From contig CM034532.1 in the NCBI GenBank assembly GCA_020002185.1, positions 25,584,100 through 25,648,099 of the forward strand: a stretch of 64,000 bases of DNA, in the 5' to 3' direction. This document shows positions 1 through 64,000 of the stretch, one piece after another (position 1 is the first letter of the stretch; every line of letters begins with the position of its first letter). Under the pieces are notes generated by a model. That model had not been told where the DNA came from, ran no database searches, and saw nothing but the letters and a program-made list of their open reading frames with translations. Source of the stretch: Paraescarpia echinospica (taxonomy: Eukaryota > Annelida > Polychaeta > Sabellida > Siboglinidae). Position numbers and translations under genes: made by a program.

Positions 1-940
1 TCTGTGAGGAGATGAAGACCATGACATTCTGTGAGGAGGTGAAGACCATGACATTCCGTGACGAGATGAAGACGATGACATTCCGGGAGGAGATGAAGAC
101 GATGACATTCCGTGAGGAGATGAAGACGATGACATTCCGTGAGGAGATGAAGGCTGTGATATTCTGAGAGGAGATGAAGACCGTGACATTCTGAGAGGAG
201 ATGAAGACCATGACATTCTGTGAGGAAACGAAGACCATGTCATTCTGCAAGGAGATGAAGACCATGACATTCTGTGAGGAGGTGAAGACGATGACATTCC
301 GTGATGAGATGAAGACGATGACATTCTGGGAGGAGATGAAGAGGATGACATTCCGTGAGGAGATGAAGACCATGACATTCCGTGAGGAGATGAAGACTGT
401 GATATTCTGAGAGGAGATGAAGACCGTGACATTCTGAGAGGAGATGAAGACCATGACATTCTGTGAGGAGATGAAGACCATGGCATTCTGTGAGGAGATG
501 AAGACCATGGCATTCTGTGAGGAGATGAAGATTATGATATTCTGTGAGGAGATGAAGACCATGACATTCTGTGAGGAGGTGAAGACGATGACATTCCGTG
601 ATGAGATGAAGACGATGACATTCTGGGAGGAGATGAAGAGGATGACATTCCGTGAGGAGATGAAGACCATGACATTCTGTGAGGAGATGAAGACTGTGAT
701 ATTCTGAGAGGAGATGAAGACCGTGACATTCTGAGAGGAGATGAAGACCATGACATTCTGTGAGGAGATGAAGACCATGGCATTCTGTGAGGAGATGAAG
801 ATTATGATATTCTGTGAGGAGATGAAGACCATGATATTCTGTGAGGAGACGAAGACTGCGATATTCTGAGAGGAGATGAAGACAATGATATTATGTGAGA
901 TGAAGATCATGTCATTCTGTGAAGAGATGAAGACCATGGC
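1..940. repeat. 27 bp minisatellite at left edge
   Basis: About 35 tandem copies of a 27 bp unit containing GAAGACCATGACATTC. The array runs off the left edge. Two blocks of 11 units (297 bp apart, near 281 and 578) share the same variants, so a higher-order duplication is present. Because 27 is a multiple of three, short open frames appear on both strands; they are by-products. On the minus strand each unit contains CTCCTCACAG, which resembles a splice acceptor. The array lies just downstream of the last visible exon of the minus-strand SLC4A11-like gene. Confidence 0.95.
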
Positions 941-943
941 GTT

Positions 944-1115
944 ACCTGAGTCATGTGTAAAGAGCTCCTACCTGGGATACTTGTTATTTGTTTGGTAAAC
1001 AAAGTGCCATATTACCCGAGTCATGTGTAAAGAGCTCCTACTTGTTTCCGGTTTTTGAGTCATGTGTAAAGAGCTCCTACTTGTTCCCTGTTTTATAAAC
1101 AAAGTGCCATATTAC
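944..1115 (-). repeat. Tandem copies of an exon-end plus splice donor
   Basis: Three extra copies of the 3' end of the exon at 1320-1116 lie downstream of it on the minus strand, each about 24 exonic bases (AGGAGCTCTTTACACATGAC and the following TCAG or variant). They sit near 946-971, 1016-1041 and 1055-1079. The copies near 946 and 1016 keep a GTAA donor after the exon-like piece; the one near 1055 has lost it. Intron bases after the true donor (ATGGCACTTTGTTTA) are also copied once. This is a donor-derived tandem duplication, not a random minisatellite. Confidence 0.9.
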
Positions 1116-1320
1116 CTGAGTCATGTGTAAAGAGCTCCTGCTTTGCCTCTTTCACAGTCCATACGGCGTTGCCTTTGTGCACCATGAATGCAAGCATGTG
1201 ATCAATAATGGCTGCCAGGTTTGTGTCAGCGATGTTGAGGATTAGTTGGGCTTGGTTGATGAACTGTTCCACATCCATGAAGGCACGCACCTCGGCCACA
1301 AAGTCCTTGCTTCGAATAGG
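1116..1320 (-). CDS. SLC4A11: SLC4A11-like exon c (start of band-3-like cytoplasmic domain)
   Basis: This exon of 205 nt enters in phase 0 and leaves in phase 1. Acceptor: ATTTGCAG directly before CCT ATT CGA. Donor: CATGACTCAG followed by GTAATATG. It encodes PIRSKDFVAEVRAFMDVEQF, then a helix-rich stretch (INQAQLILNIADTNLAAII) and LFTHDSG at the end. In SLC4A11 the equivalent region has the same order: a charged FxxEIRAH-like motif, a Leu-rich pair of helices around a TSL-like turn, then an LFTDAG-like segment; this is the start of the cytoplasmic dimerisation-type domain shared with band 3. Reading through the donor gives a stop 12 codons into the intron. The donor region has been tandemly copied downstream (944-1115). 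Confidence 0.8.
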
Positions 1321-1377
1321 CTGCAAATGTCAGTCATGCCGACCCTGGGTCTATGTTTGTGTGGTACATACACAAAT

Positions 1378-1660
1378 GTAGTTTAAGTAGGGATGTGCTG
1401 TCAGCACAACAGTAGTTTAAGTTTCAGTAGGGATGTGCTGTCAGCACAACTGTAGTTTAAGTTTAAGTAGGGATGTGCTGTCAGCACAACTGTAGTTTAT
1501 GTAGGGATGTGCTGCTAACACAATTGTAGCTGAAGAAGGGATGTGCTACTAATACAACTGTAGTTTAAGTAGGGACGTAGATATGTCTTGCTAGTACAAC
1601 TGAAGTTTAAGTAAGAATGTGTTGCTAATACAACTGACATTTAAATAAGGATGTGCCACT
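1378..1660. repeat. Degenerate ~40 bp tandem repeat
   Basis: About six copies of a unit containing GTAGGGATGTGCTGTCAGCA and AGTTTAAGT, becoming more degenerate to the right. It lies in the intron between the exons at 1320-1116 and 1947-1910 of the SLC4A11-like gene. No splice-site sequence is involved. Confidence 0.85.
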
Positions 1661-1909
1661 CACAGTCTCAGTTGGGGTGAGCATTCAACACAATTTAAGA
1701 GTAAGTTGATGAGAAGATATTTGCCTAGGGTGAATGTGCCTTTGTTCACAGTTGACAGACCATTGTTAAGTGTTATATAAATGAGTATGTTTTACTGCCA
1801 AACTTTAAAAATATTCACACTTATTTGAAAGAATTTTGACAAATCTTGATGAATGGATTTTAGTCAAAAAGAATCATTATAATGCGAAAATCAAGTGAAG
1901 AAAGCTCAC

Positions 1910-1947
1910 CTCATAGCGTTTGTACATCAACGACCGTTCATCTCCAT
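1910..1947 (-). CDS. SLC4A11: SLC4A11-like exon b (38 nt microexon)
   Basis: A short exon bounded by TTTGTTTCTAG (acceptor) and GAG followed by GTGAGC (donor). It enters in phase 1 and leaves in phase 0. With the G from the previous exon it encodes DGDERSLMYKRYE, which leads straight into PIRSKDF of the next exon. In SLC4A11 proteins the same position has a short basic Tyr-containing segment before the charged start of the folded domain. Its support is the in-frame join on both sides and the good splice sites; it is too short for similarity alone to prove it. Confidence 0.72.
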
Positions 1948-2417
1948 CTAGAAACAAAGACCTTTAACAATCAAATATTGTCCACCCGCGTCCCATTCAT
2001 TCTAGACACTCAATCTTCTACTGCTCAAATCTCACTAAACTCACACTGACAATATGGGAAAACCACACAAACCAAGTTAGTTTGTGGTAAAAAGTTAATT
2101 TTTAAACAAAATTTACCTGTCATTTGGTCCCAGAGAGGGTCACAAACATCTTCAGTTTGCACCATCCTAGCTGTCCCAGAGTTTAGAGTCTACACAAGTT
2201 GTAATCACTACTGACCATCCAACTGACCATCCAACTGTTGGTGGATAAGTTGCTCTAATATGGACGTAACAGGACATCTCAAGGGCAGAGGTCAAGAACC
2301 TTCACCTGGGCTATCAGAGTGTACACCTTGGAGGTCAATGGTGGATAAATGCAAATATTACTCTCCTAAAAGTTATCGTACATATCAATGTGCACATGTT
2401 TGTTCACGTGTGCCTGG

Positions 2418-2962
2418 TCAGCACCAAACACATGCACTGGTCATATGCACCAAACACATGCACCAAACCAAACATGTGCATTGGTCACATGCACCAAACA
2501 CGTGCACTGGTCACATGCACCAAACACGTGCACTGGTCACATGCACCAAACACGTGCACTGGTCATATGCACCAAACATGTGCACTGGTCACATGCACCA
2601 AATATGTGCACTAGTCACATGCACCAAACATGTGGACTGGTCACATGCACAAAACATGTGCACTGGTCACATGCACCAAACACGTGCACTGGTCACATGC
2701 ACCAAACACGTGCACTGGTCACATGCACCAAACATGTGCACTGATCATATGCACCAAACATGTGCACTGGTCACATGCACCAAATACGTGCACTATTCAC
2801 ATGCACCAAACATGTGGACTGGTCACATGCACAAAACATGTGCACTGTTCACATGCACCAAACACGTGCACTAGTTACATGCACCTAACACGTGCACTGG
2901 TCACATGCACCAAACACATGCACTGGTCACTGGTCACATGCCTGGACCTGGTCACAGGCATC
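2418..2962. repeat. 26 bp minisatellite
   Basis: About 21 tandem copies of a 26 bp unit containing CACATGCACCAAACACGTGC. The unit is free of stops in three plus-strand frames, which produces overlapping His/Cys/Thr-rich open frames of up to 216 codons with no coding significance. It is intronic to the minus-strand SLC4A11-like gene. Confidence 0.95.
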
Positions 2963-2974
2963 ACAAACACATGT

Positions 2975-3262
2975 ATCAGATGTGTGTGTGTGTGCATGTG
3001 TGCATGCATGCATGTGTTTGAGTGTGTGTGTGTGTATGTGTGTGTGTGTGTATGTGTGTGCATGTGTGCATGCATGCATGTGTTTGAGTGTGTGTGTATG
3101 TGTGTGAGTGTGGTTGTGTGTGTGTGCGTGCGTGCGTGCGTGCGTGTATATATTAGCATGCATGCATATGTGTGTGTTTGTGTGTGTGTTCATGCATGGT
3201 TTTTGCAGGCATTTGCGTGTTTCTGCATGTTTGCATGCATGCATGTACATGTGTGTGTCAGA
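2975..3262. repeat. TG microsatellite with TGCATGCATG blocks
   Basis: A nearly continuous alternating purine-pyrimidine tract: (TG)n, (GTGC)n and (TGCA)n blocks. Such tracts can adopt Z-DNA. It directly follows the 26 bp array. Confidence 0.95.
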
Positions 3263-3474
3263 ATAGACCAACTTCTGTGAGGAGGTTTCACATGTCATGA
3301 TACTGCAACTTCTATGACGAAAGTGAATGATGACATTGTGAACGTTCCACAGAGCACACCTTGTGAACGGTTCCTAACAGTCTTCATTCAACTTACTCAC
3401 TGATCAATTAGTAAAACATAACAGTTATAACGACACATGTCAGTGACTGCAACGTCGTAGTCATTTTACACTTC

Positions 3475-3735
3475 ACACCCTGACAGCTCATCAGTTACCA
3501 TCTCGACTTCTCTGGGAAGCATTTACTTTTGCTGCAATTACTACACAAAAACAAGTTGTACAATATAATATTCACCATTGTCTTTAGCCAGGTATTTTTT
3601 TCACACAGCTTAGTGAACTGGAGTAACATGGAGTGAACAAACTTGTCAAATTTTCAAAAAGATAGCCAAGAAGATTTGAACCTGGAATCTCTCAAACAAG
3701 CCCGACATTCTATCATTATGCTGCCGTGCCCCACA
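3475..3735 (-). mobile_element. tRNA-derived SINE, copy 1
   Basis: Read on the minus strand, a tRNA-like head (GGGCACGGCAGCATAATGAT, then a B-box-like GGTTCAAATC) is followed by a body containing TCACTCCATGTTACTCCAGT and AGCTGTGTG and ending near CCAGAGAAGTCGAGATGG. The body matches the element at 8570-8822, which shows a dispersed family. The layout (tRNA head, conserved centre around CTNCAGTTCACT) resembles CORE/MIR-type SINEs; the family is not identified. Confidence 0.7.
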
Positions 3736-4065
3736 TCAAATTAACACAAATTACAGCATCATAAACATCATTATTTTGAACAGGTGCAGATTTAATAACT
3801 CAAAGTTCTACAGCAGTGTTCTTATCGGTGCCTGTGGCTTTATTTCATAATCAGTTCCAAATTTGTCTATCAAAACATGAGCTGAATAACACATCTGTAT
3901 ATATGCGTATGCTAATTTTGGAGTGTTGTAAATCTGTCCCCTCTCACGCATCAAACTCCGCTCACCTCTTCCTAACAATATTCACTTGGTTTGTTCGATA
4001 ACTGACCTTTGATCTACCAATTGGCGACGCATTTGAAAAAAACATGTAGTTTTATACTTTTCCAG

Positions 4066-4110
4066 TGAATTGTCAGTCATTCCCCAGGTGGCGCCACTAG
4101 AGTTATGCTA
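4066..4110 (+). repeat. Dispersed repeat fragment
   Basis: About 40 bp containing TTGTCAGTCATTCCCCAGGT recurs in reverse complement at 40171-40215 with a few differences. It is probably a piece of an unidentified dispersed element. Nearby, 4240-4275 is a GATATCATATGATATCATAT near-palindrome. Confidence 0.6.
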
Positions 4111-4364
4111 CAGCTGTTGTTTGCTGGATGCCAATCTGTAATTATTGGCAACAGCTGAAATTAAATGGGAACGAACTTCAGTTCAAAATACTGTAATAGT
4201 GACAATAGCTGCCCCTGAGCTACATAAGAACTTACCTTATACTATGATATCATATGATATCATATCATATTCATCATATGTGCGTCATTAGTTTAAAGCT
4301 ACAATTGCTGATCAATTTATAGTAAAAAAGTGAGGACATTTTTTTCTTTATATTTATTTTGTGT

Positions 4365-7010
4365 GTCGGACCATGTGTACACCACCAGTACATGTAAGCG
4401 TTGGAGTGTCAGACTATGTGTACACCACCAGTACATGTAAGCGTTGGAGTGTCAGACTATGTGTACACCACCAGTACATGTAAGCGTTGGAGTGTCAGAC
4501 TATGTGTACACCACCAGTACATGTAAGCGTTGGAGTGTCAGACTATGTGTACAACACCAGTACATGTAGGTGTTGGAGTGTCAGACCATGTGTACACCAC
4601 CGGTACATGTAGATGTTGGAGTGTCAGACCATGTGTACACCACCAGTACATGTAGGCATTGGAGTGTCAGGCCATGTGTACACCACCAGTACATGTAGGC
4701 GTTGGAGTGTCAGACCATGTGTACACCACCAGTACATGTAGGTGTTGGAGTGTCAGACCATGTGTACACCACCAGTACATGTCGGTGTTGGAGTGTCAGA
4801 CCATGTGTACACCACCAGTACATGTAGGTGTTGGAGTGTCAGACCATGTGCATTGTGTACACCACCAGTACATGTAGGTGTTGGAGTGTCAGACCATGTG
4901 TACACCACCAGTACATGTAGGTGTTGGAGTGTCAGACTATGTGTACACCACCAGTACATGTAAGCGTTGGAGTGTCAGACTATGTGTACACCACCAGTAC
5001 ATGTAAGCGTTGGAGTGTCAGACTATGTGTACACCACCAGTACATGTAAGCGTTGGAGTGTCAGACTATGTGTATAACACCAGTACATGTAGGTGTTGGA
5101 GTGTCAGACCATGTGTACACCACCAGTACATGTAGATGTTGGAGTGTCAGACCATGTGTACGCCACCAGTACATGTAGGCATTGGAGTGTCAGGCCATGT
5201 GTACACCACCAGTACATGTAGGCGTTGGAGTGTCAGACCATGTGTACACCACCAGTACATGTAGGTGTTGGAGTGTCAGACCATGTGTACACCACCAGTA
5301 CATGTCGGTGTTGGAGTGTCAGACCATGTGTACACCACCAGTACATGTAGGTGTTGGAGTGTCAGACCATGTGCATTGTGTACACCACCAGTACATGTAG
5401 GTGTTGGAGTGTCAGACCATGTGTACACCACCAGTACATGTAGGTGTTGGAGTGTCAGACCATGTGCATTGTGTACACCACCAGTACATGTAGGTGTTGG
5501 TGTCAGGCCATGTGTACCCCACCAGTACATGTAGGTGTTGGAGTGTCAGACCATGTGCATTGTGTACACCACCAGTACATGTAGGTGTTGGAGTGTCAGG
5601 CCATGTGTACACCACCAGTACATGTAGGTTTGGAGTGTCAGACCATGTGTACACCACCGGTACATGTAGGTGTTGGAGTGTCAGACCATGTGTACACCAC
5701 CGGTACATGTAGGTGTTGGAGTGTCAGACCATGTGTACACCACCGGTACACATAGATGTTGGAGTGTCAGGCCATGTGTACACCACCAGTACATGTAGGT
5801 GTTGGAGTGTCAGACCATGTGTACACCACCGGTACATGTAGGTGTTGGAGTGTCAGACCATGTGTACACCACCGGTATGCATAGGTGTTGGAGTGTCAGA
5901 CCATGTGTACACCACCGGTATGCATAGGTGTTGGAGTGTCAGACCATGTGTACACCACTGGTATGCATAGGTGTTGGAGTGTCAGTCCATGTGTACATCA
6001 CCGGTACACAGTTTTTAGAGTGTCAGACTATGTGTACACCGCCGGTACATGTAGGTGTTTTAGTATCAGACCATGTGTACACCACTGGTACATGTAGGTG
6101 TTGGAGTGTGTCAGAGCATGTGTACTTCACCGGTATATATAGGTTTTAGAGTATCAGATCATGTGTACACCACCAGTACATGTAGGTGTTTTAGTGTCAG
6201 ACCATGTATACACCACCGGTACACATAGGTGTTGGAGTATCAGATCATGTGTACACCACCAATACACGTAGGTGTTAGTGTCAGACCATGTGTACACCAC
6301 TGGTAAACATACGTGTTGGAGTGTCAGACCATGTGTACAGTACATGTACGTGTTGGAGTGTCAGACCATGTGAATACCACCAATATGCGTAGGTGTTGGA
6401 GTGTCAGACCATGTGTACACCACCGGTACACGTAGATGTTGGTGTGTCAGAACATGTGTACACCACCGGTACATGTAGGTGTTGGAATGTCAGTCCATGT
6501 GTACATCACCGGTACATACAATTTTTAGAGTGTCAGACTATGTGTACACCGCCAATACATGTAGGTGTTTTAGTATCAGACGATGTGTACACCACTGGTA
6601 CATGTAGGTGTTGGAGTGTGTCAGAGCATGTGTACTTCACCGGTACACGTAGGTTTTAGAGTATCAGATCATGTGTACACCACCAGTACATGTAGGTGTT
6701 TTAGTGTCAGACCATGTATACACCACCGGTACACATATGTGTTGGAGTATCAGATCATGTGTACACCACCGGTACACATAGGTGTTGTAGTGTCATACCA
6801 TGTGTACACCACTGGTACACATAGGTGTTGGAGTGTCAGACCATGTGTACACCACCGGTAAACATAGGTGTTGGAGTGTCAGACCATGTGTACACCACCG
6901 CTACACGCAGGTGTTCGAGAGTGTCAGACCATGTGTACACCGCCGGTACACTTAGGTATTGGAGTGTCAAACCACCACTGGTAACGTAGGTGATGGAGTG
7001 TCAGACTAGT
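4365..7010. repeat. 43 bp minisatellite with 523 bp higher-order repeat
   Basis: About 61 copies of a 43 bp unit containing GGAGTGTCAGACCATGTGTA and ACCACCAGTACATG. The left part holds a second-level duplication: a block near 4400-4920 recurs 523 bp downstream (12 units plus a 7 bp insertion, GTGCATTGTGTAC context). The right part (after 5750) is more diverged, with CGGTACACATAGG variants. It lies in the large intron of the SLC4A11-like gene. Confidence 0.97.
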
Positions 7011-8218
7011 GCTGTTGTGCACATGGCACATGCATGGGGGCCGCGTGAACACAAGGCATTGTTAAACAGTGATAAATGCAAGCCCATTTACCCCCCATTC
7101 ATACCAGCTGCTATTTATAGCCTTATCTTATTTCAGAAGCAATCTATTATGAGACCGTCCGCCCAGTAACGAAATTATGTAACAAAGTAATTTGTTAAGC
7201 GGAACAGCTCCAGGGAAAAATCAGTTATGAAGCACACAGGTTTATTATAACGGTTACATGACTTAACCACATATTCTTTTAATCTAAGTAATTGTAAACG
7301 TATAACTAAGTTATTTAGCTGAATGGTCCAACTAAACCGCAGACCCTATTCGGAATATATACAAATGGACAAACACGCAAGGCAGATTGATTGAGACTTA
7401 ATTACACTTGAGCATAAAGTAATAGCTAGGTCTCATTGATAATACCGAATAAAAGCTTCAAGGCCATGTCATAAAAAGAACATTAGAACAAAAACATGGA
7501 GAACAACTGAAATTATTCTGGAATTACGTGAAAAAAGTTAGTTATGGAAAACTATTATTATTGTATTATGTAAATATATATGGCTGTTACTGCAAATATG
7601 GAACAAACAAATGTTGCAAGAAGAGTTTACGACACTGTAAAACACTGTAAAACACTGTAAAACAGTATTGTTTACACAGAAAAGTCGTAAAGACATGATA
7701 TTCTAGAGATAGAATGGAACGTATAAATTTTGTTATAGTAATTTATTTTTTATTTTTTTATAAATGGAAATGTGTCTCCTTAGAAATGTATTTGAAATGC
7801 AACTTGATAATGTGGCTTTTTACATGGAAAGACCGTCATTTGAAATGGTAAATGTATCAATTTAAATGTATCTTGTGGCAATAATAAACCTATCTCACTC
7901 CCTTGTGGCAATGATAGTCATATTTATTAATTCCAGGAATGGAAAACACATTTGATCATATCACAGTAAAATACACAATTTTAAGAAATACACATTCCAA
8001 AATAAATATTCCAAGAAAAATATATATATATATATTGAACATATATGAATATACCAAACAAAACAGTTTAAGAGACATGAATAAACAGAAATTCAATAAT
8101 AAGACATGATATCACCCCCCAATGTAAACCTGTCACTCACTCCATTGTTGCAACAATATCACCCCCTGTAAACCCAGCTTAACCCATATCATCCTCCTCA
8201 GGTAGTTGTGTCTCTTAC
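7011..8218. other. AT-rich intron sequence, no gene seen
   Basis: Intron of the SLC4A11-like gene. Only small features are visible: triplicated AAAACACTGT near 7640, a (TA)n run near 8022, and a GGGGTGATAT-type short duplication near 8108 and 8158. Confidence 0.6.
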
Positions 8219-8522
8219 CAACAGTATCATCACCGTCACCATCAGGGTAGTTCAGACTGAGGACACTCGCCATCTGTTCGCTGACATGGTCCTCACTCCC
8301 TCGCGGACTACCAGGGGGCACCAGTTGCTCTGACCTGCCTGGCTTGAACTGGACACCCAGTGGCGGGGCCCCAACTGTCACGTCCTCCACCGAGACCTGG
8401 GTCGGGTCAGTTGGGGAATCGGTCATTGCGATGTTCTCATAGCCAACTTCGCTGTCTCTCCCTCCCTCCTTGTCTCCTCCCTCCTCCCTTGAGCCAGGGA
8501 TGGCTTGTTTATCCTCACTCAT
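8219..8522 (-). CDS. SLC4A11: SLC4A11-like first coding exon
   Basis: The exon begins at 8525 after the acceptor TACTTTTACAG; the ATG follows three bases later, so the start is near the 5' edge of the exon and a noncoding exon must precede it. It encodes 101 codons plus one base (MSEDKQAIPGSREEGGDKEG and onward), a Ser/Pro/Glu/Asp-rich, probably disordered N-terminal tail ending PDGDGDDTV, and stops at the donor GTTG followed by GTAAGAGA. The open frame continues 29 codons into the intron, but the good donor and the in-frame join to 1947-1910 favour splicing. Disordered acidic leaders of similar length are normal for SLC4 proteins. GC content is far higher than in the surrounding intron. Confidence 0.75.
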
Positions 8523-8569
8523 GACCTGTAAAAGTAAAGGTAAGTTCTTTTATAGTGCAGCATGCTGCT

Positions 8570-8822
8570 CAAAGCTCTTTACCCTTTACTCGAACACCAT
8601 CTCAACTTCTCTGGAAAGCATCCAACCTTGCAGCAATTAATGCGCGAAGACTATTCGTATCAAAAAATATCCACCACTGCCTACTGCCTGGTACTCATTC
8701 ATACAGCGGAGTGAACTGAAGCAAAGTAGAATGAAAGAACTTGCCCAAGGTTCGACACCGCAGCACAGGATACAAACCCGGGTTCTCTCAGTCGAGAGTC
8801 CGAAGCTCTAGCCACTGCACCA
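8570..8822 (-). mobile_element. tRNA-derived SINE, copy 2
   Basis: On the minus strand: GTGGTGCAGTGGCTAGAGCT (A-box-like), AACCCGGGTTTGTATCC (B-box-like), then a body with GCTTCAGTTCACTCCGCTGT and CCAGAGAAGTTGAGATGGTG. It is the same family as 3475-3735 and better preserved in the tRNA head. It lies 5' of the first coding exon of the SLC4A11-like gene. Confidence 0.8.
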
Positions 8823-9015
8823 CAGTGGTTAGCACATCCGCTTGGCCAGTGCTCGAGTTCAATACCCAGACCTGGCACTCAACATTGGGGACTGTGTTTG
8901 CCTCGTGACTCGGAGATCACGTTAATGTCGGTCCCATCTCAATTTGGGACATAAAAGAACACTGAGGATGAAAAGCACCCTGGCAGTGACCACTCTCAGT
9001 GCCAGCATAGAAAGG
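8823..9015 (+). mobile_element. tRNA-derived SINE, different family, head-to-head
   Basis: A tRNA-like head CAGTGGTTAGCACATCCGCT, then TCGAGTTCAATACC (B box), followed by a body ending around GCACCCTGGCAGTGACCACT. It is oriented opposite to and directly abuts the SINE at 8570-8822, so the two heads face each other. The body is unlike that of the other family. Confidence 0.65.
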
Positions 9016-9109
9016 TCGGTTTGGTGATAATATTCTAAAAATATAACCATAACATTCTAACCACAATACATAGATTAGTCAGTCAATAGAATGTTGCAGA
9101 GTGCTGGAT

Positions 9110-10268
9110 ACAACTAGAACTACAACATACAGCACACAGCAACACTCATCACCTACAGCACACATCATCACTCATCACCTACAGCACACAGCATCACTCA
9201 TCACCTACAACACACAGCAACACTCATCACCTACAGCTCACAGCATCACTCATCACCTACAGCACACAGCAACACTCATCACCTACAGCACACAGCATCA
9301 CTCATCACCTACAGCACACATCATCACTCATCACCTACAACACACAGCAACACTCATCACCTACAGCTCACAGCATCACTCATCACCTACAGCACACAGC
9401 AACACTCATCACCTACAACACACAGCAACACTCATCACCTACAGCACACAGCAACACTCATCACCTACATCACACAGCAACACTCATCACCTACAACACA
9501 CAGCAACACTCATCACCTACAGCACACAGCAATGCTCATCACCTACATCACACAGCATCACTCATCACCTACAGCACACAGCAACACTCATCACCTACAA
9601 CACACAGCAACACTCATCACCTACAGCACACAGCATCACTCATCACCTACAACACACAGCAACACTCATCACCTACATCACACAGCAACACTCATCACCT
9701 ACAGCACACTGCAACACTCATCACCTACAGCACACAGCATCACTCATCACCTACAACACACAGCAACACTCATCACCTACATCACACAGCAACACTCATC
9801 ACCTACAACACACAGCAACACTCATCACCTACATCACACAGCAACACTCATCACCTACAGCACACAGCATCACTCATCACCTACAACACACTGCAACACT
9901 CATCACCTACATCACACAGCAACACTCATCACCTACAGCACACTGCAACACTCATCACCTATAGCACACAGCAACATTCATCAACACTCATCATCTATGG
10001 CACACGAAAAAATTCATCACCAACAGCACACGATAACACTCATCACCTACAGCACATGGCAACACTCATCATCTACAACACATGACAACACTCATCACCT
10101 ACAGCATATAACAACACTCATCACCTACAGCACATGGCTACATTCATCATCTACAGTATGACAACACTCATCACCTACAGCTCACGGCATCACGTATCAC
10201 CTGCAGCATATGACAACACTCATCACCTACAGCACATGACAACACTCATCACCTACAGCACACGGCAG
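9110..10268. repeat. 26 bp minisatellite
   Basis: About 44 copies of a 26 bp unit containing CAACACTCATCACCTACAGC. Frames on the plus strand are open for up to 287 codons because the unit lacks stops; the composition (His/Ser/Thr only) and decay at the edges argue against coding. Confidence 0.97.
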
Positions 10269-10568
10269 CGCTCACTGAAGACATCCGTAAAGAACTTCAA
10301 TATGAAGCCTGGCTGTTGCGAGAGGACAGCATGTGATCGACCAACATGGCGCAGTGAAACAAAAGGGGTGCTGTGTCCTATGAACACAGACGCATTGCAG
10401 GGGCTGATAAGAGACGAAGCAAGGAAAGACTTGACACAATGACAATACAGTGTAGGCGATGTTGAAATAGGGTCTTCTTTGCTTAGCAAAGGACGAACAA
10501 CTGCACAGACAATGAGGGAGTGTTGATGTTGTAGACCAAATATTCTCTTTGCCATCTCAGTCAGTAGA
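10269..10568. other. Unique spacer between two arrays
   Basis: About 300 bp of non-repetitive sequence between the 26 bp and 48 bp arrays. Open frames on both strands are short and resemble nothing I recognise. No gene is claimed. Confidence 0.5.
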
Positions 10569-13500
10569 CTATGCATAGATACACCTCACAATATACTGCC
10601 TCAGTCAGTAGAGATCATGCAAGGAGACACACCTCACAATATACTGTCTCAGTCAGTAGAGATCATGCAAGGAGACACACCACGCAATATACTGCCTAGG
10701 TCAGTAGAGATCATGCAAGGAGACACACCACACAATATACTGCCTAGGTCAGTAGAGATCATGCAAGGAGACACACCACACAATATACTGCCTCAGTCAG
10801 TAGAGATCATGCAAGGAGACACACCTCACAATATACTGTCTCAGTCAGTAGAGATCATGCAAGGAGACACACCACACAATATACTGCCTAGGTCAGTAGA
10901 GATCATGCAAGGAGACACACCACACAATATACTGCCTCAGTCAGTAGAGATCATGCAAGGAGACACACCACACAATATACTGCCTCAGTCAGTAGAGATC
11001 ATGCAAGGAGACACACCACACAATATACTGCCTCAGTCAGTAGAGATCATGCAAGGAGACACACCACACAATATACTGCCTCAGTCAGTCATGCAAGGAG
11101 ACACACCACACAAGTAGAGATCACAAGGAGACACACCACACAATTACTGCCTCGGTCAGTAGAAATCATGAAAGGAGACACACCACACAATATACTGCCT
11201 CAGTCAGTAGAGATCACGAAAGGAGACACACCTCACAATATACTGCCTCAGTCAGTAGAGATCACAAAAGGAGACACACCACACAATATACTGCCTAGGT
11301 CAGTAGAGATCATGAAAGGAGACACACCTCACAATATACTGTCTCAGTCAGTAGAGATCATGCAAGGAGACACACCACACAATATACTGCCTCAGTCAGT
11401 AGAGATCATGAAGGAGACACACCTCACAATATACTGCCTCAGTCAGTAGAGACATGCAAGGAGACACACCACACAATATACTGCCTCAGTCACATGAAGG
11501 AGACACACCACACAATATACTGTCTCAGTCAGTAGAGATCATGAAAGGAGACACACCTCACAATACACTGCCTCAGTCAGTAGAGACCATGAAAGGAGAC
11601 ACACCACACAATATACTGCCTCAGTCAGTAGAGATCATGAAAGGAGACACACCTCACAATATACTGCCTCAGTCAGTAGAGATCATGCAAGGAGACACAC
11701 CACACAATATACTGCCTCGGTCAGTAGAGATCATGCAAGGAGACACACCACACAATATACTGCCTCAGTCAGTAGAGATCATGCAAGGAGACACACCACA
11801 CAATATACTGCCTCAGTCAGTAGAGATCATGCAAGGAGACATACCACACAATATACTGCCTCGGTCAGTAGAAATCATGAAAGGAGACACACCTCACAAT
11901 ATACTGCCTCAGTCAGTAGAGATCACGAAAGGAGACACACCTCACAATATACTGCCTCAGTCAGTAGAGATCATGCAAGGAGACACACCACACAATATAC
12001 TGCCTCAGTCAGTAGAGATCACGAAAAAAAGACACACCTCACAATATAATGCCTAGGTCAGTAGAGATCACGAAAGGAGACACACCTCACAATATACTGT
12101 CTCAGTCAGTAGAGACCATGAAAGGAGACACACCTCACAATATATTGCCTCAGTCAGTAGAGACCACGAAAGGAGACACACCACACAATATACTGCCTAG
12201 GTCAGTAGAGATCACGAAAGGAGACACACCTCACAATATACTGCCTCAGTCAGTAGAGACCACAAAAGGAGACACACCTCACAATATACTGCCTAGGTCA
12301 GTAGAGATCATGAAAGGAGACACACCTCACAATATACTGTCTCAGTCAGTAGAGATCACAAAAGGAGACACACCTCACAATATACTGCCTAGGTCAGTAG
12401 AGATCATGAAAGGAGACACACCACACAATATACTGCCTAGGTCAGTAGAGATCATGAAAGGAGACACACCTCACAATATACTGCCTAGGTCAGTAGAGAT
12501 CACAAAAGGAGACACACCACACAATATACTGCCTAGGTCAGTAGAGATCATGAAAGGAGACACACCTCACAATATACTGTCTCAGTCAGTAGAGATCACA
12601 AAAGGAGACACACCTCACAATATACTGCCTCAGTCAGTAGAGATCATGAAAGGAGATTCACCTCACAATATACTGCCTCAGTCAGTAGAGACCATGAAAG
12701 GAGACACACCTCACAATATACTGTCTCAGTCAATAGAGATCATGAAAGGAGACACACCTCACAATATACTGCCTCAGTCAGTAGAGACCATGAAAGGAGA
12801 CACACCACACAATATACTGTCTCAGTCAGTAGAGATCATGAAAGGAGACACACCTCACAATACACTGCCTCAGTCAGTAGAGACCATGAAAGGAGACACA
12901 CTACACAATATACTGTCTCAGTCAGTAGAGATCATGAAAGGAGACACACCTCACAATATACTGCCTCAGTCAGTAGAGACCATGAAAGGAGACACACCTC
13001 ACAATATACTGTCTCAGTCAGTAGAGATCACGAAAGGAGACACACCTCACAATATACTGCCTAGGTCAGTAGAGATCATGAAAGGAGACACACCTCACAA
13101 TATACTGCCTCAGTCAGTAGAGACCATGAAAGGAGACACACCTCACAATATACTGTCTCAGTCAGTAGAGATCACGAAAGGAGACACACCTCACAATATA
13201 CTGCCTAGGTCAGTAGAGATCATGCAAGGAGACACACCTCACAATATACTGTCTCAGTCAGTAGAGATCACGAAAGGAGACACACCTCAAATTATACTGC
13301 CTAGGTCAGTAGAGATCATGAAAGGAGACACACCTCACAATATACTGTCTCAGTCAGTAGAGATCACGAAAGGAGACACATCTCACAATATACTGCCTCA
13401 GTCAGTAGAGACCATGAAAAGAGACACACCTCACAATATACTGTCTTAGTCAGTAGAGATCATGAAAGGAGACACACCTCACAATATACTGTCCCAGTCA

Positions 13501-16500
13501 GTAGAGACCATGAAAGGAGACACACCTCACAATATACTGTCTCAGTCAGTAGAGATCATGAAAGGAGACACACCACACAATATACTGCCTCAGTCAGTAG
13601 AGATCATGAAAGGAGACACACCTCACAATATACTGCCTCAGTCATTAGAGATCATGAAAGGAGACACACCTCACAATACACTGCCTAGGTCAGTAGAGAT
13701 CACGAAAGGAGACACACCTCACAATATACTGTCTCAGTCAGTAGAGATCACGAAAGGAGACACACCTCACAATATACTACCTCAGTCAGTAGAGATCATG
13801 AAATGAGACACACCTCACAATATACTGCCTTAGTCAGTAGAGATCATGAAAGGAGACACCTCACAATATACTGCCAGGTCAGTAGAGATCATGAAAGGAG
13901 ACACACCTCACAATATACTGCCTCAGTCAGTAGAGATCATGAAAGGAGACACACCACACAATATACTGCCTCAGTCAGTAGAGATCATGAAAGGCGACGC
14001 ACCTCACAATATACTGCCTCAGTCAGTAGAGATCATGAAAGGAGACACACCTCACAATATACTGCCAGGTCAGTAGAGATCATGAAAGGAGACACACCTC
14101 ACAATATACTGTCTCAGTCAGTAGAGCCCATGAAAGGAGACACACCTCACAATATACTGTCTCAGTCAGTAGAGATCATGAAAGGAGACACACCTCACAA
14201 TATACTGCCTTAGTCAGAAGAGATCATGAAAGGAGACACACCTCACAATATACTGCCTTAGTCAGTAGAGATCATGAAAGGAGACACACCTCACAATATA
14301 CTGCCTTAGTCAGTAGAGATCATGAAAGGAGACACACCTCACAATATACTGCCTCGGTCAGTAGAAATCATGAAAGGAGACATACCTCACAATATACTGC
14401 CTTAGTCAGTAGAGATCATGAAAGGAGACACACCTCACAATATACTGCCTCGGTCAGTAGAAATCATGAAAGGAGACATACCTCACAATATACTGCCTCA
14501 GTCAATAGAGATCATGAAAGGAGACACACCTCACAATATACTGCCTTAGTCAGTAGAGTTCATGAAAGGAGACACACCTCACAATATACTGCCTTAGTCA
14601 GTAGAGATCATGAAAGGAGACACACCTCACAATATACTGCCTCGGTCAGTAGAAATCATGAAAGGAGACACACCTCACAATATACTGCCTCAGTCAATAG
14701 AGATCATGAAAGGAGACACACCTCACAATATACTGCCTCAGTCAGTAGAGATCATGAAAGGAGACACACCTCACAATATACTGCCTCAATCAATAGAGAT
14801 CATGAAAGGAGACACACCTCACAATATACTGCCTCAGTCAGTAGAGATCATGAAAGGAGACACACCTCACAATATACTGCCTCAGTCAGTAGAAATCATG
14901 AAAGGAGACACACCTCACAATATACTGCCTCAGTCAATAGAGATCATGAAAGGAGACACACCTCACAATATACTGCCTCAGTCAGTAGAGATCATGAAAG
15001 GAGACACACCTCACAATATACTGCCTCAGTCAGTAGAAATCATGAAAGGAGACATACCTCACAATATACTGCCTCAGTCAATAGAGATCATGAAAGGAGA
15101 CACACCTCACAATATACTGCCTCAGTCAGTAGAGATCATGAAAGGAGACACACCTCACAATATACTGCCTCGGTCAGTAGAAATCATGCAAGGAGACACA
15201 CCTCACAATATACTGCCTCAGTCAGTAGAGATCATACAAGGAGACACACCACACAATATACTGCCTCAGTCAGTAGAGACCATGAAAGGAGACACACCTC
15301 ACAATATACTGTCTCAGTCAGTAGAGATCACGAAAGGAGACACACCTCACAATATACTGCCTAGGTCAGTAGAGATCATGCAAGGAGACACACCTCACAA
15401 TATACTGTCTCAGTCAGTAGAGATCACGAAAGGAGACACACCTCACAATATACTGCCTAGGTCAGTAGAGATCATGAAAGGAGACACACCTCACAATATA
15501 CTGTCTCAGTCAGTAGAGATCACGAAAGGAGACACATCTCACAATATACTGCCTCAGTCAGTAGAGACCATGAAAAGAGACACACCTCACAATATACTGT
15601 CTTAGTCAGTAGAGATCATGAAAGGAGACACACCTCACAATATACTGTCCCAGTCAGTAGAGACCATGAAAGGAGACACACCTCACAATATACTGTCTCA
15701 GTCAGTAGAGATCATGAAAGGAGACACACCACACAATATACTGCCTCAGTCAGTAGAGATCATGAAAGGAGACACACCTCACAATATACTGCCTCAGTCA
15801 TTAGAGATCATGAAAGGAGACACACCTCACAATACACTGCCTAGGTCAGTAGAGATCACGAAAGGAGACACACCTCACAATATACTGTCTCAGTCAGTAG
15901 AGATCACGAAAGGAGACACACCTCACAATATACTACCTCAGTCAGTAGAGATCATGAAATGAGACACACCTCACAATATACTGCCTTAGTCAGTAGAGAT
16001 CATGAAAGGAGACACACCTCACAATATACTGCCAGGTCAGTAGAGATCATGAAAGGAGACACACCTCACAATATACTGCCTCAGTCAGTAGAGATCATGA
16101 AAGGAGACACACCACACAATATACTGCCTCAGTCAGTAGAGATCATGAAAGGCGACGCACCTCACAATATACTGCCTCAGTCAGTAGAGATCATGAAAGG
16201 AGACACACCTCACAATATACTGCCAGGTCAGTAGAGATCATGAAAGGAGACACACCTCACAATATACTGTCTCAGTCAGTAGAGCCCATGAAAGGAGACA
16301 CACCTCACAATATACTGTCTCAGTCAGTAGAGATCATGAAAGGAGACACACCTCACAATATACTGCCTTAGTCAGAAGAGATCATGAAAGGAGACACACC
16401 TCACAATATACTGCCTTAGTCAGTAGAGATCATGAAAGGAGACACACCTCACAATATACTGCCTTAGTCAGTAGAGATCATGAAAGGAGACACACCTCAC

Positions 16501-17757
16501 AATATACTGCCTCGGTCAGTAGAAATCATGAAAGGAGACATACCTCACAATATACTGCCTCAGTCAATAGAGATCATGAAAGGAGACACACCTCACAATA
16601 TACTGCCTTAGTCAGTAGAGTTCATGAAAGGAGACACACCTCACAATATACTGCCTTAGTCAGTAGAGATCATGAAAGGAGACACACCTCACAATATACT
16701 GCCTCGGTCAGTAGAAATCATGAAAGGAGACACACCTCACAATATACTGCCTCAGTCAATAGAGATCATGAAAGGAGACACACCTCACAATATACTGCCT
16801 CAGTCAGTAGAGATCATGAAAGGAGACACACCTCACAATATACTGCCTCAGTCAGTAGAGATCATGAAAGGAGACACACCTCACAATATACTGCCTCAGT
16901 CAGTAGAGATCATGAAAGGAGACACACCTCACAATATACTGCCTCGGTCAGTAGAAATCATGAAAGGAGACACACCTCACAATATACTGCCTCAGTCAAT
17001 AGAGATCATGAAAGGAGACACACCTCACAATATACTGCCTCAGTCAGTAGAGATCATGAAAGGAGACACACCTCACAATATACTGCCTCAGTCAGTAGAA
17101 ATCATGAAAGGAGACATACCTCACAATATACTGCCTCAGTCAATAGAGATCATGAAAGGAGACACACCTCACAATATACTGCCTCAGTCAGTAGAGATCA
17201 TGAAAGGAGACACACCTCACAATATACTGCCTCGGTCAGTAGAAATCATGCAAGGAGACACACCTCACAATATACTGCCTCAGTCAGTAGAGATCATGCA
17301 AGGAGACACACCTCACAATATACTGCCTCAGTCAGTAGAGATCATGAAAGGAGACACACCTCACAATATACTGCCTCGGTCAGTAGAGACCATGAAAGGA
17401 GACACACCTCACAATATACTGCCTCAGTCAGTAGAGATCATGAAAGGAGACACACCTCACAATATACTGCCTCAGTCAGTAGAGACCATGCAAGGAGACA
17501 CACCTCACAATATACTGCCTCAGTCAGTAGAGACCATGAAAGGAGACACACCTCACAATATACTGCCTCAGTCAGTAGAGACCATGCAAGGAGACACACC
17601 TCACAATATACTGCCTCAGTCAGTAGAGATCATGCAAGGAGACACACCTCACAATATACTGCCTCAGTCAGTAGAGACCATGCAAGGAGACACACCTCAC
17701 AATATACTGCCTCGGTCAGTAGAGACCATGCAAGGAGACACACCACACAATATACTA
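10569..17757. repeat. 7.2 kb array of a 48 bp unit
   Basis: About 150 copies of a 48 bp unit containing CAGTCAGTAGAGATCATGAA and GGAGACACACCTCACAATAT. The unit length is a multiple of three, so long open frames arise (up to 466 codons of a 16-residue repeat such as MKGDTPHNILPQSVEI), but many units carry CCTTAG stops or 1-2 bp indels. It is therefore a non-coding satellite-like array. Left-end units carry ATGCAAGG and CCACACAA variants, middle units ATGAAAGG and CCTCACAA, and the right end returns to ATGCAAGG. Confidence 0.97.
13110..17330. repeat. Higher-order duplication (about 2.1 kb x 2) in the 48 bp array
   Basis: A block starting near 13110 is repeated from near 15266. The unusual variants recur in order: CTGTCTTAG then a 114-codon block (13462 and 15618), GGCGACGCACC (13993 and 16151), and GTAGAGTTCATG (14556 and 16618). 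The offset shifts from 2156 to 2158 to 2062 bp, explained by a 2 bp deletion in the first copy and loss of two units (96 bp) in the second. Confidence 0.9.
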
Positions 17758-19620
17758 TGCGAACTGCTTTGGCTATACCAGCCATGGCTGAACCAATTCA
17801 TTTCCATGTCTTAAATTTCCCCTGGCACCTGGACGGGTGACTTATAAATGAAGCAGAGGTTCATGACCTTAATTAAATTATGTTTGCTTTTATTTGCAAA
17901 TATTAAAACTACAAACTAGCACATGCTCATAGGCCAATACTTTGTACAGCTAATGCTATATGAATCAGTAGTCAACAGCTGCAATGCAATGTGTTAATTA
18001 CACCAGTGCTATGGCGATTGTAATACAATATTCAATTGGTATACCTGATTTCAATTTTTTATTTTGCATAGGTGGGAGAAACAGAGTAGACACATTGTAC
18101 CTGCTTGTCAGAAATACAAATAATTGGTGTCCAATTACATAGGAACAAATAAAATATATTTATAGGTGTTTGAAAACTTCAGGTATTCAATAATAGTAAC
18201 TTTAGAAAATGATTAGGATGTGTGCAAAGATACGGTATAAATTTTAAAATTACATCACGATAACTGCCGTACACGTGATGTTTGTGCCACCTTGTGCGCA
18301 TCATAAAACACAGAACTTTAAGAAGACATTATCTTTGAATGAGGCACAGCCTGAAAGCTTCAGTGACCTCGATGAGGCACTCCTCTCTATTTACGGGTTT
18401 CAACAACATACTATGAATAGATGTGTTGTGATCAGACTGATGTATAGAAAGCAGAATTGTTCTCCTCCATGAACTGCCCATGTTGACTGCAACCACGTAA
18501 TTAATATCACATGCATGTGCTCCACTAGTGTGAAGATACATACGCCACAGAATATGAAAGAAGGTACTTAATGTATCGTTGTTATTGTGAAATGGAAACA
18601 AAGATAACTGGATTTTGTGGAATAATTAAAGGTAAAATGTTACCAGCCACAGCGAATTAAGTATTACGTCACATAGGCCTAAGCTGCATGTTAGCCTAAA
18701 ATGTCCAGTCAATTTTGGGATTTTGACGTAAATACGTGCATTACGATCTGATTTTTCAATATCCGGTTTATTTTCCTTAACAAGTAATTCAACAAGTAAT
18801 TCAAAACGAATAAAATACATGCATTTATGAATCCATGAATTAAAAAACCATAGGCAATACGAGTCAAAATGACCTAATTTCACAAAACATAATTTTTAAA
18901 GTTTGTTTCAATTTTAACAATACGTAAAAAACTGCTGAAGATATTTCAAAAAATGAGGTGTCATTTTAGAACTTATGATCTATAGAAAACAAAATGGAAC
19001 AAAACTGCATTTCAGTTTCCTGTCACAGAATATATACTTTGTTAACATACAAAGTACCAGTTTTGTTTAAGTGCTGGAGGAGGATTTTTTATTGAATGTC
19101 TTCATCAGTAGATGTGACGTCGTCCAATAGGACGTCACATGTACTGATGAAGATTACTTAGGTAGGTACTCAGGCAGAAGCTTCTACACTATAATTAACA
19201 TTGATACATTAAAAAGAAATTCATTACAAAATTAACTATCCTGAAAAATGTCCAGTAATGCTGGAAGAGGGAAATTTGCCTATACCGTGTACCTCCAAGA
19301 CTGCACTCATTCCTTCTTATGCATGTTTAAATGTATATATTACGAAAAGAGAAATTACACCATATTAATGTATTATACAAATAACATGTACGCCAAGAGT
19401 TGTACGACCAACGTCAACCTACCTACGCTGTCAGTTTCCCGTCTTCTTCTGTTCCATGCAACTCTAGGAATATCTCCAAATTTTGTGTGCTACAAGCACC
19501 AACCGCTCTCACTGACGTTTAAGCTGTCTCTGACTGGAGCCCAACTGCAGGAGTTGCCTGATTATTTCCAGTGGTTGCACAACGGAATCATTGAGGCCTG
19601 ACCTCTTGGGCTGCTAAGTA
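17758..19620. other. AT-rich intergenic sequence, no gene supported
   Basis: Low-complexity AT-rich DNA. Open frames at 18275-18472 and 19248-19601 are the longest but have no recognisable domains, no good splice context and unbiased composition. A strong palindrome lies inside (19100-19152). Confidence 0.5.
19100..19152. repeat. Near-perfect 22 bp inverted repeat (hairpin) with CRE-like arms
   Basis: The left arm CTTCATCAGTAGATGTGACG plus TC and the right arm GACGTCACATGTACTGATGA plus AG are reverse complements with one mismatch, around the 9 bp loop GTCCAATAG. Each arm contains GACGTC with TGACGTC context (CRE-like), and the loop contains CCAAT. It could be a foldback element remnant or a protein-binding palindrome; neither is shown. 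Confidence 0.85.
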
Positions 19621-19739
19621 CTATCAGTGCATTCAGAGCAGTTAAAGAGAGCGTCAGACCATGAAATATCATTTGTTGTGCCTACTGAAAAACACTGCAA
19701 AGGCATGCACCAGGGCATGGGTAGTGAGACAGAAATCAA

Positions 19740-20445
19740 AGGGAAGAAATACCTGAGTGAATTATGTAGTAGAACACAACAATGCCTAAGTGAATGGTGT
19801 AATACGAATCACACTGCAAAACACAAAAATACCTTTGTGAATGATGTTCCATGAATCATGTTGCAAAACACACAAAAATACCTTCGTGAATGATGTTCCA
19901 TGAATAACGTTGCAAAACACCAAAATACCTTTGTGAATGATGTTCCATGAATCATGTCGCAAAACACAAAAATAGCTGAGTGAAAGATGTACCATGAATG
20001 ATGTTGCAATTATAACACAAAATACCTTAGTGAATGGTGTACCATGAATGATGTATCAATTAAAACACAAAATACCTTAGTGAATGGTGTACCATGAATG
20101 ATGTTGCAATTATAACACAAAATACCTTAGTGAATGGTGTACCATGAATGATGTCGCAATTATAACACAAAATACCTTAGTGAATGGTGTACCATGAATG
20201 ATGTTGTAATTATAACACAAAATACCTTCGTGAATGGTATACCATGAATGATGTATCAATTAAAACTCAAAAATACCTGAGTGAATTATGTATTATGAGT
20301 CACATAGCAATTAAAACACAAACAAATACTTTGTTGAATGATGCACCATGAATGATGTAACAATTAAAACACAAAAATATCTCAGTGAATAATGTATCAT
20401 GAATGATGTAGTAAAACAAAGAAATACCTGAATAAAATATGTTGT
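19740..20445. repeat. ~50 bp minisatellite
   Basis: About 14 diverged copies of a unit containing ACAAAATACCTTAGTGAATG and GTACCATGAATGATGT. The left units (TTCCATGAATCATGTTGCAA) form a distinct subfamily. Confidence 0.92.
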
Positions 20446-20448
20446 ATG

Positions 20449-21950
20449 ATGTATACATCAACTAGTTGTTGGGGCCAGGATCTACAGATGTTTCTATACA
20501 TCTATTAGTTGTGGGGGCCAGGATCTACAGATGTTTCTATGCATCAACTAGTTGTTGGGGCCAGGATCTACAGATGTTTATATGCATCAACTAGTTGTGG
20601 GGGCCAGGATCTACATGTTTCTATGCATCAACTAGTTGTTGGGGCCAGGATCTACAGATGTTTATATGCATCAACTAGTTGTAGGGGCCAGGATCTACAT
20701 GTTTCTATGCATCAACTAGTTGTTGGGGCCAGGATCTACATATGTTTCTATGCATCAACTAGTTGTTGGGGCCAGGATCTACAGATGTTTCTATGCATCA
20801 ACTAGTTGTTGGGGCCAGGATCTACAGATGTTTCTATGCATCAACTAGTTGTTGGGGCCAGGATCTACAGATGTTTCTATGCATCAACTAGTTGTGGGGG
20901 CCAGGATCTACATGTTTCTATGCATCAACTAGTTGTTGGGGCCAGGATCTACAGATGTTTCTATGCATCAACTAGTTGTTGGGGCCAGGATCTACAGATG
21001 TTTATATGCATCAACTAGTTGTTGGGGCCAGGATCTACATATGTTTATATGCATCAACTAGTTGTGGGGGCCAGGATCTACATGTTTATAGGCATCAACT
21101 AGTTGTTGGGGCCAGGATCTACATATGTTTCTATGCATCAACTAGTTGTTGGGGCCAGGATCTACATATGTTTCTATGCATCAACTAGTTGTGGGGGCCA
21201 GGATCTACATGTTTCTATGCATCAACTAGTTGTTGGGGCCAGGATCTACAGATGTTTCTATACATCAACTAGTTGTGGGGGCCAGGATCTACATGTTTCT
21301 ATGCATCAACTAGTTGTTGGGGCCAGGATCTACAGATGTTTCTATGCATCAACTAGTTGTTTGGGGATAAGATCTATAGATGTTTCTATGCATCAACTAG
21401 TTGTTTGGGGCTAGGGTCCACAGATGTTTCTATGCATCAACTAGTTGTTTGGGGCTAGGATCTACAGATGTTTCTATGCATCAACTAGTTGTTTGGGGCC
21501 AGCATCTACATATGTTTCTATGCATCAACTAGTTGTTGGGGCCAGGATCTACAGATGTTTCTATGCATCAACTAGTTGTTGGGGCCAGGATCTACAGATG
21601 TTTCTATGCATCAACTAGTTGTTGGGGCCAGGATCTACAGATGTTTCTATGCATCAACTAGTTGTTGGGGCCAGGATCTACATATGTTTCTATGCATCAA
21701 CTAGTTGTTGGGGCCAGGATCTACATATGTTTCTATGTATCAACTAGTTGTTGGGGCCAGGATCTACAGATGTTTATATGCATCAACTAGTTGTTGGGGC
21801 CAGGATCTACATATGTTTCTATGCATCAACTAGTTGTTGGGGCCAGGATCTACATATGTTTCTATGCATCAACTAGTTGTTGGGGCCAGGATCTACATAT
21901 GTTTCTATGCATCAACTAGTTGGTAAGGGCCAGGATCTACAGATGTTTAT
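20449..21950. repeat. 43 bp minisatellite
   Basis: About 35 copies of a 43 bp unit containing CATCAACTAGTTGTTGGGGC and CAGGATCTACAGATGT. Each unit carries the palindrome AACTAGTT. Deletion variants lacking AGA or ATA before TGTTTCT alternate with full units. A single decayed unit persists near 22060-22100. Confidence 0.96.
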
Positions 21951-22429
21951 ACGGGACAACACTACCAGATAAAGTTGTGACTCAGTGACTCGGAAACGTG
22001 GCTTGTTTGCTGATAACACAAGTCAGATGTATGTTTGTATAAGAGCTTAATAGTAAGCCAACATCTATTAGTTGTGGGGGCCATGATCAACATATGTTTC
22101 TGTGGACCCATTAGCAAAGTGTTATGGAATTATATGGAAATTAATAGAATAACTATATAAATCTAAAACATTCTGTATAACGTCTGTGGAATTGTAAAAC
22201 ATAATTGTTGTGGCAGTGAAATCTATAGAATTCAATAGAATATTATACAGAGAAAATATTTTATTAACATTTTCCACAAAGATCCCATGTAATATATTTC
22301 ATAGGATATATTCTATAGATATACTACAGTGTTTTGTTAAGGATCACAATCAGCCACACTAAACAAGGTTCTATGACAGTCTTAAATGGCCGCAGCTTGA
22401 GATTACATATAAATATATATATATAATAT
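21951..22429. other. AT-rich spacer, nothing seen
   Basis: No gene or clear repeat apart from one decayed 43 bp unit and the (TA)n run at about 22410. Confidence 0.5.
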
Positions 22430-23525
22430 AACAATGGGTGAACCCCAAGGCTCAATATTGGGTCCTTTATTGTTCATAATATATATGAATTATATTATCC
22501 ACTCTAGTAATTCATTTAAGTTCATGTTTGCAGATGACACCATATTATTCACTACACTCAATTCTAATGGACACTATGATATTCACAATGAAATACTAAA
22601 CAGTAAATTATAAAAAAAATTAGTATTTGGCTCAAAGTGAACAAACTTTCACTAAATGTTAAGAAAACAAAAGCCATGATATTTCATATGCCACAAAAAA
22701 GGTTCAGCTTCCTCTCCTTCGAATAGCTGAACCAAATATCGAATATGTAGATAATTTTAATTTTCTCAGCATCACTATTAACAAACACTTAAATTGGGCT
22801 AGTCATATTGACGCACTGACTTCAAAAATATCCAAAATAATAGGAGTGTTAAATAGTCTCAAACATATCCTATCAATCAACATCCCGAGAACAATCTATA
22901 ACTCCCTAATCGTATGCCACCTCAATTATGCAGTGTTCGTCTGGGGGTCTCAGAGTAACCTAAATAATAACATTATCAAATTACAGAAAAGGGCAGTTAG
23001 AATTATAACTTCTAGTGATTACCTGGCTCATAGTGAACCAATTTTTAAGAGACTTTACCTCTTAAAGCATGATGACATATATAAAATTTAACTACTCAAA
23101 TTTATTTACAAATTGATCAACAAGCAGCTGCCTGATTATTTCAATCAAAACCTACTCTTATTAAATACCCATGCCATCAGCATGCTACTAGGACATACAC
23201 AAATGTATTTATCCATAGAGTAAATCGTAAATTCTCCAAAAGAAACATCAGGTTCAGCAAAGCAGATATTCAATAATTCTCCCGATATCATTATTAATAA
23301 AATATTCACATAAAGTATCCACGAATTCTCCGCCTATATTAAAAGATACATTATTGAAAGATATCAGAATGCTCGTACTATTATTAACTGTTATATATGT
23401 GGAAGATAATTAACTAAAATTTATTGTTATGTCTATTGATGCATTTTGTGATTTTGTGTCTCATTATATGCGTATATGTGCACATGTATATGTCAGCTAC
23501 TGTACGTACTTTTGATTATAATCTT
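22430..23525 (+). mobile_element. 5'-truncated, decayed non-LTR retrotransposon (LINE) 1
   Basis: Plus-strand remnants of a reverse transcriptase: GEPQGSILGPLLFIIYMN near 22437 (fingers/palm block) and FMFADDTILF near 22525, carrying the catalytic Asp pair. Further on, 22846-23091 encodes the C-terminal thumb region with LNYAVFVWGSQSNLN and LQKRAVRIITSSDYLAHSEP. Several frameshifts and stops break the frame. The RT motifs fit the jockey/CR1 superfamily of LINEs. The 5' part (endonuclease, RT N-terminus) is absent, as is usual for target-primed insertions. Confidence 0.88.
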
Positions 23526-23554
23526 TTCTAGATTTTAACAAGATTTAACAAGAT

Positions 23555-23583
23555 TGCCATCCAGAAAATTACTCTGGATGGCA
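23555..23583 (-). other. 3' stem-loop of LINE 2
   Basis: TGCCATCCAG and CTGGATGGCA form a perfect 10 bp stem around a 9 nt loop. It lies between the RT stop codon and the terminal short tandem repeat of the minus-strand LINE, where CR1-class elements carry the RNA structure recognised by their reverse transcriptase. Confidence 0.75.
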
Positions 23584-23631
23584 GGTGGACAAGGAAGCCT
23601 TTTGGCTTATCGAGAGTCCAATACTTTTTAT

Positions 23632-24800
23632 CTACATGTATCCCGCCTTTTTAAGGTGTGTGTCGATTTTATTTTTAAACATATTCACGCTACTAGCACC
23701 AACACAATCAGGAGATAATCTGTTCCATTCATTTACAGTCCTTTGTGAGAATGAGAACTTTCTTATATCTAATCTACACTGCTCCTTTACTAATGTAGCT
23801 TCATGTCCTCTGGTCCTTCTATTTTTCTTAACTGAGAAAAAAATGTTTCTATCAATATTTTCATAACCATTCAATATTTTAAACACTTCTATGTGATCTC
23901 CTCTCAATCTCCTGGTCTCTAATGTTGTTAAACCACATTCTTTTAGGCGTATTTCGTAACTAAGATCCCTCAGATTTTGTATCATTTTAGTCGCTCTCCT
24001 CTGTACTCTTTCTAGCATATCTATGTCCTTCTTGCGATATGGCCTCCATGCTTGTATACAATATTCTAAATGAGGCCTCACTGTTGTTTTGTACAGCGGT
24101 ACTATTAATTCTTTTTTCTTATACGCTATATTTCGCCTAATTAATCCAAGGATTTGATTTCCCTTTGACGCTGCAATTCCGCACTGCTCTGAAACCTTCA
24201 TATCAGCACTAATGGTTAACCCCAAGTCCTTTTCTTTTACAGTAGTACTTAGAACAGTACCCCCCATTTTATATTTTACCTCTTCATTCCCATGACCTGA
24301 GTGGAGGCATTTACATTTCCCAAAATTGAACAGCATTTGCCACTTTTCAGACCATTTGATCAACCTATCAAGATCATCTTGTAAATGCTGTCTGTCTCCA
24401 TCACTTTTAATCCTTCTAAACACTTTTGTATCATCCATAAATTTTAACACCTTGCTTGTTATATCATCGTCCAAATCGTTGATATATATTAAGAATAATA
24501 TAGGTCCTAGTACTGATCCCTGTGGTACCCCACTCAATACCGATTTCCAGTTTGAAGCCTCCCCATCAACTACTACACGTTGTCTTCTGTCATTCAGCCA
24601 TTTTCTATCCAGTTTATTATACCATTTCCTATGCCATGGGCCTTTAGCTTAAGGAGTAATCTTTGATGTGGTACTTTGTCGAAAGCTTTTTGAAAATCTA
24701 AATAGATGATATCTACTGGTGATCCCTCATCTACCCACCTAGTGATGTCTTCCAAAAAACATAACATATTTGTTAAGCATGACCTCGCTTTTAAAACCCA
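23632..24800 (-). pseudogene. LINE 2 reverse transcriptase, C-terminal two thirds (frameshifted)
   Basis: The open stretch at 24537-23632 covers SGVPQGSVLGP to the C-terminus (about 300 codons), with the catalytic FMDDT near residue 34 and the thumb and connection region after it. Upstream, motif A (DFQKAFD) is in a different frame, separated by frameshifts near 24590 and 24800. The N-terminal RT segment continues at 25258-24791 (about 155 codons). The enzyme would copy its own RNA at a nicked target site in the nucleus; this copy cannot make a complete protein. Confidence 0.88.
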
Positions 24801-25495
24801 TGTTGAGATGGGTTTATCAAGTTATGTTTAACAAGAAAATCCACCATGTGATCTTTAATTAGTCTTTCTAATAATTTGCAAATCACTGATGTTAAACTCA
24901 CTGGTCTATAGTTCTCTGACTTGTTTCTCGAACCTTTTTTAAATAGCGGTATAATGTTTGCCTCTTTCCATTCTAAAGGAACCACTCCCTCTTCTAATGA
25001 CAAATTGAAAACTGTTGCAAGCGGTTCGCTAATTTGTTCTACAATTTCCAATAGTAGTTTGGGCGGAATCCCGTCCACTCCAGGTGATTTATTATCCTTC
25101 TTAGCCCTTATTTTCTTAGCTACCATTTCCGAGGTTACAACTAACTGTCCTAAATAGTCTGAATCTGCCCCCTTGAACTTAGCCTCTGGTACTGGCAGTG
25201 AACTAATATCTTCCCTGGTAAACACTGAACTGAAATACTCATTCAGGTCTTCTGCCATTAAGAATCCCTCTGATATTGTATTTCCAGCACTATCTTCTAG
25301 AGGACCGACCTTATCCTGAACTTTCTGTTTGCTTCGAATATACGCATAAAACTCTTACTGTCATGTTTTATATTACTAGCTAATTTTTTTCATAGCTTCT
25401 CTTTGAATTTCTAATTTCAGCTGTAGCTTGATTAAGTGCTTCTTTATAAATGTTGTAGTCTTCATCATTTCCAGTACATCTATATGACTTCCACA

Positions 25496-26065
25496 TCATT
25501 TGTTTATACTTAATTTTTCTAATGGCTTCTTTCGATAAGTGTTTCTTTTTAGACCGTTTCCTTGTTTTTTGAAAGGTACAAATTTATCGACTATGCACTT
25601 AATTTCACTATTTAAGATATTCCAGCATTCGGTTGCTGTCTTATTCTTCAGTGTGTTATTCCAGTCTATCTTTGCTAAATATTTCCTCATGTCCTTATAC
25701 CTTCCTTTGTGGAAATTTCTCCTATACTGCTTTTTACTATTCCTTTCTGATTTTACATTGATGGTAAAATGTATCTGGTTGTGATCACTACTCCCCAGTG
25801 GCTCACATATCTTGACATTGTCAACTAATTCTTTCTGTGAGGACAAAACTAAGTCTAACACATTCTCTCCCCTGGTTGGTTCTAGCACATGTTGAGAAAG
25901 GAAACTATCTTGTACTAAAACTAAAAACTTGTGGTCCTCACTCCCCATACTCTGTAGAGATTTCCATTGTATATGCCCATGGTTAAAGTCCCCCATAATA
26001 ATACAGTTCCGTTTGCTTACTTCCCTTATAGCGTTTTGTATTTTTTCATTCTCTTTTTTTCATTT
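25496..26065 (-). pseudogene. LINE 2 endonuclease, C-terminal part
   Basis: The frame from 25996 encodes MGDFNHGH and later SSDHNQIHFTINV, the conserved GDFN and SDHN blocks of apurinic-type LINE endonucleases; the SDH histidine is present. The N-terminal half of the domain is missing because the element is 5'-truncated near 26065. The link to the RT segment is broken by a frameshift near 25390. Confidence 0.85.
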
Positions 26066-27317
26066 CTATGACATGTTCATGCATTACCAGTTAAATGACT
26101 TTGTAACCATACTATTATTATTATACTATAATTATTATTCAAGGTGGCTCTTGTGGCAGCAGCATTTAAATGCCTTAACGGGAGTCTCCTGACTTTTTGT
26201 GTATACTCAGTTATAATACATGTATTTGTAATTATTGGTCTAATAAAATTCCATTGGTCTTGGTTTTGAGACATAGGTTGATATTAGAGAGCTTATGTGG
26301 TTATGTCTGCTGGGGTTAATTAAAAAATCATGTCGACTACTATCACGAAGAATGCATTGTGTCAACTGACTACCATTTACCTATTCTGTCTGACCTGTTC
26401 TAAACCCCCTGGCAATCACGTAAGTTTACTCACAAACACTGGAACAAGACCAATGACTTAAGTGACGTGTTTCACGGCAAGCATGCCTGATTACATTCAG
26501 AGAGAAAATATTTAGACAGCTGGCAATGAATGTTATTGGAAGGTAGCTTTATGAAGTGGCTATGTTTGGCAGGTGACCCTGAATATCAGCTACCACAATC
26601 CCAGCAACTAATAATGTAGGAAATAAAGTCACAACAGCAAAATTAGGTTACAGAAAAAATTCACCATGAAATAAAGTCAGGAAAACAATCATAACTTTAT
26701 ATTTTGATTTCTTCATATCTACAATATCAGTGGAACTATTAACCAAATTCATGTGAATATTAATTATAATAACCAAAGTTAACTTAAATATAAACAAATC
26801 AGTGTATAAGTTTGATAATAAGAAACCGATAAAACTCACTTGTCCTCAAATGTCAAAGAAAATGGGCAAGAGTAAGTTGGAGTATCTTCAGAAATACTCA
26901 TTATAATCTTGTATCAAACTTTGTTGTGTTCAATTATCAACAAGAATATGCAAGACTGTGGTAGTTTCTTCATCATTATCATCAAACTTAATTTTGTTGA
27001 ATTATCAATGAATATTTATAAAAAATATTAGTATTTAGTGCAGTCTTTGAATAAGATTATATTGTGACTTTATTTTGTGTGATTATTTCCGTAGCCAAAA
27101 CTGTGACTTTATTTCTGTGACTTTTCCTTGTGACTTTATTTCCATCCACCATAACTAAACCTCCATTACACTACACCCCAGTAACTACCCCTCCCACCGG
27201 CTATTCCCCCAGTAACAAACTAACTCCCATTAATTAAACCCCCGGCCACTACTCCTCCACTTACTACACCCCAAATAGAAAAAATATAAATACCAAAAAT
27301 ATTAATAAACATATAAA
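26066..27317. other. AT-rich intergenic, nothing firm
   Basis: Contains an (ATT)n-like run near 26110 and AT-rich sequence. Around 27050-27150, short repeats of GTGACTTTATTTNNNTG occur. No gene recognised. Confidence 0.5.
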
Positions 27318-27319
27318 TA

Positions 27320-28568
27320 CAGTAAACCTCGCCTAAGTCGGATTCAATCAGACCAAGTGATTTAATCCGAGTTACGCAAAAATCCGACTTAGCCGAAGAT
27401 GACATATCCCAGCGCCAGGGGCTACCTTCTAACCCTTAGGCTTAGGTAACTGTGAATAAAATTGAACGTGACTGGATGCTGTGGTAATTCTACATAATTC
27501 TTATGTTGATGTCCACAAGCAACATAAAACATTATGCAATATTAGAACAGTTTTGTGCTTCATTTTGGCACAAATCTCTATGGTTATAGCTTAGTAATTA
27601 TTATTGATTGTAAAAGTCAGTCATCTTCTATCTCATGACAATGGCCTCTACTTGTCGGTCAACTCTTCGATTCCACGAGAGTCAAACCAGAGCGTCTTAA
27701 TTAGCGTCCAAAAAGCAGCATGTGTGCCACTGAATTTTCTTATCTTGTCTTCAAACACCGATACTTCGTCGCCCTCATCATCGCTCAGTAAACCAACCGT
27801 CTGCGTCGGGGTCTTGTACGGTTTCAAAGATCTGCTCGTTATTTGGAGTAGCCAATGTTTCTGCTGTCTCGTCCACACCAACACAGTCGTCCATAGTGCA
27901 TACAACATCTCCATACATCTTGTGAAGCTTATTCCGTACGTTTCTGAACGAACGAGCTGCTTCGTCTTCATCATCGTCTTGACGCTCAACACCTTAGACG
28001 AATCCCGTTTTTGTAGGAGTTTAGAAGTGTTTCCAGTTTCAGTTTGTTCCACGCCGGTTTCAGGGCAATGACGATGTCCAACGTAGTTCAACTTCTTGAG
28101 AAAATGGTGCGTCTCCTTCTGATGCCTCTGGTCTCCTGGTGGTTAGGATGTACCAGTAATGGTATGTCATGTTCTTGGTTATACCAGCTTCCATTGGCTT
28201 GGTGATGCTAGTTGTATTAGATGAGTGAAGACGTGTCGCGTACGTATATACGTACGTACGTTGCTGTGGCTGTCTGGATTATTATTTTGAATAGCCGTTT
28301 CACTTTTAGTTCATATGGTACATATATTCCAAACAAACAAGTGATTTGGTTGAATAGTGCAATCCGACTTAGGTGAGGAAAAACCTATTATCTCGGATCA
28401 AATGAACCGACTCAGTTATTTCGAGTTAGGCGAAAATCCGACTTACATAATCCGACTTAGATGAAGATTTTTATGGGAAATACATTACAAATCAACCGTT
28501 CCTCGGAATTCTGTCCGAGTTGAACGAAGATCCGACTTACAAGGATCCGACTTAGGTGAGCTTTACTG
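27320..28568 (-). mobile_element. pogo/Tigger-like DNA transposon, non-autonomous or dead (1249 bp)
   Basis: Terminal inverted repeats: CAGTAAACCTCGCCTAAGTC at the left and the reverse complement of CAGTAAAGCTCACCTAAGTC at the right, with matches continuing as GGAT. The element is flanked by TA on both sides (27318-27319, 28569-28570), the Tc1/mariner target duplication. Subterminal copies of ATCCGACTTA recur several times inside each end. Between them, 27648-28091 on the minus strand holds broken frames with a DDEGDE-type acidic stretch and a segment reading IALKPAWNKLKLETLLNSY, consistent with the C-terminal part of a Tigger-type transposase; the catalytic domain is gone. Confidence 0.85.
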
Positions 28569-28570
28569 TA

Positions 28571-29137
28571 CAAATGTTAATATAATTTTATGTGTACTGA
28601 AAAAGAAGATATATAATAAGATGCTCACAAATGATGTAACCTTATTTCAATCGTGTTTTATTGTTGTTGCCTACGCCAAATAAATCCACAAACCAAACCA
28701 TGGTTTATGCGAAATGTTCATACTATACCTGCACTGTCAAATACCAACTTATGACACATGCTACCAAGCACAACTGAAAAACAAAATGTCAGATATACTT
28801 AATAACAAACACACCCACACAAAGACTTTGACAGCAGAATCATTGAACATAGCAGACGATTTATGATGCCTAGGACTAGAATGACAAGATCTGTTGGTTC
28901 GTTTGTGTTCGGTGATCAGCGTCTTTGATCAGAAAAAAGGACGAACTGGAAATGAAAGAATGAACAAATGTGGGTGTTGGCATATGTGGGTGTTTGTACC
29001 TTTGTGGGTGTGATTTTTTAATGTGATATTCTCTCTTGCATGATTATGTTTATATTTGTAATTGTACGCGTTGTACAGACAGAAAAGCAATTTCCCTGCA
29101 AGGATCAAAAAAGCATTCTTTATCTTTCTTTACATCC
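28571..29137. other. AT-rich spacer, nothing seen
   Basis: No coding or repeat structure recognised apart from the TGTGGGTGTTTG-type short duplications near 28970-29010. Confidence 0.5.
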
Positions 29138-29143
29138 ATTCTG

Positions 29144-32100
29144 CAGGCCCATAGCCGGGGGGGGTTCACATGAACCCCCTTTTCTCAAAAATGTGAAAGT
29201 CCCTTCAAATTTAATCTTTAAGATGTGAACCCCTAATTGTTTATGTTATGATTATTCCCTGCTTCTTAAAAGCGTGAAGCCCCTCCTAAAACCTGCTGGA
29301 CATTATTGTTTAAACATTACCCAGCATGCCAGGGGAGCCTGGTTGATACAGATATTAAAGGAATAACAAATACACAAGAAGCCAATTTTATTCTAAAGGT
29401 ACATAACTCCAAATTGTAATGCAGACAAAACTGTTATACTAAAGGATTTATGTGAGTGACTCAATTTTATATTGACATTTCACTGCATAACGACAATGGT
29501 TCTCGTAAGTATCATGTTAAATGCTAGTCGATGAAAGGGGTGACAATGACTTAACACTAACTAAAGAACAAATGTGAACATATTGGGCCATATAAAAATA
29601 ATTCTTGACTTATCGTCAGAACTCTGTTAAAATGTAAATGATGTGTGCTGTTTTTAGTATGCTGATTGAGCTAACTACCGAGTATCAAAGGGCTATTCTC
29701 AGCAATCAACAAATTAAGATGTGTAACGAGTGTATTTCATACAAGCGACAAACCTGTAGCAAAATTCATCTAGCTTGACACAAATCAATTTTATTTGAAC
29801 AATAAAAAATAAAGTTTTTAACATAACCTATTTTAAAATGCACCTGTTGGTGAGAAACCGTGGATTATGTTACCTTCGTTATGTTTGCCGAAATCCTATT
29901 GTTGCTGGTTGCATAGTTATAGATCTCAGAAAGGGGGCCTAGTCTCGGCAAGAAAGTGTGAAGAAGCTTTATTCTCAATTATTACGTTCATTTTGTTTGT
30001 TAGCTGCCAAATACAGATAACGTTTCCAGCGGTCAGTGTGGCCTAGAGGTTATGTTTCCTGCGGTCAGTGTGGCCTAGAAGTTATGTTTCCTGCGGTCAG
30101 TGTGGCCTAGAGGTTATGTTTCCTGCGGTCAGTGTGGCCTAGAGGTTATGTTTCCTGCGGTCAGTGTGGCCTAGAGGTTATGTTTCCTGCGGTCAGTGTG
30201 GCCTAGAGGTTATGTTTCCTGTGGTCAGTGTGGCCTAGAAGTTATGTTTCCTGCGGTCAGTGTGGCCTAGACGTTATGTTTCCTGCGGTCAGTGTGGCCT
30301 AGAGGTTATGTTTCCTGCGGTCAGTGTGGCCTAGAGGTTATGTTTCCTGCGGTCAGTGTGGCCTAGAGGTTATGTTTCCTGCGGTCAGTGTGGCCCAGAG
30401 GTTATGTTTCCTGCGGTCAGTGTGGCCTAGAGGTTATGTTTCCTGCGGTCAGTGTGGCCTAGAGGTTATGTTTCCTGCGGTCAGTGTGGCCTAGAGGTTA
30501 TGTTTCCTGCGGTCAGTGTGGCCTAGAGGTTATGTTTCCTGCGGTCAGTGTGGCCTAGAGGTTATGTTTCCTGCGGTCAGTGTGGCCTAGAGGTTATGTT
30601 TCCTGCGGTCAGTGTGGCCCAGAGGTTATGTTTCCTGCGGTCAGTGTGGCCTAGAGGTTATGTTTCCTGCGGTCAGTGTGGCCCAGAGGTTATGTTTCCT
30701 GTGGTCAGTGTGGCCCAGAGGTTATGTTTCCTGCGGTCAGTGTGGCCTAGAGGTTATGTTTCCTGTGGTCAGTGTGGCCCAGAGGTTATGTTTCCTGCGG
30801 TCAGTGTGGCCTAGAGGTTATGTTTCCTGCGGTCAGTGTGGCCTAGAGGTTATGTTTCCTGCGGTCAGTGTGGCCTAGAGGTTATGTTTCCTGTGGTCAG
30901 TGTGGCCTAGAGGTTATGTTTCCTGCGGTCAGTGTGGTCTAGAGATTACGTTTCCTGCGGTCAGTGTGGCCCAGAGGTTATGTTTCCTGCGGTCCAGTGA
31001 GAGGGTTATGACTTTCCCTCTTGATCCAGTGTGGCCCAGAGGGTTATGTTTCCTCTTGGTCGAGGTGTGGCCGGGGACATGGCTCCTGGGTCAGTGTGGC
31101 CGAGGTTATGTTTCTGCGACCTAGAATTGTGGCTGGGGGTCTCAGGCTCTCGTCAGTGTGGCTAGAGGTTATGTTTCCCTGCGGTCAGTGTGGCCTACCA
31201 GAGTTTATGTTTCCCTCGGTCGAGTGTGGCCTAGAGGGATTTATGTTTCCTGCGGTCGAAGTGTGGCCTATAGGGGACATGTTTGCTGTGGTCAGAGGTG
31301 TGGCCCTGGGGGTTACATGTTTCCTGCTGTCAGTGTAGTCCAGGGGTTGCTGTTTCCTCCATTCCAGTGTGGCCCAGAGGTTGTTTCTCTCATGATTCGG
31401 TGTGGCCCAAGAGGGTTATGTTCCTCTTGGGTCAGTGTGGCCCAGAGGTTATGTTTCCTGCGGTCAGTGTGGCCCAGAGGTTATGTTTCCTGCGGTCAGT
31501 GTGGCCTAGAGGTTATGTTTCCTGCGGTCAGTGTGACCTAGAGGTTATGTTTCCTGCGGTCAGTGTGACCTAGAGGTTATGTTTCCTGCGGTCAGTGTGG
31601 CCTAAAGGTTATGTTTCCTGCGGTCAGTGTGGCCTAGAGGTTATGTTTCCTGCGGTCAGTGTGGCCTAGAGGTTATGTTTCCTGCGGTCAGTGTGGCCTA
31701 GAGGTTATGTTTCCTGCGGTCAGTGTGGCCTAGAGGTTATGTTTCCTGCGGTCAGTGTGGCCTAGAGGTTATGGTACTCGATAGTTTGATACCTATAATT
31801 TAATTCAAATTCCACAAGAGGAAATGTTTTCTAATCTTCTATTTATGATACGCATTTTATAAAGGTTTATTAAATTACTAACGGAATTATATTATTGATA
31901 AATTGTTGACATTTTGCACAGCAGATAAGTTACTTATATAATTTACTAATTTACTGAAAACCACATTGTTAATGTCACCAAAGTGTTTACTCTAACAAAA
32001 CTTGGACATACACACCCTCCTCTGTGCCTCGTTTATGATATTATTATGTGTATATACATAGTCAAAACTGCACATATTGTGAAGTGTTTCTAGTAAATAA

Positions 32101-32503
32101 TTCAGTTGTGTTAATAATATAATATTATTGCCTGTTGGCTTTTATTAATAACATTTGGTATAAATTATGCTTAATCAGCAACAAAATGGGACCAATTTCC
32201 ACAGACCACATATATGAATCCCACTCCCTCCCCTCCGAAACAGCCTCACTAATGGCGTGCTGGTGATACTAATGTGGTGTTTGAATACAAGATGAAACCA
32301 TATGATCCACAAACCTCACACCCCACTTTATTGTCCTTTCAGCTAGAAACCTCACCCTTCGCATTATGGAGGTGAACTCCCACGTGGACATGTGGCGCCC
32401 TCTGCATTGTGAAAAATATAAACCCCCGCAAGCGTGTGGTGCCCCTGGAGTCTGTATTGAAAAAATGTGAACCCCCATTGTGAAAAGCTGGCTGCGGGCC
32501 TGA
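29144..32503. mobile_element. 3.36 kb terminal-inverted-repeat element with 6 bp target duplication
   Basis: The left end CAGGCCCATAGCCGGGG and the reverse complement of the right end, CAGGCCCGCAGCCAGC, match. Further in, both ends share GGGGGTTCACA (GTGAACCCCC at the right end). ATTCTG flanks the element on both sides (29138-29143 and 32504-32509), a 6 bp candidate target-site duplication. No transposase is recognised inside, and a 1.75 kb minisatellite occupies the middle. Internal copies of TGTGAACCCC near both ends hint at subterminal repeats. The superfamily is not assigned: a 6 bp duplication is unusual for hAT (8 bp) or Tc1 (2 bp). Confidence 0.7.
30022..31772. repeat. 32 bp minisatellite with a disordered centre
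   Basis: About 54 copies of a 32 bp unit containing GTTATGTTTCCTGCGGTCAG and TGTGGCCTAGAG. Units are highly uniform at both flanks, but between about 30990 and 31440 they suddenly carry many single-base insertions and substitutions (extra G or C in runs, lost spacing), then become uniform again. The array lies inside the inverted-repeat element at 29144-32503. Confidence 0.95.
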
Positions 32504-32509
32504 TTCTGA

Positions 32510-33590
32510 GTGTACTAAACCACCTTAATGGGTTCAACATTCTCAACAGTAGAGGTCAGTGTTACAATGAATGCTATACATCATGCAAAAACATTTTATG
32601 GTTATCTTCAGACTTCAGCGCGCTAGTGCTTTGGGTGAAGGTTATATACCAGTCACCTGACTACGACTCCCCCACCACCCTTACACCTGTAACAGGGGAA
32701 ATCAGTATGCATCACATAAACTGCGTGATTTTATGACTGTTTACGAGTTAAAACTACTAAAAAGACACAACATGAGACAAAGCTGCATTTCTGTTGTTTT
32801 AAGACGTCAAATAAGTTGCTGAATTGCTGTTGATATACTTGATTTAATGCGGGTTTTTTTCTCGTTTTATCTACATTCATTCGGCTGTTACTGGTAACTA
32901 AGTAGCAACCATTAAAACTTGGTACAACTGAAAGGGACTGAATTTCTTAATATATCCACCGTATCTTTCAATATACATGGGCTTCCTGTAGCTGTACTGT
33001 CTACACAGGGATTGGCGACATCAAATGTGCAGGTTAAGGAATTCTGGACAATATTGTGTGCTCCTGTTGGTACCGTTATAATGTGGTTTAGCTAATACGC
33101 TGGTACAAATACGACTTTCTAACATCAGTGAACCTACAAGTTGATTTGGCCCTACTCGTGTGGCCTGCAATCAACAATAATTACAGGTGTGAAAAAGTTT
33201 TGGTTTTGAGTGACAGGTATTGTTCTGCTTATGTGCTTCTACAGTGAACCAGCTCTATTGACGTCTGAGAACTGGACGTCGCTGTTTTACGTGACCTTTT
33301 GTCGAGGACATGAGTACTTGCTGGTGTAATTCGCCCTCTGTGCCGAGCAGCTTCATTGCCACACCTTAAAGCATGCAATTCCTATTCGTACATGCCTATT
33401 CGTACATGCCTATTTATGCATGCCTATTTGCACGCGCCAACATGCACATGCCTGGACACACTCACAACCCAGTTATTTAACTTGGATTTTGCTCAATAAT
33501 TGTTTTTCTTGTTCAAACTGTAGTGAGTTTATTGAGACATTTCAATGTGAGACATTTCTGTGTGACTCTACCGAGATATTTCAGTGTGAC
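32510..33590. other. Intergenic spacer, nothing seen
   Basis: AT-rich; short CCTATTCGTACATGCCTATT duplications near 33380-33425. No gene recognised. Confidence 0.5.
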
Positions 33591-33880
33591 TCTTAGGTCT
33601 TAAACACACCTCTCTTAGGTCTTAAACACACCTCCCTTAGGTCTTAAACACACCTCTCTTAGGTCTTAGCACATGCCGCTCTTAGGTCTTAGCAGACACC
33701 TCTCTTAGGTCTTAATAAATCTCTCTTAGGTCATAACACACAACTCTCTTAGGTTTTAACATGCACCTTTCTTAAGTCTTAACACACACCTCTCTTAGGT
33801 CTTAGCACACACCTCTCTTAGGTCCTAACACACACCTCTCTTAGGTCTAAGCACATACCTCACCTAGGTCGTAGTACATT
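33591..33880. repeat. 22-24 bp minisatellite
   Basis: About 13 diverged copies of CTCTTAGGTCTTAACACACA-like units, most degenerate on the right. Confidence 0.92.
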
Positions 33881-34890
33881 CCTCTCTTTATCATTCAACT
33901 TCCTTACAACTATGTCTTTACTTTGGGCATATGATCTGAACTGAAAAAAACTCACATTTCTATCTTTTCCCCATCAACACATCTATAGTTAAATAATATA
34001 ACACCTGTCAGTAGATGTTTTAATATTCACATGATATAAGGTAAAATACAACTTGATAGAGCCATGTCCCCTGGAACCGGTGCATTCAACAATCTAGATT
34101 CTGCTCACAAATCTGACACTTCTCCAGCCATATATTACAAACAAAAACAATCAAAGAACATTTTGATGTGAATGCTGTACCCTGTGACCATTTACATCAA
34201 AATGTTCATTTCTAACACATCTATTTATATATAATTTCCAAGAAGGTAGCTTTGCAAGTAAGCTGACTACCAACCTACACTTGTGTTAATATTGCATAAT
34301 TATAAAAACAACTTACCAAAGATCAAAGAATGACTAACAATGTACGATGTTGACCTCAACTAATGTATGCGTGCACTGCGTCGTTGTTAGATCGGTTATA
34401 CCTGCGCTTATAAACAACTACGACTTCTCGACTCACAGTGACTGCTCTGAGTGATTCATGAATGTTCTCTATTAACTTATGGTGCTGCTAGACAGTCTCG
34501 GGTGACTGGATAAGAAAATCAGTCATGCGTGACTATAGGTGATTCCGTGACAAGCCAAGGCCTTGTCATTTGTCAGTGCAGCCAGTTTGGGGAGCATCCA
34601 AGCACCATTGGATGGCGCCTGTGATGCTTGGGCTCCTCATGCTTGGATTGGCTTCTTCCATGTGCCTGGTGTGTCCTTAACAGCCACCCCATATGATGTC
34701 AGCTGAAACATGTTTAATATCCCCACCCCCTTTCTTAAGCTGGTCTTGGCATTGGGTTGTGCCAATGGCTTGGAACGCTGCAAGTGTGCACAGAAATACA
34801 TTTATGATTATAAAGTCTTAGCTTCAGTCTGTTCATATGTTCAAAGCGCTTACAACAGTTTGGTTTCTCAATATGTCCTCAGGTTAATTG
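33881..34890. other. Intergenic spacer, nothing seen
   Basis: No coding signal. A GTCAGTGCAGCCAGTTTGGG region near 34575-34700 is GC-richer, but no product was recognised. Confidence 0.5.
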
Positions 34891-34892
34891 GT

Positions 34893-35628
34893 GTAGGCAA
34901 TGTGTAAAACAGGTCTTAATTGGTGTAGGCAATGTGTAAAACTGGTCTTAACTGGTGTAGGCAATGTGTAAAACAGGTCTTAACTGGTGTAGGCAATGTG
35001 TAAAACTGGTCTTAACTGGTGTAGGCAATGTGTAAAACAGGTCTTAACTGGTGTAGGCAATGTGTAAAACAGGTCTTAACCGGTGTAGGCAATGTGTAAA
35101 ACAGGTTTTAACCGGTGTAGGCAATGTGTAAAACAGGTCTTAACTGGTGTAGGCAATGTGTAAAACAGGTCTTAACTGGTGTAGGCAATGTGTAAAACAG
35201 GTCTTAACTGGGGTAGGCAATGTGTAAAACAGGTCTTAACTGGTGTAGGCAATGTGTAAAACAGGTCTTAACTGGTGTAGGCAATGTGTAAAACAGGTCT
35301 TAACTGGTATAGGCAATGTGTAAAACAGGTCTTAACCGGTGTAGGCAATGTGTAAAACAGGTCTTAACCGGTGTAGGCAATGTGTAAAACAGGTCTTAAC
35401 CGGTGTAGGCAATGTGTAAAACAGGTCTTAACTGGTGTAGGCAATGTGTAAAACAGGTCTTAACCGGTGTAGGCAATGTATAAAACAGGTCTTAACCGGT
35501 GTAGGCAATGTATAAAACAGGTCTTAACCGGTGTAGGCAATGGGTAAAACAGGTCTTAACTGGTGTAGGCAATGTATAAAACAGGTCTTAACTGGTGTAG
35601 GCAATGTATAAAACAGGTCTTAACCACT
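34893..35628. repeat. 32 bp minisatellite
   Basis: About 23 very similar copies of TGTAAAACAGGTCTTAACTG plus GTGTAGGCAATG. Variants are mostly single T/C changes (CTGG or CCGG). Confidence 0.97.
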
Positions 35629-35919
35629 GTTTAATAGATGCAGTGTTGCTATGGTGTCTCGCTGAGGGAGGCAGTTTCACAGTAGAGGAGATCATATAGA
35701 AAATACATGGTCTAGAATCAGTCAAAAGGGCACTATGACAAAGACCATGTCTTTTGTATGAACAAAGCCAGGCCATTTTTGCGAAGTTGCTGTTTATCTA
35801 AACCACAGTGATTATGACACAGTAACTACGTAATAGTGCTGAGGAATTATCTAAAAAACATACATGCATGCATGCACACACATCTATGGTCATACCTTAT
35901 ATTGTTATATAGACCCAAG

Positions 35920-36460
35920 ATGGAGAGAGAGAGAGAGAGGGAGAGGGAGAGGGAGAGGAGAGGGAGAGGGAGAGGAGAGGAGGAGGGAGAGGAGAGGGAG
36001 AGGAGGAGGAGAGGAGGAGGAGAGGGAGAGGGAGAGGAGAGGGAGAGGGAGAGGGAGGAGGAGGAGAGGGAGGAGGGAGAGGGAGAGGAGGAGGGAGGAG
36101 GGAGAGGAGAGGGAGGAGAGGTGGAGGAGGAGAGGGAGAGGGAGAGGGAGAGGGGAGAGGAGAGGAGAGGAGAGGGAGAGGAGAGGAGAGGGAGAGGAGG
36201 AGGAGAGGAGAGGAGGAGGAGAGTGAGAGGAGGAGGAGAGGGAGAGGAAGAGGAGAGGAGGAGGGAGAGGAGGAGGAGAGGAGGAGAGGAGAGGAGGAGT
36301 GAGTGAGAGGAGAGTGGAGGAGAGAGGAGTGAGAGTGGAGGGAGAGGAGAGGAGAGGAGGAGAGGAGGAGAGGAGAGGAGAGGAGAGAGGAAGAGGAGAG
36401 AGGAGAGGGAGAGGAGAGGGAGGGAGTGGAGGAGGAGGGAGGAGGAGGGGGGAGGGAGCA
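35920..36460. repeat. 540 bp polypurine (GA/GGA) tract
   Basis: An almost pure purine strand of GAGA, GGAGA and GGAGGA words, interrupted by only a handful of T bases (GAGTGAG). Such mirror-like purine tracts can form triplex (H-DNA). It creates long Arg/Glu frames on plus and Ser/Pro/Leu frames on minus that are not genes. Confidence 0.97.
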
Positions 36461-36689
36461 CAGTGGCAACAGGACACATGAAGAATGGACATGGACAATG
36501 GAGATGCCCGGTGCTTAAAATGTCAAATTCTACACAGCACAATAACCCATTACATAACTGTGTCATGGCAACCTCACAGCTCTGTACCACAATAAGCTCC
36601 CTCTTGGTGCAGCAGCTGTGTCAATAACGCAACTGTGACCGTCACGGATGAACACAGATGCATTCTGCATGGTGCATTTACCTCAGCTG

Positions 36690-37440
36690 AAATAGAATCT
36701 CATCATAATCACATACCTTAAAGGGGCATATCAACATCATCACCTCACTCAAAGAGGACACATCTCAAAAATCATCACCCAAATCATCACACCACCTTAT
36801 TGGCATCGTCAGTAAGAAGCTGAACATCTATGGGCCTCCTTTGGTGATGATATTAATACTGAAATATTCCAACTCAAAGTGGACATATCAACATCATTAC
36901 CCAACTCAAAGGGGGTACATTGATCAACATCATCATCAAACTCAAAGGGGACATATTGATCAACATCATCACCCAACTCAAGAAGGAATACATCAACACC
37001 ATCACCCAACTCAAAGGGACTGTTGATCACAACTCAAAGCAGACTTTTCATCACCCAAACTCCAAGGGGACACAACAACACCTTCACCCAACTCAAATGA
37101 GACACCTCAACATCATAATCCAACTCAAAGGAGACACATCAACATCATCATCCAACTCAAAGGGACTTTTGATCACCACAACTCAAAAGGAACACTTCAA
37201 CATCATCACCTGATTCAAAGGGAACAACTTAACATCATCACCCCGACTTTCAGGGAACACATCAACTTCATCACCTAACTCAAAATATATCATCACCCAA
37301 CTAAAAATGGACACCTCTACATCATCACCCCAACTCAAAGGGGGCACCTCAAATCTTCATCCAACTCAATGTGAACGTATTCAATCATCACCCAAATCAA
37401 AGTGGACACATCAACGTCATCACACCATCTGTTTGACATC
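36690..37440. repeat. Diverged ~33 bp repeat
   Basis: About 20 degenerate copies of a unit with CATCATCACCCAACTCAAAG and GGGACACATCAA. It is the oldest-looking array in the intergenic region. Confidence 0.88.
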
Positions 37441-37699
37441 ATCAGTTAAAAAATGAACATTTATATGCCTACTTTGGCGATAATGTTAATATTGAAATAT
37501 CCACCTACTTTTGCGTTACATCTGTGTAGCTATAAGTTGTACCAGAGCTTGTAGGCAGTTGCTGCTCTATCACCGAGTATGAGAGAGGGCCATGATGCAA
37601 AAAGAGTCATTGTTCTATCACTTCAAGTGTGAGAGAGGATGCAAGACAAGTTGCTGCTCTGTCACCTCTGTTGTCTGTTGCCTGTTTTGTAGCGTTTCA

Positions 37700-38127
37700 G
37701 TCACCCACCCGCGGTGACGTCATGTCTGCATACCCGATTACCGATATTGTTGCATTTCCATTCTTGAGTATGGTTCTAGTTCGTTAATTCGTATTTATAT
37801 TTGTTTGATTCTCTGCGTTTTTTTCCCCCGAGTCTCTTCACTAGTTGAAACCTGGAGAATTTATGTTATTTTACTTGACGAGATTATCATGTCTTTTATG
37901 AGTCCGTCTAGCTTGTTGAAAATGCAGGTGACTGGCGATCCCCGTTAATGGCCATGCTAACAATTGGCCTGATTGTAAAACAATCAAATCGCCCATATAA
38001 ACATGAAATAGTCATACATGCTGGTAGGTTATTAGTTTCTAACGCACTACGTTCGCGGTCCGTCACCGCGAAACCGAGGTTGGTGGCGCACTCTGTCGTA
38101 CAAGGCTGTCATTAGCAGTTCACGAAA
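37700..38127 (+). promoter_or_regulatory. LMBRD1: Candidate LMBRD1 promoter and 5' UTR
   Basis: Directly upstream of the LMBRD1 start codon the sequence changes from repeats to GC-richer unique DNA. It contains a full CRE palindrome TGACGTCA (37715-37722) in CCGCGGTGACGTCATG and a CpG-rich stretch near 38045-38095 (CTACGTTCGCGGTCCGTCAC). No TATA box is obvious. The transcription start cannot be placed from sequence; the region is proposed by position and composition only. Confidence 0.5.
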
Positions 38128-38187
38128 ATGGCGAATCTTCAAGTTGTTTTGGCTGCTGGATGGATTCCGTTTGTAGTTTCTCTAGTG
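38128..38187 (+). CDS. LMBRD1: LMBRD1 exon 1
   Basis: Twenty codons, MANLQVVLAAGWIPFVVSLV, the start of the first membrane helix. The ATG has a good context (ACGAAAATGGCG: A at -3, G at +4) and is the first ATG in the GC-rich leader. Donor: GTG followed by GTAATAC, phase 0; a GT one codon earlier is possible but poorer. The next exon continues with LILIFSLLYVRRYQ, completing the helix. The N-terminus is shorter than in mammals. Confidence 0.85.
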
Positions 38188-38384
38188 GTAATACATGCTT
38201 GTCATCGCTTGATTTTTATATTTGTTTTTCACCTTGTTTTCGTAATTCTTGTGACATTATGTATACGATGAGTGTTATTGAATGGGGTTCGAATTAGTGT
38301 TTATAAAAGTATACACAGTCGCGATTTGTTGACAATCGCGATTTGTTGTCTATCACTTATCATGTTGACAACACTCAGTATCAC

Positions 38385-38700
38385 AGATTCAGAGTCACAA
38401 GAACAAAGAAGGTGGGCAGAAGAAGGATGACTGACCTGAGGAAAGAGGTTGGGATGGAATGCAGCCTAACAGGAAGACTGGCGAGAAGCCGGATGAGATG
38501 GGCAGGTCACTTGGCTGTTGGCAATGGATGCAGGCAAACTTGCAAAAAGCAGAGGCGGAACAACACAAAGGACGCAGGAGAAGGGGGAGGCGACAACTGA
38601 AATGGGAGGCCTGTGTGAGGAGGAACATGAGACGAACAGGTGAGGATGAGAGATGAAGAGAAGAGGCTGCTGACAGGAAGCTATGAAGAGGATGAATATG
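38385..38700 (+). mobile_element. LINE 3'-end relic in LMBRD1 intron 1
   Basis: Broken plus-strand frames read LTGRLARSRMRWAGHLA and, after a frameshift, KWEACVRRNMRRTGEDER. These are the typical C-terminal motifs of non-LTR reverse transcriptases (R-x-RWxGH...W.DCVRRDL...). Only the last ~100 codons survive. No flanking duplication was seen. Confidence 0.78.
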
Positions 38701-39562
38701 ACAAGAGTAGTTCAACAATACTATAGCATAGGCCTATAACATATATCTAACCCTCACCCCTGTACAGCGAACAAGGAGGAAGAACACATCCTACTAATTC
38801 TAAATAAATCTAGGCTAAAGCCTAAAACTACATTCAACACACATGTAAACTATCTGACAGGAGAATCCGGTAAGAATCTATACTAGAGTCTCCCAAATTT
38901 GTGCATAGCACAATTTGGTGCAGTGCAGTGTTGTATCATTTGTCTCAAACGTAAAACACCGAATGATGACATGACAATCAAGTTTCTTAACACTGGGATA
39001 TACCAACATCAACAATTGTAGCTGCCAGTAGCTGAGAAAAATTATACTGAATTGGACGAGGCACGAACTTAGTTAGGACACACAACGATAATGGACAAGT
39101 GACTCTAGATAATGAAGGAAAACCCTGGCAATAAACTGCTCGTGTGTCTAGGGTAAATGGAGGCAAATTAGTGACCTGGGGCATTAGTGACCACTTTTGA
39201 TAAAACCATTGAAACATGCACAACACAAATGTTGTACATTAGTATTTTGATAGCTTTGTGCGATAATGTGTTGGTGGTCAAACTGCTCATAAATCCTGTA
39301 TATAGGGTGGTCAATAATGTCCCGCAAGCTACTTAGCAACTTTGAGAAATGTTGAGCTACTAATTTTACAGAAGCAACTACCTGAGGAATGTTATCAGAA
39401 AGAAACTGATGACATCAACCACTTTGTAGACATCCTTAAATTTTAAATACTGAAAGGAGACACCTCGATATATGATTTTTCATTCCTTCAGTGACCAGTT
39501 AAGCTTTCACAGTATCCAGTAATTACCATAATATTAACACGATTTTTGTGTATGTGTTTCAG
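38701..39562. other. Remainder of LMBRD1 intron 1
   Basis: AT-rich intron without visible repeats; it ends in the acceptor TATGTGTTTCAG. Confidence 0.6.
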
Positions 39563-39739
39563 CTGATCTTGATCTTCTCATTGCTGTACGTGCGTCGCTA
39601 CCAGAATTACCATGACCGCGAACTGTGTTCAACAGTTGCCTCTGTCCTTGGCATCGCCGTCTCCCTCTTCACATGTGCTCTTGTACCCGTCGACATCTTC
39701 CTCGTCTCCTACATGAAAGACAGTGATGGACACTTTAAA
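39563..39739 (+). CDS. LMBRD1: LMBRD1 exon 2
   Basis: Fifty-nine codons, phase 0 at both ends. It covers the end of membrane helix 1 (LILIFSLLYV), a charged cytosolic turn (RRYQNYHDREL) and helix 2 (SVLGIAVSLFTCALVPVDIF), then LVSYMKDSDGHFK. The PVDIFLVSYMK block is a hallmark of LMBD1. Acceptor GTTTCAG, donor AAA followed by GTACGTAG. Neither junction is duplicated. Confidence 0.96.
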
Positions 39740-40526
39740 GTACGTAGTTTGTAATGTTTGCCTTTTGTATAATGTTATGTCTTCACCATATGTTTTTATA
39801 AATACCAGTGTCCACCCACCCATTGAGCAACAAACCAAATGTAGCAATGGTCACCAGTACGCTATTTTAAAGTTAAACTTGTTCCCATTACCATTTAATT
39901 TCTGTTGTTGCCGATGGGACAGTTCGTTCTTCGTCTGGTTCTTCTACATGTGGTGCGCTCACAAAGGGCCGATATAGGAAAAACCGTCTAAAGCTTTTGT
40001 TTGTCAGATAGATACACAGTAAGTAAATATTGCCTGTTTAATTATATTTCCAATAATGACTACTACTTATTGGCATTGCAACAAAATTAATGTAGTATTG
40101 CGTCACCACATTGATTAATAAAACTCAGTTTGTGATACCACATTATGGCATCGCATGCAGCAGATCATTTTAACTTAACTCCAATGGCACCACCTGGGGA
40201 ATGACTGACAACTCGCTATAACAGTAAGAAACTCAAAATAACTATCTGGTTTTTTTCAAATACATCACCAGTTGGCCAGTGGTCAAGTGGTAAGTGAATC
40301 CCTGCACCTGATAAGGGACAGACTTACAATTCTCCAAAGTTAGCATTAAATTAAGTGTGTTCTACATGCTGTCTGCTTCTAGTTTTTTATATGAAAAAAT
40401 TATAAATAAACATGCAGCTTCAAATTGTCACTGAGATTAATTTCAGTAGTATTAACTATAGAAAATCAGATGCTGTTGTTATTAATTTCATTGACTATAC
40501 AAACTAACCAGAGAAATGTGTTGTAG
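39740..40526. other. LMBRD1 intron 2 with a dispersed-repeat fragment
   Basis: It contains the reverse complement (40171-40215) of the fragment seen at 4066-4110 and a tRNA-like stretch TTGGCCAGTGGTCAAGTGGT near 40271 that may be a SINE head remnant. The remainder is AT-rich and unremarkable. Confidence 0.55.
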
Positions 40527-40590
40527 GATTGGGCAAAGGATGTGGAGAGTCGAGATACAATTGTGAATTCAGTGCTCTACATTTACTACG
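40527..40590 (+). CDS. LMBRD1: LMBRD1 exon 3
   Basis: Sixty-four nt, phase 0 in and phase 1 out: DWAKDVESRDTIVNSVLYIY then Y and one base. It matches the DWA...VLYxYY segment of LMBD1 that follows the first luminal stretch. Acceptor TTGTAG, donor TACTACG followed by GTGCGT. It joins exon 4 across the array-filled 7.9 kb intron 3. Confidence 0.93.
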
Positions 40591-40702
40591 GTGCGTATAC
40601 GTGGTGACAATATCAAGATATTCTACATTTAATTCTTTCAATAATGTTAAAATAATGGGATTTAAATCAAATAGGCAATGAGTGACTGTCATTCTTATAC
40701 TC

Positions 40703-41759
40703 ATGTGAATAGTAACTATTCCACTATGCTGTTGGGAGTAGTAACTATTCCACTATGCTGTTGTGAGTAGTAACTATTCCACTATGCTGCTGGGAGTAGT
40801 AACTATTCCACTATGCTGTTGGGAGTAGTAACTATTCCACTATGCTGTTGGGAGTAGTAACTATTCCACTATGCTGTTGGGAGTAGTAACTATTCCACTA
40901 TGCTGTTGTGAGTAGTAACTATTTCACTATGCTGTTATGAGTAGTAACTATTCCACTATGCTGTTGTGAGTAGTAACTATTCCAATATGCTGTTGTGAGT
41001 AGTAACTATTCCACTATGCTGTTGTGAGTAGTAACTATTCCACTATGCTGTTGGGAGTAGTAACTATTCAACTATGCTGTTGTGAGTAGTAACTATTCAA
41101 CTATGCTGTTGTGAGTAGTAACTATTCAACTATGCTGTTGTGAGTAGTAACTATTCCACTATGCTGTTGGGAGTAGTAACTACTCCACTATGCTGTTGGG
41201 AGTAGTAACTATTCCACTATGCTGTTGGGAGTAGTAACTATTCCACTATGCTGTTGTGAGTAGTAACTATTCCACTATGCTGTTGTGAGTAGTAACTATT
41301 CCACTATGCTGTTGTGAGTAGTAACTATTCCACTATGCTGTTGTGAGTAGTAACTATTCCACTATGCTGTTGTGAGTAGTAACTATTCCACTATGCTGTT
41401 GGGAGTAGTAACTATTCCACTATGCTGTTGTGAGTAGTAACTATTCCACTATGCTGTTGTGAGTAGTAACTATTCCACTATGCTGTTGGGAGTAGTAACT
41501 ATTCCACTATGCTGTTGTGAGTAGTAACTATTCCACTATGCTGTTGTGAGTAGTAACTATTCCACTATGCTGTTGTGAGTAGTAACTATTCCACTATGCT
41601 GTTGTGAGTAGTAACTATTCCACTATGCGGTTGTGAGTAGTAACTATTCCACTATGCTGTTGTGAGTAGTAACTATTCCACTATGCTGTTGTGAGTGGTA
41701 ACTATTCCACTATGCTGTTGTGAGTAGTAACTATTCCACTATGCTGTTGTGAGTAGTAA
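40703..41759. repeat. 29 bp minisatellite in intron 3
   Basis: About 36 copies of GTAGTAACTATTCCACTATG plus CTGTTGTGA (or GGGA). It ends abruptly at the pogo-like element at 41762, and degenerate relatives resume after it (42895-43330), so the transposon inserted within an older, larger repeat zone. Confidence 0.97.
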
Positions 41760-41761
41760 TA

Positions 41762-42891
41762 CAGTGCCACACGCTTATAACGAACATGGATACAACGAAT
41801 TGAAGGATATAACGAAACAATTTGTTATGTACAGATTGTTTCCCTATCTTTCCACTATAAACATTCAAGCATACTATGAACTCGGGTATAACAAATTCAC
41901 GGTTATTACAAACACCTTATCCTGAATAAATTTTGCTGTATAAAAAATTTCTGTCCAACTGAAAATCGCCCGGTTATTCGCATATACTTCCCGCCCGTGA
42001 CCTGGAAGCCATTTAGTAGCTGTGCATAGCACCATTGCCAAAGTAATTAGGTCAATGAGGGAAATCATTCCTATCAGGGCTATGCTGTCAGATGATGCTG
42101 CATCACACTGCGACTGGCTTGAGGATTTCCTTTCAACAGCAAACAAAAGTCAATGGAGGACTTCTTCAAACAGATTAACTGGTGTCATTCTGTGTGTGTT
42201 AGGTCAATGAGGGACATCATCAAAGGTGATTGTTAGCTGCCCACTAAGCTATTTTTAAATAAACATTGACGAAAATGACGATTTTGACCCATCTCCTGCT
42301 GAGCAGATAAAGAACATCGCCGGGTGTTTCGACAGGCTGCGCGATATATGACAGTTCATCCGTAACAGGGCTACACAGTCGGATGATGCTGCAGCGCGCT
42401 GCGACTGGCTTGAGGATTTCCTGTTGTCTGGTGCCCTAGCCAACAGCAAACAAACGACACTGGAGGACTTCTTCAAAGCACATTAACTGGTGGCATTCTG
42501 TGTGTGTGTGCGTGCATGCGTGTGCGTTGTACAAGAAGTAGTAAATACCTTTACTCCATCCTGCCACAGTTCATGTTTAGTGTGCTTGGACATGGCATGC
42601 TCGCCATGTGTTTACATCATATTTCGTTACTTTTTCACAGACAGTGGACTGCGATGTTATATTATAACTACACTTAATAGTAACATTTGCAACTGCTCCA
42701 TGTGTCATCTAAATAAATGTTACATAAACAAATATCTTTGCTTTTGATAGACACCTCGCAAATAGTTTAAAAAAACTCACATTCAACACTGCCACCTAGT
42801 GGGTAAATACATACACGCATATGATGAATTCACGGATATAACGAACTTGTTAGCTACCCACAAAGTAGTTTGTTACAAGCGTGTTGCACTG
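41762..42891 (+). mobile_element. pogo/Tigger-like element in intron 3 (1130 bp)
   Basis: The ends CAGTGCCACACGCTTATAAC and the reverse complement of CAGTGCAACACGCTTGTAAC are inverted repeats, and TA flanks both sides (41760-41761 and 42892-42893). Inside, ATAACGAA words recur near both ends. Two plus-strand copies of a transposase C-terminal tail survive: SDDAASHCDWLEDFLS near 42090 and SDDAAARCDWLEDFLLSG followed by KQTTLEDFFKAH and a stop near 42380-42486. The catalytic region is missing. Its terminal repeats differ from those of the element at 27320-28568, so it is a separate family. Confidence 0.87.
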
Positions 42892-42894
42892 TAG

Positions 42895-43330
42895 TTTGAC
42901 TGCATTGTTATGAATAATGACATGCACCTGTGAATAGTGACTACTCCTATACACTGTTGTGAGTAGTTCCTATTCCAATACACTGTTGTGAATAGTAACT
43001 ACTCAGCTACTGTGTTGTGAATAGTGACATTTCCCTAACATTGATGTACATAGTGATCATTAAGCTACGCTACACGGATGTGAATAATAACCATTTCGAC
43101 AGACTCTTGTGAATAGTGATGACCCTGTTACTCCAATGCACTGTTGCGAATTGTGACTATTCGACTTCTGTGTTGTGAATACTGATTTTTCCCTTACAGT
43201 TTTGTGAATAGTAATCATTAAGCTACACTTGTGTCATTAATGACTATTTTGATACTCTTGTGAATAGTGACTACTCCCATACACTGTTGTGAATAGTGAC
43301 TATTGCTACACACACGCCTGTTGAATAGTT
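42895..43330. repeat. Degenerate GTGAATAGTGACTATT repeats
   Basis: About 11 strongly diverged copies of a ~39 bp unit (TGTTGTGAATAGTGACTATT), related to the 29 bp array before the transposon. They lead into the 38 bp array. Confidence 0.85.
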
Positions 43331-43344
43331 ATTATACAAGTGCC

Positions 43345-46300
43345 ATCAAGGGTGTCTTCTTGCTGTGATGTACACTTGTCCGATACTGTTCCTCTTCTTG
43401 CAGTGATATACACCTGTCTGATGCTGTTCTTCTTGCAGTGATGTACACCTGTCTGATGCTGTTCTTCTTCTTGCAGTGATGTACACCTGTCTGATACTGT
43501 TCTTCTTGCAGTGATGTACACCTGTCTGATACTGTTCCTCTTCTTGCAGTGATGTACACCTGTCTGATACTGTTCCTCTTCTTGCAGTGATGTACACTTG
43601 TCTGATACTGTTCCTCTTCTTGCAGTGATGTACACTTGTCTGATACTGTTCTTCTTCTTGCAGTGATGTACACTTGTCTGATACTGTTCCTCTTCTTGCA
43701 GTGATGTACACTTGTCTGATACTGTTCTTCTTCTTGCAGTGATGTACACTTGTCTGATACTGTTCCTCTTCTTGCAGTGATGTACACTTGTCTGATGCTG
43801 TACTTCTTCTTGCAGTGATGTACACTTGTCTGATGCTGTTCTTCTTCTTGCAGTGATGTACACCTGTCTGATACTGTTCCTCTTCTTGCAGTGATATACA
43901 CCTGTCTGATGCTATTCTTCTTGCAGTGATATACACCTGTCTGATGCTGTTCTTCTTGCAGTGATGTACACCTGTCTGATGCTGTTCTTCTTCTTGCAGT
44001 GATGTACACCTGTCTGATACTGTTCTTCTTCTTGCAGTGATGTACACCTGTCTGATACTGTTCTTCTTCTTGCAGTGATGTACACCTGTCTGATACTGTT
44101 CCTCTTCTTGCAGTGATGTACACCTGTCTGATACTGTTCCTCTTCTTGCAGTGATGTACACTTGTCTGATACTGTTCCTCTTCTTGCAGTGATGTACACT
44201 TGTCTGATACTGTTCCTCTTCTTGCAGTGATGTACACTTGTCTGATACTGTTCCTCTTCTTGCAGTGATGTACACTTGTCTGATACTGTTCCTCTTCTTG
44301 CAGTGATGTACACTTGTCTGATACTGTTCTTCTTCTTGCAGTGATGTACACTTGTCTGATACTGTTCCTCTTCTTGCAGTGATGTACACTTGTCTGATAC
44401 TGTTCTTCTTCTTGCAGTGATGTACACTTGTCTGATACTGTTCTTCTTCTTGCAGTGATGTACACTTGTCTGATACTGTTCCTCTTCTTGCAGTGATGTA
44501 CACTTGTCTGATACTGTTCCTCTTCTTGCAGTGATGTACACTTGTCTGATACTGTTCCTCTTCTTGCAGTGATGTACACTTGTCTGATACTGTTCCTCTT
44601 CTTGCAGTGATGTACACTTGTCTGATGCTGTACTTCTTCTTGCAGTGATGTACACTTGTCTGATGCTGTTCTTCTTCTTGCAGTGATGTACACCTGTCTG
44701 ATACTGTTCCTCTTCTTGTCTTGCAGTGATGTACACTTGTCAGATACTGTTCCTCTTCTTGTCTTGCAGTGATGTATACTTGTCTGATACTGTTCCTCTT
44801 CTTGCTGCGATGTACACTTGTCAGATACTGTTCCTCTTCTTGCAGCGATGTACACCTGTCTGATACTGTTCCTCTTCTTGCAGTGATGTACATGTGTCTG
44901 ATACTGTTCCTCTTTTTGCAATGATGTACACTTGTCAGATACTGTTCCTCTTCTTGCAGTGATGTACACCTGTCTGATACTGTTCCTCTTCTTGCTGTGA
45001 TGTACACCTGTCTGATACTGTTCCTCTTCTTGCAGTGATGTACACCTGTCTGATACTGTTCCTCTTCTTGCAGTGATGTACACTTGTCAGATACTATTCC
45101 TCTTCTTGCAGTGATGTACACCTGTCTGATACTGTTCCTCTTCTTGCAGTGATGTACACTTGTCAGATACTGTTCCTCTTCTTGTCTTGCAGTGATGTAC
45201 ACTTGTCTGATACTGTTCCTCTTCTTGTCTTGCAGTGATGTACACTTGTCTGATACTGTTCCTCTTCTTGCTGTGATGTACACCTGTATGATACTGTTCC
45301 TCTTCTTGCAGTGATGTACACTTGTCAGATATTGTTCCTCTTCTTGCAGTGATGTACACTTGTCTGATAATGTTCCTCTTCTTGCAGTGATGTACACCTG
45401 TCTGATACTGTTCCTCTTCTTGCAGTGATGTACATGTGTCTGATACTGTTCCTCTTTTTGCAATGATGTACACTTGTCAGATACTGTTCCTCTTCTTGCA
45501 GTGATGTACACCTGTCTGATACTGTTCCTCTTCTTGCTGTGATGTACACCTGTTTGATACTGTTCCACTTCTTGCAGTGATGTACACCTGTCTGATACTG
45601 TTCCCCTTCTTGCAGTGATGTACACCTGTATGATACTGTTCCTCTTCTTGCAGTGATGTACACTTGTCAGATACTATTCCTCTTCTTGCAGTGATGTACA
45701 CCTGTCTGATACTGTTCCTCTTCTTGCAGTGATGTACACTTGTCAGATACTGTTCCTCTTCTTGTCTTGCAGTGATGTACACTTGTCTGATACTGTTCCT
45801 CTTCTTGTCTTGCAGTGATGTACACTTGTCTGATACTGTTCCTCTTCTTGCTGTGATGTACACCTGTATGATACTGTTCCTCTTCTTGCAGTGATGTACA
45901 CTTGTCAGATATTGTTCCTCTTCTTGCAGTGATGTACACTTGTCTGATACTGTTCCTCTTCTTGCAGTGATGTACACTTGTCTGATACTGTTCCTCTTCT
46001 TGCAGTGATATACACCTGTCTGATGCTGTTCTTCTTGCAGTGATGTACACCTGTCTGATGCTGTTCTTCTTCTTGCAGTGATGTACACCTGTCTGATGCT
46101 GTTCTTCTTCTTGCAGTGATGTACACCTGTCTGATACTGTTCTTCTTGCAGTGATGTACACCTGTCTGATACTGTTCCTCTTCTTGCAGTGATGTACACC
46201 TGTCTGATACTGTTCCTCTTCTTGCAGTGATGTACACTTGTCTGATACTGTTCCTCTTCTTGCAGTGATGTACACTTGTCTGATACTGTTCCTCTTCTTG

Positions 46301-48487
46301 CAGTGATGTACACTTGTCTGATACTGTTCCTCTTCTTGCAGTGATGTACACTTGTCTGATACTGTTCCTCTTCTTGCAGTGATGTACACTTGTCTGATAC
46401 TGTTCTTCTTCTTGCAGTGATGTACACTTGTCTGATACTGTTCTTCTTCTTGCAGTGATGTACACTTGTCTGATACTGTTCCTCTTCTTGCAGTGATGTA
46501 CACTTGTCTGATGATGTACTTCTTCTTGCAGTGATGTACACTTGTCTGATGCTGTTCTTCTTCTTGCAGTGATGTACACCTGTCTGATACTGTTCCTCTT
46601 CTTGCAGTGATATACACCTGTCTGATGCTGTTCTTCTTGCAGTGATATACACCTGTCTGATGCTGTTCTTCTTGCAGTGATGTACACCTGTCTGATGCTG
46701 TTCTTCTTCTTGCAGTGATGTACACCTGTCTGATACTGTTCTTCTTCTTGCAGTGATGTACACCTGTCTGATACTTTTCTTCTTCTTGCAGTGATGTACA
46801 CCTGTCTGATACTGTTCCTCTTCTTGCAGTGATGTACACCTGTCTGATACTGTTCCTCTTCGTGCAGTGATGTACACTTGTCTGATACTGTTCCTCTTCT
46901 TGCAGTGATGTACACTTGTCTGATACTGTTCCTCTTCTTGCAGTGATGTACACTTGTCTGATACTGTTCCTCTTCTTGCAGTGATGTACACTTGTCTGAT
47001 ACTGTTCTTCTTCTTGCAGTGATATACACTTGTCTGATACTGTTCCTCTTCTTGCAGTGATGTACACTTGTCTGATACTGTTCTTCTTCTTGCAGTGATG
47101 TACACTTGTCTGATACTGTTCTTCTTCTTGCAGTGATGTACACTTGTCTGATACTGTTCCTCTTCTTGCAGTGATGTACACTTGTCTGATACTGTTCCTC
47201 TTCTTGCAGTGATGTACACTTGTCTGATACTGTTCTTCTTCTTGCAGTGATGTACACTTGTCTGATACTGTTCCTCTTCTTGCAGTGATGTACACTTGTC
47301 TGATACTGTTCCTCTTCTTGCAGTGATGTACACTTGTCTGATACTGTTCCTCTTCTTGCAGTGATGTACACTTGTCTGATGCTGTACTTCTTCTTGCAGT
47401 GATGTACACTTGTCTGATGCTGTTCTTCTTCTTGCAGTGATGTACACCTGTCTGATACTGTTCCTCTTCTTGTCTTGCAGTGATGTACACTTGTCAGATA
47501 CTGTTCCTCTTCTTGTCTTGCAGTGATGTACACTTGTCAGATACTGTTCCTCTTCTTGCTGTGATGTACACTTGTCTGATACTGTTCCTCTTCTTGCTGC
47601 GATGTACACTTGTCAGATACTGTTCCTCTTCTTGCAGCGATGTACACCTGTCTGATACTGTTCCTCTTCTTGCAGTGATGTACATGTGTCTGATACTGTT
47701 CCTCTTTTTGCAATGATGTACACTTGTCTGATACTGTTCCTCTTCTTGTCTTGCTGTGATGTACACTTGTCTGATACTGTTCCTCTTCTTGCAGTGATGT
47801 ACACCTGTCTGATACTGTTCCTCTTCTTGCTGTGATGTACACTTGCCTGATACTCTTCCTCTTCTTGCAGTGATGTACACTTGTCTGATACTCTTCCTCT
47901 TGCAGTGATATACACTTGTCTGATACTGTTCCTCTTCTTGCTGTGATGTACACCAGTCTGATACTGTTCCTCTTCTTGCTGTGATGTACACCTGTCTGAT
48001 ACTGTTCCTCTTCTTGCAGTGATGTACACTTGTCAGATACTGTTCCTCTTCTTGCAGTGATGTACACTTGTCTGATACTGTTCCTCTTCTTGTCTTGCTG
48101 TGATGTACACTTGTCTGATACTGTTCCTCTTCTTGCAGTGATGTACACTTGTCTGATATTGTTCCTCTTCTTGCAGTGATGTACACTTGTCTGATACTGT
48201 TCCTCTTCTTGTCTTGCTGTGATGTACACTTGTCTGATACTGTTCCTCTTCTTGCAGTGGTGTACACCTGTCTGATACTCTTCCTCTTCTTGTCTTGCTG
48301 TGATGTACACTTGTCTGATACTGTTCCTCTTCTTGCAGTGATGTACACTTGTCTGATACTCTTCCTCTTGCAGTGATATACACTTGTCTGATACCGTTCC
48401 TCTTCTTGCAGTGATGTACACCTGTCTGATGCTCTTCCTCTTCTTGCAGTGATGTACACCTGTCTGATACTCTTCCTCTTCTTGCAG
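43345..48487 (+). repeat. 38 bp array made of the exon 4 splice acceptor and start of exon 4
   Basis: Roughly 130 copies of TGATGTACACCTGTCTGATA followed by CTGTTCCTCTTCTTGCAG. The first 34 nt of each unit equal the first 34 nt of exon 4 (with 1-2 changes); only GCAG is intronic. The coding pyrimidines (CTGTTCCTCTTCTT) act as a polypyrimidine tract before the next AG, so every unit is a plausible acceptor. Some units carry TGTCT insertions or CTGTGATG variants, and blocks of variants recur (for example 44690-45100 with 45660-45900, and 43440-44800 with 46010-47460), showing higher-order duplication. Minus-strand frames up to 759 codons are by-products. Confidence 0.97.
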
Positions 48488-48582
48488 TGATGTACACCTG
48501 TCTGATGCTCTTCCTCTTCTTCATTCTACCTCTCGCTTACTTCTACTACGAAGAGCAAGATGAGGAAGTCAGCTCTATCGGG
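48488..48582 (+). CDS. LMBRD1: LMBRD1 exon 4
   Basis: Ninety-five nt, phase 1 in and phase 0 out: with the G of exon 3 it reads VMYTCLMLFLFFILPLAYFY then YEEQDEEVSSIG. This is a membrane helix followed by the conserved FYYEE-acidic cytosolic segment of LMBD1. The acceptor is the last of the ~130 CTTCTTGCAG sites; the exon is distinguished by CTTCTTCATTCTACC where array units have CTTCTTGCAG. Using the unit just upstream would read CTC TTC TTG CAG TGA, a stop. Donor ATCGGG followed by GTAGGC. Confidence 0.93.
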
Positions 48583-49104
48583 GTAGGCATCATTATACTA
48601 GTTGTAACTTCACTAGTTCCTGTCTGCTGTCACCAGGTGGTCTTGGCTCATTCTACATCCATCGATATGTTCACATTTAGTAGAAGTCCCAGCTGCCCAC
48701 TTGTTTATTTCTGCGGGGAGGCAATCCAATCGTTTTTATCATAAAGTCATGTTATACACTATATGGACTAGATATCTATTGTAACCGCCCAAATGTTTTT
48801 TAATGTACCCTTTTTTGTTGTTGAAATGTTTACTTGACAGCACAATGTTTTCGAAGGTATGGCCTCGAGTCCAGTGGGAATCAAAACCCAAATGAATGCA
48901 TTCAAATGAAATTACGCTAGGCAATCAGTACATTATAATAGATATAGCTTATACCATTATTACCATGTAACATGATTTCATTACCAACATTAATCAGGTT
49001 GCCTCCCTTCAATAGCCAGTGTTGGAATAATAGAATAGCAGTAATGTATTCTGTAGTAATAAATATTGGTAAAAAAAAGTAATTAATTTTGTGATAGATG
49101 AGTT
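48583..49104. other. Start of LMBRD1 intron 4
   Basis: Unique AT-rich intron before the 82 bp array. No copies of the exon 4 donor are seen here. Confidence 0.6.
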
Positions 49105-51926
49105 ATAACAATAACAAGTGTCATTTGTCATGTTTCAGATATGTGACAATAGCAACTAGTGTCATTTGTCCAGTTTCAGAGGTGTTGCAATGATAACAAG
49201 TGTCATTTGTCATGTTTCAGATATGTGACAATAGCAACTAGTGTCATTTGTCCAGTTTCAGAGGTGTTGCAATGATAACAAGTGTCATTTGTCATGTTTC
49301 AGATATGTGACAATAGCAACTAGTGTCATTTGTCCAGTTTCAGAGGTGTTGCAATGATAACAAGTGTCATTTGTCATGTTTCAGATATGTGACAATAGCA
49401 ACTAGTGTCATTTGTCCAGTTTCAGAGGTGTTGCAATGATAACAAGTGTCATTTGTCATGTTTCAGATATGTGACAATAGCAACTAGTGTCATTTGTCCA
49501 GTTTCAGAGGTGGTGCAATGATAACAAGTGTCATTTGTCATGTTTCAGATATGTGACAATAGCAACTAGTGTCATTTGTCCAGTTTCAGAGGTGTTGCAA
49601 TGATAACAAGTGTCATTTGTCATGTTTCAGATATGTGACAATAGCAACTAGTGTCATTTGTCCAGTTTCAGAGGTGTTGCAATGATAACAAGTGTCATTT
49701 GTCATGTTTCAGATATGTGACAATAGCAACTAGTGTCATTTGTCCAGTTTCAGAGGTGTTACAACAATAACAAGTGTCATTTGTCATGTTTCAGATATGT
49801 GACAATAGCAACTAGTGTCATTTGTCCAGTTTCAGAGGTGTTGCAATGATAACAAGTGTCATTTGTCATGTTTCAGATATGTGATAATAGCAACTAGTGT
49901 CATTTGTCATGTTTCAGAGGTGGTGCAATGATAACAAGTGTCATTTGTTATGTTTCAGATAAGTGACAATAGCAACTAGTGTCATTTGTCCAGTTTCAGA
50001 GGTGTTGCAATGATAACAAGTGTCATTTGTTATGTTTCAGATAAGTGACAATAGCAACTAGTGTCATTTGTCCAGTTTCAGAGGTGTTGCAATGATAACA
50101 AGTGTCATTTGTCATGTTTCAGATATGTGACAATAGCAACTAGTGTCATTTGTCCAGTTTCAGAGGTGTTACAACAATAACAAGTGTCATTTGTCATGTT
50201 TCAGATATGTGACAATAGCAACTAGTGTCATTTGTCCAGTTTCAGAGGTGATGCAATGATAACAAGTGTCATTTGTTATGTTTCAGATAAGTGACAATAG
50301 CAACTAGTGTCATTTGTCCAGTTTCAGAGGTGGTGCAATGATAACAAGTGTCATTTGTCATGTTTCAGATATGTGACAATAGCAACTAGTGTCATTTGTC
50401 CAGTTTCAGAGGTGTTGCAATGATAACAAGTGTCATTTGTTATGTTTCAGATAAGTGACAATAGCAACTAGTGTCATTTGTCCAGTTTCAGAGGTGTTGC
50501 AATGATAACAAGTGTCATTTGTCATGTTTCAGATATGTGACAATAGCAACTAGTGTCATTTGTCCAGTTTCAGAGGTGTTACAACAATAACAAGTGTCAT
50601 TTGTCATGTTTCAGATATGTGACAATAGCAACTAGTGTCGTTTGTCCAGTTTCAGAGGTGTTGCAATGATAACAAGTGTCATTTGTCATGTTTCAGATAT
50701 GTGACAATAGCAACTAGTGTCATTTGTCCAGTTTCAGAGGTGTTACAACAATAACAAGTGTCATTTGTCATGTTTCAGATATGTGACAATAGCAACTAGT
50801 GTCATTTGTCCAGTTTCAGAGGTGGTGCAATGATAACAAGTGTCATTTGTTATGTTTCAGATAAGTGACAATAGCAACTAGTGTCATTTGTCCAGTTTCA
50901 GAGGTGGTGCAATGATAACAAGTGTCATTTGTTATGTTTCAGATAAGTGACAATAGCAACTAGTGTCATTTGTCCAGTTTCAGAGGTGTTGCAATGATAA
51001 CAAGTGTCATTTGTTATGTTTCAGATAAGTGACAATAGCAACTAGTGTCATTTGTCCAGTTTCAGAGGTGTTGCAATGATAACAAGTGTCATTTGTCATG
51101 TTTCAGATATGTGACAATAGCAACTAGTGTCATTTGTCCAGTTTCAGAGGTGTTACAACAATAACAAGTGTCATTTGTCATGTTTCAGATATGTGACAAT
51201 AGCAACTAGTGTCATTTGTCCAGTTTCAGAGGTGTTGCAATGATAACAAGTGTCATTTGTCATGTTTCAGATATGTGACAATAGCAACTAGTGTCATTTG
51301 TCCAGTTTCAGAGGTGTTACAACAATAACAAGTGTCATTTGTCATGTTTCAGATATGTGACAATAGCAACTAGTGTCATTTGTCCAGTTTCAGAGGTGTT
51401 GCAATGATAACAAGTGTCATTTGTCATGTTTCAGATATGTGACAATAGCAACTAGTGTCATTTGTCCAGTTTCAGAGGTGGTGCAATGATAACAAGTGTC
51501 ATTTGTTATGTTTCAGATAAGTGACAATAGCAACTAGTGTCATTTGTCCAGTTTCAGAGGTGTTGCAATGATAACAAGTGTCATTTGTTATGTTTCAGAT
51601 AAGTGACAAAAGCAACTAGTGTCATTTTTTCAGCTTCAGAGGTGTTGCAATGATAACAAGTGTCATTTGTCATGTTTCAGATAAGTGACAATAGCAACTA
51701 GTGTCATTTGTCCAGTTTCAGAGGTGTTGCAATGATAACAAGTGTCATTTGTTATGTTTCAGATAAGTGACAATAGCAACTAGTGTCATTTGTCCAGTTT
51801 CAGAGGTGTTGCAATGATAACAAGTGTCATTTGTTATGTTTCAGATAAGTGACAAAAGCAACTAGTGTCATTTGTCCAGCTTCAGAGGTGTTGCAATGAT
51901 AACAAGTGTCATTTGTCATGTTTCAG
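49105..51926 (+). repeat. 82 bp dimeric array carrying the exon 5 splice acceptor
   Basis: About 34 copies of an 82 bp unit made of two related ~41 bp halves: CATGTTTCAGATATGTGACA and CCAGTTTCAGAGGTGTTGCA. The second half ends with the acceptor TTTCAG and the first 13 nt of exon 5 (AGGTGTTGCAATG). The final half-unit before the exon is fused to the true exon 5. Each dimer thus presents two TTTCAG sites. Selecting the nearest upstream copy adds 41 nt and gives a TGA within exon 5. Confidence 0.96.
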
Positions 51927-51994
51927 AGGTGTTGCAATGCAATGAAGTATACAGTTGTCTTCATCATATTTGCATTGGCTTTGCTTCTTGTTGG
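51927..51994 (+). CDS. LMBRD1: LMBRD1 exon 5
   Basis: Sixty-eight nt, phase 0 in and phase 2 out: RCCNAMKYTVVFIIFALALL then LVG. It is a membrane helix preceded by a K-Y-T motif that LMBD1 proteins share (LKYTLGF-type). Acceptor CATGTTTCAG, donor GTTGG followed by GTAAGTGCC. It is flanked on both sides by arrays derived from its own junctions, leaving only 68 bp of unique coding sequence between about 5 kb of repeats. Confidence 0.92.
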
Positions 51995-54251
51995 GTAAGT
52001 GCCATAAACCTCCAGGAGACTTGTGTTGTTCTGTGTAAGCATACAGCACCAGGAGACTTGTGTTGTTCTCTGTAAGCATACACCTCCAGGAGACTTGTGT
52101 TGTTCTCTGTAAGCATACACCTCCAGGAGACTTGTGTTGTTCTCTGTAAGCATACACCTCCAGGAGACTTGTGTTGTTCTCTGTAAGCATTCACCTCCAG
52201 GAGACTTGTGTTGTTCTCTGTAAGCATACAGCACCAGGAGACTTGTGTTGTTCTCTGTAAGCATTCACCTCCAGGAGACTTGTGTTGTTCTCTGTAAGCC
52301 TACAGCACCAGGAGACTTGTGTTGTTCTCTGTAAGCATACACCTCCAGGAGACTTGTGTTGTTCTCTGTAAGCATACACCTCCAGGAGACTTGTGTTGTT
52401 CTCTGTAAGCATACACCTCCAGGAGACTTGTGTTGTTCTCTGTAAGCATTCACCTCCAGGAGACTTGTGTTGTTCTCTGTAAGCATACAGCACCAGGAGA
52501 CTTGTGTTGTTCTCTGTAAGCATTCACCTCCAGGAGACTTGTGTTGTTCTCTGTAAGCATACACCTCCAGGAGACTTGTGTTGTTCTCTGTAAGCATACA
52601 GCACCAGGAGACTTGTGTTGTTCTCTGTAAGCATTCACCTCCAGGAGACTTGTGTTGTTCTCCGTAAGCATACACCTCCAGGAGACTTGTGTTGTTCTCT
52701 GTAAGCCTACAGTACCAGGAGACTTGTGTTGTTCTCTGTAAGCATTCGCCTCCAGGAGACTTGTGTTGTTCTCTGTAAGCATACACCTCCAGTAGACTTG
52801 TGTTATTCTCTGTAAGCATACAGCACCAGGAGACTTGTGTTGTTCTCTGTAAGCATTCACCTCCAGGAGACTTGTGTTGTTCTCCGTAAGCATACACCTC
52901 CAGGAGACTTGTGTTGTTCTCCGTAAGCATACACCTCCAGGAGACTTGTGTTGTTCTCTGTAAGCCTACAGTACCAGGAGACTTGTATTGTTCTCTGTAA
53001 GCATTCGCCTCCAGGAGACTTGTGTTGTTCTCTGTAAGCATACACCTCCAGTAGACTTGTGTTATTCTCTGTAAGCATACAGCACCAGGAGACTTGTGTT
53101 GTTCTGTGTAAGCATACAGCACCAGGAGACTTGTATTGTTCTCTGTAAGCATACACCTCCAGGAGACTTGTGTTGTTCTCTGTAAGCATACAGCACCAGG
53201 AGACTTGTGTTGTTCTCTGTAAGCATTCACCTCCAGGAGACTTGTGTTGTTCTCTGTAAGCATACACCTCCAGTAGACTTGTGTTATTCTCTGTAAGCAT
53301 TCACCTCCAGGAGACTTGTGTTATTCTCTGTAAGCATACAGCACCAGGAGACTTGTATTGTTCTGTGTAAGCATACAGCACCAGGAGACTTGTATTGTTC
53401 TGTGTAAGCATACAGCACCAGGAGACTTGTGTTTTTCTCTGTAAGCATACACCTCCAGGAGACTTGTGTTGTTCTCTGTAAGCATACAGCACCAGGAGAC
53501 TTGTGTTGTTCTCTGTAAGCATTCACCTCCAGGAGACTTGTGTTGTTCTCCGTAAGCATACACCTCCAGGAGACTTGTGTTGTTCTCTGTAAGCATACAC
53601 CTCCAGGAGACTTGTGTTGTTCTCTGTAAGCCTACAGTACCAGGAGACTTGTGTTGTTCTCTGTAAGCATACACCTCCAGTAGACTTGTGTTATTCTCTG
53701 TAAGCATTCACCTCCAGGAGACTTGTGTTATTCTCTGTAAGCATACAGCACCAGGAGACTTGTATTGTTCTGTGTAAGCATACAGCACCAGGAGACTTGT
53801 ATTGTTCTGTGTAAGCATACAGCACCAGGAGACTTGTATTGTTCTGTGTAAGCATACAGCACCAGGAGACTTGTGTTGTTCTCTGTAAGCATACACCTCC
53901 AGGAGACTTGTGTTGTTCTCTGTAAGCATACAGCACCAGGAGACTTGTGTTGTTCTCTGTAAGCATTCACCTCCAGGAGACTTGTGTTGTTCTCCGTAAG
54001 CATACACCTCCAGTAGACTTGTGTTATTCTCTGTAAGCATACAGCACCAGGAGACTTGTGTTGTTCTCTGTAAGCATTCACCTCCAGGAGACTTGTGTTG
54101 TTCTCCGTAAGCATACACCTCCAGGAGACTTGTGTTGTTCTCTGTAAGCATACAGCACCAGGAGACTTGTGTTGTACTGTGTAAGCATATAGCACCAGGA
54201 GACTTGTGTTGTTCTCTGTAAGCACACAGCTCCAGGAGACTTGTGTTGCAG
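51995..54251 (+). repeat. 37 bp array filling intron 5, units start with a splice donor
   Basis: The whole intron is about 61 tandem copies of GTAAGCATACACCTCCAGGA followed by GACTTGTGTTGTTCTCT. The first unit is the true donor (GTAAGTGCCATAAACCTCCA) and the last unit ends as the acceptor (GGAGACTTGTGTTGCAG). Every unit thus begins with a GTAAG donor and contains CAG. Variants: CAGCACC or CACCTCC, CATTC or CATAC. Minus-strand frames such as repeats of LTENNTSLLEV are by-products. Reading into the first unit from exon 5 gives GGG TAA, an immediate stop. Confidence 0.97.
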
Positions 54252-54340
54252 TATGTTCCTGCCGCTGCGACCTTTCACCCCCAGCAATGGCACTGAGTGG
54301 GAGGACCTGAAGAACATCTTCGCAGACCTCAACAGTAATC
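54252..54340 (+). CDS. LMBRD1: LMBRD1 exon 6
   Basis: Eighty-nine nt, phase 2 in and phase 1 out: with exon 5 it reads GMFLPLRPFTPSNGTEWEDL then KNIFADLNSN. The NGT sequon in an N-x-T-EW context matches the glycosylated luminal loop of LMBD1, and the following helix with KxIFADL is also conserved. Acceptor TTGTGTTGCAG, donor AATC followed by GTGAGTTC. Confidence 0.95.
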
Positions 54341-54461
54341 GTGAGTTCATGACTCTGTCAGGGCTACCTCAAAATCATGTTTCATGGCCCTCTCAGGCAG
54401 GCCTTTAGCCAGAAATAATTTTTTGCCAGTCTTGAATGAATCAAAAGTATGCCATTTAGCA
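54341..54461. other. Start of LMBRD1 intron 6
   Basis: Short unique intron stretch before the 36 bp array. The donor is not duplicated. Confidence 0.6.
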
Positions 54462-57400
54462 TGTGGATGGCTTGCATGGAAGCCATTCATGTCAGTCACA
54501 GCCATTATTGCATAGAAGCCATACATGTCAATCACAGCCATTATTGCATGGAAGCCATTCATGTCAGTCACAGCCATTATTGCATGGAATCCATTCATGT
54601 CAGTCACAACCATTATTGCATGGAAGCCATTCATTTCATGTCAGTCACAGCCATTATTGCATGGAAGCCATTCATGTCAGTCACAGCCATTATTGCATGG
54701 AAGCCATTCATGTCAGTCACAGCCATTATGGCATGGAAGCCATTCATGTCAGTCACAGCCATTATTGCATGGAAGCCATTCATGTCAGTCACAGCCATTA
54801 TTGCATGGAAGCCATTCATGTCAGTCACAGCCATTATTGCATGGAAGCCATTCATGTCAGTCTCAGCCATTATTGCATGGAAGCCATTCATGTCAGTCAC
54901 AGCCATTATTGCATGGAAGCCATTCATGTCAGTCACAGCCATTATTGCATGGAAGCCATTCATGTCAGTCACAGCCATTATTGCATGGAAGCCATTCATG
55001 TCAGTCACAGCCATTATTGCATGGAAGCCATTCAGTGTCATGTTCACAGCCATTATTGCATGGAAGCCATTCGTGTCAGTCACAGCCATTATTGCATGGA
55101 AGCCATTCGTGTCAATCACAGCCATTATTGCATGGAAGCCATTCGTGTCAGTCACAGCCATTATTGCATGGAAGCCATTCTTGTCAATCACAGCCATTAT
55201 GGCATGGAAGCCATTCATGTCAGTCACTGCCATTATTGCATGGAAGCCATTCATGTCAGTCACAGCGATTATTGCATGGAAGCCATTCATGTCAGTCACA
55301 GCCATTATTGCATGGAAGCCATTCATGTCAGTCACAGCCATTATTGCATGGAAGCCATTCATGTCGGTGACAGCCATTATTGCATGGAAGCCATTTATGT
55401 CAGTCACAGCCATTACTGTATGGAAGCCATTCATGTCAGTCACAGCCATTATTGCATGGAAGCCATTCATGTCAGTCACAGCCATTATTGCATGGAAGCC
55501 ATTGATGTCAGTCACAGCCATTATTGCATGGAAGCCATTCATGTCAGTCACAGCCATTATGGCATGGAAGCCATTCATGTCAGTCACAGCCATTATTGCA
55601 TGGAAGCCATTCATGTCAGTCACAGCCATTAATGCATGGAAGCCATTCATGTCAGTCACAGCCATTATTGCATGGAAGCCATTCATGTCAGTCACAGCCA
55701 TTATTGTATGGAAGTCATTCATGTCAGTCACAGACATTATTGCATGGAAGCCATTCATGTCAATCACAGCCATTATTGCATGGAAGCCATTCATGTCAGT
55801 CACAGCCATTATTGTATGGAAGCCATTCATGTCAATCATGTCAATCACAGCCATTATTGCATGGAAGCCATTCATGTCAGTCACAGCCATTATTGCATGG
55901 AAGCCATTCATGTCAGTCACAGCATTATTGCATGGAAGCCATTCATGTCAATCACAGCCATTATTGCATGGAAGCCATTCATGTCAGTCACAGCCATTAT
56001 TGTATGGAAGCCATTCATGTCAATCACAGCCATTATTGCATGGAAGCCATTCATGTCAGTCACAGCCATTATTGCATGGAAGCCATTCATGTCAGTCACA
56101 GCCATTATTGCATGGAAGCCATTCAAGTCAGTCACAGCCATTATGGCATGGAAGCCATTCATGTCAGTCACAGCCATTATTGCATGGAAGCCATTCATGT
56201 CAGTCACAGCCATTATTGCATGGAAGCCATTCATGTCAGTCACAGCCATTATTGCATGGAAACCATTCATGTCAGTCACAGCCATTATTGCATGGAAGCC
56301 ATTCATGTCAGTCACAGCCATTATTGCATGGGAGCCATTCATGTCAGTCTCAGCCATTATTGCATGGGAGCCATTCATGTCAGTCACAGCCATTATTGCA
56401 TGGAAGCCATTCATGTCAATCACAGCCATTATGGCATGGAAGCCATTCATGTCAATCACAGACATTATGGCATGGAAGCCATTCATGTCAATCACAGCCA
56501 TTATTGCATGGAAGCCATTCATGTCAGTCACAGCCATTATTGCATGGAAGCCATTCATGTCAATCACAGCCATTATTGCATGGAAGCCATTCATGTCAGT
56601 CACAGCCATTATTGCATGGAAGCCATTCATGTCAGTCACAGCCATTATGGCATGGAAGCCATTCATGGAAGCCATTCATGTCAATCACAGCCATTATTGC
56701 ATGGAAGCCATTCATGTCAGTCACAGCCATTATTGCATGGAAGCCATTCATGTCAATCACAGCCATTATTGCATGGAAGCCATTCATGTCAGTCACAGCC
56801 ATTATTGCATGGAAGCCATTCATGTCAATCACAGCCATTATTGCATGGAAGCCATTCATGTCAATCACAGCCATTATGGCATGGAAACCATTCATGTCAG
56901 TCACAGCCATTATTGCATGGAAGCCATTCATGTCAATCACAGCCATTATTGCATGGAAGCCATTCATGTCAATCACAGCCATTATTGCATGGAAGCCATT
57001 CATGTCAGTCACAGCCATTATTGCATGGAAGCCATTCATGTCAGTCACAGCCATTATTGCATGGAAGCCATTCATGTCAGTCACAGCCATTATTGCATGG
57101 AAGCCATTCATGTCAGTCACAGCCATTATTGCATGGAAGCCATTGATGTCAGTCACAGCCATTATTGCATGGAAGCCATTCATGTCAGTCACAGCCATTA
57201 TGGCATGGAAGCCATTCATGTCAGTCACAGCCATTATTGCATGGAAGCCATTCATGTCAGTCACAGCCATTATTGCATGGAAGCCATTCATGTCAGTCAC
57301 AGCCATTATTGCATGGAAGCCATTCATGTCAGTCACAGCCATTATTGTATGGAAGTCATTCATGTCAGTCACAGACATTATTGCATGGAAGCCATTCATG

Positions 57401-58312
57401 TCAATCACAGCCATTATTGCATGGAAGCCATTCATGTCAGTCACAGCCATTATTGCATGGAAGCCATTCATGTCAATCACAGCCATTATTGCATGGAAGC
57501 CATTCATGTCAGTCACAGCCATTATTGCATGGAAGCCATTCATGTCAATCACAGCCATTATTGCATGGAAGCCATTCATGTCAATCACAGCCATTATAGC
57601 ATGGAAGCCATTCATGTCAATCACAGCCATTATTGCATGGAAGCCATTCATGTCAATCACAGCCATTATGGCATGGAAGCCATTCATGTCAATCACAGCC
57701 ATTATTGCATGGAAGCCATTCATGTCAGTCACAGCCATTATTGCATGGGAGCCATTCATGTCAGTCACAGCCATTATTGCATGGAAGCCAATCATGTCAG
57801 TCCAGCCATTATTGCATGGAAGCCATTCATGTCAATCACAACCATTATTGCATGGAAGCCATTCATGTCAATCACAGCCATTATTGCATGGAAGCCATTC
57901 ATGTCAGTCACAGCCATTATTGCATGGAAGCCATTCATGTCAGTCACAGCCATTATTGCATGGGAGCCATTCATGTCAGTCACAGCCATTATTGCATGGA
58001 AGCCATTCATGTCAATCACAGCCATTATGGCATGGAAGCCATTCATGTCAGTCACAGCCATTATGGCATGGAAGCCATTCATGTCAGTCACAGCCATTAT
58101 TGCATGGAAGCCATTCATGTCAGACACAGCCATTATTGCATGGAAGCCATTCATGTCAATCACAGCCATTATTGCATGGAAGCCATTCATGTCAGTCACA
58201 GCCATTATTGCATGGAAGCCATTCATGTCAGTCACAGCCATTATTGCATGGAAGCCATTCATGTCAATCACAACCATTATTGCATGGAAGCCATTCATGT
58301 CAATCACAGTGA
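54462..58312. repeat. 36 bp minisatellite filling intron 6
   Basis: About 107 copies of CATTCATGTCAGTCACAGCC followed by ATTATTGCATGGAAGC. The unit is a multiple of three and stop-free in most frames, giving frames up to 1287 codons on plus and 429 on minus. Blocks share variants (GTATGGAAGTCATT near 55707 and 57347), so segmental duplication of about 1.64 kb is present. Unlike its neighbours this array does not contain a splice junction of the gene. Confidence 0.97.
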
Positions 58313-58755
58313 TTACTTTGACCAGTTTAGTTTTTCAATGACAAACCCGTGTCATTAGAGCCAATTGTTTAATTAATACTGATCTATTCAATTTGTTTCA
58401 CTACCAATTGTGCCAATGATAGTAATTAATGTGGGCGCCTAGACATGGAACTATTAGTTATTCTCGTGGCCAGCTGGCCTCCTCTAAAGTCCACCAGTCT
58501 TATCAGTTGTAATTACCCGTCTTGGCCAGGCAGCTGCCAGTCTTGAAGACGGGTCTCTGGCTAAGCCCCTGCTCTCAGGACTTTCTCAGTCATTACAATT
58601 TCTTGATAAACAACACTTGTGATTTTTTTAGCATTAGTCAAACAAGAAATCGTGAAATATTGCGGCCACAAGAGTCATGAAAGACTGGTCACCGTCTGTC
58701 TTTAATGTGTGACTGCATGTAAGATGGTCACATGAGCGACGATGTTTGTTTACAG
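58313..58755. other. End of LMBRD1 intron 6
   Basis: Unique sequence ending in the acceptor GTTTGTTTACAG. Nothing else seen. Confidence 0.6.
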
Positions 58756-58829
58756 ATGGTGAGGATGCCATTTCATTTGCTGTGAGCGCAATGACAACCG
58801 CCGGCTGGCTCGCTCTCATTGTCTACACG
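58756..58829 (+). CDS. LMBRD1: LMBRD1 exon 7
   Basis: Seventy-four nt, phase 1 in and phase 0 out: H then GEDAISFAVSAMTTAGWLAL and IVYT. It is a membrane helix equivalent to the LAALSFSISSLTLIG-type helix of LMBD1. Donor ACG followed by GTGCGTACC. The intronic side of this donor is the founder of a 35 bp array. Confidence 0.94.
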
Positions 58830-59165
58830 GTGCGTACCACCCTTGACTGATTCCTAGCTGGCTGGTATGTACCACCATTGACTGATTCCTAGCTGGCTGG
58901 TATGTACCACCCTTGACTGATTCCTAGCTGGCTGGTATTTACCACCCTTGACTGATTCCTAGCTGGCTGGTATGTACCACCCTTGACTGATTCCTAGCTG
59001 GCTGGTATGTACCACCCTTGACTGATTCCTAGCTAGCTGGTATGTAACACCCTTGACTGATTCCTAGCTGGCTGGTATGTACTATCTTTGACTGATTTTT
59101 GCTGTCTGGTATGTACCTCTCTTGACTGATTCTTGTTGCCAGGTATGTACCATTCTTGACTGATT
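58830..59165 (+). repeat. 35 bp array derived from the exon 7 donor
   Basis: About nine copies of GTATGTACCACCCTTGACTG followed by ATTCCTAGCTGGCTG. The true donor is the first unit (GTGCGTACCACCCTTGACTG); later units have GTATGT, an arguably stronger donor core. Units degenerate to the right. Reading from exon 7 into the first unit gives GAC TGA, a stop. Confidence 0.94.
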
Positions 59166-59254
59166 CCCAGATATCTACAATGTTCTTCAAAACTGTCGAA
59201 GATTAAAGATTGAAATTAAATTGAAGATTAAAGCAACATAAGGGATCATCTCAG

Positions 59255-59695
59255 AACATTGATTGATTGATTGATTGGTTGTTTATTTCCAAGTGGAAAA
59301 TGCATACAAAGAGAACTACATGCAATATACAATACATAAACATTTACACATGGAAATGGAGGGAGATAGAAGTGTTGTACTTATTAATCACTTCCCCCAA
59401 CACGACCATAACTTGTACAAGTATATTAAACACAACATTGGTAACAGCATGGAAATATATATATATTGATATCCAATATAAGACAAAATTACTTTCATCT
59501 GACCTCAGCCCCCACCCCTCCCACAGACGAAAGTTTGTAAACATACTTTAACATAGATATATGATTATATCACTATATTAACAGTATCGGTGCATAGCGT
59601 GAACTATCGATGTCCAACACCAGACGAAACTATCCCTGACCCCCAAAATGAAAGTAATTTCATCTGATATCAGTCATCGACGTTCTGAAATGATC
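59255..59695 (-). mobile_element. Possible retrotransposon 3' end ending in (CAAT)n
   Basis: On the minus strand the sequence ends CCACTTGGAAATAAACAACC followed by (AATC)n, a polyadenylation-like AATAAA plus short tandem tail, as seen at 3' ends of several LINE groups. No coding part is recognised. Low-confidence call from tail architecture only. Confidence 0.4.
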
Positions 59696-59699
59696 TCTA

Positions 59700-60157
59700 A
59701 GAAGCGTTTGTGTGAAGTGAGTTGTTGCCTTGTCTCGGGCATACGGCATGAGTGCATGGCCCATCGACCTGATGTGTTTGTGTGAAGTGAGTTGTTGCCT
59801 TGTCTCAGGCATACAGCATGAGTGCATGGCCCATCAACCTGATGTGTTTGTGTGAAGTGAGTTGTTGCTTTGTCTCAGGCGTACAGCATGAGTGCATAGC
59901 CCATCGACCTGATGTGTTTGTGTGAAGTGAGTTGTTGCCTTGTCTCAGTCTTAGGCATGAGTGCATGGCCCATCGACCTGATGTGTTTGTGTGAAGTGAG
60001 TTGTTGCCTTGTCTCAGGCATACGGCATGAGTGCATGGCCCATCGACCTGATGTGTTTGTGTGAAGTGAGTTGTTGCCTTGTCTCAGGCACACGGCATGA
60101 GTGCATGGCCCATCAACCTGATGTGTTTGTGTGAAGTGAGTTGTGGCCTTGTCTCAG
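59700..60157 (+). repeat. ~70 bp array of the exon 8 acceptor plus 35 nt of exon 8
   Basis: About 6.5 copies of GTGTTTGTGTGAAGTGAGTT, GTTGCCTTGTCTCAG and then 35 exon-8-like bases GCATACGGCATGAGTGCATG with GCCCATCGACCTGAT. The true exon 8 diverges from the unit after CTGAT (CCGAGG instead of GTGTTT). In the array GT follows immediately, so each unit formally looks like a 35 nt microexon between CAG and GT. Using the nearest upstream acceptor adds 70 nt and leads to a TAG at the end of exon 8. Confidence 0.95.
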
Positions 60158-60283
60158 GCATACGGCATGAGTGCATGGCCCATCGACCTGATCCGAGGTT
60201 CTCGCAGTGTAGCTGTAGAGAGGGTGGACACAGAACAGGCCCTGGAGGAGACACGGGCACGCATACTTGGCATCACAAGTAGG
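60158..60283 (+). CDS. LMBRD1: LMBRD1 exon 8
   Basis: Forty-two codons, phase 0 at both ends: AYGMSAWPIDLIRGSRSVAV, then ERVDTEQALEETRARILGIT and SR. The AYGMSAxPxxLIRG-S motif is one of the most conserved parts of LMBD1, at the membrane-cytosol boundary, and starts the long cytosolic loop. Acceptor TTGTCTCAG, donor AGTAGG followed by GTGAGTAG. Both junctions are tandemly copied into the flanking introns. Confidence 0.96.
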
Positions 60284-61010
60284 GTGAGTAGTCTCTACAG
60301 GGTGTGTGAGTAATTGTCTCTCTATTGGGTGTATGAGAAGTTGTCTCTCTACAAGGTGTGTGAGTAACTGTCTCTCTACAGGGTGTATGAGTAGTTGTCT
60401 CTACAGGGTGTATAAGCAGTTGTCTCTCTACAGGGTGTATGAGTAGTTGTCTCTACAGGGTGCATAAGCAGTTGTCTCTCTACAGGGTGTATGAGTAGTT
60501 GTCTCTTTATTGGATGTATGAGTAACTGTCTCTCTACAGGGTGTATGAGTAGTTGTCTCTCTATTGGGTGTATGAGTAACTGTCTCTACAGGGTGTGTGA
60601 GTAGTTGTTTGTCTACAGGGTGTATGAGTAGCTGTCTCTACAGGGTGTATGAGTAGTTGTCTCTACAGGGTGTATGAGTAGTTGTCTCTCTACAGGGTGT
60701 ATGAGTAGTCTCTCTACAGGGTGTATGAGTAGTTGTCTCTACAGGGTGTATGAGTAGTTGTCTCTCTACATGGTGTATGAGTAGTTGTCTCTACAGGGTG
60801 TATGAGTAGTTGTCTCTCTACAGGGTGTATGAGTAGTCTCTCTACAGGGTGTATGAGAGTTGTCTCTCTACAGGGTGCATGAGTAGTTGTCTCTACAGGG
60901 TGTGTGTGTAGTTGTCTCTCTACAGGGTGTGTGAGTAGTTGTCTCTCTACAGGGTGTATGACTAGTCTCTCTACAGGGTGTATGAGTAATTGCCTGTCTA
61001 TGTGATGAGT
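60284..61010 (+). repeat. ~27 bp array derived from the exon 8 donor
   Basis: About 27 copies of ACAGGGTGTATGAGTAGTTG plus TCTCTCT. The first unit is the real donor region (GTGAGTAGTCTCTACAGGGT); copies with GGTGTGTGAGTAG keep a GTGAGT donor, while most have GTATGAG. Reading into the intron from exon 8 gives GTG TGT GAG TAA. Units vary in length (TCTC or TCTCTC). Confidence 0.93.
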
Positions 61011-61713
61011 GAGTAGATGTATCAGTTGTTGTGTCAACTTATTAAATGATTAATATCAGTGAACAATGTCATGTTATATTAATCTTACCGCTGTGTAGTT
61101 TACCACTGTATGTGTGCTTGACCATGTGTTATTCCAGTTAGAATGATTTCATTTATCACACAGTTTACCGTTACTGCCAGCTTGTGTAGTACGTGTGTAC
61201 TTGACCCTTTTAGTTGTACATATACATAGATTATATACACAATTTTTTCTTCATTTCTTATATATGATACAATTGCCATATTGCTCAATTTTATCTGAAT
61301 GATCCAGTAAGTTTTATTGTTATACTAGCTGAGTTACTTGGCGTTGCCCGGGGGAGAAAAGGCAGTCATATGTACTAGACACTCCAAACCCATTCCAAAT
61401 CTTTCCAGCCTACCCGCATTATTAAATTGTAACTGGTCACTGGCCTAATTGTTAGGACAACCTTTCGCTAGAAATCGCACATGGTCACCCGTCTAATTGA
61501 TGTAACCAGCAACAGCGGATGCTGGGTTGAAAATAGTTTCAGCCCGATACATCAAAAACTAACGGAGATGTGGGTGCACAAACAAACAGAAAACAAAATG
61601 TTTTATAATATAGACAACTATACTGTCTAGTATATATATATATATATATATATATATGAACAATATCTTTAAAGTTTCTTACTGTTAAATTTTAGCTGCT
61701 TACTGTTTCACAG
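61011..61713. other. Rest of intron 8, with a possible mobile-element end
   Basis: Near 61325-61640 lies TACTAGCTGAGTTACTTGGC followed by GTTGCCCGGGGGAG, a motif I associate with dispersed element ends in many animal genomes, followed by about 250 bp of moderately GC-rich DNA and a (TA)n tract at 61631-61657. No coding part. The acceptor of exon 9 is TTACTGTTTCACAG. Confidence 0.45.
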
Positions 61714-61928
61714 TACACTCAACGTTCTTCTCGAATGTCATCACATGACCGCCAACGACTCGAACAACTCGAAGACCACGAACAACTGATTGAAAGACGA
61801 CAGAGCCACCTAGAGGCCAGAAGTTGCATGGATCGATGTGGCACCTTATTGCATCCGTTTAAGATCACTGTGGCTGTGTTGTTTCTTCTCATGGCCACTC
61901 TTGTGATCGTCTCACTTGTACTTACTAA
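61714..61928 (+). CDS. LMBRD1: LMBRD1 exon 9
   Basis: Seventy-one codons plus two bases, phase 0 in and phase 2 out. It begins YTQRSSRMSSHDRQRLEQLE and contains a basic/acidic coiled-coil-like stretch (DHEQLIERRQSHLEA), then CGTLLHPFKITVAVLFLLMA and the helix end LVIVSLVLT. This matches the cytosolic loop with its R-D-K/R-x-L-xQLE pattern and the next membrane helix of LMBD1. Donor ACTAA followed by GTCAGTGC; joining to exon 10 makes AAC (N) IDKILHSLG, as in the family. The last 19 exonic bases are part of the 47 bp array unit. Confidence 0.94.
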
Positions 61929-62756
61929 GTCAGTGCTCACTGCATTCACTGCAACATCTCACTCGTACTCACTAAGTCAGTGCTCACAGCATTCACTGCA
62001 ACATCTCACTCGTACTCACTAAGTCAGTGCTCACTGCATTCACTGCAACATCTCACTCGTACTCACTAAGTCAGTGCTCACTGCATTCACTGCAACATCT
62101 CACTCGTACTCACTAAGTCAGTGCTCACTGCATTCACTGCAACATCTCACTCGTACTCACTAAGTCAGTGCTCACTGCATTCACTGCAACATCTCACTCG
62201 TACTCACTAAGTCAGTGCTCACTGCATTCACTGCAACATCTCACTCGTACTCACTAAGTCAGTGCTCACTGCATTCACTGCAACATCTCACTCGTACTCA
62301 CTAAGTCAGTGCTCACTGCATTCACTGCAACATCTCACTCGTACTCACTAAGTCAGTGCTCACTGCATTCACTGCAACATCTCACTCGTACTCACTAAGT
62401 CAGTGCTCACTGCATTCACTGCAACATCTCACTCGTACTCACTAAGTCAGTGCTCACTGCATTCACTGCAACATCTCACTCGTACTCACTAAGTCAGTGC
62501 TCACTGCATTCACTGCAACATCTCACTCGTACTCACTAAGTCAGTGCTCACTGCATTCACTGCAACATCTCACTCGTACTCACTAAGTCAGTCCTCACTG
62601 CATTCACTGCAACATCTCACTCGTACTCACTAAGTCAATGCTCACTGCATTCACTGCCAACATCTCACTTGTACTCACTAACTCAGTGTTCTCTGCATTC
62701 ACTGCAAAATCTCACTTGTATTCACTAAGTCGGTGCTCACTGCATTCACTGCAACC
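61910..62756 (+). repeat. 47 bp array derived from the exon 9 donor
   Basis: About 18 near-identical copies of TCTCACTCGTACTCACTAAG followed by TCAGTGCTCACTGCATTCACTGCAACA in two parts; the first copy is exon 9 itself (TCTCACTTGTACTTACTAA) with its donor GTCAGT. The unit includes 19 exonic bases and the donor. Only the exon copy carries TTG and CTTACT; array copies share TCG and CTCACT, so the array was homogenised after it formed. The next donor shifts the frame and the third is preceded by TAA. Confidence 0.96.
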
Positions 62757-62994
62757 TTGTAATGTTGAATTGACATATTTGATTGAAGTTATTATTACTA
62801 AATGTAATTCCCAAATAAAGTCAACTTCTAAGAATAGTGCAAACAAAATGCTTAAAATGTACCATTACTGGAGAAATTCTGTATTTGGTCGAAATTACTA
62901 CTTGTAGTGCCACCTGTTGAGTGTTGATGAAATACTGTGGATGTGTTGAATTGGGAAAATTTATGTAGTGCCAGCATGTAACTAGTTACTTTAC
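62757..62994. other. Middle of intron 9, nothing seen
   Basis: AT-rich unique sequence between the donor array and the acceptor duplication. Confidence 0.55.
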
Positions 62995-63118
62995 CATTGC
63001 GTGTCTCGGTTGTAAAGCCAGTGAGTGGTGTTCACTTTCACATGACTCCCTTGCAGCATTGAGTGTCTCGGTTGTAAAGCCAGTGAGTGGTGTTCACTTT
63101 CACATGACTCTGTTGCAG
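62995..63118 (+). repeat. Two-copy 62 bp duplication of the exon 10 acceptor
   Basis: CATTGAGTGTCTCGGTTGTA through CATGACTCCCTTGCAG is repeated as CATTGAG... through CTGTTGCAG, and the real exon 10 then starts CATTGACAAG. Each unit starts with the first five or six bases of exon 10 and ends with TTGCAG, so the acceptor was duplicated with its exon edge. The upstream acceptor would shift the frame (62 nt). Confidence 0.94.
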
Positions 63119-63221
63119 CATTGACAAGATCCTGCACTCTCTTGGCCCTAAGATGGGCTATGCCCTGCCAGTGAGGAAACTGCCCAACCCTATTGACATA
63201 GTGCTCGTGTACGCACAGCGG
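63119..63221 (+). CDS. LMBRD1: LMBRD1 exon 10
   Basis: One hundred and three nt, phase 2 in and phase 0 out: IDKILHSLGPKMGYALPVRK, then LPNPIDIVLVYAQR. It corresponds to the luminal LDKALHSAG...LSNPLNMLLPLLQ segment of LMBD1. Donor CGG followed by GTGGGT. Acceptor and donor are each duplicated into the neighbouring intron. Confidence 0.94.
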
Positions 63222-63285
63222 GTGGGTACACACATAGTGCTCATGTACGCACAATGGGCGGGTACACACATAGTGCTTATGTATA
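63196..63285 (+). repeat. 36 bp duplication of the exon 10 donor
   Basis: ACATAGTGCTCGTGTACGCA with CAGCGG and the donor GTGGGTACAC is followed by ACATAGTGCTCATGTACGCA with CAATGG and GCGGGTACAC, then a third partial copy. The duplicate contains 26 exonic bases and a GC in place of GT. The extension is 36 nt, in frame and stop-free (12 residues), unlike the other decoys. Confidence 0.93.
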
Positions 63286-63389
63286 GGTATTAGTCATGTC
63301 TGTGTGTTGTTTTCCATGTGTTAGCCATTTCCACATTTTTACATTGTGCTGCAGGCATTAACCATGTATATAATAGTATGTTTTATGCT

Positions 63390-63802
63390 CCAGGTGTTAG
63401 TCATGTTTGTGTGTTATGCTCCAGGTGTCATGTCTGTGTTGTGCTCCATGTGTTAGTCATGTTTGTATTGTGTTTCATGTGTTTGTCATGTCCATGTGTT
63501 GTGGTATTGGTGTTAGACATATGCATATATTGTGCTCCAATATTAATTAGTTGTAAGTGCTGTGTTCCAGGCATTAGCCATGTGTGTCGTGCTCCAGGTG
63601 TTAGCCATGTGTGTCGTGCTCCAGGTGTTAGTCATGTGTGTCATGCTCCAGGTGTTAGTCGTGTGTGTGTGTGTGTGTGTGTGTCGTGCTCCAGATGTTA
63701 GTCATGTATTGTGCTCCAGATGTTAGTCATGTGTGTCGTGCTCCAGGTGTTAGTCATGTGTATAATGTTCCAGGTGTTAGTCATGTGTGTGTTGTGCTGC
63801 AG
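63390..63802 (+). repeat. ~27 bp array derived from the exon 11 acceptor
   Basis: About 15 degenerate copies of GTGTTAGTCATGTGTGTCGT then GCTCCAG. Exon 11 begins GTGTTCCCG after GCTGCAG, so each unit copies the acceptor and the first five exonic bases. A (TG)n stretch interrupts it at 63660-63683. The nearest upstream acceptor adds 29 nt and leads to GGT TAG in exon 11. Confidence 0.9.
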
Positions 63803-63907
63803 GTGTTCCCGCTGGACTACATCCTCCTCTCTGGGTTAGTGCTCTATTTCTTCCTCTGTTCAATGGCCGGCATCCAACGCCTCGGCATCTGGTTCTGCTG
63901 CATCCGC
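63803..63907 (+). CDS. LMBRD1: LMBRD1 exon 11
   Basis: Thirty-five codons, phase 0 at both ends: VFPLDYILLSGLVLYFFLCS, then MAGIQRLGIWFCCIR. VFPLDYIL and SMAGIxxxGIWF are diagnostic for LMBD1 and form a membrane helix and its cytosolic exit. Donor CGC followed by GTGAGTAC. The C-terminal part of the protein lies to the right of the window. Confidence 0.96.
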
Positions 63908-64000
63908 GTGAGTACATCATGACTTGTTGTTATCTGACTGAGTACATCATGACTTGTTGTTATCTGACTGAGTACATCGTGACTTGTTGTTATCTGGATG
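63908..64000 (+). repeat. 30 bp array starting at the exon 11 donor (runs off the edge)
   Basis: About three copies of GAGTACATCATGACTTGTTG plus TTATCTGACT, the first being the real donor GTGAGTACATC. The later copies have CTGAGTAC, so the GT has been lost in them. The array continues past the right edge. Confidence 0.88.

What the first reader, a model, noticed from the sequence alone, without database searches (positions are those of the whole stretch)
38128..64000. Minisatellites of LMBRD1 are tandem copies of the gene's own splice junctions
Of 21 splice junctions of LMBRD1 in the window, 11 have tandem copies next to them: acceptors of exons 4, 5, 8, 10, 11 and donors of exons 5, 7, 8, 9, 10, 11 (the exon 6 acceptor is also the last unit of the intron 5 array). 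The units differ completely in sequence and length (about 27 to 82 bp), so this is not one element spreading; each array was born independently at a junction. Where exon sequence is included, copies extend into the intron side only and the coding exon stays single. I know of no described class of repeats defined this way. It could mean that splice junctions are preferred sites of tandem duplication in this lineage (for example through R-loops or nicking during splicing), or that repeats born inside exons are removed by selection while those at the edges survive.
Basis: seen in the sequence. Interest (0 to 1): 0.92.

Follow-up and report, generated by a model that had tools for sequence, protein, structure and literature searches.

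The report
Splice-site minisatellites in a tubeworm gene
In a gene of what is likely a deep-sea tubeworm, long tandem-repeat arrays contain or lie right beside the gene's own splice sites; they are likely ordinary repeat births that straddled an exon edge and would be tolerated because the exon itself stays single, a kind of repeat already described in lancelets as "mirages".

Summary
The anatomy is real. LMBRD1 has 15 exons and 28 junctions; 11 of 19 scored arrays touch 12 of them. At seven, the junction itself is copied (225 copies, all on the intron side, 204 keeping AG or GT); at five the array only abuts. None of the 204 decoys would keep the frame open.

The claim of an undescribed class fails: amphioxus "mirages" are the same thing (PMC3087553, PMC3902484, passages). 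New are the host, likely a vestimentiferan tubeworm, and the array sizes.

"Junctions are preferred" is not supported generally. Under a fair null, five other Pfam families (173 junctions) show 5 of 48 arrays at a junction against 4.6 expected (P 0.50). LMBRD1 (11 of 19 against 3.5, P 5e-5) exceeds it, and so does its LMBR1-family relative (4 of 6 against 0.8, P 0.002 after hand correction, 0.20 before). No array lies wholly inside an annotated exon (0 of 73, about 9 expected). Best reading: frequent intronic minisatellite birth, removal from exon interiors, tolerance at exon edges.

The parts
38128..38187 (+). LMBRD1 exon 1 (coding part)
39563..39739 (+). LMBRD1 exon 2
40527..40590 (+). LMBRD1 exon 3
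43355..48521 (+). Array, 38-bp unit x135, covering the exon 4 acceptor; 134 junction copies, 116 with AG, median 34 exon bases per copy
48488..48582 (+). LMBRD1 exon 4
49111..51927 (+). Array, 82-bp unit x34, ending at the exon 5 acceptor; 66 junction copies, all with AG, 12-13 exon bases
51927..51994 (+). LMBRD1 exon 5
52003..54248 (+). Array, 37-bp unit x61, fills intron 5 from 9 bp after the exon 5 donor to 4 bp before exon 6; no strict junction copy
54252..54340 (+). LMBRD1 exon 6
54472..58309 (+). Array, 36-bp unit, intron 6, not at a junction
58756..58829 (+). LMBRD1 exon 7
58834..59167 (+). Array, 35-bp unit x9.6, starts 5 bp after the exon 7 donor; abuts, no strict junction copy
59706..60192 (+). 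Array, 70-bp unit x7, covering the exon 8 acceptor; 5 copies, 4 with AG, 35 exon bases
60158..60283 (+). LMBRD1 exon 8
60292..61000 (+). Array, 27/52-bp unit, starts 9 bp after the exon 8 donor; abuts, no strict junction copy
61714..61928 (+). LMBRD1 exon 9
61910..62755 (+). Array, 47-bp unit x18, covering the exon 9 donor; 17 copies, 16 with GT, 19 exon bases; the genome search found the unit only here
62995..63124 (+). Two-copy 62-bp repeat covering the exon 10 acceptor; one junction copy, 6 exon bases
63119..63221 (+). LMBRD1 exon 10
63196..63283 (+). 36-bp unit x2.4 covering the exon 10 donor; one copy, with GC instead of GT, 26 exon bases
63374..63807 (+). Related arrays in two stretches (63374-63466 and 63561-63807), the second covering the exon 11 acceptor; one strict copy, 5 exon bases
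63803..63907 (+). LMBRD1 exon 11 (gene continues beyond the window to exon 15)
63908..64000 (+). 30-bp array starting 1 bp after the exon 11 donor; runs on to 64736 (in L086); abuts, no strict junction copy
938..1116 (-). Donor side of a minus-strand exon, likely SLC4A11-like (last exon base 1116), with one strict further copy of the junction and, read by eye, partial copies of the exon end

Best explanation
Eleven of the 19 scored tandem arrays in this LMBRD1 gene, likely of a vestimentiferan tubeworm, contain or lie within 10 bases of one of its own splice junctions, and they likely arose as ordinary minisatellite duplications that happened to straddle an exon edge and would be tolerated because splicing is predicted to use only the outermost copy. 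Shown for LMBRD1: the 225 junction copies lie only on the intron side, 204 keep AG or GT, and none of these 204 would keep the reading frame open if used. Shown in a sample: no array lies wholly inside an annotated exon, and in five other gene families arrays touch junctions about as often as random seeds would. Inferred: a duplication of a segment spanning a junction leaves one complete exon (at the 5'-most donor or the 3'-most acceptor), so it is not removed; later slippage or unequal exchange expands it into the intron. Inferred from general knowledge of splicing: the outermost pair is chosen by exon definition, since an acceptor copy inside an array has no donor within exon distance, and a donor copy no acceptor. 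These are the 'mirage' minisatellites of amphioxus, here likely in an annelid.
For: Gene model complete and conserved. Junction copies 225, all on the intron side, 204 canonical; 0 of 204 frame-preserving. Fair null: 5 of 48 arrays in five other families against 4.6 expected, P 0.50. Arrays wholly inside an exon: 0 of 73 with about 9 expected (0 of 48 with 6.3 expected in the other families, P 0.002). Junction copies also in other genes: the LMBR1-family relative, Cpn60_TCP1 genes at L060 and L059, a kinesin at L090, an Aldedh gene at L105 and the SLC4A11-like exon. The donor 9 unit was found only at its locus. Same class described in amphioxus (passages).
Against: LMBRD1 exceeds the fair null (11 of 19 against 3.5, P 5e-5) and so does the LMBR1-family relative (4 of 6 against 0.79, P 0.002), which random placement does not explain. 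But LMBRD1 was chosen for its pattern, and the relative's junctions were corrected by hand after the arrays had been seen (2 of 6 against 0.85, P 0.20 before). The sample is small (173 junctions), and its exons come from profile hits, so exons carrying an internal repeat would be under-detected; in LMBRD1 alone the exon-interior deficit is not significant (1.8 expected, P 0.16). Outside LMBRD1 not every copy lies on the intron side: 5 of 6 at the relative's A7 and 6 of 7 at L060. No RNA data: use of the outermost site rests on protein conservation. In human IFI6, repeat units do serve as alternative donors (PMC4526556, passage).
Confidence: 0.65

Rival explanations
1. Splice junctions, at least in some genes, are preferred birth sites of tandem duplication, for example through transcription- or splicing-coupled nicks or R-loops.
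For: LMBRD1 and its LMBR1-family relative exceed the fair null; Cpn60_TCP1 genes lean the same way (3 of 19 against 1.2, P 0.11; at 25 bp 4 of 19 against 1.5, P 0.05). All sampled genes but LMBRD1: 9 of 54 against 5.4, P 0.07 (3 bp: P 0.03; 25 bp: P 0.14).
Against: AMP-binding 0 of 7, myosin 0 of 16, kinesin 1 of 4 and Aldedh 1 of 2 arrays, none significantly above expectation; the five families together 5 of 48 against 4.6.
Confidence: 0.22
2. The arrays are nascent introns: tandem duplication of a segment with AG and GT creates introns, as proposed for amphioxus globins.
For: Intron 5 consists almost wholly of one array, from 9 bp after the donor to 4 bp before the acceptor; the model is in print (PMC3087553, passages).
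Against: Other introns with junction arrays also hold unique sequence, and the exon map already gives a full conserved protein. The age of the introns was not tested.
Confidence: 0.04
3. The arrays are kept because they do something, for example as splice-site decoys that slow or regulate splicing.
For: 204 intact decoy sites in LMBRD1, with median scores like or above the real site's at A4, A5, A8, D9 and A10.
Against: Units are unrelated between junctions, and most sampled junctions have no array near them (6 of 147 predicted junctions within 25 bp). No comparison across species was possible.
Confidence: 0.05
4. Assembly artefact.
For: Arrays are hard to assemble; no reads were available here.
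Against: Many unrelated arrays in several genes and chromosomes, with diverged units; boundary-spanning repeats are independently reported in amphioxus, there with re-sequencing for PGBD5.
Confidence: 0.04

Closest known systems
'Mirage' minisatellites of amphioxus (Adh3, globins BflGb6 and BflGb9, troponin C, PGBD5)
   Same: Tandem duplications of an exon-intron boundary, donor or acceptor side, units of 10 to about 160 bp, many but not all copies with AG or GT, regular splicing reported not disturbed (PMC3087553 and PMC3902484, passages read)
   Different: Chordate; 3 and 6 repeat units in the two BflGb6 haplotypes. Here likely an annelid, up to 134 copies at a junction and arrays at 12 of 28 junctions of one gene
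Human IFI6 (6-16) minisatellite with multiple splice donors (Turri 1995; seen only as a reference in PMC4526556, paper not held)
   Same: Minisatellite whose units carry donor sites
   Different: Human; repeat units are reported as used donors, which is untested here
Intron gain by duplication of AG/GT segments (Rogers, as cited in PMC3087553)
   Same: Duplication involving splice signals
   Different: Creates a new intron; here the arrays lengthen introns of an intact conserved gene

Membership tests
mirage minisatellites | Tandem repeat unit spans an exon-intron boundary | tested here: met
   7 of 28 LMBRD1 junctions copied, with 5-35 exon bases; the other 5 array junctions only abut
mirage minisatellites | Both donors and acceptors can be affected | tested here: met
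   A4, A5, A8, A10, A11 and D9, D10
mirage minisatellites | Many but not all copies keep AG or GT | tested here: met
   204 of 225 copies
mirage minisatellites | Regular splicing of the transcript is not disturbed | tested here: inconclusive
   Protein is intact and conserved; no RNA data
mirage minisatellites | Length instability, also somatic | not testable with these tools
   No individuals or reads; one duplicate pair of loci (98.5% identical) differs by a unit at a non-junction array (L065 2.1 copies, L066 3.1)
IFI6-type multiple-donor minisatellite | Repeat donors are used in transcripts | not testable with these tools
   No RNA data; 0 of 204 LMBRD1 decoys would keep the frame open

The most novel reading that the evidence does not exclude
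In some genes of this tubeworm, splice junctions are true hotspots of tandem duplication, so that a gene's repeats print its own exon map.
Probability: 0.2. Interest if true: 0.75.

Novelty: new member of a known kind. Interest (0 to 1): 0.42.

Why it matters
It likely carries mirage minisatellites from lancelets to an annelid, and it makes a natural splicing test: some two hundred intact decoy sites in one gene that splicing would have to pass over. It also gives a fair null by which 'repeats at splice sites' can be judged genome-wide.

Tried and rejected
A narrow null (array within 10 bp of a junction) was replaced, because a seed may straddle a junction; this raised the expectation from 0.8 to 3.5. 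A point-wise copy test was rejected as length-biased: at score 20, 10.8% of intron control points (451 of 4184) have a near copy, 4.0% of junctions (7 of 173). The distance histogram from raw profile-hit ends was replaced by predicted splice sites (19 of 20 right on ten LMBRD1 exons). A pooled version of the fair null gave 7 of 54 against 3.75, P 0.07, before the hand correction. COX1 for species identity: no match in the assembly. Pfam scan of eight open frames of 107 listed in the window's first 38 kb: only a reverse transcriptase. The unit search for the exon 4 array did not complete.

Rows dropped before the counts: L016 (contig end) and eight near-duplicate loci L017, L018, L019, L020, L023, L055, L066, L071; one search also dropped L003. 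Tandem repeats under period 15 or score 100 are not counted (21 arrays in LMBRD1 at the looser cut-off, 19 at this one). Of 120 listed proteins, six were used for exon mapping.
Full report
What it is. The window lies in a 1.084-Gb genome with 14 large sequences (C1-C14, 56-97 Mb). By identity the LMBRD1 protein is closest to Ridgeia piscesae (92% over 60% of the query) and Lamellibrachia satsuma (80% over 53%); the other hits among the 120 listed are at 52% or below. So the host is very likely a vestimentiferan tubeworm. Size and the 14 large sequences fit Paraescarpia echinospica (1.09 Gb, 14 pseudochromosomes; PMC8476170, passages), but 3111 contigs do not match the published counts, so the species is not proven.

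Gene model. Eleven exons in the window and four beyond it (L086) give 535 residues and a stop, with GT-AG introns throughout. Residues 8-392 align with human LMBD1 (342 bits). Ridgeia's predicted protein (380 residues) covers exons 6-15 and, compared by eye, has no insertion at any junction. The Lamellibrachia protein covers exons 7-15 and carries a different stretch in place of exon 13. Both are predictions. Introns total 27.4 kb, of which about 72% is tandem array.

Junction arrays. Twelve of 28 junctions lie within 10 bp of an array. At seven the junction itself is copied: A4 134 copies (116 AG), A5 66 (66 AG), A8 5 (4 AG), D9 17 (16 GT), A10 1 (AG), D10 1 (GC), A11 1 (AG), together 225 with 204 canonical, all on the intron side. 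At five (D5, A6, D7, D8, D11) the array begins or ends 1-9 bp away and no strict copy is found. By a simple splice matrix the LMBRD1 copies score by median like the real site (A4, A5, D9), above it (A8, A10) or slightly below (A11). In the LMBR1-family relative, A6 and A7 copies score like the real site, D6 copies much lower (2.2 against 7.3), A8 copies lower (4.6 against 5.4). The kinesin copies (L090) score like the real site; the copies at L060, L059, L105 and the SLC4A11-like exon score lower. None of the 204 LMBRD1 decoys would keep the frame open.

Is it more than chance? The narrow null gives 0.8 expected of 21 arrays. The fair null drops a seed one unit long at random into collapsed sequence, rejects seeds wholly in exons, and counts a seed that overlaps or comes within 10 bp of a junction. 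LMBRD1: 11 of 19 against 3.5, P 5e-5 (3 bp: 8 against 3.1, P 0.006; 25 bp: 11 against 4.4, P 0.001). LMBR1-family relative on the same chromosome: 4 of 6 against 0.79, P 0.002; before I corrected its junctions by hand, having seen the arrays, it was 2 of 6 against 0.85, P 0.20. Cpn60_TCP1: 3 of 19 against 1.2, P 0.11. AMP-binding 0 of 7, myosin 0 of 16, kinesin 1 of 4, Aldedh 1 of 2. These five families together: 5 of 48 arrays, 173 junctions, 4.6 expected, P 0.50 (3 bp: P 0.34; 25 bp: 6 against 6.1, P 0.60). All but LMBRD1: 9 of 54 against 5.4, P 0.07 (3 bp: P 0.03; 25 bp: 10 against 7.1, P 0.14). Junctions are therefore not shown to be preferred in general.

Exon interiors. No array lies wholly inside an annotated exon: 0 of 19 in LMBRD1 (1.8 expected, P 0.16), 0 of 6 in its relative (0.8, P 0.44), 0 of 48 in the rest (6.3 expected, P 0.002). 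Exons found by profile hits may under-represent exons with internal repeats.

Other examples. Kinesin L090: the last exon bases and donor repeated (66-bp unit x4.6, three strict copies). Aldedh L105: acceptor with a 32-bp unit x8.8 (eight copies, five canonical). Cpn60_TCP1 L060: acceptor, 54-bp unit (seven copies, three canonical, six on the intron side). L059: two further copies of the exon end and donor. At L045 an array starts 2 bp after the donor but no strict copy was found. In the window itself, a minus-strand exon ending at 1116, weakly like SLC4A11 (E 0.13), has one strict copy of its donor junction and, read by eye, further partial copies of the exon end.

Known kind. [quoted passage not shown] PMC3902484 (passage) adds troponin C and PGBD5. 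Human IFI6 is said to use two downstream repeat units as donors (PMC4526556, passage). For tubeworms, the passages that I saw in PMC9921365, PMC10192322 and PMC8476170 do not describe such arrays; in none of the three does the word minisatellite or satellite occur where I searched for it. My ten paper searches, some of them with capped lists, showed no report outside amphioxus and IFI6; this does not show that none exists.

Mechanism. Shown: place, copy number, one-sidedness in LMBRD1, intact decoys, no frame-preserving decoy, absence from annotated exon interiors. Inferred: birth by local duplication, survival because one exon copy stays whole, expansion by slippage or unequal exchange, choice of the outermost site by exon definition (general knowledge of splicing, no call). 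Unexplained: why the two LMBR1-family genes exceed the null.

Noticed in passing
window 938-1326, minus strand: Likely SLC4A11-like exon whose donor junction is repeated downstream, a second gene with the same feature in this window.
   Followed up: partly
window 23635-26059, minus strand: Reverse transcriptase open frame (RVT_1 at 23635-24648) and neighbouring frames that look like a non-LTR retrotransposon; a further RT-like fragment at 22413-23088 on the plus strand is my reading, the frame 22663-23088 had no Pfam match.
   Followed up: partly
window 10556-17756: Very long 48-bp array (about 150 copies in two adjoining stretches).
   Followed up: no
G000:C2:39149145-39162504 (L001-L008): LMBR1-family relative with junction copies at A6, D6, A7 and A8; the A7 unit also occurs about 1 kb upstream.
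   Followed up: yes
L065 and L066: Near-identical duplicate loci (98.5%) that differ in copy number of a 29-bp array (2.1 and 3.1).
   Followed up: no
G000: No COX1 match, so the mitochondrial genome seems absent from the assembly.
   Followed up: no
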